In this document: positions 1 through 58,887 of the stretch, in pieces | Layout of the letters: each line of letters begins with the position of its first letter | How positions within the stretch are numbered: the stretch's first letter is position 1 | NCBI GenBank assembly: GCA_016285645.1 | Contig: JAEERC010000071.1 | Span: forward strand, 1 to 58,887 | DNA length: 58,887 nucleotides | From: Clostridiaceae bacterium | GTDB taxonomy: Bacteria > Bacillota > Clostridia > Oscillospirales > Acutalibacteraceae | Direction: 5' to 3' | Translations under genes and position numbers: made by a program | The notes under the pieces: model-generated | What the model was told of the DNA's origin: nothing | Databases searched by the model: none | Seen by the model: the letters and a program-made list of their open reading frames with translations, nothing else

Positions 1-55
1 CATTGCATAACTATACTAATAGACCATTTGTTGTACACACAAAAATATAGAATAA

Positions 56-685
<630 letters not shown>

Positions 686-722
686 CTTCTGTTTATTTAC
701 AAATTGTTTTTCCCAAAATGAT

Positions 723-751
723 AACGGCTGCCACAAAATATGACAGCCGTT
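723..751. terminator. Bidirectional hairpin between convergent genes
   Basis: Perfect 8-bp inverted repeat (AACGGCTG at 723-730, CAGCCGTT at 744-751) between the stop of the recombinase and the stop of the small minus-strand peptide gene. The flanking T tracts are weak on both strands, so the terminator function rests mainly on the stem and its convergent location. Confidence 0.5.
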
Positions 752-788
752 TACCATTTAATCGGGTTTGTTTTCCGGTTAATTCAGA

Positions 789-962
789 TTAGCCAAGAAG
801 ACCTGTGATGCTGGAGATAAGGTTGCTGATGGCGGAAAGGTCGATCTTTGTAAGGAATTCCTTAACCATAGCAAGGATACCGGCAGCTTCGAATTCGCCA
901 AGGAAACCTGTGATTTTCTGAGCGAGTTCTACACCCTGAGCAAGGAGTGCATTAATATCCAT
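789..962 (-). CDS. 57-residue amphipathic peptide of unknown function
   Basis: A short unannotated gene of 57 codons ending in TAA. Support is structural: ATG at 962, an AGGAGG ribosome site at 972-977 (9-nt spacing), and a TTGACA-N18-TAAAAT promoter just upstream. The product begins MDINALLAQGVELAQ and ends SNLISSITGLLG. It has no signal peptide, cysteine or tryptophan and no long charged stretch; instead it reads as two or three amphipathic helices (leucine, isoleucine and phenylalanine at helical spacing) joined by Gly-rich turns. That resembles small membrane-active or self-assembling peptides (for example phenol-soluble modulins), but only in style. I recognise no family. The gene is monocistronic. 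Confidence 0.75.
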   Translation of the reverse strand: MDINALLAQGVELAQKITGFLGEFEAAGILAMVKEFLTKIDLSAISNLISSITGLLG

Positions 963-1008
963 TCTGTTGTTCCTCCTGATTAGATTACAATCTTCTGATT
1001 GCGGTTAC

Positions 1009-1038
1009 ATTTTACAACATTTATGTTCACCCTGTCAA
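1009..1038 (-). promoter_or_regulatory. Sigma-A type promoter for the small peptide gene
   Basis: On the minus strand: -35 TTGACA (1033-1038), 18-bp spacer, -10 TAAAAT (1009-1014). The ATG lies about 47 nt downstream of the -10. The leader also contains a small CAATC/GATTG dyad. The near-consensus boxes suggest strong expression. Confidence 0.65.
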
Positions 1039-1085
1039 ACATTACGGCACGAACTTAATAAAAATTTAACTTTTTAAATGTTAAA

Positions 1086-1114
1086 TTGACTAAAACAGTA
1101 CACGGTGGTAAAAT
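1086..1114 (+). promoter_or_regulatory. Sigma-A type promoter for the GDPD/TlpA-like pair
   Basis: TTGACT (1086-1091), 17-bp spacer, TAAAAT (1109-1114), about 32 bp before the ATG of the glycerophosphodiesterase gene. It is divergent from the small-peptide promoter. Confidence 0.6.
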
Positions 1115-1145
1115 ATTATCAATAATTTAAAGGCGGAGGTTCGCG

Positions 1146-1916
1146 ATGTCTGCAAAACTTATTTTTAAAATGGCAGCGGCTTTCATAATGTCACTGTTCA
1201 CCGCCATAGGCGGCATTTTCGGCGGCGGAAGCCAAAAAGAAATATGTATGATAGGCCACAGGGGCTACTCGTCAAGATATTATCAGAACACCGAGTCCGC
1301 CTTTATCGGAGCGGCGAAGCACGGCTCGGGCGGAGCGGAGACGGATATCAGAGTTACCTCCGACGGAATATATGTAACAAGCCACAATTCCGAAGTTGTG
1401 CTCAAGGACGGCACCGAACTTGAGGTCGCCGACCACACCTTCGCAGAACTTACGGCTCAGCCGTTAAAACAGAGTAAAACAAAAGAGGATGTCTATCTGT
1501 GCACCTTCGAGCGCTATCTTGAGGTTATGAAAGAATATGATATGATATGCTTTATAGAACTCAAGGGCGATTTCAGCGAGGAGCAGGTAAAGGAGATTTT
1601 CGACCTTGCAGCCGAAGTGTATTCGCTTGACAAATGCATTCTCCAGTCCTTCGAGTTTGACAACCTCATCCGCGCTCACGAGCTTTTCCCGGACCTTCGC
1701 ATTATGCTCACCTACGGCGAGGGCGACGAGGGCTACGAGAGATGCTTTGAATACGGCTTTTCCATCGACTGCGATTACAAGGTAATAACCGAGGAGATGA
1801 TTGAGGAGTTCCACTCCCGCGGGCTTGAAGTCGGGCTGTGGACGGCAAACGACCCGTTCTCGCTCGCCTACTGCAAATCGCTCGGCGTCGATTATATTGA
1901 ATCCGATGTTTATTGA
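1146..1916 (+). CDS. Glycerophosphodiester phosphodiesterase family protein
   Basis: Predicted to hydrolyse glycerophosphodiesters to glycerol-3-phosphate plus an alcohol. Catalytic signatures are visible: HRG at 38-40, NTESAF at 48-53, the metal ligands Glu65 and Asp67 in ETDIR, and His80 in SHNSEV. The C-terminus carries the usual LWTANDP and DYIESDVY segments. Residues 5-27 are hydrophobic and Gly-rich, fitting a signal peptide or membrane anchor, so the enzyme probably acts outside the membrane on lipid or teichoic acid breakdown products. GGCGGAGGT precedes the ATG by five bases. It is cotranscribed with the thioredoxin-like gene 9 bp downstream. At 256 residues it is normal for the single-domain family. 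Confidence 0.9.
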   Translation: MSAKLIFKMAAAFIMSLFTAIGGIFGGGSQKEICMIGHRGYSSRYYQNTESAFIGAAKHGSGGAETDIRVTSDGIYVTSHNSEVVLKDGTELEVADHTFAELTAQPLKQSKTKEDVYLCTFERYLEVMKEYDMICFIELKGDFSEEQVKEIFDLAAEVYSLDKCILQSFEFDNLIRAHELFPDLRIMLTYGEGDEGYERCFEYGFSIDCDYKVITEEMIEEFHSRGLEVGLWTANDPFSLAYCKSLGVDYIESDVY

Positions 1917-1925
1917 GGTGTAATC

Positions 1926-2450
1926 ATGAGCAGCAGACATTTTAAAATAGCTCTTATATGCATAGCCGTGGTGATTGCCGGTTTTATAATCAGAACCTCG
2001 CGCGTTTCAAAGACGAACGGCTCCGGCAGCCTCAGCGAGGGTATGATGGCGCCGTCCTTCACGGCTCAGCTCGCGGACGGCGGTAAATTCTCAATATCCG
2101 AAAACAGGAACAATGTTGTTGTTCTCAATTTCTGGGCTACCTGGTGCGGACCCTGCGTGGGCGAGATGCCCGCCTTTGAAAAACTTAAAAACGACAGGAT
2201 GAGCGGCGTTGAGATTGTTGCCGTAAATTACCAGGAGAGCAAGGCGGATGTTGACGCGTTTATAAAGGAGAACGGCTTTACCTTCGATATCGCCTACGAT
2301 GAAAAGGGCGAAATCTGCGACCTCTACCCCACAAACGGTATTCCCTACACGCTCATAATAAAAAACGGCATTATTGAAAAAACATTTGTCGGCGCGCCCG
2401 CGGACGCTTACAACACCTACAAGGCGGCAATCGAGGAGTGCCTGAAATAA
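1926..2450 (+). CDS. Membrane-anchored TlpA/ResA-like thioredoxin
   Basis: Thiol-disulfide oxidoreductase of the TlpA/ResA/AhpC-TSA type, 174 residues. An N-terminal membrane helix (about residues 7-23) anchors it, leaving the thioredoxin fold outside the cytoplasm. The active site is WATWCGPC with Cys74 and Cys77, followed by EMPAFEKL; the cis-Pro region is NGIPYTLII near residue 139. The likely role is reduction of extracytoplasmic disulfides or cytochrome/lipoprotein thiols; the substrate is not indicated. It sits 9 bp after the phosphodiesterase gene, whose last codons overlap its GAGGTG ribosome site. Both share the promoter at 1086. Confidence 0.88.
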   Translation: MSSRHFKIALICIAVVIAGFIIRTSRVSKTNGSGSLSEGMMAPSFTAQLADGGKFSISENRNNVVVLNFWATWCGPCVGEMPAFEKLKNDRMSGVEIVAVNYQESKADVDAFIKENGFTFDIAYDEKGEICDLYPTNGIPYTLIIKNGIIEKTFVGAPADAYNTYKAAIEECLK

Positions 2451-2475
2451 TTTGTAAAAAAAACAGAAAAAAATA

Positions 2476-2507
2476 AAAAGTGTGCAGATTAAAACCTGCA
2501 CACTTTT
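2476..2507. terminator. Bidirectional intrinsic terminator
   Basis: A 12-bp perfect stem, AAAAGTGTGCAG (2476-2487) pairing with CTGCACACTTTT (2496-2507), lies between the convergent ends of the thioredoxin and yebC genes. The A-rich and T-rich arms supply a U tract in both directions. Confidence 0.85.
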
Positions 2508-2520
2508 GTTATGTCTTCAA

Positions 2521-3258
2521 TTATTCCGCGTCGTCGGCGTTCTCCCAGTTGTGCCATACGCCCTGAATGTCGTCGTTGTCCTCAAACATCTCGAGCATCT
2601 TTGCCATGGCGGTAATGTCGTCGGGATTGTCAAGGGTGACATAATTCGAGGGAATATAGGCGACATCGGCCGAAAGGAAGGTGTAGCCCTTGTCCGCCAG
2701 AGCGCTGCTTACGGCGCCGCAATCGTATTGATCCGTGCGGATTTCATAGATTCCGTCATCGGTGAGGAAATCGGTAGCGCCCGCTTCGAGAGCGTCCTCC
2801 ATAAGTTTTTCCTCGTCAATGCCTTCCTGCTCGAGAACGATTACGCCCTGCTTTGTGAACATAAAGGAAACGCTGCCGGACTGACCCATGTTTCCGCCGT
2901 ATTTGTCAAAATAGTGGCGCACATCGCCGGCTGTTCTGTTGCGGTTGTCGGTGAGCGCCTCAACAATAACGGCAATGCCCTTGGGGCCGTAGCCCTCATA
3001 GACTATTTCCTCATATTTTTTGTCGTCGCCTTCGCCGGCGGCTTTTTTGATTATTCTTTCAATGTTGTCGTTTGGAACATTGTTCGCCTTCGCCTTGGCG
3101 ATGACTTCCTTGAGTTTTGAGTTGGATGCGGGGTCGGGGCCGCCCTCACGCACAACAACGGCAATCTCTCTGCCGATTTTAGTAAAGACCTTTGCCCTGG
3201 CGTTGTCGGTCTTTTCCTTTTTGCGTTTTATGGTGCTCCATTTTGAATGGCCTGACAT
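2521..3258 (-). CDS. yebC: YebC/PmpR family protein
   Basis: Member of the YebC/PmpR/TACO1 family, annotated historically as a transcriptional regulator and more recently linked to translation of difficult proline stretches. The start is ATG at 3258, giving the hallmark MSGHSKWSTIKRKK; upstream in-frame codons lack that signature. Further conserved parts are KAKANNVPNDNIERIIKK and YEGYGPKGIAVIVEALTDN. The length of 245 residues is typical. It has its own promoter (3293-3322), overlapping the end of the yitT-like gene upstream, so it can be expressed apart from the obgE operon. Confidence 0.95.
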   Translation of the reverse strand: MSGHSKWSTIKRKKEKTDNARAKVFTKIGREIAVVVREGGPDPASNSKLKEVIAKAKANNVPNDNIERIIKKAAGEGDDKKYEEIVYEGYGPKGIAVIVEALTDNRNRTAGDVRHYFDKYGGNMGQSGSVSFMFTKQGVIVLEQEGIDEEKLMEDALEAGATDFLTDDGIYEIRTDQYDCGAVSSALADKGYTFLSADVAYIPSNYVTLDNPDDITAMAKMLEMFEDNDDIQGVWHNWENADDAE

Positions 3259-3292
3259 AAGAAAACCTCTCTTTGTTTTATTTAACCATATA

Positions 3293-3322
3293 ATTATACA
3301 ACCAAATATCAAACCGTGTCAA
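3293..3322 (-). promoter_or_regulatory. Consensus promoter for yebC
   Basis: Minus strand TTGACA (3317-3322), 18-bp spacer, TATAAT (3293-3298), 35 bp upstream of the yebC ATG. Both boxes match the sigma-A consensus exactly. Confidence 0.75.
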
Positions 3323-3331
3323 GGGCTCGGG

Positions 3332-4207
3332 CTATATGGATTTGCGGAAGCCCTTGCCGAGTATTTCATTTGCCTCGCTGACGATAATGAAAGTGTTCGG
3401 GTCAATGGATTTGATTATTTTCGTCATTTTCTGAACCTCGTGGTTGCGCATTACGCACACGAGCATCTGCTTGTCTTCGCCGGTGTAGGCGCCCTCAACG
3501 GGCACAATGGTAACTCCGCGCGGCGTGCGGTGCGTTATCTCCCTCGACATCTCCCCGCCTTTGTCGGTAATAATCATAAGCATTTTGCCGTTGCCCATAC
3601 CGTAGTTTATTTTGTCGATTACGGCGGAGCTGACGAAAATGACTATTACCGCGTAGAGCGCGCTTTCAATGTTCCTGAAAACCGCTGCGGCGGTGATTAC
3701 CACAACCGCGTCGCTTATCATAATGACTCTGCCAATCGGTATATGCTGCCATTTTTTATGAACAAGGCGGCCTATAATATCCGTGCCGCCAGTGGTTGTG
3801 CCGGTCATGATAACCAGCGCGAGCCCCACGCCCGAGAGCAGACCGCTTATAAGCGAAACAAGTATTTTATCGGTGCCGTGGTAGGGCGGCAGTATTTTGC
3901 CCCAGACATTGAGAAGAATCGAGAGCATTGCAACAACCCAGAGAGTTTTGCCCACGAATTTTTTGCCGATGTAAAAATACGCGGCAACCAGCAGGGGAAC
4001 ATTCAGAATAAAGTTTATGGCGCCCAGCGATATTGCGGGGAAAAGATAGTTCCCCACAATGGCGAGGCCGGATATACCGCTCTGCGCTATGTTGTTGGGC
4101 ACGGCGAAGCAGTTGAGCGAAATTGAGTAAATCGAGCAGCCGATGAGCCACAGAATATTGTCCTTGAGAAATGAGAGAACATCGTTTTTGGAAACGTTAA
4201 TCTTCAT
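3332..4207 (-). CDS. YitT family membrane protein (DUF161/DUF2179)
   Basis: Polytopic inner-membrane protein of about 291 residues with five or six hydrophobic segments, then a soluble C-terminal DUF2179-type domain (from about residue 215, with the segment TRGVTIVPVEGAYTGE). The N-terminal part carries the family pattern NNIAQSGISGLAIVGNYLF and the GTTTGGTDIIGRL motif. Transport or sensing roles have been suggested for this family, but no substrate is established. ATG at 4207 is preferred over GTG at 4216 because GAGGG lies about eight bases upstream of it. The start is embedded in the end of the Mini-RNase III gene, indicating translational coupling. Confidence 0.88.
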   Translation of the reverse strand: MKINVSKNDVLSFLKDNILWLIGCSIYSISLNCFAVPNNIAQSGISGLAIVGNYLFPAISLGAINFILNVPLLVAAYFYIGKKFVGKTLWVVAMLSILLNVWGKILPPYHGTDKILVSLISGLLSGVGLALVIMTGTTTGGTDIIGRLVHKKWQHIPIGRVIMISDAVVVITAAAVFRNIESALYAVIVIFVSSAVIDKINYGMGNGKMLMIITDKGGEMSREITHRTPRGVTIVPVEGAYTGEDKQMLVCVMRNHEVQKMTKIIKSIDPNTFIIVSEANEILGKGFRKSI

Positions 4208-4208
4208 C

Positions 4209-5913
<1,705 letters not shown>

Positions 5914-5939
5914 TTACCTTTTCATTAAAAATCGCGTCT

Positions 5940-5968
5940 ATTATAAATCATTATTATAAGTTTTACAA
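5940..5968 (-). promoter_or_regulatory. Promoter for the obgE operon
   Basis: Minus strand TTGTAA (5963-5968), 17-bp spacer, TATAAT (5940-5945), about 33 bp before the obgE ATG. The -35 box is weaker than consensus and the -10 is exact. Confidence 0.55.
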
Positions 5969-5969
5969 G

Positions 5970-6992
5970 TTACTCAACCGTGCCGTTTTCGTAAATCGTG
6001 TGCGGGGTGACCTCCGCTCCGCAGTGCGGGCAGTTCAGACAGGTGCCCACAACATAGACTCCGCCGCAGTATCTGCATTTTTCCTGCACGATTGAAACTG
6101 CCTGACCGCGCGGTATTTCGCTGTATTTGTCTATATCCTTCATCTGCAGCAGAAGTTTTATCGGCACCGCGAGCATCGTAACGCCCACAACGGCGCAGAA
6201 GAAGAGCGAGAAAAGTTCGGGCGCCAGCTGTTTTATGTCAAAGTGCCGCTTCATAAGCACGGGATTGATAGCCGCAAAGGAGAGCTTTATCGACGTTTCG
6301 GTCATATACTTCGAGTCCTGCAGCAGATATTTCTGCATGTTCGTGTTGAAAATATCCAGAACATAGTCGTTGAGAATGCGGTCGGTGTCGTCGCCCTGCA
6401 TTCCCTCCCAGTACCAGTCGTTGAAGGCGGAGTCGGGATTCTTCGGCTCGGAATAGACAATCAGCCAGTGCTTTTCGTCGGGGAAGTGATTGACATACCA
6501 GTCGTAGGCGTACCTCTCAAGGTCAACATAGTAGTTCTTCCAGTCCTCGTTGTTTACAGTAAGCACTGCGGGGGTTATACCTGTTTTTTCATAGAATCTT
6601 TCAAGTTCTTTTCTCAGCGTATCCGTTGTGAGAAAGATATTCGCTTTATCCTCAATAATAATGCTTGTGTCGTAATTCGCGGAAAGCTTTTTCGGCTTTG
6701 TCAGCGAGGTCTGCGAAAAGATTCCGCCTAATATGGGAAATGTTGTGAGAATCACAACGGCGAAAACCACAATGATATCGCTGATTTTGTAGTTTTTGCG
6801 GTTCTTTATGTCGTAGTCGGAATAGACGAATTTCGCCTTGCCGTTTTTATATCTTACAAAGGTTCTGGCGCCCGCGAAATAGCGGTTGCTGGTTTTGCCG
6901 GGGCTTATGCTTGAGCCGCCGTGACCGCCGTGGCTGCCGCCGCCTCCGTGTCCGCCGCCTCCGTGGCTGCCGCCACCCGATGAATGGGGCAT
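5970..6992 (-). CDS. Gly/His-rich membrane protein with C-terminal zinc ribbon
   Basis: Hypothetical protein of 340 residues. The first 35 residues are a Gly/Ser/His-rich tail (repeats of SHGGGGHGG type) that could bind metal. A membrane helix follows near 70-92 (ISDIIVVFAVVILTTFPI), then an extracytoplasmic domain (about 100-255) reminiscent of TPM-type domains (ITPAVLTVNNEDW, HWLIVYSEP). A second hydrophobic segment lies near 262-285, and the C-terminus is a zinc-ribbon-like segment with CRYCGG and CLNCPHCG. The start has AGGAGG six bases upstream. It follows the secreted glycosidase gene by 32 bp and is probably cotranscribed. Its function is unknown. Confidence 0.75.
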   Translation of the reverse strand: MPHSSGGGSHGGGGHGGGGSHGGHGGSSISPGKTSNRYFAGARTFVRYKNGKAKFVYSDYDIKNRKNYKISDIIVVFAVVILTTFPILGGIFSQTSLTKPKKLSANYDTSIIIEDKANIFLTTDTLRKELERFYEKTGITPAVLTVNNEDWKNYYVDLERYAYDWYVNHFPDEKHWLIVYSEPKNPDSAFNDWYWEGMQGDDTDRILNDYVLDIFNTNMQKYLLQDSKYMTETSIKLSFAAINPVLMKRHFDIKQLAPELFSLFFCAVVGVTMLAVPIKLLLQMKDIDKYSEIPRGQAVSIVQEKCRYCGGVYVVGTCLNCPHCGAEVTPHTIYENGTVE

Positions 6993-7024
6993 ATTTCCGC
7001 CTCCTTCTATTTAATCAATTTAAA

Positions 7025-8689
7025 TCAGTTTACGGGCGTGATTTCATAGAACACGACCGCGTTGGGTTCCAGTGTAATGTTGAGTTCGAGCGTTGAGTTC
7101 CCGACTTTTGCCGTTGTTTCAATCGGTGTCAGAACCGAGCACCTCGCATATTTTTCCTTGAGTTCGCCGAAATACAGTTTTCTCGCCGCGGGGTCGGAGA
7201 GGGTTGCCGTGCTGCCGATTACCGGGTCGTCCGGCGACCAGGAAAAGCAGTCGCTGCCTATGCCGTATGTTTTTCTGTCCTGCTCCCACTCGTCAAACCA
7301 GTTGCAGTTGTCGTCAATTACATAGGCGGTGATTTTCACATCCCTGCCGTCAAACCGGGGAGCGTTTATTTTGAAATTCAGGTTCGCTTTACGGCTGTAA
7401 CTTAAACTGTTTTTGAAATTATAAGCCATAACGCGAAGGGTATCTGTTGAACTGTTGAAGGCGGAGAACGCCTGCGCCTCGGTGCCGAAAGCGAGTGCGT
7501 TTTTAACCCGCTTTGTTTTCGCCGTTCTCGACCCTTCAAAGAATGAGGCGAGGCGGGCAACATAATAACTCACCGTGGGATTGCCGTCGGCAAACGAATC
7601 GGAGAGATATTCCCACGCGGAGAAATATTCAATTCCGTTTTCAAACAGCATTTTCGCCATTCTCGCGTCATAGCCCGCCTGATATGTCTGACCTACCGTT
7701 CTCGAAAGCAGCGCGTCGGATTCACTTCCGCGCGAGCTGCTGAGAATCCTGCCTTCGTCAAAGGCGTAAACAAGGTTGTCAAATCCGTATTCCTCAGCCG
7801 CTTTGCGCAGATGATTTATTGTTTCAACCGGGTTCATACCGGATGTGTATTTTCCCGGAGCGGTGTCATAATATGAGGCGGTCAGGAACCTGAGGGGCGA
7901 GCCCTGTTTGCCCGTTTTGTAATTTGTGCCGAGGGCGCAGTGCTTTATGAAATCCCTTTCATCCCACAGCCCTTCGGTTACCGCCATGGCGTGAGCGCCC
8001 ACAAAAACATCGCTTCCGATTTCGTCAACCAGCGCCTGCGCCGTGTAATCGTAAAGTTTGCAATACGCCTCGCAGGATTCCTCCGGGTCGCCGCTCTGCG
8101 CCTTGAACCAGTCGGCGTTCTCAAACTCGGTCATAACCGAAAAGCGCCAGGTTAGCACCTCGTCCCTGCCGAAGGCTTCAACAAGCTCGCGGGCGACGGC
8201 GGCAATATAATCGTAATAAATATCATAATTGTCGGGCGGGTAGAGATTTGTGCCGAAATCCGCGCCCGCAACGGCGTTCTCGGTATATTTGAGCGGCACG
8301 CTCCCGAGCTTGAGATACGGCTTCGCGCCGAGGGCGAGAATGCCCGCGCAGTTGTCGGTAAGCTGTGTAAAATCATAGTCATCGGTTACGGAAAAGTCGA
8401 GGGGGTTCTTGAATAAATCCCTCCCGGCGCTGCCGCCCGTGCACTGCATAACCTCAATGTATCTCACAAACTCAAAAACATTGTAATCCTCATTGACGGT
8501 CATATTCACAAAGGGATTGCCCTCAAGACTCCACACCGTCATACACGACGAAATGTTGCCGAGCAGAGCGCCTTCTTCGTCGGGGTTTATTTCAAACGAG
8601 GCGCGCACATTGAAAGCGTCCTTTATTCCGCCCGTGAAGCTCCCGAAAAACGAAAACACGGCAAGCAGAAAGGCAATGATTTTTTTCAA
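7025..8689 (-). CDS. Secreted GH39-like glycoside hydrolase
   Basis: Predicted extracellular glycosidase of 554 residues. It opens with a signal peptide (MKKIIAFLLAVFSFFG). The middle reads as a (beta/alpha)8 barrel of clan GH-A type: WRFSVMTEFEN places Glu188 or Glu190 as the acid/base candidate, and VYAFDEGR places Glu312 as a possible nucleophile. A C-terminal beta-rich part (from about 400) fits the accessory sandwich seen in GH39 xylosidase-like enzymes. I assign GH39 only by resemblance of layout; another clan-A family is possible. It lies 18 bp after the 740-residue glycosidase-like gene, so the two may work on the same polysaccharide. Confidence 0.65.
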   Translation of the reverse strand: MKKIIAFLLAVFSFFGSFTGGIKDAFNVRASFEINPDEEGALLGNISSCMTVWSLEGNPFVNMTVNEDYNVFEFVRYIEVMQCTGGSAGRDLFKNPLDFSVTDDYDFTQLTDNCAGILALGAKPYLKLGSVPLKYTENAVAGADFGTNLYPPDNYDIYYDYIAAVARELVEAFGRDEVLTWRFSVMTEFENADWFKAQSGDPEESCEAYCKLYDYTAQALVDEIGSDVFVGAHAMAVTEGLWDERDFIKHCALGTNYKTGKQGSPLRFLTASYYDTAPGKYTSGMNPVETINHLRKAAEEYGFDNLVYAFDEGRILSSSRGSESDALLSRTVGQTYQAGYDARMAKMLFENGIEYFSAWEYLSDSFADGNPTVSYYVARLASFFEGSRTAKTKRVKNALAFGTEAQAFSAFNSSTDTLRVMAYNFKNSLSYSRKANLNFKINAPRFDGRDVKITAYVIDDNCNWFDEWEQDRKTYGIGSDCFSWSPDDPVIGSTATLSDPAARKLYFGELKEKYARCSVLTPIETTAKVGNSTLELNITLEPNAVVFYEITPVN

Positions 8690-8707
8690 AGTTTCTTCTC
8701 CTTTTTC

Positions 8708-10930
8708 TCAGGCGCGGACAATTCTCAGTTCCGCGAACATCACGCAGTTTTTCTCTTCTTCCATTACAAGCGTCAGACCGCCGTTTTTGAACACACCGGC
8801 GGGCAGTAAATACTCCCTCGATGAAAAAATATCGCAGAGCATTTCCTCATCATATTCGGCGTTTTCAAAGCCCTTGGCGTTTGAAGCGCATATCATTTTT
8901 CCGTTCGCTGTGATTGTCAGATTTTCAGCCGTTTCTATGTTCTTTTTAACAAATGAGACAATCAGCAGGTAATCCTTTCCGGGCGTGAAACCGTCCGCCC
9001 TCATACGAAACGAGGTGTTGTCGAAAATCTTGAAAAGGCAGGTCGGCAGCCGTCCGTCATTTATGTTTACCCTGTCGGCGAGAACATTGATATATACCTC
9101 GCCCTCCTGCGAAAGACCCGCGCCCGCGATTTCGTTTTCGGCAACGGAATAATAAAGCTCATCGCTTTCAACCCTGTTGCGGTTCACAACTTTTTCAAGG
9201 AATTTCAAGCGCTCGTTTTCGTCAAACTTTTCAGAGTATTCAATCCTGTTCAGAAGCCACATTCTGTCCGTTACGGGCAGGTCGATTGTGTCAAGCACGG
9301 CGCCTCTTTCGGGGTTGTCGGCGAAATACCGCTCAACATCGAGCTGAAGCCCGATAAGTTTGAAAAGTCGCTCTCCGAGCCGTTCGATATCCGCTCTCAG
9401 TTCCTTGTAATCACCGTCATAATCCGTGCTTAGAACGGCTTTAGCACCCTCAATATCACCCTTGAGAATAAGCGCTTTTGCCTTTTCAATGAGCGATAAT
9501 TCAAAACATCTGCGATGCCTCAGAATAAGGTCGCACTCGGCCCTGAAAAGAAGCTGAACGAAACGCCAGTTTTCGTTTAACCGCGGATATTTTTCCGAAA
9601 GCAGGCGGAAAAGATTGTATGTGTTTTCAATGCCTTCATTTTCCGCGGGGTCGCCCTCCCAGTTCTGTTCAAGCCCGGTTATTGCCTCAACGATTAAAAT
9701 CTCGGGTACGCTCCAAAAGAACAGCCTCGCGTAATCGGCAAGTATCTCCTTTACATCCGCGCGGGGGTCAAAATCGAGCGAACTCCACACAAATTTATTT
9801 ACATCGTCCGTCACGCCCTCGGAATAACTCACGCTCCCGCAGACGAAATCCCTTGTGATTTTGTGCAGGTGAGCGTATTCGAAGGGGCGGGGATTGGTGC
9901 ACTCCCTGCCGAGCCCCGCGCAAAGGGCGAAATGCCAGTCATCGCGGTCAAAATGCACGGGATATTCGCACCTTAAATTGTGCGTTATATCGGGATAAAA
10001 CCTTATCGGCAGACAATCGGGAACGCTCTCCCTGAGTTTGTCGAGGGGCAGTATGTGGTTGGGTCCCATTATAATTCCGTCGATATAGGAGGAATCCTTT
10101 CTGAGTTCGGCGAGGAACTCCTCGCCCCAATTATCAAACTCATGCGGCGCCTGCGCAGAAGGCCATATTTCAACATCCTCCCGCACGGATTTCACTGCCT
10201 TGCCGATTGCGCGGCAGCGCTGCAGAAACTCTTTCGCGGGCAGGCATCCGGGGTCTCCTCCGGGCGGGAACACGGCGTTTACGCGGGGCAGTTTTTCAAC
10301 AAGAGCCTTCCGCCTTTCCGCGGCGCTTTCGTCCGTCTCGTCAGCAGAATTCGGTATCCAAAGCGAAACATCGAGGTCGAGTTCATCCGCCATACGGCTC
10401 GCCTCTGTGAGAAACTCCTCCTCGTCATATTTCATAAGCGGGTTGCGCTTCGATTTTCCGCTTTCATAGGGGATGTGCTCAACCGTATTGCAGCCCATAA
10501 ACATAATATCAAGGTAGTATCTGCGGTAGTCGTCATAACTCCACGCGTCGTAGGTGTTGGGCGTGGTGCGGTAGCCGAGCTGATGCCCTCTTATTCTCTT
10601 CGCGGGTGAGTACTCACCTCTTATATCACATATCGTTTCAAAAAAAACGCCGTCAAAAACACTCTTTCTGAGAAACAGCGCGAAGGCGTAAACGAGCCCT
10701 CTCACGCCGCCGGCGGCGAATACCGTTCTGCCGCCTTCCGACTTAACGGTAAAACTGTCTTTATTATCTCTGCCGTCGGTGAAAAATGCGAACCTTGCCT
10801 TACCGGAATTATCCGTAAAACGGGGCGCTCTGCCCGTTCTCGCTTCAAGCTCCGCCGCGAAAAGTTCAGCCGCGATGCTGCTTTCCCCACCGTCTGCGTA
10901 TATTGAAAAATCATCAATAAAGTGTTTCAT
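8708..10930 (-). CDS. Large cytoplasmic glycosidase-like protein, GH20/GH67/GH84-type layout
   Basis: A 740-residue protein without signal peptide. Residues 1-110 resemble the small alpha/beta domain found before the barrel in GH20, GH67 and GH84 enzymes. A TIM-barrel-like region starts near RIRGHQLGYR (about 113) and includes YLDIMFMGCNTVEHIPYE, a DLDVSLWIPN strand and IDGIIMGPNHILP. A helical part (about 400-560) and a beta-rich end follow. The acidic pair could not be fixed by eye, so the activity is open (hexosaminidase- or glucuronidase-like). ATG at 10930 has AGGTG spaced normally, whereas GTG at 10936 abuts it. First gene of a minus-strand operon, divergent from the GH5 gene. Confidence 0.55.
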   Translation of the reverse strand: MKHFIDDFSIYADGGESSIAAELFAAELEARTGRAPRFTDNSGKARFAFFTDGRDNKDSFTVKSEGGRTVFAAGGVRGLVYAFALFLRKSVFDGVFFETICDIRGEYSPAKRIRGHQLGYRTTPNTYDAWSYDDYRRYYLDIMFMGCNTVEHIPYESGKSKRNPLMKYDEEEFLTEASRMADELDLDVSLWIPNSADETDESAAERRKALVEKLPRVNAVFPPGGDPGCLPAKEFLQRCRAIGKAVKSVREDVEIWPSAQAPHEFDNWGEEFLAELRKDSSYIDGIIMGPNHILPLDKLRESVPDCLPIRFYPDITHNLRCEYPVHFDRDDWHFALCAGLGRECTNPRPFEYAHLHKITRDFVCGSVSYSEGVTDDVNKFVWSSLDFDPRADVKEILADYARLFFWSVPEILIVEAITGLEQNWEGDPAENEGIENTYNLFRLLSEKYPRLNENWRFVQLLFRAECDLILRHRRCFELSLIEKAKALILKGDIEGAKAVLSTDYDGDYKELRADIERLGERLFKLIGLQLDVERYFADNPERGAVLDTIDLPVTDRMWLLNRIEYSEKFDENERLKFLEKVVNRNRVESDELYYSVAENEIAGAGLSQEGEVYINVLADRVNINDGRLPTCLFKIFDNTSFRMRADGFTPGKDYLLIVSFVKKNIETAENLTITANGKMICASNAKGFENAEYDEEMLCDIFSSREYLLPAGVFKNGGLTLVMEEEKNCVMFAELRIVRA

Positions 10931-10938
10931 AAACACAC

Positions 10939-10974
10939 CTCACATTTTAATATATCATACAGTTTTTATGTGAG
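10939..10974. promoter_or_regulatory. Inverted repeat in divergent glycosidase promoter region (possible operator)
   Basis: CTCACAT (10939-10945) and ATGTGAG (10968-10974) form a perfect 7-bp dyad with a 22-bp gap. It overlaps the likely minus-strand promoter TTGACT (10973-10978), N18, TATATT (10949-10954). The placement fits an operator for the 740-residue glycosidase gene, though the regulator is not in view. Confidence 0.4.
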
Positions 10975-10986
10975 TCAATTGATATA

Positions 10987-11015
10987 TTGCAAAAGCGCGC
11001 AAAAAATGGTAAAAT
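10987..11015 (+). promoter_or_regulatory. Promoter for the GH5 gene
   Basis: TTGCAA (10987-10992), 17-bp spacer, TAAAAT (11010-11015), 36 bp before the ATG at 11051. It is back to back with the minus-strand glycosidase promoter. Confidence 0.6.
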
Positions 11016-11050
11016 ATAAATATAATTCTTCAAAAAAAGGAGATTTATCT

Positions 11051-12544
11051 ATGGAACGCATTTTCACAAAGGGCGAACGCTTTGTTGACGAAAGCGGCAG
11101 GCAGCGCATATTCAACGGCATAAATCTCTGCGACAAGGGCTACGCCAATGAGGAAAAAACCGACAAAGTCTATGAACTGGATTTTGACGAAAACCTCATT
11201 GTAAACCTTAAAAAGCGCGGAGTGAACCTTGTGCGTCTGGGTCTTACCTGGGACGGCGTTGAGCCCGAGGCGGGCAAGTATGACGAGGACTATCTCGACA
11301 GGGTGCAGAAGGTAGCCGACCTTTGTGAAAAACACGGCATCTACTTCTATCTCGATATGCATCAGGACCTCTACGGCGGCGCTACCGACACCCCGGCAGA
11401 CGGCGCTCCGATGTGGGCGTGCATGACCGACGGCCACGAGTTCAAGCCCACTAAATTCGTATGGGCGGAGGGCTATTTCTGGGGCAAGGCGATTCACAGC
11501 TGCTTTGACCATTTCTGGGCAAACGATGTCTGCTGCGGAAAGCCCATTCAGGAGCATTTCTGCGAAATGTGGAAGCATGTAGCGGAGCGCTTCAAAGATA
11601 ACACCGCGCTTTTCGGCTTCGACATTCTCAACGAACCCTTCCCCGGTTCAAGCGGCGGAAAAGTCTTCCGCAAACTCATTGGCAGCGTCGTGCGAGCGGG
11701 TATGTTCGACCGCCGTGTAAACCGCATCCGCCTCGTAAAGGACGCTCTCAAGGCGGAAACGCGCCACAGTGTTCTCGACCAGTTTGAGGACCCGGAATTC
11801 TTCTCAACAATCGTTACCCGCGCGGGCGGAAAAATCATTGAGGATTTCGACAAAAACTATTATTCACCGTTCATAAACAGAGTTGCCGAGGCGATAAGAG
11901 AGGTCACGGACAAGGGCATTATCATAATGGAAAACTGCTACTATTCCAACACCTCCATTCCCTGCTCAACTCCCGCCGTAACGGTAAAAGGAGCCAGAGA
12001 GCCGCAGCTCTGCTTCGCTCCCCACGGCTACGACCTTATGGTTGACACGCCCGATTACAAATACGCGAGCAACTCCCGCACGGGCGCCATTTTTGACGAG
12101 CACCTGCGCACACAGAAGCGCCTGAATGTTCCCGTGATAGTCGGTGAATGGGGCGGAAGCGGCGGAAACGAGGACAAGACCTGGCTCAACCACATAAACT
12201 TCCTGCTCGACAAATTCGACTCCAACCAGTGGGGTCAGACCTACTGGTGCTACACGCCCGATATTTTTGACACCGTGGTTATGGAAAGCCTTGTGCGCAC
12301 CGTTCCCGTAGCGGTCAGCGGCACAATTGACAGCTACAAGACCGACAGGGGCACGGGCTCCTTCGTGCTCAAATACACCCAGGGCTATGATTTCAAGGAG
12401 CCGACCGAGATCTTTGTTCACAAAAAGCCCGCCCGCGTTGAGGCGGACGGCGAATACACCCTTGAGCCCGTGGAGGACGGCGAATCGTTCATCTTAAAGG
12501 TAAAAACCGGCACGGGCAAACACAAGGTCGTTATCTCTTTCTGA
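11051..12544 (+). CDS. GH5 glycoside hydrolase, endoglycoceramidase-like
   Basis: Glycoside hydrolase family 5 enzyme of 497 residues with no signal peptide. DILNEPFPG supplies acid/base Glu195 and VIVGEWGGSGG the nucleophile Glu366; RLGLTWDGVEPEAGKYD and YLDMHQDLYG are the typical barrel strands of the endoglycoceramidase/glucosylceramidase-related subfamilies. A beta-sandwich tail follows the barrel from about residue 415. The substrate may be a beta-glucoside or glycolipid; absence of a secretion signal argues for an intracellular short substrate. The start is ATG at 11051 with AAAGGAG eight bases before, not the longer reading that begins inside the promoter. Monocistronic, closed by a terminator. 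Confidence 0.85.
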   Translation: MERIFTKGERFVDESGRQRIFNGINLCDKGYANEEKTDKVYELDFDENLIVNLKKRGVNLVRLGLTWDGVEPEAGKYDEDYLDRVQKVADLCEKHGIYFYLDMHQDLYGGATDTPADGAPMWACMTDGHEFKPTKFVWAEGYFWGKAIHSCFDHFWANDVCCGKPIQEHFCEMWKHVAERFKDNTALFGFDILNEPFPGSSGGKVFRKLIGSVVRAGMFDRRVNRIRLVKDALKAETRHSVLDQFEDPEFFSTIVTRAGGKIIEDFDKNYYSPFINRVAEAIREVTDKGIIIMENCYYSNTSIPCSTPAVTVKGAREPQLCFAPHGYDLMVDTPDYKYASNSRTGAIFDEHLRTQKRLNVPVIVGEWGGSGGNEDKTWLNHINFLLDKFDSNQWGQTYWCYTPDIFDTVVMESLVRTVPVAVSGTIDSYKTDRGTGSFVLKYTQGYDFKEPTEIFVHKKPARVEADGEYTLEPVEDGESFILKVKTGTGKHKVVISF

Positions 12545-12569
12545 CAAACCAAACAGAATACTTTTCACG

Positions 12570-12595
12570 GTCCGCGAGGCGTATGCTTCGCGGAC
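12570..12595 (+). terminator. Intrinsic terminator after the GH5 gene
   Basis: An 11-bp stem with one G-U pair, GTCCGCGAGGC (12570-12580), loop GTAT, GCTTCGCGGAC (12585-12595), followed by TTGTTTATAT. Confidence 0.8.
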
Positions 12596-12715
12596 TTGTT
12601 TATATATTATTTATAATTATTTAAAATTTTGTATTTACTTTTAGGGATTGTTTGTGATATAGTGTAGAATGCATTAAATTGGGATTTTGTCACTTGAAGC
12701 GGGGAGGTGAGCGAA

Positions 12716-14026
12716 GTGGCTGTTACGGTAAGCGGTGTTCCGCAGGGCAGTATTGCCGGCAAAAAGAAAATAAGCGCGGGCGACAGACTGCTCACAATCA
12801 ACGGTCACGACATCACCGATGTACTCGATTACAGGTTCTATCTCAACGATTCAAAGCTGACTCTTGAAATTGAGAAGCCCGACGGCAAAACACGCAAAGT
12901 CAGAATCCGCAAGGATGAGGGCGAGGACATAGGTCTTCAGTTTGAAACCTATCTTATGGACAAGCAGCACTCCTGCAAAAACAAGTGTATTTTCTGCTTT
13001 GTCGACCAGCTTCCCGACGGCCTCAGGGACAGCCTCTATTTCAAGGATGACGATTCCCGCCTCTCGTTCTTTTTCGGCAACTACATAACTCTTACGAATA
13101 TGAGCGACGAGGACATTGACCGTATAATCACAATGCACATAAGCCCCGTCAATGTTTCGGTTCACACAATGAACCCCGAACTGCGCGTGCAGATGATGAA
13201 AAACCCGAGAGCGGGCGAATCGCTCAGATATCTCGGCTCCCTCGCGGACGCGGGCATAAAACTCAACACCCAGCTTGTGCTTTGCCCCGGCATAAACGAC
13301 GGCGCCGAACTTGATTTCAGTCTGGAGGAACTCGGCAAACTCTGCCCGGCGGTGCAGAGCATAGCGGCTGTGCCCGTGGGGCTTACCTGCCACAGAAAGG
13401 GGCTTTCGCCGCTGAGAAAATACACCCCCGAAGAAGCGGCGAAGGTTATAGACACAATCGATTCTTTCAATAACGCCCTTCGCGAAAGCGGAAAGCAGCC
13501 GGTCGCGTTCGCGGCGGATGAGTTCTTTATCTGCGCGGGCCGCGAGATACCCTCGCCCGACTATTACGGCGATTTTCCGCAGCTTGAAAACGGAGTGGGT
13601 ATGTGGTCGCTTTTCAGGGATGAATTTCTGCAGGCGCTCGAGGACGAGCCAGAGCGCTCATTTGAACCGGGAACAAAAACCACATGCGTAACGGGTCAGG
13701 CGGCATATCCGCTCATAAGCGAACTCGCCAAGGCGGCAATGAAAAAATTCGCGAATCTCAATGTTGAGGTCCTCCGGGTGCAGAACAATCTTTTCGGCGA
13801 GAGCGTGACGGTAGCGGGTCTTCTCAGCGGAGGCGATATCCTGCGCACAGCCCGAAGCGCCGACCTCGGCTCAAAGGTGCTCATACCCGCCGTGGCGCTC
13901 AGGCACAACACCGAAACCTTCCTTGACGATATGACTCTCACCGAACTTTCAGAAGAAATAAGCAGACCGGTTGTGCCCGTACCGAACGACGGCGCGCAGC
14001 TGCTTTACGAAATGATAAACGTATAA
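12716..14026 (+). CDS. DUF512 radical SAM protein with N-terminal PDZ-like domain
   Basis: Conserved Firmicutes protein (about 436 residues) with a PDZ-like N-terminus (residues 1-75, with SAGDRLLTINGHDI), a radical SAM cluster site CKNKCIFCF (Cys87, Cys91, Cys94) and the C-terminal DUF512 region ending LYEMINV. Function is not established; the family is usually beside der, as here (17 bp upstream). GTG at 12716 is preferred because GGGAGGTG at 12702-12709 is spaced six bases from it; GTG at 12707 would lie inside that ribosome site. A weak TATAGT box with a poor -35 is visible near 12655. It begins a run of plus-strand housekeeping genes. Confidence 0.88.
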   Translation: MAVTVSGVPQGSIAGKKKISAGDRLLTINGHDITDVLDYRFYLNDSKLTLEIEKPDGKTRKVRIRKDEGEDIGLQFETYLMDKQHSCKNKCIFCFVDQLPDGLRDSLYFKDDDSRLSFFFGNYITLTNMSDEDIDRIITMHISPVNVSVHTMNPELRVQMMKNPRAGESLRYLGSLADAGIKLNTQLVLCPGINDGAELDFSLEELGKLCPAVQSIAAVPVGLTCHRKGLSPLRKYTPEEAAKVIDTIDSFNNALRESGKQPVAFAADEFFICAGREIPSPDYYGDFPQLENGVGMWSLFRDEFLQALEDEPERSFEPGTKTTCVTGQAAYPLISELAKAAMKKFANLNVEVLRVQNNLFGESVTVAGLLSGGDILRTARSADLGSKVLIPAVALRHNTETFLDDMTLTELSEEISRPVVPVPNDGAQLLYEMINV

Positions 14027-14043
14027 CCCCGAAAGGAAAAACA

Positions 14044-15369
14044 ATGAACAATATAGTAGCGATAGTCGGCCGCCCGAATGTGGGCAAGTCAACTCTGTTC
14101 AACAAGCTCACGGGCGAACGCACGGCGATAGTTGACGACACCCCCGGCGTCACGAGAGACAGAATCTACGGCGACTGCGAATGGTGCGGCAAAAAATTCA
14201 TACTTATAGACACGGGCGGCATTGAGCCCTATTCGGACGATGTCATCCTCTCACAGATGCGCCGTCAGGCGGAGCTCGCGATTGACAGCGCACAGGTTAT
14301 AATTCTCGTGACCGATGTGCGCTCGGGCGTTGTCTCAACCGATATGGAAGTGGCGACAATGCTTCAGAAAAGCGGCAAGCCCATAGTGCTCTGCGTCAAT
14401 AAATGCGACACCATAGGCGAACTGCCCGCCGATTACTACGAGTTTTACAATCTCGGTCTCGGCGATCCCATAGCCGTCTCCTCCGTTCACGGCCTCGGCA
14501 CGGGCGACCTCCTCGACGAGGTCTGCAAATATCTCCCCGCGGAGGATGAAAACGAGGATGAGGACGATTACATAAGAGTTGCTGTAATCGGCAAGCCGAA
14601 TGTGGGCAAATCCTCGCTTGTGAACGCCGTTCTCGGTGAGGACAGAATGATAGTCTCCGACATAGCGGGCACAACGCGCGACGCGACCGACTCCTATGTT
14701 GAGAACGAGGCAGGCAGGTTCATATTCATCGACACCGCGGGTTTAAGGCGCAAGAGCCGCGTCTATGACCAGATAGAAAAATATTCCGTTATCCGCGCCC
14801 GTATGGCTGTGGAGAGAGCGGATGTATGCGTTATTATGATTGACGGCGTGGAGGGCTTCACGGAGCAGGACTCCAAAGTGGCGGGCATAGCCCACGAAAT
14901 GGGCAAGGGCTGCATAATCGCCGTAAACAAATGGGATATAGTCGAAAAAGACGGCAAGACCATGGACAGTTACCGCAAAAAACTTATGAACGATTTTTCG
15001 TTTATGAGTTACGCACCGATAATCTTCATTTCGGCGAAGGAGAAAATCCGTCTCGACCGCCTTTACGAGCTTATAAAATTCGTTGACAGCCAGAACGCCA
15101 TGCGCATAACCACGGGCAAGTTGAACGAGGTGCTCGCGGATGCCACCGCAAGGGTGCAGCCGCCTACGGATAAGGGCAAGCGCCTTAAAATCTACTATGT
15201 CACGCAGACCTCCACAAGGCCGCCGACATTCGTCTATTTTGTCAACAACGCCGAACTGTTCCATTACAGCTATCAGCGTTATCTCGACAATCAGATAAGA
15301 GCCGTGTTCGGGCTTGAAGGCACTCCCACAAGAATAATAATCAGGGAAAGGAACAAGAACAGCAAATGA
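14044..15369 (+). CDS. der: Ribosome biogenesis GTPase Der (EngA)
   Basis: Essential double GTPase for 50S subunit maturation, 441 residues. The two G domains are each complete: first P-loop GRPNVGKST (9-17) with DTGG switch and NKCD; second GKPNVGKSS from residue 183 with DTAGLRRKSRV and NKWD. An acidic linker (EDENEDEDD, about 171-179) joins them, and a KH-like domain (about 355-441) ends the protein. The ATG has GAAAGGAA upstream. Its stop overlaps the ruvC start by four bases. Confidence 0.97.
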   Translation: MNNIVAIVGRPNVGKSTLFNKLTGERTAIVDDTPGVTRDRIYGDCEWCGKKFILIDTGGIEPYSDDVILSQMRRQAELAIDSAQVIILVTDVRSGVVSTDMEVATMLQKSGKPIVLCVNKCDTIGELPADYYEFYNLGLGDPIAVSSVHGLGTGDLLDEVCKYLPAEDENEDEDDYIRVAVIGKPNVGKSSLVNAVLGEDRMIVSDIAGTTRDATDSYVENEAGRFIFIDTAGLRRKSRVYDQIEKYSVIRARMAVERADVCVIMIDGVEGFTEQDSKVAGIAHEMGKGCIIAVNKWDIVEKDGKTMDSYRKKLMNDFSFMSYAPIIFISAKEKIRLDRLYELIKFVDSQNAMRITTGKLNEVLADATARVQPPTDKGKRLKIYYVTQTSTRPPTFVYFVNNAELFHYSYQRYLDNQIRAVFGLEGTPTRIIIRERNKNSK

Positions 15370-15866
15370 CGGTGCTCGGTATTGACCCCGGTTACGCCAT
15401 TGTAGGTTACGGAATTGTCGAATATAAAAGCAATCATTTCCGAATGCTCGACTACGGCGCGATTACCACGGACGCGGGAACGCCCTTTAATCTGCGCCTT
15501 GAAAAGATATACAGCGAAACAGCGGCGCTCATCGAACGGTGCAAGCCCGAGGCGCTCGCCATAGAAAAACTGTTTTTCAACACAAACCAGAAAACGGCGA
15601 TTGATGTCGCTCAGGCGAGGGGAGTTATCCTGCTTGCCGCCCAGCTTCGTAAAATCCCGATTTTCGAATACACTCCGCTTCAGGTCAAGCAGAGCGTTGT
15701 CGGCTACGGCAGAGCAGAGAAAAAACAGGTGCAGGAAATGACCCGAATTATGCTCGGGCTTTCAAAAATCCCGAAGCCCGACGACGCGGCGGACGCTCTC
15801 GCCATGGCAATCTGCCACTGCCACACAAGCGGCTCGGCAATCTCATCAATTCTCAACAAGAGGTAA
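15366..15866 (+). CDS. ruvC: Holliday junction resolvase RuvC
   Basis: Crossover junction endodeoxyribonuclease that cuts Holliday junctions moved by RuvAB. RNase H fold with the four acidic residues in place: Asp7 (LGIDPGY), Glu67 (AIEKLFF), Asp140 and Asp143 (KPDDAADALAMA). The length of 166 residues is normal. It starts with ATGA overlapping the der stop, and ruvA follows after four bases, so der-ruvC-ruvA-ruvB are translationally linked. Confidence 0.97.
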   Translation: MTVLGIDPGYAIVGYGIVEYKSNHFRMLDYGAITTDAGTPFNLRLEKIYSETAALIERCKPEALAIEKLFFNTNQKTAIDVAQARGVILLAAQLRKIPIFEYTPLQVKQSVVGYGRAEKKQVQEMTRIMLGLSKIPKPDDAADALAMAICHCHTSGSAISSILNKR

Positions 15867-15870
15867 ATCT

Positions 15871-16479
15871 ATGCTTTACAGTTTAAAAGGCACGGTCGTT
15901 ATGAAGGACACCTCGAGCGTCGCGATTGAATGCTCGGGAGTCGCCTTTCTTGCCGTTACCACCCTCTCAACTCTCTCAAAACTTCCTCCCGTGGGGCAGG
16001 AGGCAACCTTATACACCTATCTCGCCGTGCGCGAGGACGCGCTCGATCTCTTCGGCTTCGCTTCGAAGGATGAACTCGAAAGTTTCAAAACCCTCATAAC
16101 CGTATCGGGCGTGGGACCCAAGGCGGCTGTCGCCATACTCAGCGCGCTTTCACCCTCGCAGCTCGCCGTTGCCGTCTCATCGGGCGATGTCAAGGCGATA
16201 ACCGCGGCTCAGGGCGTCGGTACGAAAATAGCCCAGAGAGTCGTGCTAGAACTGAAAGGCAAACTCGACATTTCCGCGTTCGGTTCGGGTGTCGCCTCCG
16301 ATGTTGCCGCCGCTTCAAAAGCGTCTGTCGGCTACGCGGGTGAGGACGCGGTGGAGGCGCTTGTCGCCTTCGGCTATTCCCGTTCCGAGGCGAGCATAGC
16401 GGTCGGCAAACTCGACCCCAACCTTTCAACGGACGATTTAATCCGCAAGGCGCTCAACTCCCTTGCGAAAAAACTGTAA
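15871..16479 (+). CDS. ruvA: Holliday junction helicase subunit RuvA
   Basis: RuvA binds the four-way junction and docks RuvB. An N-terminal OB fold (1-65, MLYSLKGTVV through REDALDLFGF), two helix-hairpin-helix motifs (SGVGPKAAVAILS and AQGVGTKIAQRVVLELK), a flexible Ala/Ser linker near 140-152 and the C-terminal RuvB-contacting domain (VEALVAFGYSRSEA) are all present. It is 202 residues long. AGAGGT lies just upstream of the ATG. Confidence 0.97.
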   Translation: MLYSLKGTVVMKDTSSVAIECSGVAFLAVTTLSTLSKLPPVGQEATLYTYLAVREDALDLFGFASKDELESFKTLITVSGVGPKAAVAILSALSPSQLAVAVSSGDVKAITAAQGVGTKIAQRVVLELKGKLDISAFGSGVASDVAAASKASVGYAGEDAVEALVAFGYSRSEASIAVGKLDPNLSTDDLIRKALNSLAKKL

Positions 16480-16494
16480 TAAACGGAGAGCAAT

Positions 16495-17526
16495 ATGGAA
16501 CAGGATTACGAAAGCAGATTTATGTCCGCATCATATTCGGGCAGGGAGGACGCCGACATTGAACTGTCGCTGCGCCCTCACGTGCTGAGCGAATATATCG
16601 GTCAGGAAAAAGCGAAGGAGAATTTATCCGTTTATATCGAAGCGGCGCGGGGCAGAAACGAGCCGCTCGACCACGTGCTGCTCTACGGCCCTCCCGGTCT
16701 CGGCAAAACCACTCTCGCGGGCATTATCGCAAACGAGATGAACGTGAATTTCAGAGTTACGAGCGGACCCGCGATTGAAAAGCCGGGCGATCTCGCCGCG
16801 CTTCTCACAAATCTCGAGGAGGGCGATGTGCTTTTCATCGACGAGATTCACCGCCTTTCAAGGTCAATAGAAGAGGTGCTCTACCCCGCTATGGAGGACG
16901 GCGCCATTGATATTATAATCGGCAAAGGTCCCTCCGCCAGGTCAATTCGCCTCGATTTGAACCGTTTCACCCTTGTAGGCGCAACCACAAGGGCGGGTCA
17001 GTTGAGTTCCCCTCTGCGCGACCGTTTCGGTGTGATTCTCCGCCTTGAGATGTATTCGCCCGGGGAACTCGCTCAGATAGTCAACCGCTCCGCCGGCATA
17101 CTCGGTGTCAAAATCGATAAGGAGGGCGCGGACGAAATCGCCTCCCGCTCGAGAGGCACGCCGAGAATAGCCAACCGCCTTCTCCGCAGGGCGCGCGATT
17201 ACGCCGAGGTAAAGGGCGACGGCGTAATCACAAAGGAATCCGCGGGTCTCGCGCTTGAGAAAATGGAGATAGACGGCCTGGGGCTTGACAATATCGACCG
17301 ACTGATTCTTACAACTATGATAAGAAACTACAACGGCGGCCCCGTCGGTCTTGAAACCCTCGCGGCGGTAATCGGCGAGGAATCCGTTACAATAGAGGAT
17401 GTATATGAGCCGTATCTTATGCAGCTCGGTTTTTTAAGCAGAACACCGCGCGGCAGGGTGGTGACTCCCGCCGCTTACAGACATCTCGGGCTGCAGATGC
17501 CCGGTCAGCAGATGATAGAACTTTGA
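16495..17526 (+). CDS. ruvB: Holliday junction helicase ATPase RuvB
   Basis: Hexameric AAA+ motor of the RuvAB branch migration complex. Walker A GPPGLGKT (65-72), Walker B with DEIH (116-119), sensor 1 GATTRAG and the arginine finger segment PLRDRFG are seen, followed by the winged-helix C-terminal domain ([17 protein letters not shown]). The length of 343 residues is usual. A GGAGAG ribosome site precedes the ATG, 15 bp after ruvA. Confidence 0.97.
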
Positions 17527-17542
17527 TTTCGGAGAATAATTT

Positions 17543-18418
17543 ATGAGAACAGCAGACGGCTGGAAGGATTATGAGCTTATCGACTGCTCCGACGGCGAAC
17601 GGCTCGAGCGCTGGGGCGACATTATTCTTGTGCGTCCCGACCCTCAGGTAATCTGGAAAACCCCTAAAAAGAATAAACTGTGGTTCGACGCGCACGCTGT
17701 CTATAACCGCTCGAACACGGGAGGCGGCAGCTGGAGCGTCAATAAGAAGATGCCCGATTTCTGGAGCATTGCCTACCGCGATTTGAGTTTCAACATCAAG
17801 ACGATGGGCTTCAAGCACACGGGCATTTTCCCCGAGCAGGCGGTAAACTGGGATTTCACCGCCGACCTTATAAAAAGCGCGGGCAGACCCGTCAGAATGC
17901 TCAACCTATTCGCCTACACGGGCGCGGCGACCGCAGCCGCCCTCAAAGCGGGCGCGGCGGTAACCCATGTTGACGCGTCAAAGGGCATGACCGCCTGGGC
18001 GAAGGACAACGCCGCCGCCTCCGGTGTGGCGGACAGACCCGTGCGCTGGATAGTTGACGACTGTATGAAATTCGTCGCCCGCGAAATACGCAGAGGCAAT
18101 AAATACGACATTATCATTATGGACCCGCCCTCATACGGCAGAGGTCCCGGCGGCGAGGTGTGGAAACTCGAAAACGAGGTTTACTCCTTTGTCGAAAGCT
18201 GCTCACAGCTGTTGAGCGACGACGCGCTTATGGTGCTTGTAAATTCCTACACAACGGGGCTGTCGCCCTCCGTTATGCAGTATATCCTCGGCGAAACCGT
18301 GGAGTCGCGATTCGGCGGCACAACCCAAAGCGACGAAATCGGCATTCCCGTTTCGTCAAAACCCGGCAGAGTCCTTCCCTGCGGAGCGAGCGCAATCTGG
18401 CTCGGCAGTTCAAAATAA
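17543..18418 (+). CDS. RlmI/RlmK-like class I SAM-dependent methyltransferase
   Basis: Methyltransferase of the YccW/RlmI/RlmK-related group, which methylate rRNA bases. The SAM site is visible as [19 protein letters not shown] (about 119-137) and [10 protein letters not shown]; the nucleobase-methyltransferase motif is [14 protein letters not shown] (about 193-206). The usual N-terminal PUA domain is absent; at 291 residues this is the short form. The N-terminal ~100 residues form a beta-rich lead-in with [19 protein letters not shown]. The target base cannot be told from sequence. It follows ruvB by 16 bp in the same run. Confidence 0.82.
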
Positions 18419-18437
18419 TGTTTCCGGCGGAATAACT

Positions 18438-19286
18438 ATGAGTGAAAAACTGATTGAATTCAGAAATGTGACATATATATACGAAACCGACGAAGAGGAC
18501 GAAGCGCCCTCCGTTCCCGCTCTTGACGGTGTCAATCTCACCGTTTCAAAGGGTGAGTTTCTCTGCGTGCTCGGTCACAACGGCTCGGGCAAAAGCACGC
18601 TCGCCAAAATGTGCAACGCCATTCTCGAACCGACGGACGGCGAGGTTATCGTGGCCGGGATGAGCACGAAGGAAGAGGAAAACGGAGACCTCATCCGCCG
18701 CAAGGTAGGTATGGTTTTCCAGAATCCCGACAATCAGATTGTCGCCACCATTGTTGAGGACGATGTCGCCTTCGGCCCCGAAAACCTCGGCGTTGAGCCG
18801 TCCGAAATCAGGCGCAGGGTGGACGAGGCGCTCAAAGCGGTCAATATGTACGACCTGCGTCTTCGCCAGCCGCACAATCTTTCGGGCGGTCAGAAGCAGA
18901 GAGTAGCCATCGCGGGCGTGCTCGCGATGCAGACCGAAGTCATAGTGCTCGACGAGCCGACCGCCATGCTTGACCCCGTGGGCAGGCAGGAGGTTCTCTC
19001 AACAATACACAAACTCAACAAGGAACTCGGCATAACCGTAATTATGGTAACCCATTTTATGGAGGAGGCGGTTGACGCCGACAGGGTTATCGTGATGAAC
19101 GCGGGCAGAATCGTGCTCGACGGCACCCCGCGCGAGGTGTTTTCAAACACTGCCGCCGTAAAAAGCTGCGGGCTCGATGTTCCGCAGTCCACGGAGCTTT
19201 GCTCGCGGCTCGGCGTAAAAAGAACTGTTCTCACCGCGCAGGAGGCGGTTGAGGAAATAATTAAACTGTGCGGAGGTGTCGTATGA
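18438..19286 (+). CDS. ecfA1: Energy-coupling factor transporter ATPase EcfA1
   Basis: First ABC ATPase of an ECF-type vitamin/metal uptake module. Walker [10 protein letters not shown] (46-54), Q-loop [23 protein letters not shown] typical of EcfA, ABC signature LSGGQKQR and Walker [14 protein letters not shown] are present. The insertion of acidic residues near 16-23 is common in this family. It overlaps ecfA2 by four bases. No substrate-binding S component is encoded nearby, so the module is probably of the shared (group II) kind. Confidence 0.94.
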
Positions 19287-20152
19287 TGGCTCCCGCTCTC
19301 GAAATAAAGAATCTTACTCACTACTATTATAAAGGCACAAAGAATCAGATCGCCGCGGTTGAAAATGTCAGTTTAACAGTCGAAAAGGGCGAAACGCTCG
19401 GCATAATCGGTCACACCGGCTCGGGCAAGAGCACGCTCATTTCCCATTTCAACGGCCTTCTCAAGCCCGATGAGGGTGAGGTTATCGTTGACGGTAAAAA
19501 CATTTTTGAGAACAAGGAAACGCTCAGGCAATCCCGCTTCAAGGTGGGGCTCTGCTTCCAGTATCCCGAATATCAGCTTTTTGAGGAGACCGTTTATAAA
19601 GACATCGCCTTCGGTCCCAAAAATATGAAACTCCCGTCCGAGGAAATCGACAGACGCGTTCAGAACGCCGCAAAGCTCGCGGGCGTAAAGCAGGAACTTC
19701 TCAACAAAAGCCCGTTCGATTTGTCGGGCGGCGAAAAGCGCAGGGCTGCCATAGCGGGCGTTATGTCAATGGAGCCCGAGGTGCTTGTGCTCGACGAACC
19801 CGCGGCGGGGCTTGACCCGGCGGGCAGGCTGGATCTTATAAAGATGATAAGGCACTACCGCGATGTTACGGGCTGCACCGTCATAATCGTCTCCCACAGT
19901 ATGGAGGATATAGCGAGAATAGCCGACCGCGTATGCGTGCTGGCTAACGCGAAAGTGGCGATGCACGGCACGGTAAAAGAAGTCTATTCAAAGGGCGACG
20001 AGCTTCGCTCAATGGGTCTCAATGTTCCCGAAATTACAAGAATAATGCTGATGCTCCGCGAAAAGGGTATTGATGTGCCCGCGGATATCTATTCCCCGGA
20101 CGACGCCGTCTCCGCAGTAAGAAACTACATTGAGGGGAGGCGCGGCGTATGA
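19283..20152 (+). CDS. ecfA2: Energy-coupling factor transporter ATPase EcfA2
   Basis: Second ATPase of the ECF module, pairing with EcfA1 on EcfT. Walker [10 protein letters not shown] (43-51), Q-loop [20 protein letters not shown] (the LFEETV segment is diagnostic for EcfA2), signature LSGGEKRR and Walker [14 protein letters not shown] are complete. The ATG at 19283 overlaps the ecfA1 stop (ATGA) with CGGAGGTG just before it; ATG at 19286 is an equal alternative. It also ends in an ATGA overlap with ecfT. Confidence 0.94.
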
Positions 20153-20964
20153 TAAGCGAAATCACAATAGGTCAGTATTACACAGGCGATTCCCTTCTCC
20201 ACAGAATGGACCCGAGAATGAAATTCGATCTCACGTTTTTGCTCGTTGTTTTCGTTTTTGCTTGCAAGAGCTTTTTCTCGCTCGCTCTTGTCGCGATGTT
20301 CACCCTTGTAGCGATTCTCTTCTCGTCCGTACCGCTTAAAATGATTCTGCGAAGCATAAAACCGATTGTCATAATCATTCTGTTCACCGCCGTTCTGAAT
20401 ATCATTTACACAACGGGCGGCGAAACATATTTCAAATGGCGCTCAATAGAAATAACCGAAAAGGGCATAAACACGGCAATCTTTATGGCTGTCAGAATTA
20501 TCCTGCTTGTGGTCATCAGTTCGCTTCTCACCTACACCACAACGCCCACATCGCTCACGGACGCCATTGAAAGACTGCTTTCACCCCTTTCCGTGTTCCA
20601 TATCAAGGTTCACACTCTCGCCATGATGATGACCCTCGCGCTCAGGTTCATACCGACTCTCATTGAAGAGATTGACCGTATTATGAACGCGCAGAAGGCG
20701 AGGGGAGCGGAACTTGAAACAGGCGGTCTTATTGCCCGTTCAAAGGCGCTTGTGCCCGTGTTCATTCCGCTTATGGTCTCATCCTTCCGCAGGGCTTACG
20801 AACTCGCCTTCGCCATGACCTGCCGCTGCTACACCGGCGGCGAGGGCAGAACGAGAATGAAACAGATGAAACTGCGCGCCCGCGATTTTCTCGCCCTCTT
20901 CACGGTAATCGCCGTTATAGCGGGCATATTCGTACTCAATCACTTTTTCGAAGCCGTAATATAA
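20149..20964 (+). CDS. ecfT: Energy-coupling factor transmembrane protein EcfT
   Basis: Membrane scaffold of the ECF transporter, 271 residues with about five to seven hydrophobic segments. It begins with the family start ITIGQYYTGDSLLHRMDPR and contains the two cytoplasmic coupling motifs with Ala-Arg-Gly: QKARGAELETGG and the later TCRCYTGGEGRTRM. These helices contact EcfA1 and EcfA2. Its order after ecfA1-ecfA2 and before truA matches the common Firmicutes cluster (usually following ribosomal protein genes, here following ruvB). Confidence 0.93.
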   Translation: MISEITIGQYYTGDSLLHRMDPRMKFDLTFLLVVFVFACKSFFSLALVAMFTLVAILFSSVPLKMILRSIKPIVIIILFTAVLNIIYTTGGETYFKWRSIEITEKGINTAIFMAVRIILLVVISSLLTYTTTPTSLTDAIERLLSPLSVFHIKVHTLAMMMTLALRFIPTLIEEIDRIMNAQKARGAELETGGLIARSKALVPVFIPLMVSSFRRAYELAFAMTCRCYTGGEGRTRMKQMKLRARDFLALFTVIAVIAGIFVLNHFFEAVI

Positions 20965-20987
20965 TTTTATGAAAGGAGAACATATCC

Positions 20988-21737
20988 GTGCGCAATCTGC
21001 TTGTGGAACTCGCCTATGACGGCCGCGCCTATCACGGCTGGCAGGTGCAGGAAAACGCGCCCACCGTGCAGCAGACCTTTCAGGATGCCTGGCAGCAGAT
21101 ATGCCGTGTGCGCGACAATGTTGTCGGCTGCTCGAGAACGGACGCCGGAGTGCACGCGAATATGTTTTTCTGCAATGTAAGAACAGACACTTCTCTTGAA
21201 TGCGAAAAACTCGTCACGGCTCTCAATGCCGTGCTTCCGGATGACATAGTCGTAAAAAGCTGCAGGGAAGTACCCTGTGAATTTCACGCGAGGTACGACT
21301 GCGTTTCAAAAGAATACATTTACAGAATACTCGATTCCTCCGTCTCCTCGCCGTTTCTGAACGGCCTTGTATGGCATTACAAATACCGCCTCGATGAAAA
21401 CCTGCTCAACGAATGCGCGAAATGCTTTCTCGGCACTCACGATTTTTCGGGCTTCTGCTCGGCGGGCAGCAGCGTGGAGGACACCGTGCGCACCGTTTAC
21501 AGAAGTGAAGTTACAAGGCAGGGCGACGAGGTCGTTTTCAGAATCGAAGCGGACGGCTTTCTCTACAATATGGTAAGAATCATCACGGGCACGCTCATAG
21601 CGGTCGCTCAGGGTAAAATAAAAAAAGAGGACCTGCCCGCGATAATCGAATCGCACGAACGAGCCCTCGCGGGCCCCACGGCTCCCCCTCAGGGTCTATA
21701 TTTAAACAGAGTCAATTACGGAGGTGAAATCCGTTGA
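20988..21737 (+). CDS. truA: tRNA pseudouridine synthase A
   Basis: Makes pseudouridine at positions 38-40 of the tRNA anticodon arm. The catalytic Asp is Asp52 in CSRTDAGVHA; DGRAYHGWQVQ near the N-terminus and DGFLYNMVRIITGTL in the second half are standard TruA segments. The start is GTG at 20988, with AAAGGAG upstream. The length of 249 residues is normal. Its last codons overlap the next start (TTGA). Confidence 0.96.
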   Translation: MRNLLVELAYDGRAYHGWQVQENAPTVQQTFQDAWQQICRVRDNVVGCSRTDAGVHANMFFCNVRTDTSLECEKLVTALNAVLPDDIVVKSCREVPCEFHARYDCVSKEYIYRILDSSVSSPFLNGLVWHYKYRLDENLLNECAKCFLGTHDFSGFCSAGSSVEDTVRTVYRSEVTRQGDEVVFRIEADGFLYNMVRIITGTLIAVAQGKIKKEDLPAIIESHERALAGPTAPPQGLYLNRVNYGGEIR

Positions 21738-22912
21738 AAATACAACTTAAAAACCCGTTTGCGAAAAAGAACGCCGACGGCGAAAACAGCGAGCGGTTCA
21801 AAAAAATCAGACGGATTCTGATAATCGCCGCCGTCATAATCGCGGTTATCGCCACGGCTTTTGTGGCGGCAAAAACAGTCGGGAATGTCGCCGTCTCAAA
21901 TGTTACAGACCTTTTCCGCAAAACGCTTATGTCGTCGTCAAACGGCGGCTGGCCGCTTGAAGTCGAAAGTCTCACTTTAAACGAAATCAAGCCCGTCAAC
22001 AACGACATACTGCTCCTCTATAACGACAAGGCGCAGTATATCACCGACAAAGCCAGAACAATGGGCTCAATACAGTATGACGCCTCAAACTCGAGAGTGA
22101 TAACAAATAACGGCAGGTCGCTTTCCTACGACACAATAAAGGGAAATGTCCTGCTTCTCAGCCGCACGGAAAAACTCGGCGAAATAAAATCGGACGGCAA
22201 AATAATCACCGCCGCTCTTTCGTCTCACGGCAATTTTGCCCTCGTTACAAACGGCGGGGAGAATGTGCTGAGCAAAATCACCGTCTATTCCCCGTCCTGC
22301 AAGCCCGTGTTCGAATGGAACTGCGCCGATGAAAGAATCATCGACGCCGCCTTCTCCCCGAACGGCAAAAGAATATCCATTCTCGCCGTAGGCGTGCAGA
22401 ACGCCTCAATCTACAGCCGCCTTACAGTTTTTGACACCGACAGCACCGAGGCGGTTCAGAACCTCTCCTATGAATATTCCATGATGGTCAGAGTCTTCGT
22501 GACCTCGAAAAATGTTACGATGGTCGCAGGCGACAACCAGTTTATTGTTTATGATAAAAACTACGACAGAATTGACACCCTCGAATACAGCGAGGATCAG
22601 CTCAACGGCGTATCGTTTGACGACAACGGCAACGCCGTGCTCGCTTTAAAGGAATTCGGCGGCGCGCAGACAAGGATTTACCGCTACTCCGCAAAAGGCT
22701 TGAAAACCGCCGAAACAACGGTAGCGGGCGAAGCCGATTATGTGCGCAGTTATCTCAATTCCGTCGCCGTGGTCTCGGGCAGAAACGCTACGGTGCTCAA
22801 CAGGGAGGGTCAGGTTATAAAAACCGTCACCTTCGAGAGCGTGCCCGACAAAGTAATTTTTACGTCAAATCACTTCTTCACACTTGAAGAGAATACAATG
22901 AAACGCTATTAA
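21734..22912 (+). CDS. DUF5711-like single-pass membrane protein with beta-propeller-like repeats
   Basis: Protein of 392 residues with a cytoplasmic lysine-rich start, one membrane helix (about 28-48, ILIIAAVIIAVIATAF) and a large outer domain whose recurring beta segments (LLLYNDKAQYITD, NFALVTNGGENVL, DNQFIVYDKNYD) look like a WD/PQQ-style propeller. This fits the Clostridia DUF5711 family, whose function is unknown. The start is TTG at 21734 with GGAGGTG nine bases upstream, overlapping truA by four bases. It lies before a CvpA-type gene, a pairing that suggests an envelope role. Confidence 0.7.
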   Translation: MKIQLKNPFAKKNADGENSERFKKIRRILIIAAVIIAVIATAFVAAKTVGNVAVSNVTDLFRKTLMSSSNGGWPLEVESLTLNEIKPVNNDILLLYNDKAQYITDKARTMGSIQYDASNSRVITNNGRSLSYDTIKGNVLLLSRTEKLGEIKSDGKIITAALSSHGNFALVTNGGENVLSKITVYSPSCKPVFEWNCADERIIDAAFSPNGKRISILAVGVQNASIYSRLTVFDTDSTEAVQNLSYEYSMMVRVFVTSKNVTMVAGDNQFIVYDKNYDRIDTLEYSEDQLNGVSFDDNGNAVLALKEFGGAQTRIYRYSAKGLKTAETTVAGEADYVRSYLNSVAVVSGRNATVLNREGQVIKTVTFESVPDKVIFTSNHFFTLEENTMKRY

Positions 22913-22924
22913 AGGGGGAATGCG

Positions 22925-23608
22925 ATGGACGAAAATGTTATAAAATACGGGTTGGATTGCATACTCCTGCTATTGTTTGTCCTTCCGGTGCTTTCCGGAC
23001 TCAAAAGAGGACTGATAGTAATGATTATTTCCGCCGTGGCGGCAATTGCCGCGTTCCTGGTCGCGAGAATATTCGCGCCCGACATAGGCAGATGGCTCTA
23101 TGATTCATTTGCGAGGGAACGCATTATTTCCGCCGTTTCGGATGAAATAGCCAAAACGGTTCCCGAGGGAGCCGGGCAGATATCCGCGGCGCTTCCGCAG
23201 CCGGTTATCGCGATTGCCGGTTTTTTCGGAGTGGATCCCGGCGAAATTTTTCCCGGGCTTACTCTCACGGGGGAGAGCGCGGGTGAAATCGCCTCACGCG
23301 CGGTGTCCGCTCTCGCCGAACCGCTTATTATCCCCGCTTTCGGTTTCATATCGTTCGCCGTCAGCGGAACGCTCATATATGTTCTGCTCAACATAGCGCT
23401 CATCCCGGTCAAAGAACTTGTCAAACTGCCTGTACTGAAGCAGGCGAACAAGGCGGCGGGCGCGGCGCTCGGAGCGGTAAAAGGGGTGTTTTATGTAATC
23501 ATTGTCGCCACCGCGGCTGTGATTATTGCGTGCGCGTTTCCCGATACACCTGCAGGTCAGGCGGTCGGATATTCAAAAATAGTCGGGTTAATCCCGTCTG
23601 TAATATAA
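22925..23608 (+). CDS. CvpA family membrane protein
   Basis: Polytopic protein of 227 residues resembling CvpA (colicin V production) proteins: membrane segments at about 9-28 (LDCILLLLFVLPVLSGLKRG), 33-52, 70-90, 138-160 and 186-207. The SGLKRGLIVMIISAV segment after the first helix is the conserved part of the family. The role in Gram-positives is undefined beyond envelope homeostasis. It follows the DUF5711-like gene by 12 bp. Confidence 0.78.
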   Translation: MDENVIKYGLDCILLLLFVLPVLSGLKRGLIVMIISAVAAIAAFLVARIFAPDIGRWLYDSFARERIISAVSDEIAKTVPEGAGQISAALPQPVIAIAGFFGVDPGEIFPGLTLTGESAGEIASRAVSALAEPLIIPAFGFISFAVSGTLIYVLLNIALIPVKELVKLPVLKQANKAAGAALGAVKGVFYVIIVATAAVIIACAFPDTPAGQAVGYSKIVGLIPSVI

Positions 23609-23639
23609 AATGATTTTGCATTTATTCGGAGGTATAATT

Positions 23640-24266
23640 ATGAAAAAAGAAGAACATCTCGTAAAGAATCTGTTTGACGGGTGCATGACAATTCCCAACC
23701 TGCTTTCGGTTATCAGAATTATCCTTGTGCCCTTCTTCGCATATTTCTTTTTGAACGGCGACAAAATCCTCGCCATCTCGATTCTCGCCTTTTCGGGCAT
23801 CACCGATTTTCTTGACGGCAAAATCGCCCGCAAATTCAATCAGGTAAGCCCGCTCGGCAAAATCCTCGACCCCGTTGCCGACAAGATAACAATGCTCACA
23901 ATAGCCGTTATGATGATTATTCTCTTCAGAAAAGCTCAGAGCCCCGTAATCAGAGCGGCAGGTCTCATATTCATAGTATTCATTGTAAAGGAACTCATTT
24001 TTGTCATCGGCGGAGCGGTTATGATAGGCCTCGGCATAAGACCGGGCGCCGCCGAAATCTGGGGCAAGGTGGCAACCTTCGTGTTCTATGTCGTTATGAT
24101 AGCCATACTCCTCATAGGCCCCGAGGTGGGCGCTTTCGGTCAGTTTATGCCCGAGCCCGCAGCTCTCGTGCTTGTGGCGATAAGCGCCGTGTGCACGCTG
24201 GTCGCGTTCGCGAGCTACATCCCCGCGATTATCAGACAGGCGAAAGAAAGATTTTCCAAAGACTGA
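23640..24266 (+). CDS. pgsA: CDP-diacylglycerol-glycerol-3-phosphate 3-phosphatidyltransferase
   Basis: Membrane enzyme that makes phosphatidylglycerophosphate, the committed step to phosphatidylglycerol. The CDP-alcohol phosphotransferase motif is intact: Asp59, Gly60, Ala63, Arg64, Gly73, Asp77, Asp81 (within DFLDGKIARKFNQVSPLG and LDPVADK). About five membrane helices follow. ATG at 23640 has CGGAGGT eight bases upstream; the longer reading lacks a ribosome site. It is 208 residues long. Confidence 0.93.
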   Translation: MKKEEHLVKNLFDGCMTIPNLLSVIRIILVPFFAYFFLNGDKILAISILAFSGITDFLDGKIARKFNQVSPLGKILDPVADKITMLTIAVMMIILFRKAQSPVIRAAGLIFIVFIVKELIFVIGGAVMIGLGIRPGAAEIWGKVATFVFYVVMIAILLIGPEVGAFGQFMPEPAALVLVAISAVCTLVAFASYIPAIIRQAKERFSKD

Positions 24267-24281
24267 TTTTAAGGAGAAAAA

Positions 24282-26567
24282 ATGAAACAGGTTTTATGTT
24301 CAAGATGCAAAAAACGGCCCGCTATGTTTTTTGTCACCAAGGTTGACGGCGACAAAACAACGCAGGAGGGTCTCTGCATAAAATGCGCGCTCGAAATGAA
24401 CATCGGCCCCGTAAAGCAGATTATGGAGAGTATGGGCATTTCGGAAGACGAAATCGACGAGGTCAGCGAGCAGTTTGAGCAGATGTTCGGCGAGGAGGGC
24501 GGCTTTATGCCCGGAGGCGCGGGAACAATGCCGTTTATGCAGAACTTTTCCGCGATGAATCAGGATTCATCCGATTCGTCCGAACAGGCGGGCGCGCCGC
24601 AGGAAAAACGCAAAAAACGCGCAGAGAGGCGGCAGGAGCAGAAGGGGGAGAAGCAGAGAAAGTTTCTCAACCAGTACTGCACCGACCTCACGGCGAAAGC
24701 GCGCAGCGGCAAAATCGACCGCATAATCGGGCGCGAAAACGAGATTTACCGCGCCATTCAGATTCTCTGCCGCCGCACCAAAAACAACCCGTGTTTAATC
24801 GGTGAGCCGGGCGTGGGCAAAACCGCCATAGCCGAAGGTCTCGCCCTCAGAATAGCAAACGGCGATGTTCCCGCGAAACTCGCGAATAAGGAGATTCATC
24901 TTCTCGACCTCACCGCTCTTGTGGCCGGCACGCAGTTCAGAGGTCAGTTTGAAAGCCGTATAAAAGGGCTTGTCGATGAGGTCAAAAGCGAAGGCAACAT
25001 CATCCTCTTCATCGACGAGGTTCACTCACTTGTCGGCACGGGCGACGCGGAGGGCTCAATGAACGCCGCGAATATTCTCAAGCCCTCGCTTTCGAGGGGC
25101 GAAATTCAGATTATAGGCGCCACCACCTTCACGGAATACCGCAAATACATCGAAAAGGACGCCGCCCTCGAGCGCCGTCTTCAGCCCATAAAGGTTGAGG
25201 AACCCTCTATTGAGCAGACGACAGAAATGCTCATCGGCGTCAAGGATTATTACGAAAACTATCATAAAGTAAGAATCACCGACACCCTTGTAGGCAAAGC
25301 GGTTGTGCTCTCCGAGCGCTATATAAACGACCGTTTTCTGCCCGACAAGGCGATAGACCTTCTCGACGAGGCGTGCACCTGCGCGAATCTGCGCAACAAG
25401 CATATAAGCGAGTTCGAAATAGCGCAGGAAAAACTCGCTTCGCTCAAGAAAGAGCAGGAGTCCCTCAGCGACGACACGGGCGAGCAGGATTTCGAGAGAA
25501 TAGCCGAACTCAAAACCGAGATAATGAAACTTGAGGACGGTATGAAGGAACTCGAGGAACTCGCTTCGGACAATCAGGTGCGCGAGGACGACCTCGCCAC
25601 GGTCATCCAGCTCTGGACGGGAATACCCGCTTCCAAGGTCATTGAAAGCGATCTCAAGCGCCTTGCCGAACTTGAGAACAATCTCAAAGCGAAGCTTATC
25701 GGTCAGGATGAGGCAGTGCGCCTTGTAGCCGCCGCCATCCGCAGGGGAAGGGTGCAGATTAGCCCCCGCCGCAGACGCTCGTCGTTTATATTCGTGGGTC
25801 CCACGGGCGTGGGCAAAACAGAGCTTGTAAAACTGCTCGCAAACGAACTTTTTGACACACCCGAAACACTCATACGCCTTGATATGAGCGAGTTTATGGA
25901 AAAACACTCGGTGTCGAGAATCGTCGGCTCGCCCCCCGGCTATGTCGGTTATGACGAGGCGGGTCAGCTCACCGAAAAGGTAAGGCGCAAGCCCTATTCG
26001 GTAATCCTTTTTGACGAAATTGAAAAAGCGCATCCCGATGTTATGAACATCCTTCTCCAGATTCTCGACGAGGGCAAAATAACCGACGCCCACGGCAGAA
26101 ACGTGAGTTTTGAGAACACGGTTATCATAATGACCTCCAACGCGGGCAGCGACCGCAGGGAGGGCGCTCTCGGCTTCGCGAAATCCAAGGGCGAGGCAAC
26201 CCGTGAACGCGCCATGAAAGCGCTTCGCGACTTCCTTCGTCCCGAGTTCATCGGCAGAGTGGACGAGATAGTTGTGTTTAACGATTTAACCCGTGAGGAC
26301 TTTGAGAAAATCGCGGGGCTTATGCTTAACGAGATTGTCGATCCTCTCGCCGACAAGGGCATAAAACTCACCTGGGACAGCGCCGCCGAGGCGGCACTCG
26401 CCGAAATGTCAACCGACGGCACAAGAGGAGCCAGAGACCTTCGCAACGCGGTTCGCCGCGAGGTTGAGGACAAGATAGCCAACAGAATCGTAAACTCCGC
26501 CGACTCGCCTCTCAAGGCGGTTGACATCACCGCGAAGGACGGAAACATTGTTTTGAAATTCAAATAA
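24282..26567 (+). CDS. clpE: ClpE-type AAA+ ATPase with N-terminal zinc finger
   Basis: Hsp100 unfoldase of 761 residues. The N-terminus has a four-Cys zinc finger (Cys6, Cys9, Cys32, Cys35) as in ClpE and McsA instead of the double Clp-N repeat. A charged low-complexity linker (about 90-125) follows. D1 has Walker A GEPGVGKT (174-181); a short coiled-coil M domain (about 380-430) precedes D2 with Walker A GPTGVGKT (506-513) and [14 protein letters not shown]. The GALGFAKS segment in D2 corresponds to the ClpP-docking loop, so it probably feeds a ClpP peptidase encoded elsewhere. No CtsR operator is obvious upstream; it follows pgsA by 15 bp. Confidence 0.87.
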
Positions 26568-26592
26568 TTTATTAATTATATATAATAATTAT

Positions 26593-26621
26593 TTGACTTT
26601 TAACTTGCATTGTGTTAAAAT
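26593..26621 (+). promoter_or_regulatory. Promoter for the PPC-repeat protein gene
   Basis: TTGACT (26593-26598), 17-bp spacer, TAAAAT (26616-26621), in an A+T-rich gap after clpE. About 66 nt of leader precede the ATG at 26688. Confidence 0.6.
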
Positions 26622-26687
26622 GCAGAATACACTGGAACAAAATCCACTCAAATCAAATTTATGCATTTTTCAACAGGAGGAAAGAAA

Positions 26688-28916
26688 ATGAAAACAGGCA
26701 AAAGATTCTTATCCCTGCTTCTTGCGGTAATTATTGCCGTAAGCGGTATCTGTGCAGTCAACATCGCGATTGCTTCCGCGGCTGACTACACAAGCGCGTC
26801 AACCCTTCTTTCGGGTATCGCGACTACCGGCAGCCTCACCGAAACGGGCGTAAAGAACTGGTACAGGTTCACCGCTCCCGCTTCAAGCACGGAAATCACC
26901 TTTACTCACGACGCCAAGTCCGACACCGGCGCGTATTTCAGAGTTCAGGTGTTCACCGAGGCAAACGCCGCTGCCGCAACCAGCCCCAACGCCAGGGAAG
27001 ACTCTCTCGGCACGGACGGCACAAAGACCATCAGCGTAAACACAACCCAGGGCTCGTCCTACTATGTTTCAGTTGAAGCAACATCAACAAACGCAGTAAA
27101 CCTCAGCTACACAGTCAAGTACTCCGCGGCTGTCAACCAGGAAAAAGAGAGCAACGACACCACCGCTTCCGCTACAAACCTCACTATCGGCGCGGCAACC
27201 AAGGGCGTCTGCTCAAGCAACACCGATGTTGACTACTACGCGGTAACTCTTTCCGAATCATTATATCTTGATGTCAAACTTGCCCATACGGCAGTTCCGA
27301 ATGTAACATCCAAATATTTCATCGTTACGATTTTCGCCTCTGACGGCACAACCCGCGTTGAATCCTTCGAGTCCCTCGGCAAGCAGGCAACAAGCTCGCT
27401 CAGCGACCTTGACAGCGTAGGCGAATACGGTGTTCCTCTGGCCCCGGGCAAATATTTCATCAAGGTTGAAGACGGCGGTGCGGTTTCGGGCGCTGAATAC
27501 CAGATTACCGCCATCACAACTCCCATTCCCGATCACGACGACGAGGTTGAAAACAACAACACTCAGTCCACCGCGAACGCAATCAGAAGCGGTATGCCCA
27601 TGCTCGCGGCTCTCAACCAGACCAAAGAGGGCACAAAGGATACCGACGACTTCTTCAAATTCACAATCGACACTCCCGCAATTGTAGGTGTTACCCTTTC
27701 ACACGCCGTAAAGAGCAGCTCGGGCGTTTACTACCGCGTAGAGCTCCTCAACACAGCGGGCGAGCAGATTGACTCTTTCAAGTCACTCGGCAACGACTCA
27801 ACGGTAGCCGGCTCAAAGAAATTCGTCTCCGTAGGCACTTATTACATCCATGTTTACAGAGATCCCAGCGCGGGCGATATCGACTCCATTCTCACCTACT
27901 CGCTCAACGTTGAAATAGCAAAGGTTTCCGGCGCTGAGGAAGAGGCCAACGACGATTTCACTTCGGCAAACGCAATAAGATGCGGAACAGCGACCGAAAG
28001 CACATATTATCACGCGTCTCTCCAGACCGCTGAAGACAAGGACTACTTCAAGTTCACAATTAACCGCGGCTATGTCTATGTCAACTTCTTCAGTGAAGAC
28101 GGCGGCGAATGCAACACGGTTTATCAGGCAACTATCTATGTCCTTTCCGAAAACGCGGGCCTTGTTGAGCACTACAAGATTTTCGACTTCGACGTAACTT
28201 ATGTTGACGGTCAGTTCAAGAGCGGCTGCATAGGCCTCGACAGCGGCACATATTATATTGTTGTTGACCACAAGTCATACGACGCCACCAAGCAGGGCGC
28301 GTACGGCGTAGGTATTCAGTACACCGAATACAACGGCTATGAAACCGAGTTAAACAACACCGCCGCAACAGCCGATAATTTCGAAAAAGGCGAAAGCATG
28401 CTCTACATCAACGCCTCCTGCTTCGACACTTCCGACAATGACTGGTTCAAGTTCAAAACCGAAAAGAAGATTAAATTTACGGTCAACTGCAGAAGAGAAT
28501 ACACCAACGCCGAAAAGGTGGCGGGTGTAAAGGATCCTTCCGAGTACAAGTGGAATGTTGAAGTTTACAACGCGGCGGATCTTTCAAAGCACATTATCTC
28601 ATCGAGCTTCACAAGCTACAAGGATATGTCCGAAACCGAAACACTTGAACCCGGCACATATTATGTGCGCGTAACAGGCGTTTCATCCGCGTTCTCAAAC
28701 AAGAACTATTTCGTCTTCCTTACTTTTGAACAAGATCCCGGTCCGATGAACATAATCACTATAATCATCAACCTCGTCAAAACAATCAGAAATCTTGACT
28801 GGTCCGCGTGGAAACCCTTCCTTGACTGGCTCAAGAACATTGACTGGGTAGCGTCGGTCAAGATCTGGTACAACGCCATCAAGCGTGTAATCGAGTTCAT
28901 CAAAATAATCCGATAG
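26688..28916 (+). CDS. Secreted PPC-repeat protein with amphipathic C-terminal tail
   Basis: Secreted protein of 742 residues. A signal peptide (MKTGKRFLSLLLAVIIAVSG) ends near Ala32. The body contains five related beta-sandwich repeats resembling bacterial pre-peptidase C-terminal (PPC) domains, each with an acidic-Asn lead (EVENNNTQSTANAI, EEANDDFTSANAIR, YETELNNTAATADNF) and a DxDxFKF core (DTDDFFKFTID, EDKDYFKFTIN, SDNDWFKFKTE). The last ~55 residues are very different: Trp/Ile/Lys-rich amphipathic helices (NLDWSAWKPFLDWLKN, AIKRVIEFIKIIR) with no protease domain, sortase motif or membrane anchor. The start has AGGAGG eight bases before ATG 26688. Probably a surface or matrix protein; function unknown. 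Confidence 0.8.
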   Translation: MKTGKRFLSLLLAVIIAVSGICAVNIAIASAADYTSASTLLSGIATTGSLTETGVKNWYRFTAPASSTEITFTHDAKSDTGAYFRVQVFTEANAAAATSPNAREDSLGTDGTKTISVNTTQGSSYYVSVEATSTNAVNLSYTVKYSAAVNQEKESNDTTASATNLTIGAATKGVCSSNTDVDYYAVTLSESLYLDVKLAHTAVPNVTSKYFIVTIFASDGTTRVESFESLGKQATSSLSDLDSVGEYGVPLAPGKYFIKVEDGGAVSGAEYQITAITTPIPDHDDEVENNNTQSTANAIRSGMPMLAALNQTKEGTKDTDDFFKFTIDTPAIVGVTLSHAVKSSSGVYYRVELLNTAGEQIDSFKSLGNDSTVAGSKKFVSVGTYYIHVYRDPSAGDIDSILTYSLNVEIAKVSGAEEEANDDFTSANAIRCGTATESTYYHASLQTAEDKDYFKFTINRGYVYVNFFSEDGGECNTVYQATIYVLSENAGLVEHYKIFDFDVTYVDGQFKSGCIGLDSGTYYIVVDHKSYDATKQGAYGVGIQYTEYNGYETELNNTAATADNFEKGESMLYINASCFDTSDNDWFKFKTEKKIKFTVNCRREYTNAEKVAGVKDPSEYKWNVEVYNAADLSKHIISSSFTSYKDMSETETLEPGTYYVRVTGVSSAFSNKNYFVFLTFEQDPGPMNIITIIINLVKTIRNLDWSAWKPFLDWLKNIDWVASVKIWYNAIKRVIEFIKIIR

Positions 28917-28934
28917 TTTTTACAAACAATAAAG

Positions 28935-28959
28935 CAGCCGTCCTCGGACGGCTGTTTTT
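28935..28959 (+). terminator. Intrinsic terminator after the PPC-repeat gene
   Basis: CAGCCGTC (28935-28942), loop CTCG, GACGGCTG (28947-28954), then TTTTT. Confidence 0.88.
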
Positions 28960-28986
28960 GCGATAAAGAAAAAGGGGATATATATA

Positions 28987-30198
28987 ATGTATATAGATAA
29001 GGATTTCAGGCCCTGCCTGAGGTTTATGGTTGTCAGCGACATCCATTACAAGGATGAACCCGGCGTTGAAAACGAAAGGTTTGAAAAGGCAATCAAAATC
29101 GCCTACCGCCTGAGCGGGGAGCAGGAATATAAGAATCTCGACGCTCTTTATATTGTCGGCGATTTCGCGAACGACGGCAGCGAAAAGCAGATGCTCGCAA
29201 TTAAAAAGACCCTCGATGATAATGTAAAGGAGGGCACGCAGGTCTGCATCACTCTCGCAAGCCACGAGTTCAGCGAAAGAAACGGCGGCGAGCAGGCGGC
29301 TCTCGAACGCTTTTCACGCATTTTCAATATGCCTTATGACGACCACAGGGTGATAAACGGCTTCCATTTCATAAGTCTTACCACCACCCGCGGCTGTCAC
29401 TTTGACGACGCGAAAAAGAAATACGCGAAGGAACAGCTTGAAATCGCGTCAAAGGACGAAGGAAAGCCGATTTTCTTCTTCCAGCATCCCCATATAACCG
29501 ACACCGTTTACGGCAGCATTGACTGGGGCGAAAAGGACCTTATCCCCATCCTCGTAAACTACCCGCAGATTATCAATTTCTCCGGTCACTCCCACGCGCC
29601 GGTAAACGACCCGCGCTCTGTTCATCAGGAGCATTTCACCTCGCTCGGCACGGGCACGCTCTCGTATTTTGAATGCGATGAATATGACAAGGTTTACGGC
29701 ACCGTGCCGCCGAAGGATGAAAACGCCGCGCAGATGCTCATAGTTGAGGCGGATGAAAAGGGCAGAGTCAGGGTTTATCCCTACGATGTGCTCACCGACA
29801 GTTTCTTCCCGAAGCGCTGGGCGATTGACGAGGCTTGGAATCCCGATTCCTTCCTCTACACCGACGACAGGTGGAAAAGCACATATCAGCCGTATTTTGA
29901 GGACGGCGCGAAACTCGATGTCAGCATAGATAACGGCAAAATCAAAGTCGTCATCCCTCAGGCGAAGGATGACGAAGAGGGCTATGTTGACGACTATTTT
30001 GTGAATCTCAGAAACTCAAGGGGATTCATCATTGGGAGGCAGAGCGTTTGGAGCGAATACTACTTTGCCGATATGCCGGAAACCGTGACCGTGCTGTTTG
30101 ACCTGCCCGAAAGCGGCGAATACACAGTTGAGGTCAAGGCGCGCAGTTTCTGGCACACCTTCAGCCGCAACTCGCTCACGGCGAAAATAAGCGTTTAA
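28987..30198 (+). CDS. Calcineurin-like metallophosphoesterase
   Basis: Metallophosphoesterase of 403 residues with dinuclear metal motifs VVSDIHY (Asp18, His20), IVGDFANDG, HPHI and GHSHAP. The motif normally written GNHD appears as ASHEFSER, so the usual Asn ligand/proton donor is replaced; this may shift activity. After the catalytic domain (1-225) comes a beta-rich C-terminal domain (from about 300, with VKVVIPQAKDDEEG-like strands). No signal peptide. It heads a three-gene group (phosphoesterase, HAD phosphatase, MATE exporter) with 11- and 3-bp gaps; no clear promoter is seen after the preceding terminator. Confidence 0.82.
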   Translation: MYIDKDFRPCLRFMVVSDIHYKDEPGVENERFEKAIKIAYRLSGEQEYKNLDALYIVGDFANDGSEKQMLAIKKTLDDNVKEGTQVCITLASHEFSERNGGEQAALERFSRIFNMPYDDHRVINGFHFISLTTTRGCHFDDAKKKYAKEQLEIASKDEGKPIFFFQHPHITDTVYGSIDWGEKDLIPILVNYPQIINFSGHSHAPVNDPRSVHQEHFTSLGTGTLSYFECDEYDKVYGTVPPKDENAAQMLIVEADEKGRVRVYPYDVLTDSFFPKRWAIDEAWNPDSFLYTDDRWKSTYQPYFEDGAKLDVSIDNGKIKVVIPQAKDDEEGYVDDYFVNLRNSRGFIIGRQSVWSEYYFADMPETVTVLFDLPESGEYTVEVKARSFWHTFSRNSLTAKISV

Positions 30199-30209
30199 AG
30201 GAGAATACC

Positions 30210-30995
30210 GTGGAATCATTAAGAAGCAAAAAAGCGTTTATATGCGATATGGACGGTGTCATCTATCACGGCAACTGTCTGCTCGACGGCGCAAAGGAAT
30301 TTGTAGAGTGGCTCGTAAGCAACGAAAAGAAATTCCTCTTTCTCACCAACGCGAGCGGCCTGAGCCCGCTTGAACTCAAACTAAAACTCGCGAGAATGGG
30401 GCTTGACATAAGCGAGGACCATTTTTACACAAGCGCCCTCGCCACGGCTAAATTCCTTCAGAATCAGCTTCCCGGCTGCTCGGCTTATGTAATAGGCGAT
30501 CACGGGCTTTACAACGCCCTCTATGACGCGGGCATCACCATAAACGAGGTGGATCCCGATTTTGTTGTTGTGGGCGAAACAAACGAGTATTCCTACGACC
30601 ACATCGTCAAGGCGATGACCTTCGTAAACAACGGCGCAAGGTTAATCGCCACAAATTACGATATAACCACTCCCGCCGAAAACGGGCTTATACCCGCCTG
30701 CCGCGCCTTTGTGGCTCCCGTTGAGGCAACCACGGGCAAAAAGGCGTATTATATGGGCAAGCCGAACGCCCTTATGATGCGCACGGGTTTGAAGATACTC
30801 GGCGTGCATTCATCCGAAACGGCTATGATAGGCGACAGGATGGACACCGATGTTATCTGCGGTATTGAGAGCGGTCTTGACACCGTGCTTGTGCTCTCGG
30901 GCGTGTCGGACGAAAAAACTCCCGAAGATTTCCCCTACAGACCGCGCTACATACTCAGGGGCGTGGGCGAAATAGCGGGATATAACTGCGATTGA
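30210..30995 (+). CDS. NagD-type HAD-IIA phosphatase
   Basis: HAD phosphatase of the NagD/AraL/4-nitrophenylphosphatase subgroup, acting on sugar or nucleoside phosphates. Nucleophile Asp13 and Asp15 in FICDMDGVIYHG, motif II FLTNASG, the C2 cap domain in the middle, Lys in MGKPNALMM, and motif IV GDRMDTDV are present. The start is GTG at 30210 with AAAGGAG upstream. The length of 261 residues is standard. Substrate unknown. Confidence 0.88.
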   Translation: MESLRSKKAFICDMDGVIYHGNCLLDGAKEFVEWLVSNEKKFLFLTNASGLSPLELKLKLARMGLDISEDHFYTSALATAKFLQNQLPGCSAYVIGDHGLYNALYDAGITINEVDPDFVVVGETNEYSYDHIVKAMTFVNNGARLIATNYDITTPAENGLIPACRAFVAPVEATTGKKAYYMGKPNALMMRTGLKILGVHSSETAMIGDRMDTDVICGIESGLDTVLVLSGVSDEKTPEDFPYRPRYILRGVGEIAGYNCD

Positions 30996-30998
30996 CAA

Positions 30999-32354
30999 AT
31001 GGTAACTGATTTAACAAAGGGCAAGCCCTTTTCCGTAATATTAAAATTCTGCCTTCCGCTGATGGCCGGGCAGGTTTTTCAGCAGCTTTACAATATGGTG
31101 GACAGCATCATCGTCGGGCGCTTCGCGGGCACGGCGGATTTGTCGGCTGTCGGCTCAACGGGCGCGCTGTCGTTTATGGTAATCGGTTTTGTTATGGGTC
31201 TTTGCACGGGCTTTTCAATTCCCGTGTCGCAGGCGTTCGGCGAACAGAGTTACGACAAAATGCGCCGCTATTTTGTAAACTCGGTCTATCTGACCGTTGT
31301 TATTTCGGCGGTGCTCACCACCGTCACGCTCGTTTTCGTAAAGCGGATTCTCGTTGTAATGAACACGCCCGAATCAATTCTCGGCAAGGCGAACGACTAC
31401 ATTTCAATAATATTCGGCGGAATTGCCGCCACAATGTTCTATAACCTTTTCTCCTGTGTTATGAGAGCGCTCGGCGACAGCAAAACGCCGCTCTACCTGC
31501 TTATATTCTCCTCCGTTGTAAATGTCGCGCTCGACCTGCTTTTTGTTATAAAATTCGGCATGGGCGTAAAGGGCGTGGGTATAGCCACGGTTATCGCTCA
31601 GGGCATTTCCGCGGTGCTCGCCGGCTTCGTAATAGTCAAAAAATACCGCATTTTAAAGCCGCTTAAAGGCGAGTGGGCACCGAGCGGAAAAATGTGCCTG
31701 CGCCTTATATATGTAGGCGCTCCGATGGCTCTGCAGATATCCGTCACGGCTATCGGCTCTATTATGCTCCAGTCCGCGGTCAACCGTCTGGGCGAGGATG
31801 TAATAGCCGCGGTAACGGTCGGCGGAAAGGTGCAGCTTATGCTGATTCTTCCGTCGGAAACAATCGGTATCACAATGGCTACCTACAGCGGTCAGAACCT
31901 CGGCGCGCGCAGGATTGACAGAATAAAAGCGGGCATAAGGGCAAGTATAATAACGGCGTTTGTTTACAGCGCGTTCTCGTTCTGCGTTGGTCATTTTCTC
32001 GGCAGGCAGGCGGCACTTCTGTTTGTACCTTCCACACAGACAAATGTCATAAACTGCGTCTGTCTGTTTCTCAGAACCTGCTCGTGGTTTTACCCGTTTT
32101 TATCGCTTCTGTTCATATTCAGAAACACCATTCAGGGGCTCGGATATTCCGTGCCCGCCATGCTCACAGGCACCTTCGAACTTGCCGCGAGAGCGGTTAT
32201 GGGTTATGTGATCATTCCGCGTTATGGCTACACGGCGGTCTGCTTCGCGAACCCCTCCGCCTGGCTTTCGGCAATGATCTTCCTCGTCCCCGCATATCTG
32301 ATTGTTTATTCGATTGTCAAAAAGAAAATTGAAAAAGGAACCGTGAAAATATAG
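30999..32354 (+). CDS. MATE family efflux transporter
   Basis: Twelve-helix multidrug and toxin extrusion exporter, 451 residues, driven by Na+ or H+. Typical elements: LPLMAGQVFQQLYNMVDSIIVGRF in helix 1 and its repeat in the second half (APMALQISVTAIGSIMLQS), plus MRALGDSKTPLYLLI. The ATG lies three bases after the HAD gene stop and has no good ribosome site of its own, so translation is probably coupled. A strong terminator follows. Confidence 0.9.
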   Translation: MVTDLTKGKPFSVILKFCLPLMAGQVFQQLYNMVDSIIVGRFAGTADLSAVGSTGALSFMVIGFVMGLCTGFSIPVSQAFGEQSYDKMRRYFVNSVYLTVVISAVLTTVTLVFVKRILVVMNTPESILGKANDYISIIFGGIAATMFYNLFSCVMRALGDSKTPLYLLIFSSVVNVALDLLFVIKFGMGVKGVGIATVIAQGISAVLAGFVIVKKYRILKPLKGEWAPSGKMCLRLIYVGAPMALQISVTAIGSIMLQSAVNRLGEDVIAAVTVGGKVQLMLILPSETIGITMATYSGQNLGARRIDRIKAGIRASIITAFVYSAFSFCVGHFLGRQAALLFVPSTQTNVINCVCLFLRTCSWFYPFLSLLFIFRNTIQGLGYSVPAMLTGTFELAARAVMGYVIIPRYGYTAVCFANPSAWLSAMIFLVPAYLIVYSIVKKKIEKGTVKI

Positions 32355-32380
32355 AAAGGACGCCTTCAGGCGTCCTTTTT
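32355..32380 (+). terminator. Intrinsic terminator after the MATE gene
   Basis: AAAGGACGCC (32355-32364), loop TTCA, GGCGTCCTTT (32369-32378), continuing into a T run. Confidence 0.88.
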
Positions 32381-32440
32381 CACTCTGAAGACAAAGAGTG
32401 TTCGTTAAAGTGGAACACCGTCCTGAGTTTACAACAAAAA

Positions 32441-32501
32441 ACCCGTTCGCAATAGCCCTCTCCGAGAACGGAGAGGGTGGACTGCCAAAGGCAGGACGGG
32501 T
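32441..32501. repeat. Compact cloverleaf-like palindromic element
   Basis: In the gap between MATE and SGNH genes. Three nested stems: outer ACCCGT (32441-32446) with ACGGGT (32496-32501); inner CCCTCTCCG (32456-32464) with CGGAGAGGG (32469-32477); inner CTGCC (32482-32486) with GGCAG (32490-32494). No coding or terminator role is evident. The layout resembles REP/MITE-type interspersed palindromes of gut Firmicutes; a second copy is not in this window. The rest of 32381-32541 holds only a small CACTCT/AGAGTG dyad. Confidence 0.6.
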
Positions 32502-32541
32502 GTGGCGATTCATCCCCAACACACCGAAAATTTCCATAACA

Positions 32542-32563
32542 AAAGCCGCCCGAGGGCGGCTTT
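32542..32563 (-). terminator. Intrinsic terminator after the SGNH hydrolase gene
   Basis: AAAGCCGCC (32542-32550), loop CGAG, GGCGGCTTT (32555-32563); read on the minus strand it is followed by TTGTT. It closes the galacturonokinase-like to SGNH operon. Confidence 0.75.
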
Positions 32564-32580
32564 AATAATTTATTTAACCT

Positions 32581-33450
32581 TTATATCGGGAACGGGTAAT
32601 AATCGAACAGGTTGCCCGTGAGCGTTTTAATGATGAACGTCAGCAGCGTGCCCGCGAATTTGCCGTAATATTTGATGTAATAATTGTAGTCGATTCCCTC
32701 AACAAGTATAACCGGCTCTGTCGTTTCGCCGAGACCGATTTCCTTGAGTTTCTCCAGTACAACCTTCGCCAGCACAATATTCCCTTCGGCGTTCGGGTGA
32801 ACGCAGTCGTCGGCTATAAGCTGCGGTTTTCCGTTCATGGCGGAGGCGAAATCAACAAGATAAAACGCGCCGGGGTGCGCCTCAAGATATCTGTCGTAGG
32901 CGTCGTTCACACAATTCGAAGCGTCGGTGAAAACCTTGCCGCCTATGAATCTCCACGCCACATAAACATTGTTTACGAGCAGCACCGCATCGGGATTGAT
33001 CTCGTATATTCTGTCAATAATCTTTGAGAAATTCTCAAGGATAATTTCTTCCCTCGCCTTTATTTCCTTCATATAGCCGACCATATCCTCAAGAACAAGC
33101 AGAACAACATCGCTGCTCGCGAGATAGTCGTTCGAGCCGACCGAGAGCGAGATTATATCCGCCTCCGCAACGGCGCTTATGTAGTATTCATTGTCAAGAT
33201 TTTTCAGCCAGTCGCCGGTGTCGGAAGCGGAGTAGGCGAGATTTCTGTAATTGTAGCCGTTCGTGTTCGCAACTATTTTGCCGAAACTCGCTTCGTTCCT
33301 GTTTTCAACGCCGTAGCCCTGCGCGATTGAATCGCCGATGAGAAGGTAGTTGAGCGGCTCGCTCTCCCCGGCGAAAGCGAAAAGAGCGGTGGATGAAAGC
33401 AGAAGAACTATTGCAAGTAAAACCGCTGTTATCTTTTTCATATCAGGCAC
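32581..33450 (-). CDS. Secreted SGNH/GDSL hydrolase
   Basis: Extracellular esterase/lipase-like protein of 289 residues. A signal peptide (KKITAVLLAIVLLLSSTALF) precedes block I LLIGDSIAQGYGV (Ser nucleophile), SVGSNDYL with block III Asn, and the catalytic Asp/His in DDCVHPNAEGN. After the hydrolase fold a ~35-residue aromatic/hydrophobic tail (TLLTFIIKTLTGNLFDYY) ends the protein. GTG at 33450 is chosen because GGAGG lies five bases before it; ATG at 33441 is the alternative. It overlaps the glmM stop. It could deacetylate glycans; substrate unknown. Confidence 0.85.
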   Translation of the reverse strand: MPDMKKITAVLLAIVLLLSSTALFAFAGESEPLNYLLIGDSIAQGYGVENRNEASFGKIVANTNGYNYRNLAYSASDTGDWLKNLDNEYYISAVAEADIISLSVGSNDYLASSDVVLLVLEDMVGYMKEIKAREEIILENFSKIIDRIYEINPDAVLLVNNVYVAWRFIGGKVFTDASNCVNDAYDRYLEAHPGAFYLVDFASAMNGKPQLIADDCVHPNAEGNIVLAKVVLEKLKEIGLGETTEPVILVEGIDYNYYIKYYGKFAGTLLTFIIKTLTGNLFDYYPFPI

Positions 33451-34828
33451 CGTATCCTCCCGACCTGATGGCGTCCGCCACCAGATTCACATATTTGCTG
33501 CAGGTTTCCTTTTCCTGCGCCTCAACCATAACTCTCACAACGGGCTCCGTGCCCGATTCCCTGACTAAAATTCTGCCTGTGTCGCCGAGGGCTTCCTCCG
33601 CCTGTTTTACAGCCGCCTTTACTTTTTCATCGCCGAGAGCCGCCGCCTTGTCGGTCACTCTCACATTTTCAAGCACCTGCGGATAAATCGTGAGCCCTTC
33701 CGCGAGTTTGCTCATAGGCAGTTTCTGCGACATCATCGCCTGCATCATTTTTAAGCTTGTGAGTATGCCGTCGCCGGTTGTGGCGTATTTCAAGAAAATG
33801 ATGTGCCCCGACTGTTCGCCGCCCAGAATGTAGTGATTTTTCTCCATGCAGTCATAGACATATTTGTCGCCCACGGCAACCTTTTCATAGTTTATGCCGA
33901 GCTCGTCAAACGCCTTGTAAAGCCCGAAATTCGACATAACCGTTGTTACAACCGTGTTGTTTATTAATTTGTCGCGGTCCTTCATATATTTCGCGTAGAT
34001 ATAGAGAATGTGGTCGCCCGTGAGAATGTTGCCCTTCTCGTCAACACACAGGCATCTGTCGGCGTCGCCGTCATAGGCAAAGCCCACATCCATACCGTTG
34101 TTCACAACATAGTTGCGAAGCCCCTCGATGTGAGTTGAGCCCGCGTTGTCGTTTATGTTGAAACCGTCGGGCTGAGCGTTTATTACATAGGTAGTGGCGC
34201 CGAGCGCCTCGAAAACCGCCTTTGCCACATTCCAGGTGCTGCCGTTGGCACAGTCGAGGGCGATTTTCTTGCCTTTGAAGGAATACATTCCGAGGGAGAT
34301 GAGATAGCCGATATATCTGTTGCGCCCGGCCACATAGTCAACCGTGCGGCCGATGTTCTCGCGCGTGGCGTAGGGGATTTCGTCCCACTTCCGACCGAAC
34401 AATTCAAGTTTTCCGTCGAGGTAGTCCTCGATATATCCTATCGTTTCCTCGTCCATTTTCTCACCGTGGGAGTTTATGAGCTTTATGCCGTTGTCATAAT
34501 AGGGATTGTGGCTCGCGGAAATCATAATTCCGCAGTCAAACGAGTCGATTCTCGCAACATAGGCAACGGAGGGCGTGGTGGTTACATGGAGCATATAGGC
34601 GTCCGCGCCCGAAGCGGTGAGCCCCGCTACGAGGGTGTATTCAAACATATAGCTTGACCTTCTCGTGTCCTTGCCGATTACCACGCAGGGCGGCTCGCTG
34701 CTGCCCTCGCGCTTTTTCTTTTCGCCGAAGTACCAGCCGAGAAAGCGGCCTACCTTATAAGCGTTGTCCGCCGTGAGGGTTACGTTCGCCTCTCCGCGGA
34801 AGCCGTCCGTTCCGAAATATTTTCCCAT
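33443..34828 (-). CDS. glmM: Phosphoglucosamine mutase
   Basis: Converts glucosamine-6-P to glucosamine-1-P for UDP-GlcNAc and peptidoglycan. MGKYFGTDGFRGEAN start, active-site serine loop ISASHNPYYDNGIK, metal loop YDGDADRC, sugar-binding GGEQSGHI and phosphate-binding RESGTEPVVRVMVE are all present. At 461 residues it is near the family's usual ~450. It follows the left-handed beta-helix gene by one base, with GAGGACAG as ribosome site. Confidence 0.94.
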   Translation of the reverse strand: MGKYFGTDGFRGEANVTLTADNAYKVGRFLGWYFGEKKKREGSSEPPCVVIGKDTRRSSYMFEYTLVAGLTASGADAYMLHVTTTPSVAYVARIDSFDCGIMISASHNPYYDNGIKLINSHGEKMDEETIGYIEDYLDGKLELFGRKWDEIPYATRENIGRTVDYVAGRNRYIGYLISLGMYSFKGKKIALDCANGSTWNVAKAVFEALGATTYVINAQPDGFNINDNAGSTHIEGLRNYVVNNGMDVGFAYDGDADRCLCVDEKGNILTGDHILYIYAKYMKDRDKLINNTVVTTVMSNFGLYKAFDELGINYEKVAVGDKYVYDCMEKNHYILGGEQSGHIIFLKYATTGDGILTSLKMMQAMMSQKLPMSKLAEGLTIYPQVLENVRVTDKAAALGDEKVKAAVKQAEEALGDTGRILVRESGTEPVVRVMVEAQEKETCSKYVNLVADAIRSGGYGA

Positions 34829-34829
34829 T

Positions 34830-35495
34830 TTATCTGTCCTCTTTTTTTATGATTGTGCCGTCGTTTTTGAAAATGCTGTTTTCGGGTATTACCCCGCGTA
34901 CACACGAGGTGGGATAAACCTGTGAATTTCTGCCTACGACCGTGCCGGGGTTCAATACGCTGTTGCACCCAACCTCAACATAATCGCCGAGAAAGGCGCC
35001 GCATTTTTTAAGCCCCGTTTCGATTCTTATTCCTTCACCTTTTATAACAACATTTTTCTTGTCGGATTTTACATTTGAGGTCACCGCGCCCGCGCCCGTG
35101 TGCGACATATAGCCGAGTATACTGTCGCCCACATAGTTGAAGTGCGGCACCTGAACGCCGTCAAATATAATCACATTTTTAAGTTCAACGGAATTGCCTA
35201 TGACACAGCCCTCGCCCACAAGGGCGCTGCCCCTTATAAACGCGCAGTGGCGCACCTCCGTGCCCGCTCCGATTATGCAGGGCGCTCCGATGAAAGCGGT
35301 GGGAGCGATACGGGCGGTTTTATGCACCCACACGTTTTCGCTTATTTCGTCATAATCGGCTTCGTCAAGCGCTTTGCCGAGAGTGATAATATGTTCCTTT
35401 ATTCCCGCGAGCGCCTGCCAGGGATAATCGAATTTTTTGAGATAATCCGCCGCCGCCGTGTGCGACATGTCATAGAGTTCCTCTGTTTTTATCAT
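34830..35495 (-). CDS. Left-handed beta-helix (hexapeptide) protein, GlmU-C-like
   Basis: Protein of 221 residues built on hexapeptide repeats (IGAPCIIGAGTEVRHCAFIRG, shortened here to its theme [IV]GxGxx) from about 65 to 205, preceded by a helical lead of about 50 residues. The HTGAGAVTSNVKSDKKNV segment matches the acetyl-CoA-side loop of GlmU C-terminal domains, and such proteins are often annotated as UDP-GlcNAc pyrophosphorylase although the nucleotidyltransferase domain is missing here. A likely N-acetyltransferase for glucosamine-1-P or a related amino sugar, consistent with glmM one base downstream. Activity is inferred. Confidence 0.72.
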   Translation of the reverse strand: MIKTEELYDMSHTAAADYLKKFDYPWQALAGIKEHIITLGKALDEADYDEISENVWVHKTARIAPTAFIGAPCIIGAGTEVRHCAFIRGSALVGEGCVIGNSVELKNVIIFDGVQVPHFNYVGDSILGYMSHTGAGAVTSNVKSDKKNVVIKGEGIRIETGLKKCGAFLGDYVEVGCNSVLNPGTVVGRNSQVYPTSCVRGVIPENSIFKNDGTIIKKEDR

Positions 35496-35496
35496 A

Positions 35497-36663
35497 TCAT
35501 ATCTCCATTGCGTCCGCGCTTTTGCAAAACGCGCTCAGATACTCGTTTTCATACCGCGGATATATTTTAAGATATTCTTTTTTCACTTCATATTCTATTT
35601 CTTCGCGCTTTTCGGGGTCTGTCAGTGCCGCGCAGCTTCCGTTGAAGCCCGCGCCCGAAAACCTCGCGCCGTAAACGCCTTTTGTTTTTGAGAGAATCTC
35701 CGTCAGGCATCTGAGTTCGTCCGAGCCCGTCTGCCAGAGATTTATTGAGGAAAACCCGCTTGCCGTCATAAGCGAACCGAACCGCTCAAGGTCGCCCTGT
35801 CTGAACGCCTCAACGCCCTTCTCAACTCTTTCGCACTCGTCGAAGAAATGCGCCGCCCTCATTCTGAAATTATCGGGAAGTTTGCAAGCGTATTTTTCAA
35901 AATCCTCACGGCTCACATCAGCCATAAAGGTTTCGGCGAAGGTGCCGTAATCACCGCCCGAAAACGCCTTTATCACATAGGCGGCGGCTTTCAGCTCATC
36001 AACGCGAAGGTTGTATTTTCCGCCCGCGAGAACTCTCTGTTTTCCGGCGAAAAACACGGCTATGTCAAAATCCTTGTTGCCCGCGGGTATAAGCGTGTGT
36101 GAGTCCGCTGCGCTGTCGATATACAAAAGATTGTCTTTTTTGCCGTACATCTCACAGGTCTGGTCGAGTTTTCCGCATCTCACGCCCACATATTCGCGTT
36201 CGGCGAAAAGGGCGCAGTCAATCATCTCCTCACGGGATATGACAAGTGAATTTACTTTACACAGTGCGTTGATAAAACCGAGGGTCACTGCCGCCGATGA
36301 GGAAAGCCCGCCTACGGGCATGGTGCCGTGAATGAACGCGTTTATTCCGTTTTCTATATTGTATTTCTGTTTTAATATCAGCGCCGCGCCGCGCAGATAA
36401 TCCGCTTTGTCGTTCTGTTTTACAGACGGAATATTGCTTATTTCAAAAACAATTCTTCTGTCAAACAGAGCGGATGAGGCGGAAATCGTTTCGCTGCCCG
36501 AAGGGGAGTATGAAATATATATTCCTCTGTCAAGAGCGAAACCCGTCTGTGTTCCGAGGTTGTGGTCGGTGTGCGCGCCCAGGGGGCAGACTCTGTAGGG
36601 GCAGAAAATCTCACCCGCGGGGGCGGTGCCGTATTCAAGTGTAAACCCGTCTGAAGAAACCAT
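35497..36663 (-). CDS. GHMP sugar kinase, galacturonokinase-like
   Basis: GHMP-family sugar-1-kinase of 388 residues. The sugar-binding signature is CPYRVCPLGAHTDHN (21-35), not the galactokinase form GRxNLIGEHTDY. It matches, as I recall it, the plant galacturonokinase pattern PYRICPLGAHIDH. ATP loop PVGGLSSSAAVTLGF, the segment KYNLRVDELKAAAYV and the end motif GVYGARFSGAGFNGSCAA also follow that plant protein. It probably phosphorylates galacturonate or a close hexose at C1. ATG at 36663 has AAGAGGTGGG upstream. First gene of a minus-strand operon with the GlmU-C-like gene, glmM and the SGNH hydrolase. Confidence 0.8.
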   Translation of the reverse strand: MVSSDGFTLEYGTAPAGEIFCPYRVCPLGAHTDHNLGTQTGFALDRGIYISYSPSGSETISASSALFDRRIVFEISNIPSVKQNDKADYLRGAALILKQKYNIENGINAFIHGTMPVGGLSSSAAVTLGFINALCKVNSLVISREEMIDCALFAEREYVGVRCGKLDQTCEMYGKKDNLLYIDSAADSHTLIPAGNKDFDIAVFFAGKQRVLAGGKYNLRVDELKAAAYVIKAFSGGDYGTFAETFMADVSREDFEKYACKLPDNFRMRAAHFFDECERVEKGVEAFRQGDLERFGSLMTASGFSSINLWQTGSDELRCLTEILSKTKGVYGARFSGAGFNGSCAALTDPEKREEIEYEVKKEYLKIYPRYENEYLSAFCKSADAMEI

Positions 36664-36689
36664 AATCCCACCTCTTGAGATACTAAGTA

Positions 36690-36719
36690 ATAATACCATA
36701 TTCCACAATATATTGTCAA
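36690..36719 (-). promoter_or_regulatory. Promoter for the galacturonokinase-like/glmM operon
   Basis: Minus strand TTGACA (36714-36719), 18-bp spacer, TATTAT (36690-36695), 27 bp before the ATG at 36663. Confidence 0.6.
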
Positions 36720-36734
36720 TATTCAGTAAATAGG

Positions 36735-36763
36735 TTGCAAATTTTGTGCTTATGTGTTACAAT
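36735..36763 (+). promoter_or_regulatory. Promoter for the zinc-ribbon membrane protein gene
   Basis: TTGCAA (36735-36740), 17-bp spacer, TACAAT (36758-36763), 32 bp before ATG 36795; divergent from the kinase promoter. Confidence 0.55.
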
Positions 36764-36794
36764 ACCCCTACAGGTTATTTTAAGGAGCAATCGT

Positions 36795-37625
36795 ATGTCA
36801 CAATGTGTCAGATGCGGTTATAAATGTGATGGCGATATACCGGTCTGCCCCAACTGTAAAACGGCTCTCGTTTCGTCGGATGTCCATACGGCGCTTGACG
36901 CGTTGAGCGGATATTATGACTATGACACCGCTTCGCTCATTGAGAACGACAGCGTTGTTGTTTTCAGAGGCGAAACGCAGAAAGAGGCAATCAGGAGAGT
37001 CACGAAAGGCAGGTCGCGCGCCGCTTTCATCTGCGGCTTGGTTTTCACGCTTGTTTTCGCCGCTGTTCTCTATGCCGCGGTTTTGAATTACTCGGCGGCG
37101 GGCAAAACGCCCAAGGCGGTCGGCTACCGTTCCGATGTGCCCGAGGGGACTTATGTCACTTACGAGATAAAAGCCCTTGTTCCCCTTGCCGAAAGCCATT
37201 ATTCAGTTGACCTTGCCGATGAGGACGGCAAAACAATATACTGCCTTACAAAGGGCTCCGACGGCACCTACGCCGTGTCCGCCCTGCCCGAGGATTTCCT
37301 CTACGGCAAATACACCGAGCAGAATTACGGCGGCGACGCTTTCGCAAGCGAAAAGACCGCTCAGATAAAAGGCACCGTCACAAAACTCGGCAGCGAGGAA
37401 TCAAAGATTCTCAAAGAATTATTCGATTCCTCAAAAATGAATTTCAGCCCCGAAAACTTTATTTCCGTCTCGCCCGCCACATCAAAGGCGGTCACCGGCA
37501 CAATTCTGCTTCTGATTTCGCTGCTTGTGCTCGGCACCGGGCTTATGGTGCTCTCGTTCGGATTCAGACGCGCGCGCAGGCAGGCGGCAAAGGTTAAAAA
37601 AGCGTTCAAGGAGGGAAGCTTCTGA
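36795..37625 (+). CDS. Zinc-ribbon membrane protein of unknown function
   Basis: Hypothetical protein of 276 residues. It starts with a zinc ribbon (CVRCGYKCDGDIPVCPNCK, residues 4-22), has a membrane helix near 80-102 (FICGLVFTLVFAAVLYAAVL), an outer domain of about 120 residues (with VPEGTYVTYEIKALVPLAES), and a second helix near 238-262, ending in an Arg/Lys-rich tail. ATG at 36795 has AAGGAG ten bases before it. Its stop overlaps the next start (ATGA). No function can be assigned. Confidence 0.75.
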   Translation: MSQCVRCGYKCDGDIPVCPNCKTALVSSDVHTALDALSGYYDYDTASLIENDSVVVFRGETQKEAIRRVTKGRSRAAFICGLVFTLVFAAVLYAAVLNYSAAGKTPKAVGYRSDVPEGTYVTYEIKALVPLAESHYSVDLADEDGKTIYCLTKGSDGTYAVSALPEDFLYGKYTEQNYGGDAFASEKTAQIKGTVTKLGSEESKILKELFDSSKMNFSPENFISVSPATSKAVTGTILLLISLLVLGTGLMVLSFGFRRARRQAAKVKKAFKEGSF

Positions 37626-38002
37626 TGAATAAGAACATATTTGAAATAAGAACCCGCACGGCTGTCGGAGCGAGGTTTGAAGCCGTTTCTCCCTTCTCGA
37701 AGGAACTCAGCAAAGCCACCCTCATCCGCTCCTGCAGAAAAACGGGTTTTCTGCCCGAGGTGAATGTAAACTACGCGATAATGTTTGAGGATGAGAAAAA
37801 ACCGCTTTTCATTTCCTCTTCACAGTACCGCCGAATCCGCAAATCCGGGAACAAAACCGAAACCGCGAACAGCATTGCCCACGATATTGTTGTTGAGGGC
37901 TTGAAAAAGACCCGCGGCGGCAGGGAATGGATTAAAGAATACGAATCGGCTTTAAAAAAAACTCCCGAATTTCATAACATCTTAAACGAGGGCATCGCTT
38001 AA
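37625..38002 (+). CDS. Small hypothetical protein
   Basis: Soluble basic protein of 125 residues with no recognisable domain. It begins NKNIFEIRTRTAVGARFE and ends EFHNILNEGIA. The overlap of its ATG with the preceding stop and normal codon use support it as a real gene cotranscribed with the zinc-ribbon membrane protein. It could be a partner of that protein. Confidence 0.6.
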   Translation: MNKNIFEIRTRTAVGARFEAVSPFSKELSKATLIRSCRKTGFLPEVNVNYAIMFEDEKKPLFISSSQYRRIRKSGNKTETANSIAHDIVVEGLKKTRGGREWIKEYESALKKTPEFHNILNEGIA

Positions 38003-38009
38003 AATAATA

Positions 38010-38039
38010 TTGACAAAAAATATACATTTATGATAAAAT
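38010..38039 (+). promoter_or_regulatory. Promoter for the riboswitch-controlled ATPase gene
   Basis: TTGACA (38010-38015), 18-bp spacer, TAAAAT (38034-38039), placing the transcript start close to the 5' edge of the riboswitch. Confidence 0.7.
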
Positions 38040-38045
38040 ACATTC

Positions 38046-38146
38046 CGTTAAAGGGGAGTAGCTTGAAGGGTTTTCCCTTAGTCGGTGGTCAACAACCGGT
38101 GTTTTCACCTGGCGCCGGCCCTCTTGTTCAGTGAAGCAAGACCTTT
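38046..38146 (+). promoter_or_regulatory. yybP-ykoY manganese riboswitch aptamer
   Basis: The leader contains the hallmark AAAGGGGAGTAGC at its 5' side, an AAGGGTTTTCCCTT hairpin, the GGTGTTTTCACC hairpin with CTGGCGCCGG, and a 3' closing GTTCAGTGAAGCAAGACC, as in the yybP-ykoY family. That family senses Mn2+ and turns on Mn2+ exporters. Here it precedes a P2A cation ATPase and is followed at once by a terminator whose 5' arm overlaps the aptamer end. Boundaries are approximate. Confidence 0.85.
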
Positions 38147-38178
38147 GACAGAGGCGTTATCTCTGTCAGAGGTCTTTT
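38138..38178 (+). terminator. Riboswitch expression-platform terminator
   Basis: A 16-bp stem with one G-U pair, starting AAGACCTTTGACAGAG (38138-38153), loop of seven, CTCTGTCAGAGGTCTT (38161-38176), then a T-rich tract. The 5' arm overlaps the closing helix of the aptamer, so ligand binding can block the terminator and switch the gene on. Confidence 0.85.
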
Positions 38179-38218
38179 CTTGTATATTAATCACCATTAA
38201 CATAAAGGAGGAATGTTC

Positions 38219-40987
38219 TTGAAACATTATCTTGAATCCGCCGAAGCGGTCCTCAGGGAAGTTGACAGCAACGAAAACGGTCTGACTTCAGAGGAAGCGG
38301 AAAGACGGCTCAACGAAAACGGCAAAAACAAGTTGAAGGAAGCCGAAAAGGACAGCCTTTTCAAAAAATTCATCAACTCCCTTGCCGACCCGATGATTAT
38401 AATGCTTCTCATCGCCGCGCTCATTCAGGCGGGCGTTGCGGTCATTGAGGCGGTCAAGGCGGGCGAGGGCTTCAAACTGGTCGATTTCGCCGATGTTCTC
38501 GTCATTCTCGTTGTTGTTATCATCAATACAATAATGAGTCTTGTTCAGGAGAGCAAGGCGGAAGCCGCCATGGACGCTCTTATGGAAATGACTGCCGCCA
38601 CAAGCCATGTCATCCGTGACGGAATAGTCAAAACGGTCAAGAGCGAAGACCTCGTAAAAGGCGATGTCATAGTTCTTGAGGCGGGCGACGCAGTTCCCGC
38701 GGACTGCCGCGTTCTCGAAAGCTACTCGATGAAAGTCGAAGAGGCGGCGCTGACCGGCGAATCCGTTCCCGTTTCAAAGGCGGTCGATGTGCTTATGTGC
38801 AGCGAAGGCAACGCCGAAGTTCCCCTCGGCGACCGTAAAAATATGCTCTACAGCGGCTCTGTTGTGGTTTACGGCAGAGGCAAAGCGGTTGTTACCGACA
38901 CCGGTATGGAAACCGAAATGGGCAAAATCGCCGACGCTCTCTCACAGGCGGAAAAGGAACAGACTCCTCTTCAGATTAAAATGGCGGAACTTTCAAGATT
39001 CCTCACCAAACTCGTTATCGGAATCTCCGTGTTCGTTCTGATTGTCGGCCTTGCGGAAAACCTCATTACCGAAAAATCCGCCTTCACATGGACTCATTTC
39101 GGCAATGTCGCGCTCACAACCTTCATTTCCGCTATAGCCCTCGCTGTCGCGGCTATTCCCGAAGGCCTGCCCGCGGTTGTCACGATTATCCTTTCAATCG
39201 GCGTTACCGCAATGAGCAAGCGCCAGGCGCTCATCCGCAAGCTTACCGCGGTTGAAACCCTCGGCTGCACGCAGATTATCTGCTCCGATAAAACAGGCAC
39301 TCTCACCCAGAATAAAATGACCGTTGTTGACCATTACGGCGACGACGAAAACCTTATAGCCACGGCAATGGCGCTGTGCTGCGACGCGAACATAGACGAC
39401 AGCGGCGTTGTAACGGGCGAACCCACCGAGGCGGCTCTTGTCGCTTACGCTTACAAACTCTCGCTCAACAAGAACGACCTTGTTGCCGCCTGCCCGAGAA
39501 TCGGCGAAGCGCCGTTTGATTCAGGCAGAAAGATGATGTCCACGGTTCACGACACAGCCGACGGCATTGTTCAATACACAAAGGGCGCTCCCGATGTGAT
39601 ATTAAACCACTGCAAATACGCCCTTATAAACGGTCAGACCGTTCCCTTCACCGAGGCGGTCAGGCAGGATATAGTCACATCCAACAAGGCGATGGCGGAT
39701 AAGGCGCTGCGCGTGCTCGCCGTCGCAATGCGTAAATACGATTCGGCTCCCGCGTCCTTCGAGGCGTCGGATCTTGAAGAGGAACTCGTATTCGTAGGTC
39801 TTACGGGTATGATTGACCCCGTCCGTCCCGAGGTAAAGGCGGCTATCGACGAGTGCCGCGAAGCGGGAATCCGCCCCGTTATGATTACGGGCGACCACAG
39901 AGACACAGCCGTTGCCATAGGCAGAGAGCTCGGCATAATCACTGACCAGAGCGAAGCCATTCTCGGCTCCGACCTCGACAAATTCACGGATGAGGAGCTT
40001 GTTGAGGCGGTTACCGGATTCTCGGTTTACGCCCGTGTTCAGCCCGAGCACAAAACCCGCATAGTCAGGGCTTGGAAGGCGCGCGGTATGGTTACCGCGA
40101 TGACCGGCGACGGCGTAAACGACGCCCCCTCAATCAAATCCGCCGATATCGGTATCGGTATGGGCATCACCGGCACGGATGTCACCAAGAGCGTTTCTGA
40201 TATGGTGCTCGCGGACGATAACTTCGCAACAATAGTCAACGCCGTTGAAGAGGGCAGAAAGATTTACGACAACGTCTGCAAGGTGCTTCAGTTCCAGCTT
40301 TCAACAAATATGAGCGAAGTGCTCATAATGTTCTTCTCAACTATATTCAACTTCACCATTCTCGGTCCCATCCACCTTCTCTGGGTCAATATGGTAACCG
40401 ACTCGCTTCCCGGTCTCGCTCTCGGTATGGAAAAGGCGGAGGGCAACCTTATGCGCCGCAAGCCCAGGGCAACCACCGACGGCATCTTCTCGCACGGCGC
40501 GGGTATCGATATGGTATGGCAGGGCATATATCTCGCTATAGTCGAAATAGCGGCTTATGTCATCGGCTTTATGTACGAAAATCCGGGCGCGAAACTTTCG
40601 GCAATCTGGGGCGCGAGTGAGGCAAACAACAATATGTGCCTCAACGCCGTCGCTATGGCGTTCCTCGCCGTAAACTTCGGCGAACTGTTCTGCGCTATCA
40701 ATATGCGCTCGCGTCAGGGCTCGCTGTTCTCAAAGAGTATGTTCAGGAACTTCAACTGGTGGCTCGTCGGCGCGTTTGTGGTTACCGCGGGTATGACCCT
40801 TATTCCGCTTTATATTCCCTTCCTGCGTGATATTTTCTTCCCCGTAGCGGACGCGACCGGTTCATTCCATCTTGAACTTAACGAACTGCTTATTTCACTT
40901 CTGCTTGCCGCCAGCACGGTGCCCGTGTTCGAAATCGGCAAGGCGATAAGAAGAAAATCCGAGCGCAAAAAAGGCAATATAGTTTAA
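38219..40987 (+). CDS. P2A-type cation-transporting ATPase (Mn2+/Ca2+ exporter)
   Basis: P-type ATPase of 922 residues. Phosphorylation site DKTGTLTQNKM with Asp357, TGES actuator loop, and MTGDGVNDAPSIKSADIG hinge are intact. Metal-site helices match the SERCA/PMR1 type: AIPEGLPAVVTII in M4, STNMSEVLI in M5, LLWVNMVTDSLPGLALG in M6. Start TTG at 38219 lies seven bases after AAGGAGG; the ATG at 38213 is only one base away from it, too close. Control by a manganese riboswitch indicates that the physiological role is Mn2+ (possibly also Ca2+) efflux. Confidence 0.9.
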   Translation: MKHYLESAEAVLREVDSNENGLTSEEAERRLNENGKNKLKEAEKDSLFKKFINSLADPMIIMLLIAALIQAGVAVIEAVKAGEGFKLVDFADVLVILVVVIINTIMSLVQESKAEAAMDALMEMTAATSHVIRDGIVKTVKSEDLVKGDVIVLEAGDAVPADCRVLESYSMKVEEAALTGESVPVSKAVDVLMCSEGNAEVPLGDRKNMLYSGSVVVYGRGKAVVTDTGMETEMGKIADALSQAEKEQTPLQIKMAELSRFLTKLVIGISVFVLIVGLAENLITEKSAFTWTHFGNVALTTFISAIALAVAAIPEGLPAVVTIILSIGVTAMSKRQALIRKLTAVETLGCTQIICSDKTGTLTQNKMTVVDHYGDDENLIATAMALCCDANIDDSGVVTGEPTEAALVAYAYKLSLNKNDLVAACPRIGEAPFDSGRKMMSTVHDTADGIVQYTKGAPDVILNHCKYALINGQTVPFTEAVRQDIVTSNKAMADKALRVLAVAMRKYDSAPASFEASDLEEELVFVGLTGMIDPVRPEVKAAIDECREAGIRPVMITGDHRDTAVAIGRELGIITDQSEAILGSDLDKFTDEELVEAVTGFSVYARVQPEHKTRIVRAWKARGMVTAMTGDGVNDAPSIKSADIGIGMGITGTDVTKSVSDMVLADDNFATIVNAVEEGRKIYDNVCKVLQFQLSTNMSEVLIMFFSTIFNFTILGPIHLLWVNMVTDSLPGLALGMEKAEGNLMRRKPRATTDGIFSHGAGIDMVWQGIYLAIVEIAAYVIGFMYENPGAKLSAIWGASEANNNMCLNAVAMAFLAVNFGELFCAINMRSRQGSLFSKSMFRNFNWWLVGAFVVTAGMTLIPLYIPFLRDIFFPVADATGSFHLELNELLISLLLAASTVPVFEIGKAIRRKSERKKGNIV

Positions 40988-41003
40988 TCAGGCATTTTCA
41001 CAC

Positions 41004-41026
41004 AGCCGCCCCCAGGGGCGGCTTTA
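41004..41026 (+). terminator. Intrinsic terminator after the P2A ATPase gene
   Basis: AGCCGCCC and GGGCGGCT arms (41004-41011 and 41016-41023) followed by a short T-rich stretch. Confidence 0.75.
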
Positions 41027-41057
41027 TTCTTTCTGTTCTATCTCATTTCCCCGTTCC

Positions 41058-41085
41058 TTGACATTCCCCCTTATTATGATATAAT
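41058..41085 (+). promoter_or_regulatory. Consensus promoter of the plus-strand heptose/radical SAM operon
   Basis: TTGACA (41058-41063), 16-bp spacer, TATAAT (41080-41085), about 41 bp before the TTG start of the first gene. It is the only clear promoter before the shared terminator at 48.57 kb, so seven genes probably form one transcript. Confidence 0.75.
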
Positions 41086-41126
41086 CTTATAATGTATAAC
41101 TATGTATAAAAAGGGGAGTGTTTTCC

Positions 41127-42059
41127 TTGAACATTCTTGTAACCGGCGGAGCGGGATATATCGGCAGCGTGCTTGTGCCGGAACTGCTCTCTCTCGGCAA
41201 CAATGTTACCGTAATTGACAATTTCCTTTACAGACAGTCCTCGCTTATCGACTGCTGCAAATATAAAAATTTCACAATAATCAACGGCGACTCAAGGGAT
41301 GAGAAAACGCTTCTCAGAGGTATGGAAGGCGCGGATATCATTATTCCCCTCGCCGCCCTTGTCGGCTTTCCCGTCTGCGACAGGGACAAAACCGCCGCCG
41401 TAACCACAAACAGGGAAGCCGTCAAAAAGATTATTGAACTGCGCTCACCGGAGCAGAAAATAATTTTCCCCTGTACAAACAGCGGCTACGGCCTGGGGCA
41501 GGGTCAGCAGTTCTGCACGGAGGAATCCCCGATTAACCCCGTCTCGCTCTACGGCAAAACAAAAATGGAGGCGGAAAAAGCGGTGCTCGAGGCGGGCAAC
41601 AGCGTGTGCTTCAGGTTCGCAACTTTATTCGGCGCCTCCCCGCGTATGCGCACGGACCTGCTTGTAAACGACTTTGTTTACAGAGCCGTGTTTGACAGGG
41701 CGCTCGTTGTGTTTGAGGGGAACTTTATGCGCAATTATCTTCATGTCAGGGACGCCGCCCGCGCGTTTATCTTCGCTATAGACAACTTTGAAAAGATGAA
41801 GGGCAACACCTTCAACTGCGGGCTTGACGAGGCGAATATGTCAAAACTTGACCTCTGCCGCGAAATACAGAAGTTCATTCCTCAGTTTACATTTGTTGAG
41901 GCGCCTGTAGGAACAGACCCCGACAAGCGCAACTACATCGTTTCCAACGAAAAAATCAAATCCGCGGGGTTTAAAACGAAGTATTCGCTTGACGACGGCA
42001 TTGAGGAACTGATAAAAGTTTATTCGATTATAAAAAATTCATTTTACGGGAATGTGTGA
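41127..42059 (+). CDS. SDR similar to GDP-heptose C4-dehydrogenase (Cj1427-like)
   Basis: Extended short-chain dehydrogenase of 310 residues. NAD site VTGGAGYIG (5-13), catalytic YGKTK, and a set of motifs recalled from Campylobacter Cj1427, which oxidises C4 of GDP-D-glycero-D-manno-heptose: IIIPLAALVG, TNSGYGLGQG, CTEESPINPVSLYG, SPRMRTDLLVNDFVYRA, RNYLHVRDAARAF and DPDKRNYIVSNEKIKSAGF. The TTG at 41127 gives the usual start (NILVTGG) with AAGGGGAG eight bases upstream. HddA and HddC/GmhB genes in the same operon strengthen the heptose assignment. A plain hexose epimerase role is the alternative. Confidence 0.82.
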   Translation: MNILVTGGAGYIGSVLVPELLSLGNNVTVIDNFLYRQSSLIDCCKYKNFTIINGDSRDEKTLLRGMEGADIIIPLAALVGFPVCDRDKTAAVTTNREAVKKIIELRSPEQKIIFPCTNSGYGLGQGQQFCTEESPINPVSLYGKTKMEAEKAVLEAGNSVCFRFATLFGASPRMRTDLLVNDFVYRAVFDRALVVFEGNFMRNYLHVRDAARAFIFAIDNFEKMKGNTFNCGLDEANMSKLDLCREIQKFIPQFTFVEAPVGTDPDKRNYIVSNEKIKSAGFKTKYSLDDGIEELIKVYSIIKNSFYGNV

Positions 42060-42060
42060 T

Positions 42061-42429
42061 ATGCCTCTTATTGAAAAACTTACTCCCGATTTCGTCTTTG
42101 ACGACGAGCGCGGAACGCTTGCCCAGCTTGTGCATTCGGGCTATGAGCAGGTAAACGCCGTGTTTACAAAAAAAGGCGCCGTGCGCGGAAATATGCACTG
42201 CCACAAAAACAGCAACGAGGTGTTCTACATCATCTCGGGCAGCGTCGATGTGACCGCACGCCTTGATGAGGCGGAGGAGACCGCGCGTTTTGAAAGCGGG
42301 GACATGTTTCTTATAAGAAACAACATTATGCACACCTTCGTCTATAATGAGGACACTTATCTTGTGGCGCTCTATGACAGGCGCATTGAAAATGAGGACG
42401 GCACAAAGGATATAATCAGCGCGCAATAA
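42061..42429 (+). CDS. Cupin, possible NDP-sugar epimerase/ketoisomerase
   Basis: Single-domain cupin of 122 residues with metal-site pattern GNMHCHKNSNEVFYIISG and second motif FESGDMFLIRNNIMHTF. Its length and layout recall WxcM/FdtA-type sugar ketoisomerases or short cupin epimerases, which act on 4-keto NDP-sugars; this suits the neighbouring C4-dehydrogenase. ATG at 42061 is two bases after the previous stop with GGGAA upstream; ATG at 42052 would overlap and lacks spacing. The exact reaction is unknown. Confidence 0.68.
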   Translation: MPLIEKLTPDFVFDDERGTLAQLVHSGYEQVNAVFTKKGAVRGNMHCHKNSNEVFYIISGSVDVTARLDEAEETARFESGDMFLIRNNIMHTFVYNEDTYLVALYDRRIENEDGTKDIISAQ

Positions 42430-42449
42430 AAAGCAAATCGGTTGGGCTT

Positions 42450-44354
42450 ATGAAAAAGATTTATTTTGTTCAGGTCGGTTTCGAGTTCGACGGCTCGGTA
42501 TATCTGCCGTACGCGTCGGGAACCATGATCGCTTACTGCAAAAAGTTTTTGCGTTTCAAAAGTGAATATGAGTTTGCCGGCATCGTTTTCAGCCGTGAAA
42601 AGCTTGAGACCGCTCTCGGCAAAATAAAGGACCCTTATCTGGTCGCCTTCTCGTGCAGCGTGTGGAATATGGAGTATAACAAAACCCTCGCTACGCTCCT
42701 TAAAGAAAAATACCCCGGTGTAATCATCAATTTCGGTGGCCACAGCGTGGATGAAAAGGGCACTCTTCTTGACAGCGAGGAGTATATTGACCTTCTTATG
42801 TTCGGCGAAGGCGAGCGGGTTATGTGCTCGCTGCTCGACTGCCTCGCGCAGGGAGGCGATCTCTCCTCCGTAAGCAACATCGCCTTCAGAAAAGACGGAA
42901 AAACCGTCGCTACAAAGCGCGAATACTACAGTGACATTTCCGAGTATCCCTCTCCCTACACCACGGGAGTGTTCGATGAAATAATCGCCGCGAACGAGGG
43001 CACGGAGTTTCTCGGAGTGCTTGAAACAAACAGGGGCTGCCCCTACAACTGCGCCTACTGCGACTGGTGCGCCGGGCGCAAGGTGCGCCATTTTCCGATT
43101 GAAAAGGTTTACGCCGAAATCGAATGGCTTTCAAAAAACAAAATCGCCTACTGTTTCTGCGCCGACTCGAATTTTGGTATGTTCCCACGCGATGTGGATA
43201 TAGCCGAAAAACTCATTGAAACAAAAAAAGCGACGGGCTATCCGCAGGTTTTCAGACCCTGTTATGAAAAAAACAGCGCCGACCGCGTCTATCATATCTG
43301 CAGCGCTCTCAACAGCGTGGGTATGGACAAGGGCGCCACTTTCGCCTATCAGACACTCTCGCCCGAAGCGCTGAAAAATATAGGGCGTAAGAACCTGACG
43401 ATGGAGCACTTTTCATCGCTTTTGAAGAAATACAACGAAACGGGCATTCCGACTTATTCGGAACTCATTCTCGGGCTCCCGGGCGAGACGAAGGAGAGTT
43501 TCTGCAGAGGTATATGCCGCCTTATCGAGAGCGGCCAGCACAATTCCATAAGCGTCTATCACTGTGAGATGCTCCCGAATTCCGATATGGCGCATCCCGA
43601 TTATATTGAAAAGCACGGCATTGAGGTTATCAAGGTTAAATTCAACCACATTCACTCCGCGATAAAGCGCAACGAGGAGGTTCAGGAGTATTCCTACCTT
43701 GTGCGCTCAACCGCGACTCTGCCGCGGGAGGACTGGGTTTACTCAAACCTCTTCTCAATCTGCGTGCAGTGCTTCCACAGCTTGGGCGTGTTGCGGCTTT
43801 TTGCCATTTATCTTTACGGCACGGGCAGGGCGTCGTACTACGATTTCTACACATCTCTGCTTGAATATATACTGAACGGCAGCGGCAGATTGAACGCTCT
43901 GTGGAGCAATTTCAGAACAAAATATGAAAGCTCGCTCGAGGGCGACTGGAACTACTACAACGAAAAATTCGGCAATGTCACCTGGTTTTTCGAGGAGGGC
44001 GCGTTCATAGAAATAATCGACAACCTCGATTCCTTCTACAACGAGCTTATGCCGTTTTTAAAGCGGTATTTTGACGACGGCTTTATTGCCGACCTGCTCT
44101 CCTACCAGCGCTTTTTCTTGAGAAAGCCGGGCGAAGAGACCGTGCGCGCCCGCTTTGATTACAACTTCCGCGATTATTTCTCGTCCTTTATGAAGGGCGA
44201 CCGTATCCCTCTCGAAAAGCGGAGCGGTGAATATGAAATCAACTCCTCATTTGTCTGTGAGGATATAAAGGATTACGCCAAACGCGCCGTCTGGTTCGGC
44301 AGGCGCCGCGGAATGACCGTCTATCACGACGGCGAAATAAAAAAGACTGAATAA
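42450..44354 (+). CDS. Radical SAM protein, ~640-residue paralog family, copy 1
   Basis: Radical SAM protein of 634 residues, first of four paralogs in this locus. Residues 1-140 form a Rossmann-like domain of cobalamin-binding type (VAFSCSVWNMEYNK, INFGGHSVDEKG, LLMFGEGER); the base-off DxHxxG motif is not evident. The cluster site is ETNRGCPYNCAYCDWC (Cys197, Cys201, Cys204), followed by FCADSNFGMFPRD and LILGLPGETKESF. Residues ~415-634 form a separate region shared only with the paralogs (RKPGEETV, DYNFRDYF, YAKRAVWFGRRRG). Placed among GDP-heptose genes, it may modify the sugar or a lipid-linked form. The substrate is unknown. Confidence 0.85.
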   Translation: MKKIYFVQVGFEFDGSVYLPYASGTMIAYCKKFLRFKSEYEFAGIVFSREKLETALGKIKDPYLVAFSCSVWNMEYNKTLATLLKEKYPGVIINFGGHSVDEKGTLLDSEEYIDLLMFGEGERVMCSLLDCLAQGGDLSSVSNIAFRKDGKTVATKREYYSDISEYPSPYTTGVFDEIIAANEGTEFLGVLETNRGCPYNCAYCDWCAGRKVRHFPIEKVYAEIEWLSKNKIAYCFCADSNFGMFPRDVDIAEKLIETKKATGYPQVFRPCYEKNSADRVYHICSALNSVGMDKGATFAYQTLSPEALKNIGRKNLTMEHFSSLLKKYNETGIPTYSELILGLPGETKESFCRGICRLIESGQHNSISVYHCEMLPNSDMAHPDYIEKHGIEVIKVKFNHIHSAIKRNEEVQEYSYLVRSTATLPREDWVYSNLFSICVQCFHSLGVLRLFAIYLYGTGRASYYDFYTSLLEYILNGSGRLNALWSNFRTKYESSLEGDWNYYNEKFGNVTWFFEEGAFIEIIDNLDSFYNELMPFLKRYFDDGFIADLLSYQRFFLRKPGEETVRARFDYNFRDYFSSFMKGDRIPLEKRSGEYEINSSFVCEDIKDYAKRAVWFGRRRGMTVYHDGEIKKTE

Positions 44355-44363
44355 GGTGATTTT

Positions 44364-45233
44364 ATCTATCTCATTATCGGCTGCGGCTTTCTCGGCAGTT
44401 ACCTTGTAAACTGCTTAAAACAGAATACGGATGAAAGAATCATCGCAACATACAACACCTTAAAGCCCTGTGAAACAGACGGCGTTGAATATGTAAGGTG
44501 CGATGTCGCCGACCCGCGCGATTTAAAGGCGCTTCTCGCCCTGATACATAACGAAAAACCGACGGTCTTCTGGTTTGCCGCCTGCCACAACATCGATTAT
44601 GCTTTTAAAAATCCCGAAGCGGCAAGGCAAATAAACGTGTTCGCCCTGCAAAACTTTCTGAACGGGTCCGACAATATAGAAAAACTCTTTTTCTCCTCTA
44701 CGGACTGTGTTTACGGCGAGTGCGCACATGGTGAAAAGAAAAGCGAGACCTCGCCTCTCAACCCCGTAAACACCTACGGCGTTCAGAAAATCGAAGCGGA
44801 AAAAGAGATAATAAAAAACGGATTCACCGTCACGCGGCTTCCGTTTATGATAGGAAAATCCCTTTTGTCAAAGCCGCATTTTTACGACAGGATAAAAGAA
44901 AAACTGTCGCGGGGCGAAAGCGTTGAGATGATTGACGGGCTTTCGCGCTCCGTGCTCAGTTACAAAAAAACAGCGGAAATTCTCTGCGCTCTTTCACGGA
45001 AAGACGGCGTCCCGAAGGTCATCAATGTCTGCGGCGACGATTCATATACGAAGTATGAGATGGGTCTTAAACTCGCCGCTCATTTCGGGGCAGATTCCTC
45101 GCTTATTGAAAAAATCAGCGAGGAGGAGGGCAGGAAGTTCTTTGTTGACAGACGCGCCTCCTCCGGTGTTATGGATAACACCCTTCTCAAAAATATTCTC
45201 GAAGCGGAAGAAATCAAATGGGAGTGTGAATAA
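44364..45233 (+). CDS. SDR sugar reductase (RmlD-like) with apparent ATC start
   Basis: Full-length SDR of 289 residues. The Rossmann start reads (M)YLIIGCGFLGSYLV, then VFWFAACHNIDYAF, FFSSTDCVYGE and catalytic YGVQK. The reading frame is open from just after the radical SAM stop (TAA at 44352), but no ATG, GTG or TTG occurs in frame before the Gly-rich loop; the first lies at 44637, which would delete the NAD site. ATC at 44364 sits five bases after AAGGTG, exactly where a start is expected. Either a rare non-AUG start or a base error. A likely C4 or side-chain keto reductase finishing the heptose pathway. Confidence 0.75.
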   Translation: MYLIIGCGFLGSYLVNCLKQNTDERIIATYNTLKPCETDGVEYVRCDVADPRDLKALLALIHNEKPTVFWFAACHNIDYAFKNPEAARQINVFALQNFLNGSDNIEKLFFSSTDCVYGECAHGEKKSETSPLNPVNTYGVQKIEAEKEIIKNGFTVTRLPFMIGKSLLSKPHFYDRIKEKLSRGESVEMIDGLSRSVLSYKKTAEILCALSRKDGVPKVINVCGDDSYTKYEMGLKLAAHFGADSSLIEKISEEEGRKFFVDRRASSGVMDNTLLKNILEAEEIKWECE

Positions 45234-46211
45234 ATGCTTATAACAAGAACTCCTTTCAGAATATCGTTTTTCGGCGGCGGCACCGATTTCAAAGAGTATT
45301 ACGACGAATTCGGCGGCAGCGTGCTCTCAACGAGCATTGACAAATACTGCTACACAACCATCCGTTCCCTGCCCCCGATTTTCAGTTACAAGAGCCAGCT
45401 TTCATACTCGAAAATCGAGCGCTTCAGCGAGGTTGATGAGATAAACCACCCTCTTGTGAGAAACGCGCTCAAATTCATTCCCGCCGACCGCGTACAGATA
45501 AACTACGACGCCGACCTTCCCGCGAGCTCGGGCATCGGCTCAAGCTCGTCCTTCGCCGTCGGTCTTTTACAGGCGCTTCACGCCATTCACAACGAATATC
45601 CCGATAAAATGACTCTCGCAAAAGAGGCGATTCACCTTGAAAGGGATCTCTGCGGCGAAGCGGGCGGAGCGCAGGACCAGGTCATTGCCGCTTACGGCGG
45701 CATAAACCGCATTAATTTCTATGAGGACAAAATCGAGGTAAATCCCATAATCACATCCGAAAGGCGCCTTCGAGCCCTGCGTGAAAACCTTATGCTCGTG
45801 TTTACGGGCTTCACGCATTTCTCGGGCGAGGTTTCCGAGGAACAGAAAAGCAGAATAAAGGACAATCTCCCACGGCTCCACGAGATGAAGGAGATGGTGG
45901 GCATTGCCGAAAGAATTCTTATGGACGGCGATTTTGACGATTTCGGCAGACTTCTCAACCACACCTGGGAACTCAAAAAAACCCTCTCAAAAATAATAAC
46001 CAACGACGAAATAGAATGTATTTACCGTAAGGCGCTTGAAAACGGCGCCGTCGGCGGCAAACTTCTCGGCGCGGGCAGCGGCGGCTTTATGCTGCTCTAT
46101 GTGCCAAAGGAGAATCAGCCGGGAATAAAAGCGGCACTGCCGTCGCTCAGATTTGTGCCTTTTGATTTTGAAAAAAGCGGCACGCAGATAATGTATGAGC
46201 ACAACGATTAA
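45234..46211 (+). CDS. hddA: D-glycero-alpha-D-manno-heptose-7-phosphate kinase
   Basis: GHMP kinase of 325 residues phosphorylating C1 of D-glycero-D-manno-heptose 7-phosphate. N-terminal ITRTPFRISFFGGGTDFKEY and ATP loop PASSGIGSSSSFAVG (96-110) are the family's signatures; GEAGGAQDQVIAAYGG and the terminal GAVGGKLLGAGSGGFMLLY complete it. These match HddA rather than galactokinase or mevalonate kinases. It directly abuts the preceding SDR stop, with GGGAG upstream, and precedes the HddC-GmhB fusion, the enzyme catalysing the next two steps. Confidence 0.9.
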   Translation: MLITRTPFRISFFGGGTDFKEYYDEFGGSVLSTSIDKYCYTTIRSLPPIFSYKSQLSYSKIERFSEVDEINHPLVRNALKFIPADRVQINYDADLPASSGIGSSSSFAVGLLQALHAIHNEYPDKMTLAKEAIHLERDLCGEAGGAQDQVIAAYGGINRINFYEDKIEVNPIITSERRLRALRENLMLVFTGFTHFSGEVSEEQKSRIKDNLPRLHEMKEMVGIAERILMDGDFDDFGRLLNHTWELKKTLSKIITNDEIECIYRKALENGAVGGKLLGAGSGGFMLLYVPKENQPGIKAALPSLRFVPFDFEKSGTQIMYEHND

Positions 46212-46228
46212 GAACACCGGAGCGTAGT

Positions 46229-47482
46229 ATGAAAGCAGTTATTCTCGCAGGAGGGCTCGGCTCAAGAATGGGCAACGCCTTTCCCGGTCTGCCCAAGCCG
46301 ATGGTTCCGCTTTGCGGCAAGCCGGTTCTTGAACGCCAGATTGAAGCCCTGCGTAAAAACGGAATAGACGACTTTACGATTGTCACCTGCCTTCACCACG
46401 AGGTGATTGAGCGGTATTTCGGCTGTGGCGAAAAGTCAGGCGTGAACATAGATTTTTTTGTCGAATCCACGCCGCTCGGCACCGCGGGCGCTCTTTTCAA
46501 AATACGCCCCGAAAGCGATTTTCTGTTCTTGAACGGCGACCTGCTTTTTGATTTTGACCTTCAAAGGATGCGGGAATTCCATAAAAGCACCAACGCGCTG
46601 ATAACTCTTTTCACCCACCCGAACAACCACCCTGCCGACAGTTCGGTAGTTTTCGCGGACGGCAGCGGAAAAGTGACCGCTTTTTATGACAAAACCCGTA
46701 AACCTGAGAATTACCCGAATCTCTGCAACGCGGGGATTCAGATTGTTTCACCCGAAATATTCGATTATCTCAGTTTTGAATCCGCCGCGGATTTTGACGG
46801 CGATGTTGTCACCCCGCTTGTGAAAAGCGGAAGAATTTACTCCTACAAAAGCGCCGAATATGTTTTTGATATCGGTACGCCCTCACGCCTCGAAAAGGCG
46901 GAAAGCGACCTTGAAAACGGCATGGTAAAAAGCATTTTCAAAGAGAAGCGGAAAGCCGTTTTCCTCGACCGCGACGGCACAATTAATGTTCACCGTGATT
47001 ACATAACCGACCCCTCGCAGATGGAACTTCTCGACGGCGCCGCTCAGGCGATAAACAGATTTCACGAGCTCGGCTATCTTGTTATTGTAATTACAAATCA
47101 GCCCGTTGTCGCAAAAGGTATGTGCACTTTCGAAACCCTTAATCAGATTCACAACCGCCTTGAGATGCTGCTCGGCGAACAGGGCGCTTACCTTGACGGC
47201 ATCTATTTCTGCCCCCACCACCCGAAACGCGGGTTTGAGGGCGAGGTGAAGGAACTGAAAATCGAGTGCGACTGCCGCAAGCCCAAACCGGGTCTGATAC
47301 TTAAAGCCGCCCGCGATTTCAATATTGACCTCTCCGCTTCGTTTATGGCGGGCGACTCCGAGCGCGATGTGCTCGCGGGCATTAACGCGGGGTGCGAAAG
47401 CGTGTTCATAAACGAAAACGGCGAAACGGTTCAAAACGCGCCCGTGTACAAAAACATTTTTGAATTTTCACAGATATTATAA
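46229..47482 (+). CDS. Fused heptose-1-phosphate nucleotidyltransferase / heptose-bisphosphate phosphatase (HddC-GmhB)
   Basis: Bifunctional 417-residue protein. Residues 1-235: sugar nucleotidyltransferase with LAGGLGSRMGN, PKPMVPLCGKPVLE, FLNGDLLFDFD and CNAGIQ, like HddC. Residues 242-417: HAD-IIIA phosphatase like GmhB with Asp247 and Asp249 (FLDRDGTIN), ITNQPVVAKG, Zn ligands in CPHHP and CDCRKPKPG, and AGDSERDVLAG. It would dephosphorylate heptose 1,7-bisphosphate and then activate heptose 1-phosphate, most likely with GTP. With hddA upstream, only the isomerase GmhA is missing from the pathway in this window. Confidence 0.88.
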   Translation: MKAVILAGGLGSRMGNAFPGLPKPMVPLCGKPVLERQIEALRKNGIDDFTIVTCLHHEVIERYFGCGEKSGVNIDFFVESTPLGTAGALFKIRPESDFLFLNGDLLFDFDLQRMREFHKSTNALITLFTHPNNHPADSSVVFADGSGKVTAFYDKTRKPENYPNLCNAGIQIVSPEIFDYLSFESAADFDGDVVTPLVKSGRIYSYKSAEYVFDIGTPSRLEKAESDLENGMVKSIFKEKRKAVFLDRDGTINVHRDYITDPSQMELLDGAAQAINRFHELGYLVIVITNQPVVAKGMCTFETLNQIHNRLEMLLGEQGAYLDGIYFCPHHPKRGFEGEVKELKIECDCRKPKPGLILKAARDFNIDLSASFMAGDSERDVLAGINAGCESVFINENGETVQNAPVYKNIFEFSQIL

Positions 47483-47497
47483 TTTCCGGAGAATGAT

Positions 47498-48559
47498 ATG
47501 ACGGCTCTTATGTCAAAGGCAAAAGAGTATATTAAAGAGCAAAAGCTGTTCCTGCTTTTCTGGCTGCTTGTTTCAATAAAGGTCTATTTTGAAACGAGCG
47601 GCAGCGTAGCGCCCTTTTTCTCGGGTAAATTCTTTTGCTTTCTGTTCTTTGCCTTTGGCTTTGCGCTGCTTCTTTACACGGCACACATTTCATTCGGTGA
47701 GGAAAACAATAAAGCCGCGTTTTATTTCAGCGGAATTTCACTGTTTATATATTACTGCTGTTTTAATCAGACTCTCGCCTATTCAATGCAGAACGAAAAC
47801 TATATTTCGGCGGCTTTTCTTTTTATCGCGTTGGCTTTTGCGCCCGAACGCAAAGCATGCTTTTTCACGGTTCCCGCCTGCCTTATCGCTCTTTTTGTAA
47901 GCCCCGAAACATCAGCGCTCATTCTCCCGGCGGTTATCGGCGTTATATGTTTCGGCATTGAAAAACGAAAAAAAGATGAAAAACCAAACGGCAACAAAAG
48001 CGTTAAGAAAATCAAGAAGAATAAAAACAAATATAAAAAGAAAAAAGAGCAGTTAAATATTCTTGAAAGTATTATTTCAACGGTTTCAAAAATCCCGCCC
48101 GCAGTCAGCGCCGTTATTCTTGCGGTGTTGTTCGCGCTTTCGTTCGTTATTTACCGCGCGCGCAATCCGTACGATATTATGTTAAATGCGCAGACAGCTG
48201 CTCAGACGGGTACGGAGTTTATAAAAATCTTTGTTTTCTTTATGCCGTTTTATTTTCTTTCCCTGCTTTTGTGGATTTGTTTTATCAGGCAGAACCGCGG
48301 ATATATAAAAGAACTGCTTATCTGCGCCGCCGCATCCCTTGCCTGCCTTTCAATTCAGTTTGTTTTTCCGATGTCGCATATTACCGCGACGGGTTACATT
48401 TCCCTGCCTTTGATAATATCCCTTTCGGCTCACACTTTTATATTGAAGCATAAAAAAGAAACCGCCGGCGAAGTCTCGCGGGCAGTTAAAAAGTTTTCCT
48501 TCGCAGCAGCTGTGATTCTTATAATCACCGTCGGTGCCGGGCTTAAATATTTACGTTAA
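47498..48559 (+). CDS. Polytopic membrane protein with lysine-rich loop
   Basis: Integral membrane protein of 353 residues with roughly nine hydrophobic segments. A strongly basic cytoplasmic loop (about 155-185, with KKIKKNKNKYKKKKEQ) splits it into halves. No glycosyltransferase, flippase or polymerase motif is recognised, although its position at the end of a nucleotide-sugar operon suggests glycan export or assembly. It is richer in A+T than the genes before it. It is the last gene before a shared terminator. Confidence 0.7.
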   Translation: MTALMSKAKEYIKEQKLFLLFWLLVSIKVYFETSGSVAPFFSGKFFCFLFFAFGFALLLYTAHISFGEENNKAAFYFSGISLFIYYCCFNQTLAYSMQNENYISAAFLFIALAFAPERKACFFTVPACLIALFVSPETSALILPAVIGVICFGIEKRKKDEKPNGNKSVKKIKKNKNKYKKKKEQLNILESIISTVSKIPPAVSAVILAVLFALSFVIYRARNPYDIMLNAQTAAQTGTEFIKIFVFFMPFYFLSLLLWICFIRQNRGYIKELLICAAASLACLSIQFVFPMSHITATGYISLPLIISLSAHTFILKHKKETAGEVSRAVKKFSFAAAVILIITVGAGLKYLR

Positions 48560-48562
48560 AAA

Positions 48563-48592
48563 ACTCTCTGTAGATTTTACAGAGAGTCTTTT
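48563..48592. terminator. Shared terminator of the two convergent operons
   Basis: ACTCTCTGTA (48563-48572), loop GATTT, TACAGAGAGT (48578-48587), with A-rich and T-rich flanks that serve both strands. Confidence 0.85.
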
Positions 48593-49767
48593 TATATTAT
48601 TCTTGAAGCGTATATGATTGTGATATATCCGAAGGCGGCAAGCAGAACGGGATTTTTTGCGAAAAAGTCACTGATTTTTCCGAAGCCCTCGCATATTGCC
48701 TCGTTCCTGTCATATACAAGATACAATATTATCAGCGTCTGTGACATTACCAGGAGCGAAAACCAGCGTATATAGTCCGAGGAAACCACGCTTACCGCGA
48801 AAGGAACGATATTGAAGAGAACACACAGCACACAGGTTATTTTGCCGGGAAAATGATTTGCCTTTTTGAACGCGAAAAAATACACTGAGGAGAAAACGCT
48901 CATTATCGGCAGCATTGATGTCAGAAATGAAAAAAACTTTTTTGCGTTAAATTCGGAAATGTTTTCCGATGTGGCCTCCCGTATTATTCCCGAAAAAGTG
49001 TTAACTGTTTCATAGCGCGCCTTACCGTACATATAAAAGAGAGTCGGTCTTTGATCAACGGCAAGTTTGCTGTTTAAATATCTCTGCGCCTCTTCCATAG
49101 GCACGGTGACGGTTTTTGTGGCAAAAAACACAAAATAAATACCTGATAAAACAGACACCGCAATTGTAAGAACAAGCAGAGCGGTTGTTTTTTTATCCTT
49201 TGGATTATCTTCGGTTTTCATCATCATAACCGCAGCGAAAACGGGAAAAACGATAATCGCCGCCATATAGTGGTTGGCTATGCACAAAAACGAAAAAACA
49301 GGGAAGAGCCACCGCAGATACCTGTTTTTAAGGCAGGCGAGTGCGAGCAGGGTGAATATGAACCAGTAAATGTCGGTCATACCCAGCCAGTAAGCAAAAT
49401 AACCGAAGCCGACAGCCATCGCCATTACCATAAGCCCGGACAGGGCAACGGCATTTCGGTATTTTTCATCCGTTTTTTTAACAAGCGCGTTAAAAAGGAA
49501 TGCTGTGAGAAAAGCGGTGAATATATAAACATATGCACAGTAATCCGTCAGCCATTTTACAGTAAATGTTTTTTTGAAAACAGAGAGCACCGACCCTACA
49601 AGAAAACGCGAGCAGAATCCGAGACTGTAGTCGGGCAGATACAGAAGCAGACGGAAGTCGTTAAGACCCGCCTCGCTGTCGTATCTCGTAAGTCCGATTA
49701 CAAGCATCAGAAACAGGGCAACGAAGAAATATATATTGCTTTTTAAGAGTGACAGGTTTTTCTTCAT
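48592..49767 (-). CDS. Polytopic membrane protein of unknown function
   Basis: Membrane protein of 391 residues with about ten hydrophobic helices and no soluble domain. The N-terminal loop LNDFRLLLYLPDYSLGFCSRFLVGSV and a later outer loop (TVTVPMEEAQRYLNSKLAV) recall GT-C-like or O-antigen-type membrane proteins, but I cannot name a family. GCGGAG precedes the ATG. It is the last gene of the minus-strand operon, 12 bp after the fifth radical SAM gene, mirroring the membrane gene that ends the plus operon. Confidence 0.7.
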   Translation of the reverse strand: MKKNLSLLKSNIYFFVALFLMLVIGLTRYDSEAGLNDFRLLLYLPDYSLGFCSRFLVGSVLSVFKKTFTVKWLTDYCAYVYIFTAFLTAFLFNALVKKTDEKYRNAVALSGLMVMAMAVGFGYFAYWLGMTDIYWFIFTLLALACLKNRYLRWLFPVFSFLCIANHYMAAIIVFPVFAAVMMMKTEDNPKDKKTTALLVLTIAVSVLSGIYFVFFATKTVTVPMEEAQRYLNSKLAVDQRPTLFYMYGKARYETVNTFSGIIREATSENISEFNAKKFFSFLTSMLPIMSVFSSVYFFAFKKANHFPGKITCVLCVLFNIVPFAVSVVSSDYIRWFSLLVMSQTLIILYLVYDRNEAICEGFGKISDFFAKNPVLLAAFGYITIIYASRII

Positions 49768-49779
49768 TTTTACTCCGCT

Positions 49780-51258
49780 TTATTTAAACTTGACTCCGTA
49801 TTCTCTTGCTGTCTTTCTGAAAAAATGCGAGTAATAAAAGACGGTACAGAACTGCCTTATTGAAACCATGCTGCCAAACACAAAGCCTTTGAGGCCGTGC
49901 CTGAAAATACGGTTGAATGTATCGCTTGCCATTTTCTTGATAATTCCGAAACTGTCGCCGTTTACGGAATCTCTTCGTGAAAACGCTTTCCACTGATAGC
50001 AAAAATGCAATACTTTAAGGTCCCGTGACTTAACCGCGGAAAGATTGACCGGTATGTTTTCACCGCCGTTGCCTTCTATTTCTTCGGCAATTCTTTTGAA
50101 GGTCCGCGGGAATTTATATACACTTGACGCCTCTGCCTCAGCGAGTATTTCGGTGTTTGGCAGAGGTATAAGAATATTGATTAAGGTGAGGCTGGCGTTT
50201 ATCTTTTCGGCAAACTCCACCGTTCTTCTGACTTCCTCCTTTGTTTCACCGGGGAAGCCGATAATAAATGAGGCCTGCACGGTTATTCCCGCGTTCTCAC
50301 ACCACCTGACGGTCTCTTCCGCTATGTCAATATCAATACTTTTTTTGATGCTTTTTATTCTTTCTTTTGTGGCACTTTCAATGCCGAAAAGAATCCATCT
50401 GCAGCCCGCTTTGTACATAAGCTTCACATCGTCCTCGTTGAGCACGCCCAGACGCATCTGGCAGCCCCAGACAATACCTGTGTTTTCTTCAATCAGACGG
50501 TTGCAAAGCTGAGTGCGCAGTTCCCTGTTCGGGCACCACAGTTCGTCGGAAAAATACACTCCGTCCATTCCGTAGTTTTTTGTAAGGTATAAAATGTCAC
50601 GCATAACCTGTTCAGGTGCGCGGCATCTGTTTTTGCCCTGGTGAAAATGTCTGTTGGAGCAGAAAGTGCAGTTTGCGGGGCAGCCCTTTGAGGCATAGAG
50701 ATAAAGCATTTTACTGCAATTAAAGAACGTGGAAAAATAGGTTTCGGGATTAATCAAAGTCCAGTCTATGTCGGGGAATTCTTTTAAATCCGCAACGGGC
50801 CTTACGGGGGTTTTAACAAGTTTTCCGTCTCTTTTATAAATCAGCCCGTTTACAAGAGAAATGTCGCCGCCGTTTTCAAGCGTGTCGGCAAATTCCTTCC
50901 AGGTTATTTCACCCTCGCCGTCAATTATATAATCGGGGTTTGCCTTTTCCATAACAAGGTCGGGCAGGGCGCTTGCCGCCTGACCGCCCCACACAACAGG
51001 GCAGTTAAAGCGAGCGTGTAACTCATCGGTTACCTTTTTTGCATCCATACTGCTTGAAAAAGACATTGCGGAAATACCGATAATATCAGGCTTGAAGTTT
51101 TTGACGGCTTGCGTGAGACTGCCTTTTTCGCTTCTCTCAAAAATAATCGCTTCATGCCCGTTTGCGTTGAGATATGATGCTATTGACAAAAGCCCAAGCG
51201 GCACCGACGGCATTCTTTGATAAACGGGAAACTTCGGGTTGATAAGCAGAATTCTCAT
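49780..51258 (-). CDS. B12-binding-type radical SAM protein (BchE-like class)
   Basis: Radical SAM protein of 492 residues, distinct from the four paralogs. Residues 1-130 are a cobalamin-binding-like Rossmann domain (RILLINPKFP, IGISAMSFSSS, VVWGGQAAS, IIDGEGE). The cluster site is KGCPANCTFC (Cys193, Cys197, Cys200), then YFSDELW, FGIESATKERIKSIKKS and IIGFPGETKEEV. The ~110-residue C-terminal part is basic and aromatic, as in enzymes acting on membrane or lipid substrates. Probably a methyltransferase or cyclase of class B type; substrate unknown. Its ribosome site GGAGGTA lies in the end of the preceding gene. Confidence 0.83.
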   Translation of the reverse strand: MRILLINPKFPVYQRMPSVPLGLLSIASYLNANGHEAIIFERSEKGSLTQAVKNFKPDIIGISAMSFSSSMDAKKVTDELHARFNCPVVWGGQAASALPDLVMEKANPDYIIDGEGEITWKEFADTLENGGDISLVNGLIYKRDGKLVKTPVRPVADLKEFPDIDWTLINPETYFSTFFNCSKMLYLYASKGCPANCTFCSNRHFHQGKNRCRAPEQVMRDILYLTKNYGMDGVYFSDELWCPNRELRTQLCNRLIEENTGIVWGCQMRLGVLNEDDVKLMYKAGCRWILFGIESATKERIKSIKKSIDIDIAEETVRWCENAGITVQASFIIGFPGETKEEVRRTVEFAEKINASLTLINILIPLPNTEILAEAEASSVYKFPRTFKRIAEEIEGNGGENIPVNLSAVKSRDLKVLHFCYQWKAFSRRDSVNGDSFGIIKKMASDTFNRIFRHGLKGFVFGSMVSIRQFCTVFYYSHFFRKTAREYGVKFK

Positions 51259-51259
51259 A

Positions 51260-53203
51260 TCATACCTCCGTGTTCCGTTTTACTTCCGGCGAATAGCAAC
51301 TGCTTGAAAGCAGACTTCTCGCGTAGTTTCTGCCGTACCATACTATTTCCTTTGAATACTCGAAAAGATCTTTGACATCCCATTTGTCATGGGCGGTGAG
51401 TTTCGTTTTAACCTTTTCAAGCGGCTTGTACTCGTCAATATAAATATTCTGGAAATAGTCGTAAAAATCATAGTCCGAAACTATTTCCTTCTCTCCGCTC
51501 TCCGAGGGCTTTTTGACAATGTCATACTGGTACCTGAGCAGTGCGGCTTTTATTTCACCGTCAAGATTGAAGCTGTTTAAGAAGCGGCCGATTTCCTCAT
51601 AGAAGCCGTCAATTTCAAGTATGCATTTAAGGAAATACACTTCCTCAAAACGCCAGGATATTTTGCCGAACGGCTCGCACGGCACCACCCAGGGATTGCT
51701 GTTGTCGGTAACTCCGCGGGAGTAGTCTCTTATCAGATTGAAAATGCCGCTGCACACTCGGTTGTTTTCATCCTGTGAAAAGCGCACGAAGGCGTCATAA
51801 AAATCCTTGTACGAAATACCCGTTTCGTTTACTGTGTAAACCGCGACGCACCTGAGGAGTCCCATGTTGTGAAGCGCCTGAATCATTGTGGAATAGACTA
51901 TGCAGTAAACCCAGTCGTCAACGCTCAAGGTATCCGTCTCGATTATAAAGCGCGAGTATTCCTTTATTTCGTGGCTCTCGGCGCTGTTGTCGACGTGAAC
52001 CGCGTCGAACGGCGTTTTTATTGATTTTATGCCGAATTTTTCAATGTATTCGGGTGAGCCCATCTGCGAATTGGGAAGAAGCTCACAGGGGTAAACAAAT
52101 ATGGAGTCGTGCTGACCGCATTCAATAAGACTGCAAAGTCCCTCAACAAAACTCTCCCTGGTCTCGCCGGGCAGGCCGAGAATCAGTTCGGAAAAAGTAG
52201 CGACCTTGTCCTTGTTGTAAAGGCGCATAAGTTTTTTGAAGTTTTCAACGGGAATATTTTTCCTGTTTATATTGTCAAGCACCGGCTGCGACATGCTCTG
52301 GAAAGAGAGAGTTTGCGCCTTGTCAAGCCCGTAGATATTGAACTTTCTGCCTATCATCTTTACAAAGTCCGTGCGGTTTTTGGTAAAGCAGACTCTGAAA
52401 ACCTTCGGGTAGCCCGTAGTGACCTTCAGGTTTATTATATAATCGGCTATTTCGTTGTCGCGGTCAAACAGACCGAAGTTCGCGTCACAGCAGAAAATAT
52501 ACTCAATCTTATGCTCACTTATCCAGTCAAACTCCGCCTTTACTCTCTCAATCGGGAAAAGGCGAACCCTCATATTAAGCGAGCCCCAGTCGCAATAGGC
52601 GCAGTTGTTCGGGCAGCCGCGGTTTGTTTCAACAAGAGCCGAAAAATTGTAGTTCTCTTTAAGAATATCGTCAAACACGCCCGTAAGATACGGCGAGGGG
52701 AAATCCTTTAAGCAGTGGCGGCTGAAAGCGGTCTGAACATACTCGCCGTCCCGCTTGAAGGATATATTGTCAATGTCGTCAAGCGCCCTGCCATCGAGCA
52801 GGTGAAGAAGCAGTTCCCTGAAGGATTCCTCACCCTCGCGGTAGCAGAGAATGTCTATCGCCGGGCACTCGTCAAAAGCCGTGAAATCGGGCGCTACATT
52901 GTGACCGCCGAAGCAGATTACCGTTTCGGGGTATTTCTTTTTTATCTGAGCGGCGAGCGCCTTGTTGTATTCGTAGTTCCACACATAGCACGAAAAACCG
53001 ACAAAGAACGGGTCTTCGAGCGAATCGACGGCATCGGCTATGTTCTCCCTTGTGAATATGATTCTTTTGAGGTCGTAGTTCCGGCGTATGGTTTCGTCAT
53101 CCCAGGCGTAGGCGGCAAGGCAGCCCGCGGCATAGGGAAGATAGACGCTCTTGACGCCTTCGCCGTAGGTATTGCTCGCCTGCACGAGATAGACATTTTT
53201 CAT
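51260..53203 (-). CDS. Radical SAM protein, ~640-residue paralog family, copy 2
   Basis: Paralog of the gene at 42450, 647 residues. The N-terminal Rossmann part has VGFSCYVWNYEYNKAL and ICFGGHNVAPDF. Cluster site ETNRGCPNNCAYCDWG (Cys197, Cys201, Cys204), FCCDANFGLFDRD, ELILGLPGETRESF, and the shared C-terminal region with KKPSESGEK, YDFYDYF, LEK and EIVWYGRNYA. ATG at 53203 aligns with the other copies (MKNVYLVQ) and has AAAGGAG nine bases upstream; the longer reading does not. It lies between copy 3 and the 492-residue radical SAM gene. Function unknown. Confidence 0.85.
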   Translation of the reverse strand: MKNVYLVQASNTYGEGVKSVYLPYAAGCLAAYAWDDETIRRNYDLKRIIFTRENIADAVDSLEDPFFVGFSCYVWNYEYNKALAAQIKKKYPETVICFGGHNVAPDFTAFDECPAIDILCYREGEESFRELLLHLLDGRALDDIDNISFKRDGEYVQTAFSRHCLKDFPSPYLTGVFDDILKENYNFSALVETNRGCPNNCAYCDWGSLNMRVRLFPIERVKAEFDWISEHKIEYIFCCDANFGLFDRDNEIADYIINLKVTTGYPKVFRVCFTKNRTDFVKMIGRKFNIYGLDKAQTLSFQSMSQPVLDNINRKNIPVENFKKLMRLYNKDKVATFSELILGLPGETRESFVEGLCSLIECGQHDSIFVYPCELLPNSQMGSPEYIEKFGIKSIKTPFDAVHVDNSAESHEIKEYSRFIIETDTLSVDDWVYCIVYSTMIQALHNMGLLRCVAVYTVNETGISYKDFYDAFVRFSQDENNRVCSGIFNLIRDYSRGVTDNSNPWVVPCEPFGKISWRFEEVYFLKCILEIDGFYEEIGRFLNSFNLDGEIKAALLRYQYDIVKKPSESGEKEIVSDYDFYDYFQNIYIDEYKPLEKVKTKLTAHDKWDVKDLFEYSKEIVWYGRNYARSLLSSSCYSPEVKRNTEV

Positions 53204-53228
53204 TTCCCGGCACTCCTTTCTCAAAAAA

Positions 53229-55148
53229 TCAGTATTCTATGGTAACATCGCGTTTGGCCCTGACGATAATTGTGTCGCCCCTGCGCTTTGCGTAGAGCAT
53301 AACCTTTACCGCGTAATCCTTCCAGTCATAAACGGGTTCGGGTATTGTGACCGTAATTTTGTTGTGTTTCTTTTCAAGCGGGCTGTAACTGAAGGATAAA
53401 ATATGCCTGAAATATTCATAGAAATCGTAAGCGAATTCCTCCGCCACGGTTTCCTGACCGGGCTTGCGTATTACGAATTTCTGGTATTTCACAAGTTCCC
53501 CGTATATTTCCGGCTCCAGATTGAACCTGTCAAGGAAGGGCATTATCTCCTCCCAGAATCTGTCAAAGCCGTAAACAAGCTCAAGGAAAAGTCCCTCCTC
53601 GGTAAACCAGCCGAGTTCGCCGAATTTTTTATCCGTATAGGTCCATTCGCCCGTTTCGCAGTCGCTGAGAATATCCTTTATTTTCATCATCATTTCATAA
53701 AGCAGCGTGCCTTTTGCGCTTATGGAATACTCGAGCAGCGACATATAAAAATCAAGGTAGGAAATATTTTTTTCGTGTCTGAGATAAAGCGCGAAAAATT
53801 CCAGCAGACCGATGTGGTGAAACGCCTGAAGAATTGTGGAGAACATCAGCGATTTGACCATCATTTCACGCGGCATGCTCGCAGTTTCAATCACGAGCTG
53901 AACATATTCGGTTATTTCCTTCGCCTTCGGCTCGGAGGCGTGAAGGTGGTTCATCGGCACCGTTGTAGTTTTTATGCCGAACTTTTCGCGGTATTCCTTA
54001 CTGCCCAGGCGCGAGTTGCAGTAGACCTGGCAGCTGTAAACCGTAAGGGCGCTGTGCTGCCCCGCCTCCATGAGATCGCAAAGCCCCTTGCAGAAGCTTT
54101 CAAATGTCTCGCCCGGCAGACCGAGAATCATTTCGGTATATGTGGGAATGCCCGCCGAGTTGTATCTTTTGGCTATATCCGCGAACGCTTCAAGGGTGAA
54201 GTTCTCGCGGTGAACGTTTTTGAGCGTTTCGGGATTCAAAGACTGGTAGGCGAGCGAAGCCGCCTTGTTTATCTTGTGGTCGTAGAAAAGTTTGTTTATT
54301 TCAAAAACCGTGTCGTTGCTGTTTTTTGCGTAGCAGGCGCCGAATATGTGCGGGTAGCCCGTTCTCTGCCTTATTTCGGTAACTATCTTCGCTATTTCAA
54401 GGTCCCTTTTGAAAATGCCGAAGTTTGAGTCGGCGCAGAATATGTATTCCACCCTGTGCGCCGCCATCCATTCAACCTCGTCCCTGATTTTTTCAATCGG
54501 GAATTTTTTTATTTTCGGGCTGAAGCACCAGTCGCAGTAGGAGCACTGATAGGGGCAGCCTCTGTTTGTTTCGCATATTCCGCAGAATACCGTGTCGGGC
54601 TCTTTTTTTATTATTTCGTCAAATGTGCCCGAGAGATAGGGGGAGGGGTAGTCGTCAACACTCTCATAGTATTTGTAAGCGTTCTTTACGCTTCTGCCGT
54701 CTTCATTGCGCCACGAAATGTTTTCAACATCCGCCATATTCCCCTTGCCGGCGTAAGCGCACAGAACCCCGTAAAACGGCTCCTCGCCCTCGCCGTGGAT
54801 GAGAATATCCACAAAATCGTTGTTGTCCAGAAGGTCGTTGTTGTCGGGAACATTGTGACCGCCGTAAAGGATTACGCAGTCGGGGTAGCGCTCCTTGATA
54901 AGCTTTGAGAGCACCTTATTGTATTCCTGAGTCCAGTTCGAGCAGGAAAAAGCGACAAGGAACGGGTCAATTATTTGTTCTATGACCTTGCAGGGCTCCT
55001 CACGCCTGTAAACAAAGCCCGCAAGGCGGTAGTTTTCCTTTATAAAATCGTGCCTGAAAGCGTAGGCGGCAAGGCAGCCCGTAGCGTAGGGGAGGTAAAC
55101 GGACGCGCCGTAGTTGAGACCTGCCTGAATGAAATATATGTTTTTCAT
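53229..55148 (-). CDS. Radical SAM protein, ~640-residue paralog family, copy 3
   Basis: Paralog of 639 residues. MKNIYFIQAG start, VAFSCSNWTQEYNKVL, LYGGHNVPDNN, cluster site CETNRGCPYQCSYCDWC (Cys198, Cys202, Cys205), FCADSNFGIFKRD, EMILGLPGETFESF. The C-terminal region carries RKPGQETVAEEF, YDFYEYF, LEKK and VMLYAKRRGD. Cys after CDW is shared with copy 1, whereas copies 2 and 4 have Gly, splitting the set into two pairs. GGCGGTG precedes the ATG; the gene follows copy 4 by about 20 bp. Confidence 0.85.
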   Translation of the reverse strand: MKNIYFIQAGLNYGASVYLPYATGCLAAYAFRHDFIKENYRLAGFVYRREEPCKVIEQIIDPFLVAFSCSNWTQEYNKVLSKLIKERYPDCVILYGGHNVPDNNDLLDNNDFVDILIHGEGEEPFYGVLCAYAGKGNMADVENISWRNEDGRSVKNAYKYYESVDDYPSPYLSGTFDEIIKKEPDTVFCGICETNRGCPYQCSYCDWCFSPKIKKFPIEKIRDEVEWMAAHRVEYIFCADSNFGIFKRDLEIAKIVTEIRQRTGYPHIFGACYAKNSNDTVFEINKLFYDHKINKAASLAYQSLNPETLKNVHRENFTLEAFADIAKRYNSAGIPTYTEMILGLPGETFESFCKGLCDLMEAGQHSALTVYSCQVYCNSRLGSKEYREKFGIKTTTVPMNHLHASEPKAKEITEYVQLVIETASMPREMMVKSLMFSTILQAFHHIGLLEFFALYLRHEKNISYLDFYMSLLEYSISAKGTLLYEMMMKIKDILSDCETGEWTYTDKKFGELGWFTEEGLFLELVYGFDRFWEEIMPFLDRFNLEPEIYGELVKYQKFVIRKPGQETVAEEFAYDFYEYFRHILSFSYSPLEKKHNKITVTIPEPVYDWKDYAVKVMLYAKRRGDTIIVRAKRDVTIEY

Positions 55149-55168
55149 GTCCGTTCACCGCCTTTCTT

Positions 55169-57082
55169 TTAAACTGTGCGGACATCCTTGTCGTAAATGT
55201 TTCTGCTGTCCTTCCTGCCGTACCACACAACAAAACGCGCGTAGTCGGCAATGCTGTCGTAGGTTTTCGCTCCGCTGATTTTATAATGAGTTTTTCTCTT
55301 TTCAAGAACGGGCTTTTCATTTAAGAACGCCGTCGAGAAATATTTTAGAAAATCGTAATCGCATTCAAGTTCGTTTTCGCTTTTGTCGCCGGGTTTCTTG
55401 AGCATAATAATTTGAAATTCCAGCAGATTTTCGAGTATATCCTTCTCAATCCCGAGCGTTTCGAGGTATCCCTTCGCCTCTTTGTAAAACCCGCGGAAGT
55501 TGTCAATAATATTGAGAAACGCGAACTCGTCAAAAGACCAGAGCACATCGCCGAAGCGGTCATCGTGAGCGGTAAGCTCGCCGTTGCCGTCAATAATCTT
55601 TCGATAGCGGCTTTCTATGTCGGCAATAACCGAGTGAACAAAGCCCTCTTTCCGCGAGCGGAAATACTCAATCAGATTTTCAAAAAACACCCTGTATTTT
55701 ATCCCGAGTTCAAAATATGAATAGAGCGCGAAAAACTCCAGCATTCCGAGGTGGTGAAAGCACTGCACAAAATCGGAAAAGATATTTGTCTTTATCCAGT
55801 CCTCCTCGTTCATTGAGAAAGTGGAGGTTACAATCCGTGAATACTCGGGAATTGAGTCCGCGTGAAGAAAACTCATATGCGGCTGATTGAGCGGAATAAT
55901 ATTCGCCTTTATATCATATTTCTTTATGAATTCCGGGTCGCCGAGGTCTGAGCCGGGCAGAAGTTCGCAGTTGTGAATATAAATCGAGTGGTGCTGACCC
56001 GCCTCAAGCAGTTCGTCAATGCCGCCCGCGAAGCTGTCATATGTCTCGCCGGGCAGACCGAGTATAAGCTCCGTGTAGGTCGGAATATGCGCCTCGTTGT
56101 ACTTGTTCATAAGTTCCTTGAAAAAGTCAACGGTTATGTTGGTTCTGCCTATGATTTTAAGCGCGTCCGGCGACATGGACTGAAAAGCGAGGGTGACTCC
56201 CTTGTTCATCCCGTTTTCCGAAAGTTTCAGCCCGATTTCAAAAATACGCTGGCTGTTGTTTTTCGCGAAGGACGCCTGGAATTTTTTCGGGTAGCCCGTC
56301 TCGTTTTTAAGTTCAATCAGTTTGTCTATATAGTAAGAATCCCTTTCAAACAACCCGAAATTTGAGTCGGCGCAGCCGCAGAACTCAAGTTTGTGGTCCG
56401 CCATCCAGCGAAATTCCGCGAGAGTTCTCTCCTCGCTGAACTGCCTCATCTTGCCCTTGAGCGTTCCCCAGTCGCAGAACGCGCAGTGGTAGGGGCAGCC
56501 GCGGTTGCTCTCGTAGAGGAACACAAACTCAATGTCGGGATATTCACGGAAAAGCGGCTCGAATGTGCCCTCAAGATAAGGTGAGGGGTAGTCGCAGTAA
56601 TTATAGTATTCTCTTTTCGCGATAATCAGCTCACCGTTTTTGCGGTAGGCGATGTTCGGAATATCCTCAATTCTGTCAAGCGAGATATATGAGCGCAGAA
56701 GGCGCAGGAACGGCTCCTCGCCCTCGCCCTGAATGACTATGTCAATAAAGTCGTAATCGGTAAGCGTAGAGTTGTCGGGGGCAATCTGATGCCCGCCGAA
56801 AACAATCACGCAGTCGGGGTAGGCTTTTTTAATCGCCTTCGCCATCGTGATATTGTAGGTGAAGTTCCAGATATATGCCGAGAACGCCGCGATGAATGGG
56901 TTCTCCATTTCCGCCACGGTTTTGTCAATGTCGTCTCTTAAAAAATGAAGTTTTTTAAGGCAGTAGTTTTCCTTTATTTCCGGCTCGTGCCAGGCGTAAG
57001 CCGCCAGCGTGCCGATGGCATAGGGAATGTGCGCCTGATTGCCGTAGATGTAATTCGGCTGGAACATATATACATTTTTCAA
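55169..57082 (-). CDS. Radical SAM protein, ~640-residue paralog family, copy 4
   Basis: Paralog of 637 residues. TTG at 57082 gives MKNVYMFQPN, aligning with the other copies, and GGGAGGTG lies six bases upstream; the GTG at 57091 is part of that ribosome site. Rossmann part with AAFSAYIWNFTYN and VFGGHQIAPDN; cluster site ESNRGCPYHCAFCDWG (Cys196, Cys200, Cys203); GCADSNFGLFERD; ELILGLPGETYDSF. C-terminal region KKPGDKSENE, YDFLKYF, LEKRK and FVVWYGRKDS. It follows the GT2 gene and is probably translated from the same message. Confidence 0.85.
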   Translation of the reverse strand: MKNVYMFQPNYIYGNQAHIPYAIGTLAAYAWHEPEIKENYCLKKLHFLRDDIDKTVAEMENPFIAAFSAYIWNFTYNITMAKAIKKAYPDCVIVFGGHQIAPDNSTLTDYDFIDIVIQGEGEEPFLRLLRSYISLDRIEDIPNIAYRKNGELIIAKREYYNYCDYPSPYLEGTFEPLFREYPDIEFVFLYESNRGCPYHCAFCDWGTLKGKMRQFSEERTLAEFRWMADHKLEFCGCADSNFGLFERDSYYIDKLIELKNETGYPKKFQASFAKNNSQRIFEIGLKLSENGMNKGVTLAFQSMSPDALKIIGRTNITVDFFKELMNKYNEAHIPTYTELILGLPGETYDSFAGGIDELLEAGQHHSIYIHNCELLPGSDLGDPEFIKKYDIKANIIPLNQPHMSFLHADSIPEYSRIVTSTFSMNEEDWIKTNIFSDFVQCFHHLGMLEFFALYSYFELGIKYRVFFENLIEYFRSRKEGFVHSVIADIESRYRKIIDGNGELTAHDDRFGDVLWSFDEFAFLNIIDNFRGFYKEAKGYLETLGIEKDILENLLEFQIIMLKKPGDKSENELECDYDFLKYFSTAFLNEKPVLEKRKTHYKISGAKTYDSIADYARFVVWYGRKDSRNIYDKDVRTV

Positions 57083-57102
57083 ATCAGGCACCTCCCTTTT
57101 GA

Positions 57103-57858
57103 TTATTTTAAAAGTTTGTTTTTACCGGTGAACCGCACCCTGAACACAACCGGCAGATATGACGCCCTGAGCGAAAATGAATTGCGCGAGGTCACGTTTT
57201 TATCCGCTCTCCACACGGCGGGCACTTCTATAAATCTGTAGCCGAGCCGTTTTAACTTGAGTGTGTTTTCGAGCACAACGGGAAAATCTTCCTCTTCCCA
57301 GGTTATTTTTTTCATGCTCTCGGTTGGGAAAATTCTGAACGAATAGGTGTAGTCGTGCACATCCGCGCCGTAGAGAACCCTCAGCATCTGCTGAAAGGCG
57401 AAGTTGCAGAATTTGTTGAACCTGCCGTAGCCCTCAAAGCCGCCGCCCTCAATCCACCTTGAGGCGATAACCACCGCGTCGGGGTTCTGTTTTGATGCTT
57501 CAATCATTCTCGCGAGCGCTTCGGGGGAGGTGTCGGGATCCCCCGTGAAATGGGCTGTGTGCGTGCCCTTCGCTATGTTGAGCGATTCGTATAGCGCGCC
57601 TTTGATTTTCGGCGCCTTCTGAGTATATTTCACAAACTTGACCTGCGGGAATTCATCAATGAGCGAGTCGATTATTTCAATACAGCGCTCCGTGGTCTTT
57701 TCCCACAGAACAAATATAATCTCCTCAATATCGCCGCTCCCGCACAGCGAAACAGCCTGCTCCACGTTGCTTTTAAGCGAGGCTTCCTCGTCCGTTACGG
57801 GAATAACTATTGAAACGCTGTACAAAAACTCACCCGCTTTTAAGTCATATTTACCCAT
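57103..57858 (-). CDS. GT2 family glycosyltransferase (DPM1-like)
   Basis: Family 2 glycosyltransferase of 251 residues with a GT-A fold: VSIVIPVTDEEASL start, IIFVLWEKTT, the donor Asp pair in HFTGDPDTSPEAL, and an acceptor region VIASRWIEGGG. There are no C-terminal membrane helices, as in short dolichol/polyprenyl-phosphate mannose synthase-like enzymes. It could transfer a sugar, perhaps the modified heptose, to a polyprenyl or lipid acceptor. First gene of the minus-strand operon; the ATG at 57858 has only a weak ribosome site. Confidence 0.78.
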   Translation of the reverse strand: MGKYDLKAGEFLYSVSIVIPVTDEEASLKSNVEQAVSLCGSGDIEEIIFVLWEKTTERCIEIIDSLIDEFPQVKFVKYTQKAPKIKGALYESLNIAKGTHTAHFTGDPDTSPEALARMIEASKQNPDAVVIASRWIEGGGFEGYGRFNKFCNFAFQQMLRVLYGADVHDYTYSFRIFPTESMKKITWEEEDFPVVLENTLKLKRLGYRFIEVPAVWRADKNVTSRNSFSLRASYLPVVFRVRFTGKNKLLK

Positions 57859-57882
57859 ACTAATCCATAATAATACTATTAT

Positions 57883-57911
57883 ATTATATTAATAAAAGGG
57901 ACAAATGTCAA
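57883..57911 (-). promoter_or_regulatory. Consensus promoter of the minus-strand radical SAM operon
   Basis: Minus strand TTGACA (57906-57911), 17-bp spacer, TATAAT (57883-57888): both boxes perfect. Downstream genes to 48592 have gaps of 1-36 bp and no internal terminator. Confidence 0.8.
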
Positions 57912-57940
57912 CCAAAGCGGAACACATCCCTTAAAATGTG

Positions 57941-57969
57941 TTGACGAAAGCGTAATGTAATATTATAAT
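57941..57969 (+). promoter_or_regulatory. Promoter for the lipoprotein gene
   Basis: TTGACG (57941-57946), 17-bp spacer, TATAAT (57964-57969), 31 bp before ATG 58001; divergent from the radical SAM operon promoter. Confidence 0.7.
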
Positions 57970-58000
57970 TAACACGAACAGTTATTCACGGAGGTACAAA

Positions 58001-58648
58001 ATGAAAAAAAGAGTATTCTGCCTTTTTGCCGCTCTCCTGTGCCTTATGAGCGCGCTGCTCTGCTCCTGCTCCTCAAAGAGCGCTACAGAGGAAACAACAA
58101 TGAATCCCGAACAGAGCGAGTTTCAGTCAAAGATTGATAAAAAACTCGATTTCGATTATGACCTCGGCTATGAAAAGCCCGGTACTGTAAACGATTTTGT
58201 CTCGGCTATAGGCGAAATATACACTAATATTCCGGCGTTCAAATCCGCCGAAGATCTGAATGAGGAATATATAAGGAATTTCTTTATCCGCTACTATTCG
58301 GGTATTGACCCGAAATCCTGCGATATTGTCGAGGGCAAGGACGGCAAAACTACCGCCTGCGTCAATAAAAACCGTGTTCTCTCACTTTTGTTCCGCATTT
58401 TCAGAATTGAAGATTATGAACTGCCCGCAAAAGAAAAAAGCCCCGACTTTTACGCCGACGGCAGTAAAGTGTATGTTACCGTTATTGACACGGGCGATGC
58501 GGTTTATCATGTTTCCGAAACGACGGACAGCGACGGCTCCGCCGGCTTTGTTATGACGAGGGTTGAGGGCAAGGACGGCGTTGAATCCTTCAGAATAAAT
58601 CTCGCGAAAGATGAGTTCGGCTATTACATTTCCTCAATTGAAAACTGA
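58001..58648 (+). CDS. Lipoprotein of unknown function
   Basis: Secreted lipoprotein of 215 residues. A signal peptide (KKRVFCLFAALLCLMSALL) ends in lipobox L-C-S-C with lipidation expected at Cys23, followed by a Ser/Thr/Glu-rich spacer. The mature part is a single small domain with alternating beta segments (KTTACVNKNRVLSLLFRIF, VYVTVIDTGDAVYHVSETT). No known domain is recognised. ACGGAGGT precedes the ATG. It is the last gene in the window. Confidence 0.8.
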   Translation: MKKRVFCLFAALLCLMSALLCSCSSKSATEETTMNPEQSEFQSKIDKKLDFDYDLGYEKPGTVNDFVSAIGEIYTNIPAFKSAEDLNEEYIRNFFIRYYSGIDPKSCDIVEGKDGKTTACVNKNRVLSLLFRIFRIEDYELPAKEKSPDFYADGSKVYVTVIDTGDAVYHVSETTDSDGSAGFVMTRVEGKDGVESFRINLAKDEFGYYISSIEN

Positions 58649-58693
58649 AAACAGAACAGGTCGGGTTGGGCGGTCATTCATAAGACAGTATTG

Positions 58694-58802
58694 GTTTTCA
58701 CGGAAAGCCAAAGCCGCATAACATCGTCAGATTTGCTTGACATACACAAAGTATGCTTTCACAAATCTTCCTTGTTCTGCGGCTCATTTTTCGCGTGAAA
58801 AC
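58694..58802. repeat. Long interrupted inverted repeat
   Basis: Four nested arms fold this stretch into one long imperfect hairpin: GTTTTCACG (58694-58702) with CGTGAAAAC (58794-58802); AGCCGCA (58712-58718) with TGCGGCT (58778-58784); AGATTTG (58729-58735) with CAAATCT (58762-58768); CATAC (58741-58745) with GTATG (58751-58755). No gene is seen in 58649-58887. It could be a MITE-like interspersed repeat or a structured RNA; it also lies where a terminator for the lipoprotein gene would be. Confidence 0.65.
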
Positions 58803-58824
58803 TGTTTTACACCTCAAAGAGATG

Positions 58825-58887
58825 AAATATGTGCATATTTGCAGGTTATGACGAAGAGGAATACTAGATGTATTCCGAGGAGGAATA
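58825..58887. repeat. Cluster of short palindromes and direct repeat at window edge
   Basis: AAATATGTGCATATTT (58825-58840) is a near-perfect palindrome. GGAATAC (58858-58864) and GTATTCC (58870-58876) form a hairpin with loop TAGAT. GAGGAATA occurs at 58856-58863 and again at 58880-58887. The structure continues past the window end, so its full extent is unknown. Confidence 0.5.

Follow-up and report, generated by a model that had tools for sequence, protein, structure and literature searches.

The C-methyltransferases TokK, of carbapenem biosynthesis, and CysS, of cystobactamid biosynthesis, methylate unactivated carbons, and to our knowledge work on enzymes of this type has so far dealt with individual members, each from an antibiotic pathway. 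The substrates of MoeK5, GenK and GenD1 are sugars. An excerpt of PMC8992657 presents these three as further cobalamin radical SAM methylases from antibiotic clusters, to which we liken the present proteins by description only; the same applies to the single C. jejuni HS:19 protein CjjRM3420_1449, according to part of PMC8743553 a radical SAM metalloprotein encoded in a methylation and capsule-biosynthesis cluster. In the C. jejuni capsule pathway, GDP-heptose is processed in order by the Cj1427 dehydrogenase, a C3/C5-epimerase and a C4-reductase (PMC10680097, in excerpt). A last point of comparison is provided by the pairs of DPM synthases and GT-C glycosyltransferases, in which a sugar on polyprenyl phosphate serves as the donor for the GT-C enzyme.

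The stretch of DNA that we analysed, 58,887 nucleotides long and termed the window below, contains two convergent operons that combine features of these systems. Their long radical SAM paralogs share with TokK and CysS the predicted fold, the CxxxCxxC motif and a tryptophan on the lower cobalt face (PMC12846815, in part); however, the plus-strand paralog RS-A is only 27-29% identical to TokK, and the enzymes here are multi-copy and stand beside sugar-nucleotide and glycosyltransferase genes. As in C. jejuni, kinase, phosphatase and guanylyltransferase domains, a Cj1427-like SDR, a cupin and a reductase-like SDR are encoded together, in this case in one operon, but the locus has no GmhA, its HddC and GmhB are fused, a B12 radical SAM gene lies within the operon and the host is a Clostridia-type gut bacterium. 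The likeness to the DPM-synthase/GT-C pairs consists of a GT2 resembling dolichol monophosphate mannose synthase and a predicted GT-C protein, although the donor here would be GDP-heptose-derived and possibly C-methylated, and the membrane protein is without a soluble domain. Among the open-licence PMC papers listed by our searches we found no description of this system; it is a real, recurrent combination of known parts, undescribed in those papers. On balance, we favor the interpretation that the two operons encode the enzymes that make a sugar from GDP-heptose, C-methylate it and deliver it to the cell surface.

Architecture of the two operons

The original prediction had two near-consensus promoters facing each other across about 17 kb, and both proved to match 12 of 12 consensus positions in a promoter scan: a sigma-70-type site on the plus strand (41058-41085; TTGACA-16-TATAAT from 41058, with a TG before the -10) and another on the minus strand (57883-57911; TTGACA-17-TATAAT from 57911). 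Base composition predicts about 0.01 such sites in 18,888 bases. The hexamers are kept while the flanks have drifted in L036 (plus promoter) and L071 (minus promoter), two loci of one related MAG. The predicted single terminator stands in part: a terminator-like hairpin at 48563-48587, with an 11-pair stem including one G-T pair, A-rich upstream and T-rich downstream, does lie between the operons, but its sharing by both is plausible only, because the terminator scan accepts it on the plus strand only. Between the first and last start codons (41118 to 57858), 16,609 of 16,741 bases are coding. The plus operon runs SDR1, cupin, RS-A, SDR2, HddA-like kinase, HddC-GmhB fusion and MP2, and the minus operon GT2, RS-B, RS-C, RS-D, a short radical SAM protein and MP1. 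Thus the four radical SAM paralogs of about 640 residues (634, 640, 639 and 654 aa for RS-A to RS-D), one in the plus operon and three in tandem in the minus operon, are present as predicted, together with the fifth, shorter one (492 aa, minus operon) and the polytopic membrane protein that ends each operon (MP2, 353 aa, plus; MP1, 391 aa, minus).

Elsewhere in the window, positions 58001-58648 encode a lipoprotein-like product with no Pfam match, the gene for which also adjoins radical SAM and GT2 genes in L071 and L101; judging by its translation, a resolvase/invertase-like serine recombinase is encoded at the contig start (62-685). A PDZ/radical SAM/DUF512 protein is encoded at 12707-14026, and part of PMC11659888 reports DUF512 as a cobalamin-binding domain. 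A cobalamin riboswitch (40.3 bits) in another locus of the same genome (L109, C5) lies near what may be an operon for B12 uptake, with genes that on reading resemble those of an ECF-type ABC transporter and of a surface protein.

SDR1 (41118-42059, plus strand), a GDP-heptose 4-dehydrogenase-like protein with a Pfam Epimerase match, recovers PDB 6vo6 as its best match over residues 3-312 (E 2.8e-105; next match E 1e-17). We take 6vo6, which the search output calls only a putative epimerase/dehydratase, to be Cj1427; as this closest solved relative spans its full length, SDR1 is assigned to the Cj1427 type. The FdtA-like cupin (42052-42429, plus), a probable 4-keto-sugar epimerase or isomerase, scores 34.7 bits with Pfam Cupin_2 and 23.5 bits with FdtA (cut-off 23), its other profile and structure matches being weak. 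Profile and PDB matches identify SDR2 (44355-45233, plus) as RmlD-like and a probable 4-keto reductase; its frame is open from 44355 with no ATG, GTG or TTG before 44637, and since its relatives are mostly 286-294 aa, i.e. full length, it probably begins with a different codon, likely ATT or ATC. By analogy with C. jejuni, we infer that SDR1, the cupin and SDR2 fit the dehydrogenase-epimerase-reductase scheme.

These are followed on the same strand by an HddA-like D-glycero-D-manno-heptose 7-phosphate kinase (45234-46211; PDB 4usm at E 2.5e-45 and 4n3o at E 3.7e-44), the fused HddC-like guanylyltransferase and GmhB-like phosphatase (46229-47482; Pfam and NCBIfam) and MP2 (47498-48559), which has about six predicted TM segments, no Pfam match and no homologue at E 1e-5 within the 70 related loci considered below. 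The HddA, HddC, GmhB and Cj1427-like enzymes that had been predicted are hence all matched, but the first three are named by homology only because their scores lie below the curated (equivalog) NCBIfam cut-offs (HddA 171 of 600 bits, HddC 93 of 300, GmhB 161.5 of 178). A GmhA-like gene (128 bits, cut-off 209) lies elsewhere in the genome, outside the locus, and such genes occur in 44 of the 60 genomes searched, genomes without the system among them. Both the sub-threshold scores and the GmhA-like genes outside the system weigh against the interpretation that we favor.

In the minus operon, GT2 (57103-57858), a polyprenyl-phosphate sugar synthase-like protein, matches the dolichol monophosphate mannose synthase structure 5mlz (E 7.4e-6) and falls far under the cut-offs of the NCBIfam AglJ and dolichyl-phosphate hexose transferase models (best, AglJ, 28 of 325 bits). 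MP1 (48592-49767, minus) has the GT-C membrane fold in its predicted structure and is a predicted GT-C-fold glycosyltransferase, though Foldseek alone gave no placement. In its first extracytoplasmic loop, D46 is present in 31 of 44 aligned sequences and an aspartate at the column of S48 in 11, counting alignment columns only; 43 of the 44 have an aspartate somewhere in an 11-column stretch. The short radical SAM protein (49780-51258, minus) is B12-binding and BchE/HpnJ-like by Pfam, NCBIfam and PDB matches, among them AprD4, a diol dehydratase solved with paromamine.

The radical SAM paralogs

RS-A (42450-44354, plus strand) is 39, 44-45 and 42-43% identical to the other three paralogs, RS-B (55169-57091), RS-C (53229-55148) and RS-D (51260-53224), all on the minus strand and assigned to the TokK/CysS type by NCBIfam matches, alignment and tree; no further full-length copy was listed in a search of the genome. 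The CxxxCxxC iron-sulphur motif after the B12 domain is invariant in all four, as is W72 of RS-A, which aligns with W76 of TokK, the tryptophan at the lower axial face of the cobalt. Across a wider set of 208 long ORFs, which includes 17 with one extra residue (CxxxxCxxC) and a few overlong fused frames, the cysteine columns are present in 208 and the tryptophan in 190. The predicted structure of RS-A follows TokK almost from end to end, with the B12, radical SAM and C-terminal domains arranged alike, and TokK/CysS is its best structural match. Scores with the KedN5 model NF033712 are below its cut-off of 700 bits (RS-A 242, RS-B 250, RS-C 237, RS-D 273), and RS-A is slightly under that of Pfam B12-binding (29.5 vs 32.1 bits). 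The assignment of the paralogs to the B12 radical SAM C-methyltransferase-type enzymes is well supported. With a predicted fold and motifs that match TokK/CysS, they most likely catalyse C-methylations, RS-A being the predicted C-methyltransferase of the sugar-nucleotide arm.

We rejected the notion that some long radical SAM-like ORFs are pseudo-enzymes without cysteines, as the alignment reveals CxxxxCxxC in 17 of them. These appear to be a second long B12 radical SAM subfamily (KGCYWGKCTFC-like; L074, L075, L076, L081, L086 and others), which adjoins GT2 in several loci and one Pfam-scanned member of which has an N-terminal extension.

Recurrence, co-variation and alternative substrates

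A scan of genome contigs yielded 193 confirmed matches, the best 80 of which define 70 loci, with longest-ORF gene calls and many loci cut by contig ends. Their contig titles name Clostridia, Oscillospiraceae, Ruminococcaceae and similar groups, and a ruminant host in 40 of the 70. At least two long paralogs (two to six long radical SAM ORFs) occur in 55 loci. Had homologs been found mostly without glycan genes, the predicted connection would have suffered, but among these best 80 of 193 matches, 59 of the 70 loci have at least one kinase, nucleotidyltransferase, SDR, cupin, GT2 or GT-C-type gene within the available stretch, the other 11 having none of these clusters there. A cluster of 37 kinase genes (36 loci and the window) mixed two types, which we split by length and BLAST: the HddA type is present in 23 of the 70 loci and the window, and in 13 loci, some cut by contig ends, it is replaced by an approximately 820-aa fucokinase/GDP-fucose-pyrophosphorylase-type (FKP) protein, with fucose-pyrophosphorylase and GHMP-kinase domains where scanned (Pfam on three, NCBIfam on two; the rest by clustering and length). 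As the FKP-type protein stands in the place of HddA, the sugar need not be heptose at every locus.

In 36 genomes of the same genus, the RS-A orthologue (assigned by its identity of 53-65%, other long paralogs reaching 37-46%) and SDR1 share one distribution, present together in 16 and jointly missing from 20, a co-occurrence that is not independent of common descent and linkage, which the Fisher and shuffle values ignore. All 16 hold other full-length paralogs and a Cj1427-like gene, contrary to any expectation that the two operons would rarely occur together, and 14 have HddA. In G006 and G014, whose assemblies are 81 and 76% complete, the cluster is missing both HddA and the GmhB domain, and the rest of the genome yielded no HddA. 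Of the 19 genomes that have long paralogs, 15 also have MP1; it was found in none of the 17 others. In three genomes with long paralogs and no RS-A orthologue (G013, G030, G032), a long frame of the GHMP-kinase type adjoins the paralogs. The FKP-type module also exists outside the system, since long frames with a weak HddA match, possibly of this type, occur in five genomes without long paralogs (G001, G005, G015, G016, G026). In G004 and G007, RS-A and the heptose operon are located away from the other paralog arrays, which makes the two operons look like separable parts of a single genome-wide system. That system looks narrow in distribution, because at E 1e-60 its profile recovers only 2 of 394 genomes in an order-level sample (its own and one of another genus in the same family) and 1 of 398 in a phylum-level one (its own), samples drawn evenly, with hardly any genomes of the genus itself and at most three best candidates scored per genome.

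In a single FastTree run, midpoint-rooted and cut at one depth, of 183 of the 191 CxxxCxxC-type sequences (<720 aa), 23 of 25 groups of at least two members have at most one member per locus, and the 38 RS-A sequences are monophyletic under that rooting (support 0.982). No clade of the 14 that could be tested contains both HddA-type and FKP-type loci (shuffled mean 13.0 mixed), L093, a contig-edge fragment, having been reassigned to FKP after BLAST (2 of 14 mixed before); this agreement, too, is not independent of common descent and linkage. From these sequence comparisons the paralogs look old and non-redundant. The simplest reading is that each enzyme serves its own step or position and fits the sugar concerned, although linkage and descent could also explain the pattern. 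The enzyme classes, gene order and co-occurrence are shown by the sequences or by predicted structures.

One alternative is that methylation by the paralogs takes place on a lipid, either the polyprenyl carrier or one of the membrane, to which heptose is added as a mere head group. The carrier is implied by the GT2 and GT-C-type proteins, the arrays stay while the sugar module changes, and there are weak matches to the B12 radical SAM lipid enzymes HpnJ, HpnR and rSAM_ladder_B12; yet a common lipid substrate would require neither the tracking of the heptose dehydrogenase by RS-A nor paralog clades that follow the sugar kinase type, and in structural comparison RS-A comes closest to TokK/CysS; we regard this alternative as improbable. 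Similarly unlikely is that the locus makes no structural surface glycan but a diffusible natural product, a glycolipid or sugar of the moenomycin or aminoglycoside kind. The closest relatives of the paralogs with solved structures belong to antibiotic biosynthesis, and MoeK5, GenK and GenD1 function in the moenomycin and gentamicin pathways (PMC8992657); against this, the 13 genes encode no PKS, NRPS or exporter family recognised by Pfam or NCBIfam (MP2, which matched nothing, could still be an exporter), their dense packing leaves little space for a carrier protein, the GT-C- and DPM-like genes indicate an extracytoplasmic surface, and the locus is present in 16 to 19 of the 36 same-genus genomes. 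Least probable is that the TokK fold is kept for another radical reaction on the sugar, such as dehydration (AprD4), ring contraction (OxsB) or epimerisation, as might be argued from the AprD4 match of the short radical SAM protein and from paralogs diverged to about 40% identity, one fold being able to host other reactions.

A C-methylated surface sugar as the predicted product

Returning to the sugar-methylation route, SDR1 would oxidise C4, after which the cupin would epimerise and SDR2 reduce the sugar. RS-A might C-methylate the sugar nucleotide, or an intermediate, by means of methylcobalamin and the 5'-deoxyadenosyl radical, like TokK/CysS. GT2 would place the sugar on polyprenyl phosphate; RS-B, RS-C and RS-D could add more methyls at other carbons of the sugar, its lipid-linked form or a co-transferred sugar; and, after flipping, MP1 would pass the sugar to an extracytoplasmic acceptor. 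We infer the methylation itself, its substrate, the order of steps and the product. The predicted modification of the heptose, its glycan or its lipid carrier by the paralogs is supported in a refined form, most likely as C-methylation of a sugar that may not always be heptose. Weighing against this reading, the characterised relatives TokK and CysS use natural-product substrates, pantetheine-bearing in the solved structures according to their titles, and a TokK-like relative on a Sinorhizobium plasmid lies beside adenylation-domain genes. The low KedN5 and Pfam B12-binding scores, the 11 loci with none of the glycan genes, the missing HddA in G006 and G014 and the FKP-like frames outside the system count against it as well.

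Other such relatives are found on Streptomyces plasmids and on an Azospirillum plasmid, there among GDP-mannose dehydratase, epimerase and glycosyltransferase genes. Environmental viral contigs carry relatives of 26-36% identity (best 80 of 108 matches kept) in 79 loci (L122-L200) with 104 radical SAM ORFs, two in tandem in several of them; going by one Pfam-scanned representative per neighbor cluster, SDR genes occur in 7, DegT aminotransferases in 12 and class-III aminotransferases in 10 of the 79. No match to the paralogs at 1e-20 was obtained in a collection of phage records. The occurrence of TokK-like relatives on plasmids and viral contigs, some near sugar genes, suggests that glycan use of this family is not unique to these gut bacteria.

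More speculatively, these loci may represent an exchangeable surface-glycan system in which arrays of iterative B12 radical SAM methyltransferases, each dedicated to one carbon position, attach several alkyl branches (methyl to isopropyl-like) to the carbons of higher-carbon sugars with a GDP-heptose- or GDP-fucose-type backbone, yielding a species-specific, hydrophobic, branched surface sugar; we offer this tentatively. If the paralogs methylate sugars, the 191 CxxxCxxC-type sequences, near-duplicates included, would provide a collection at hand for sugar C-alkylation, and substrate specificity could be tested directly through the change of kinase module between loci. Here TokK/CysS-type enzymes come as arrays associated with genes for nucleotide sugars and glycosyltransferases in uncultured gut bacteria, many of the carriers coming from ruminants, and the placement of these arrays beside heptose genes suggests that the bacteria display a surface sugar carrying additional carbon branches.
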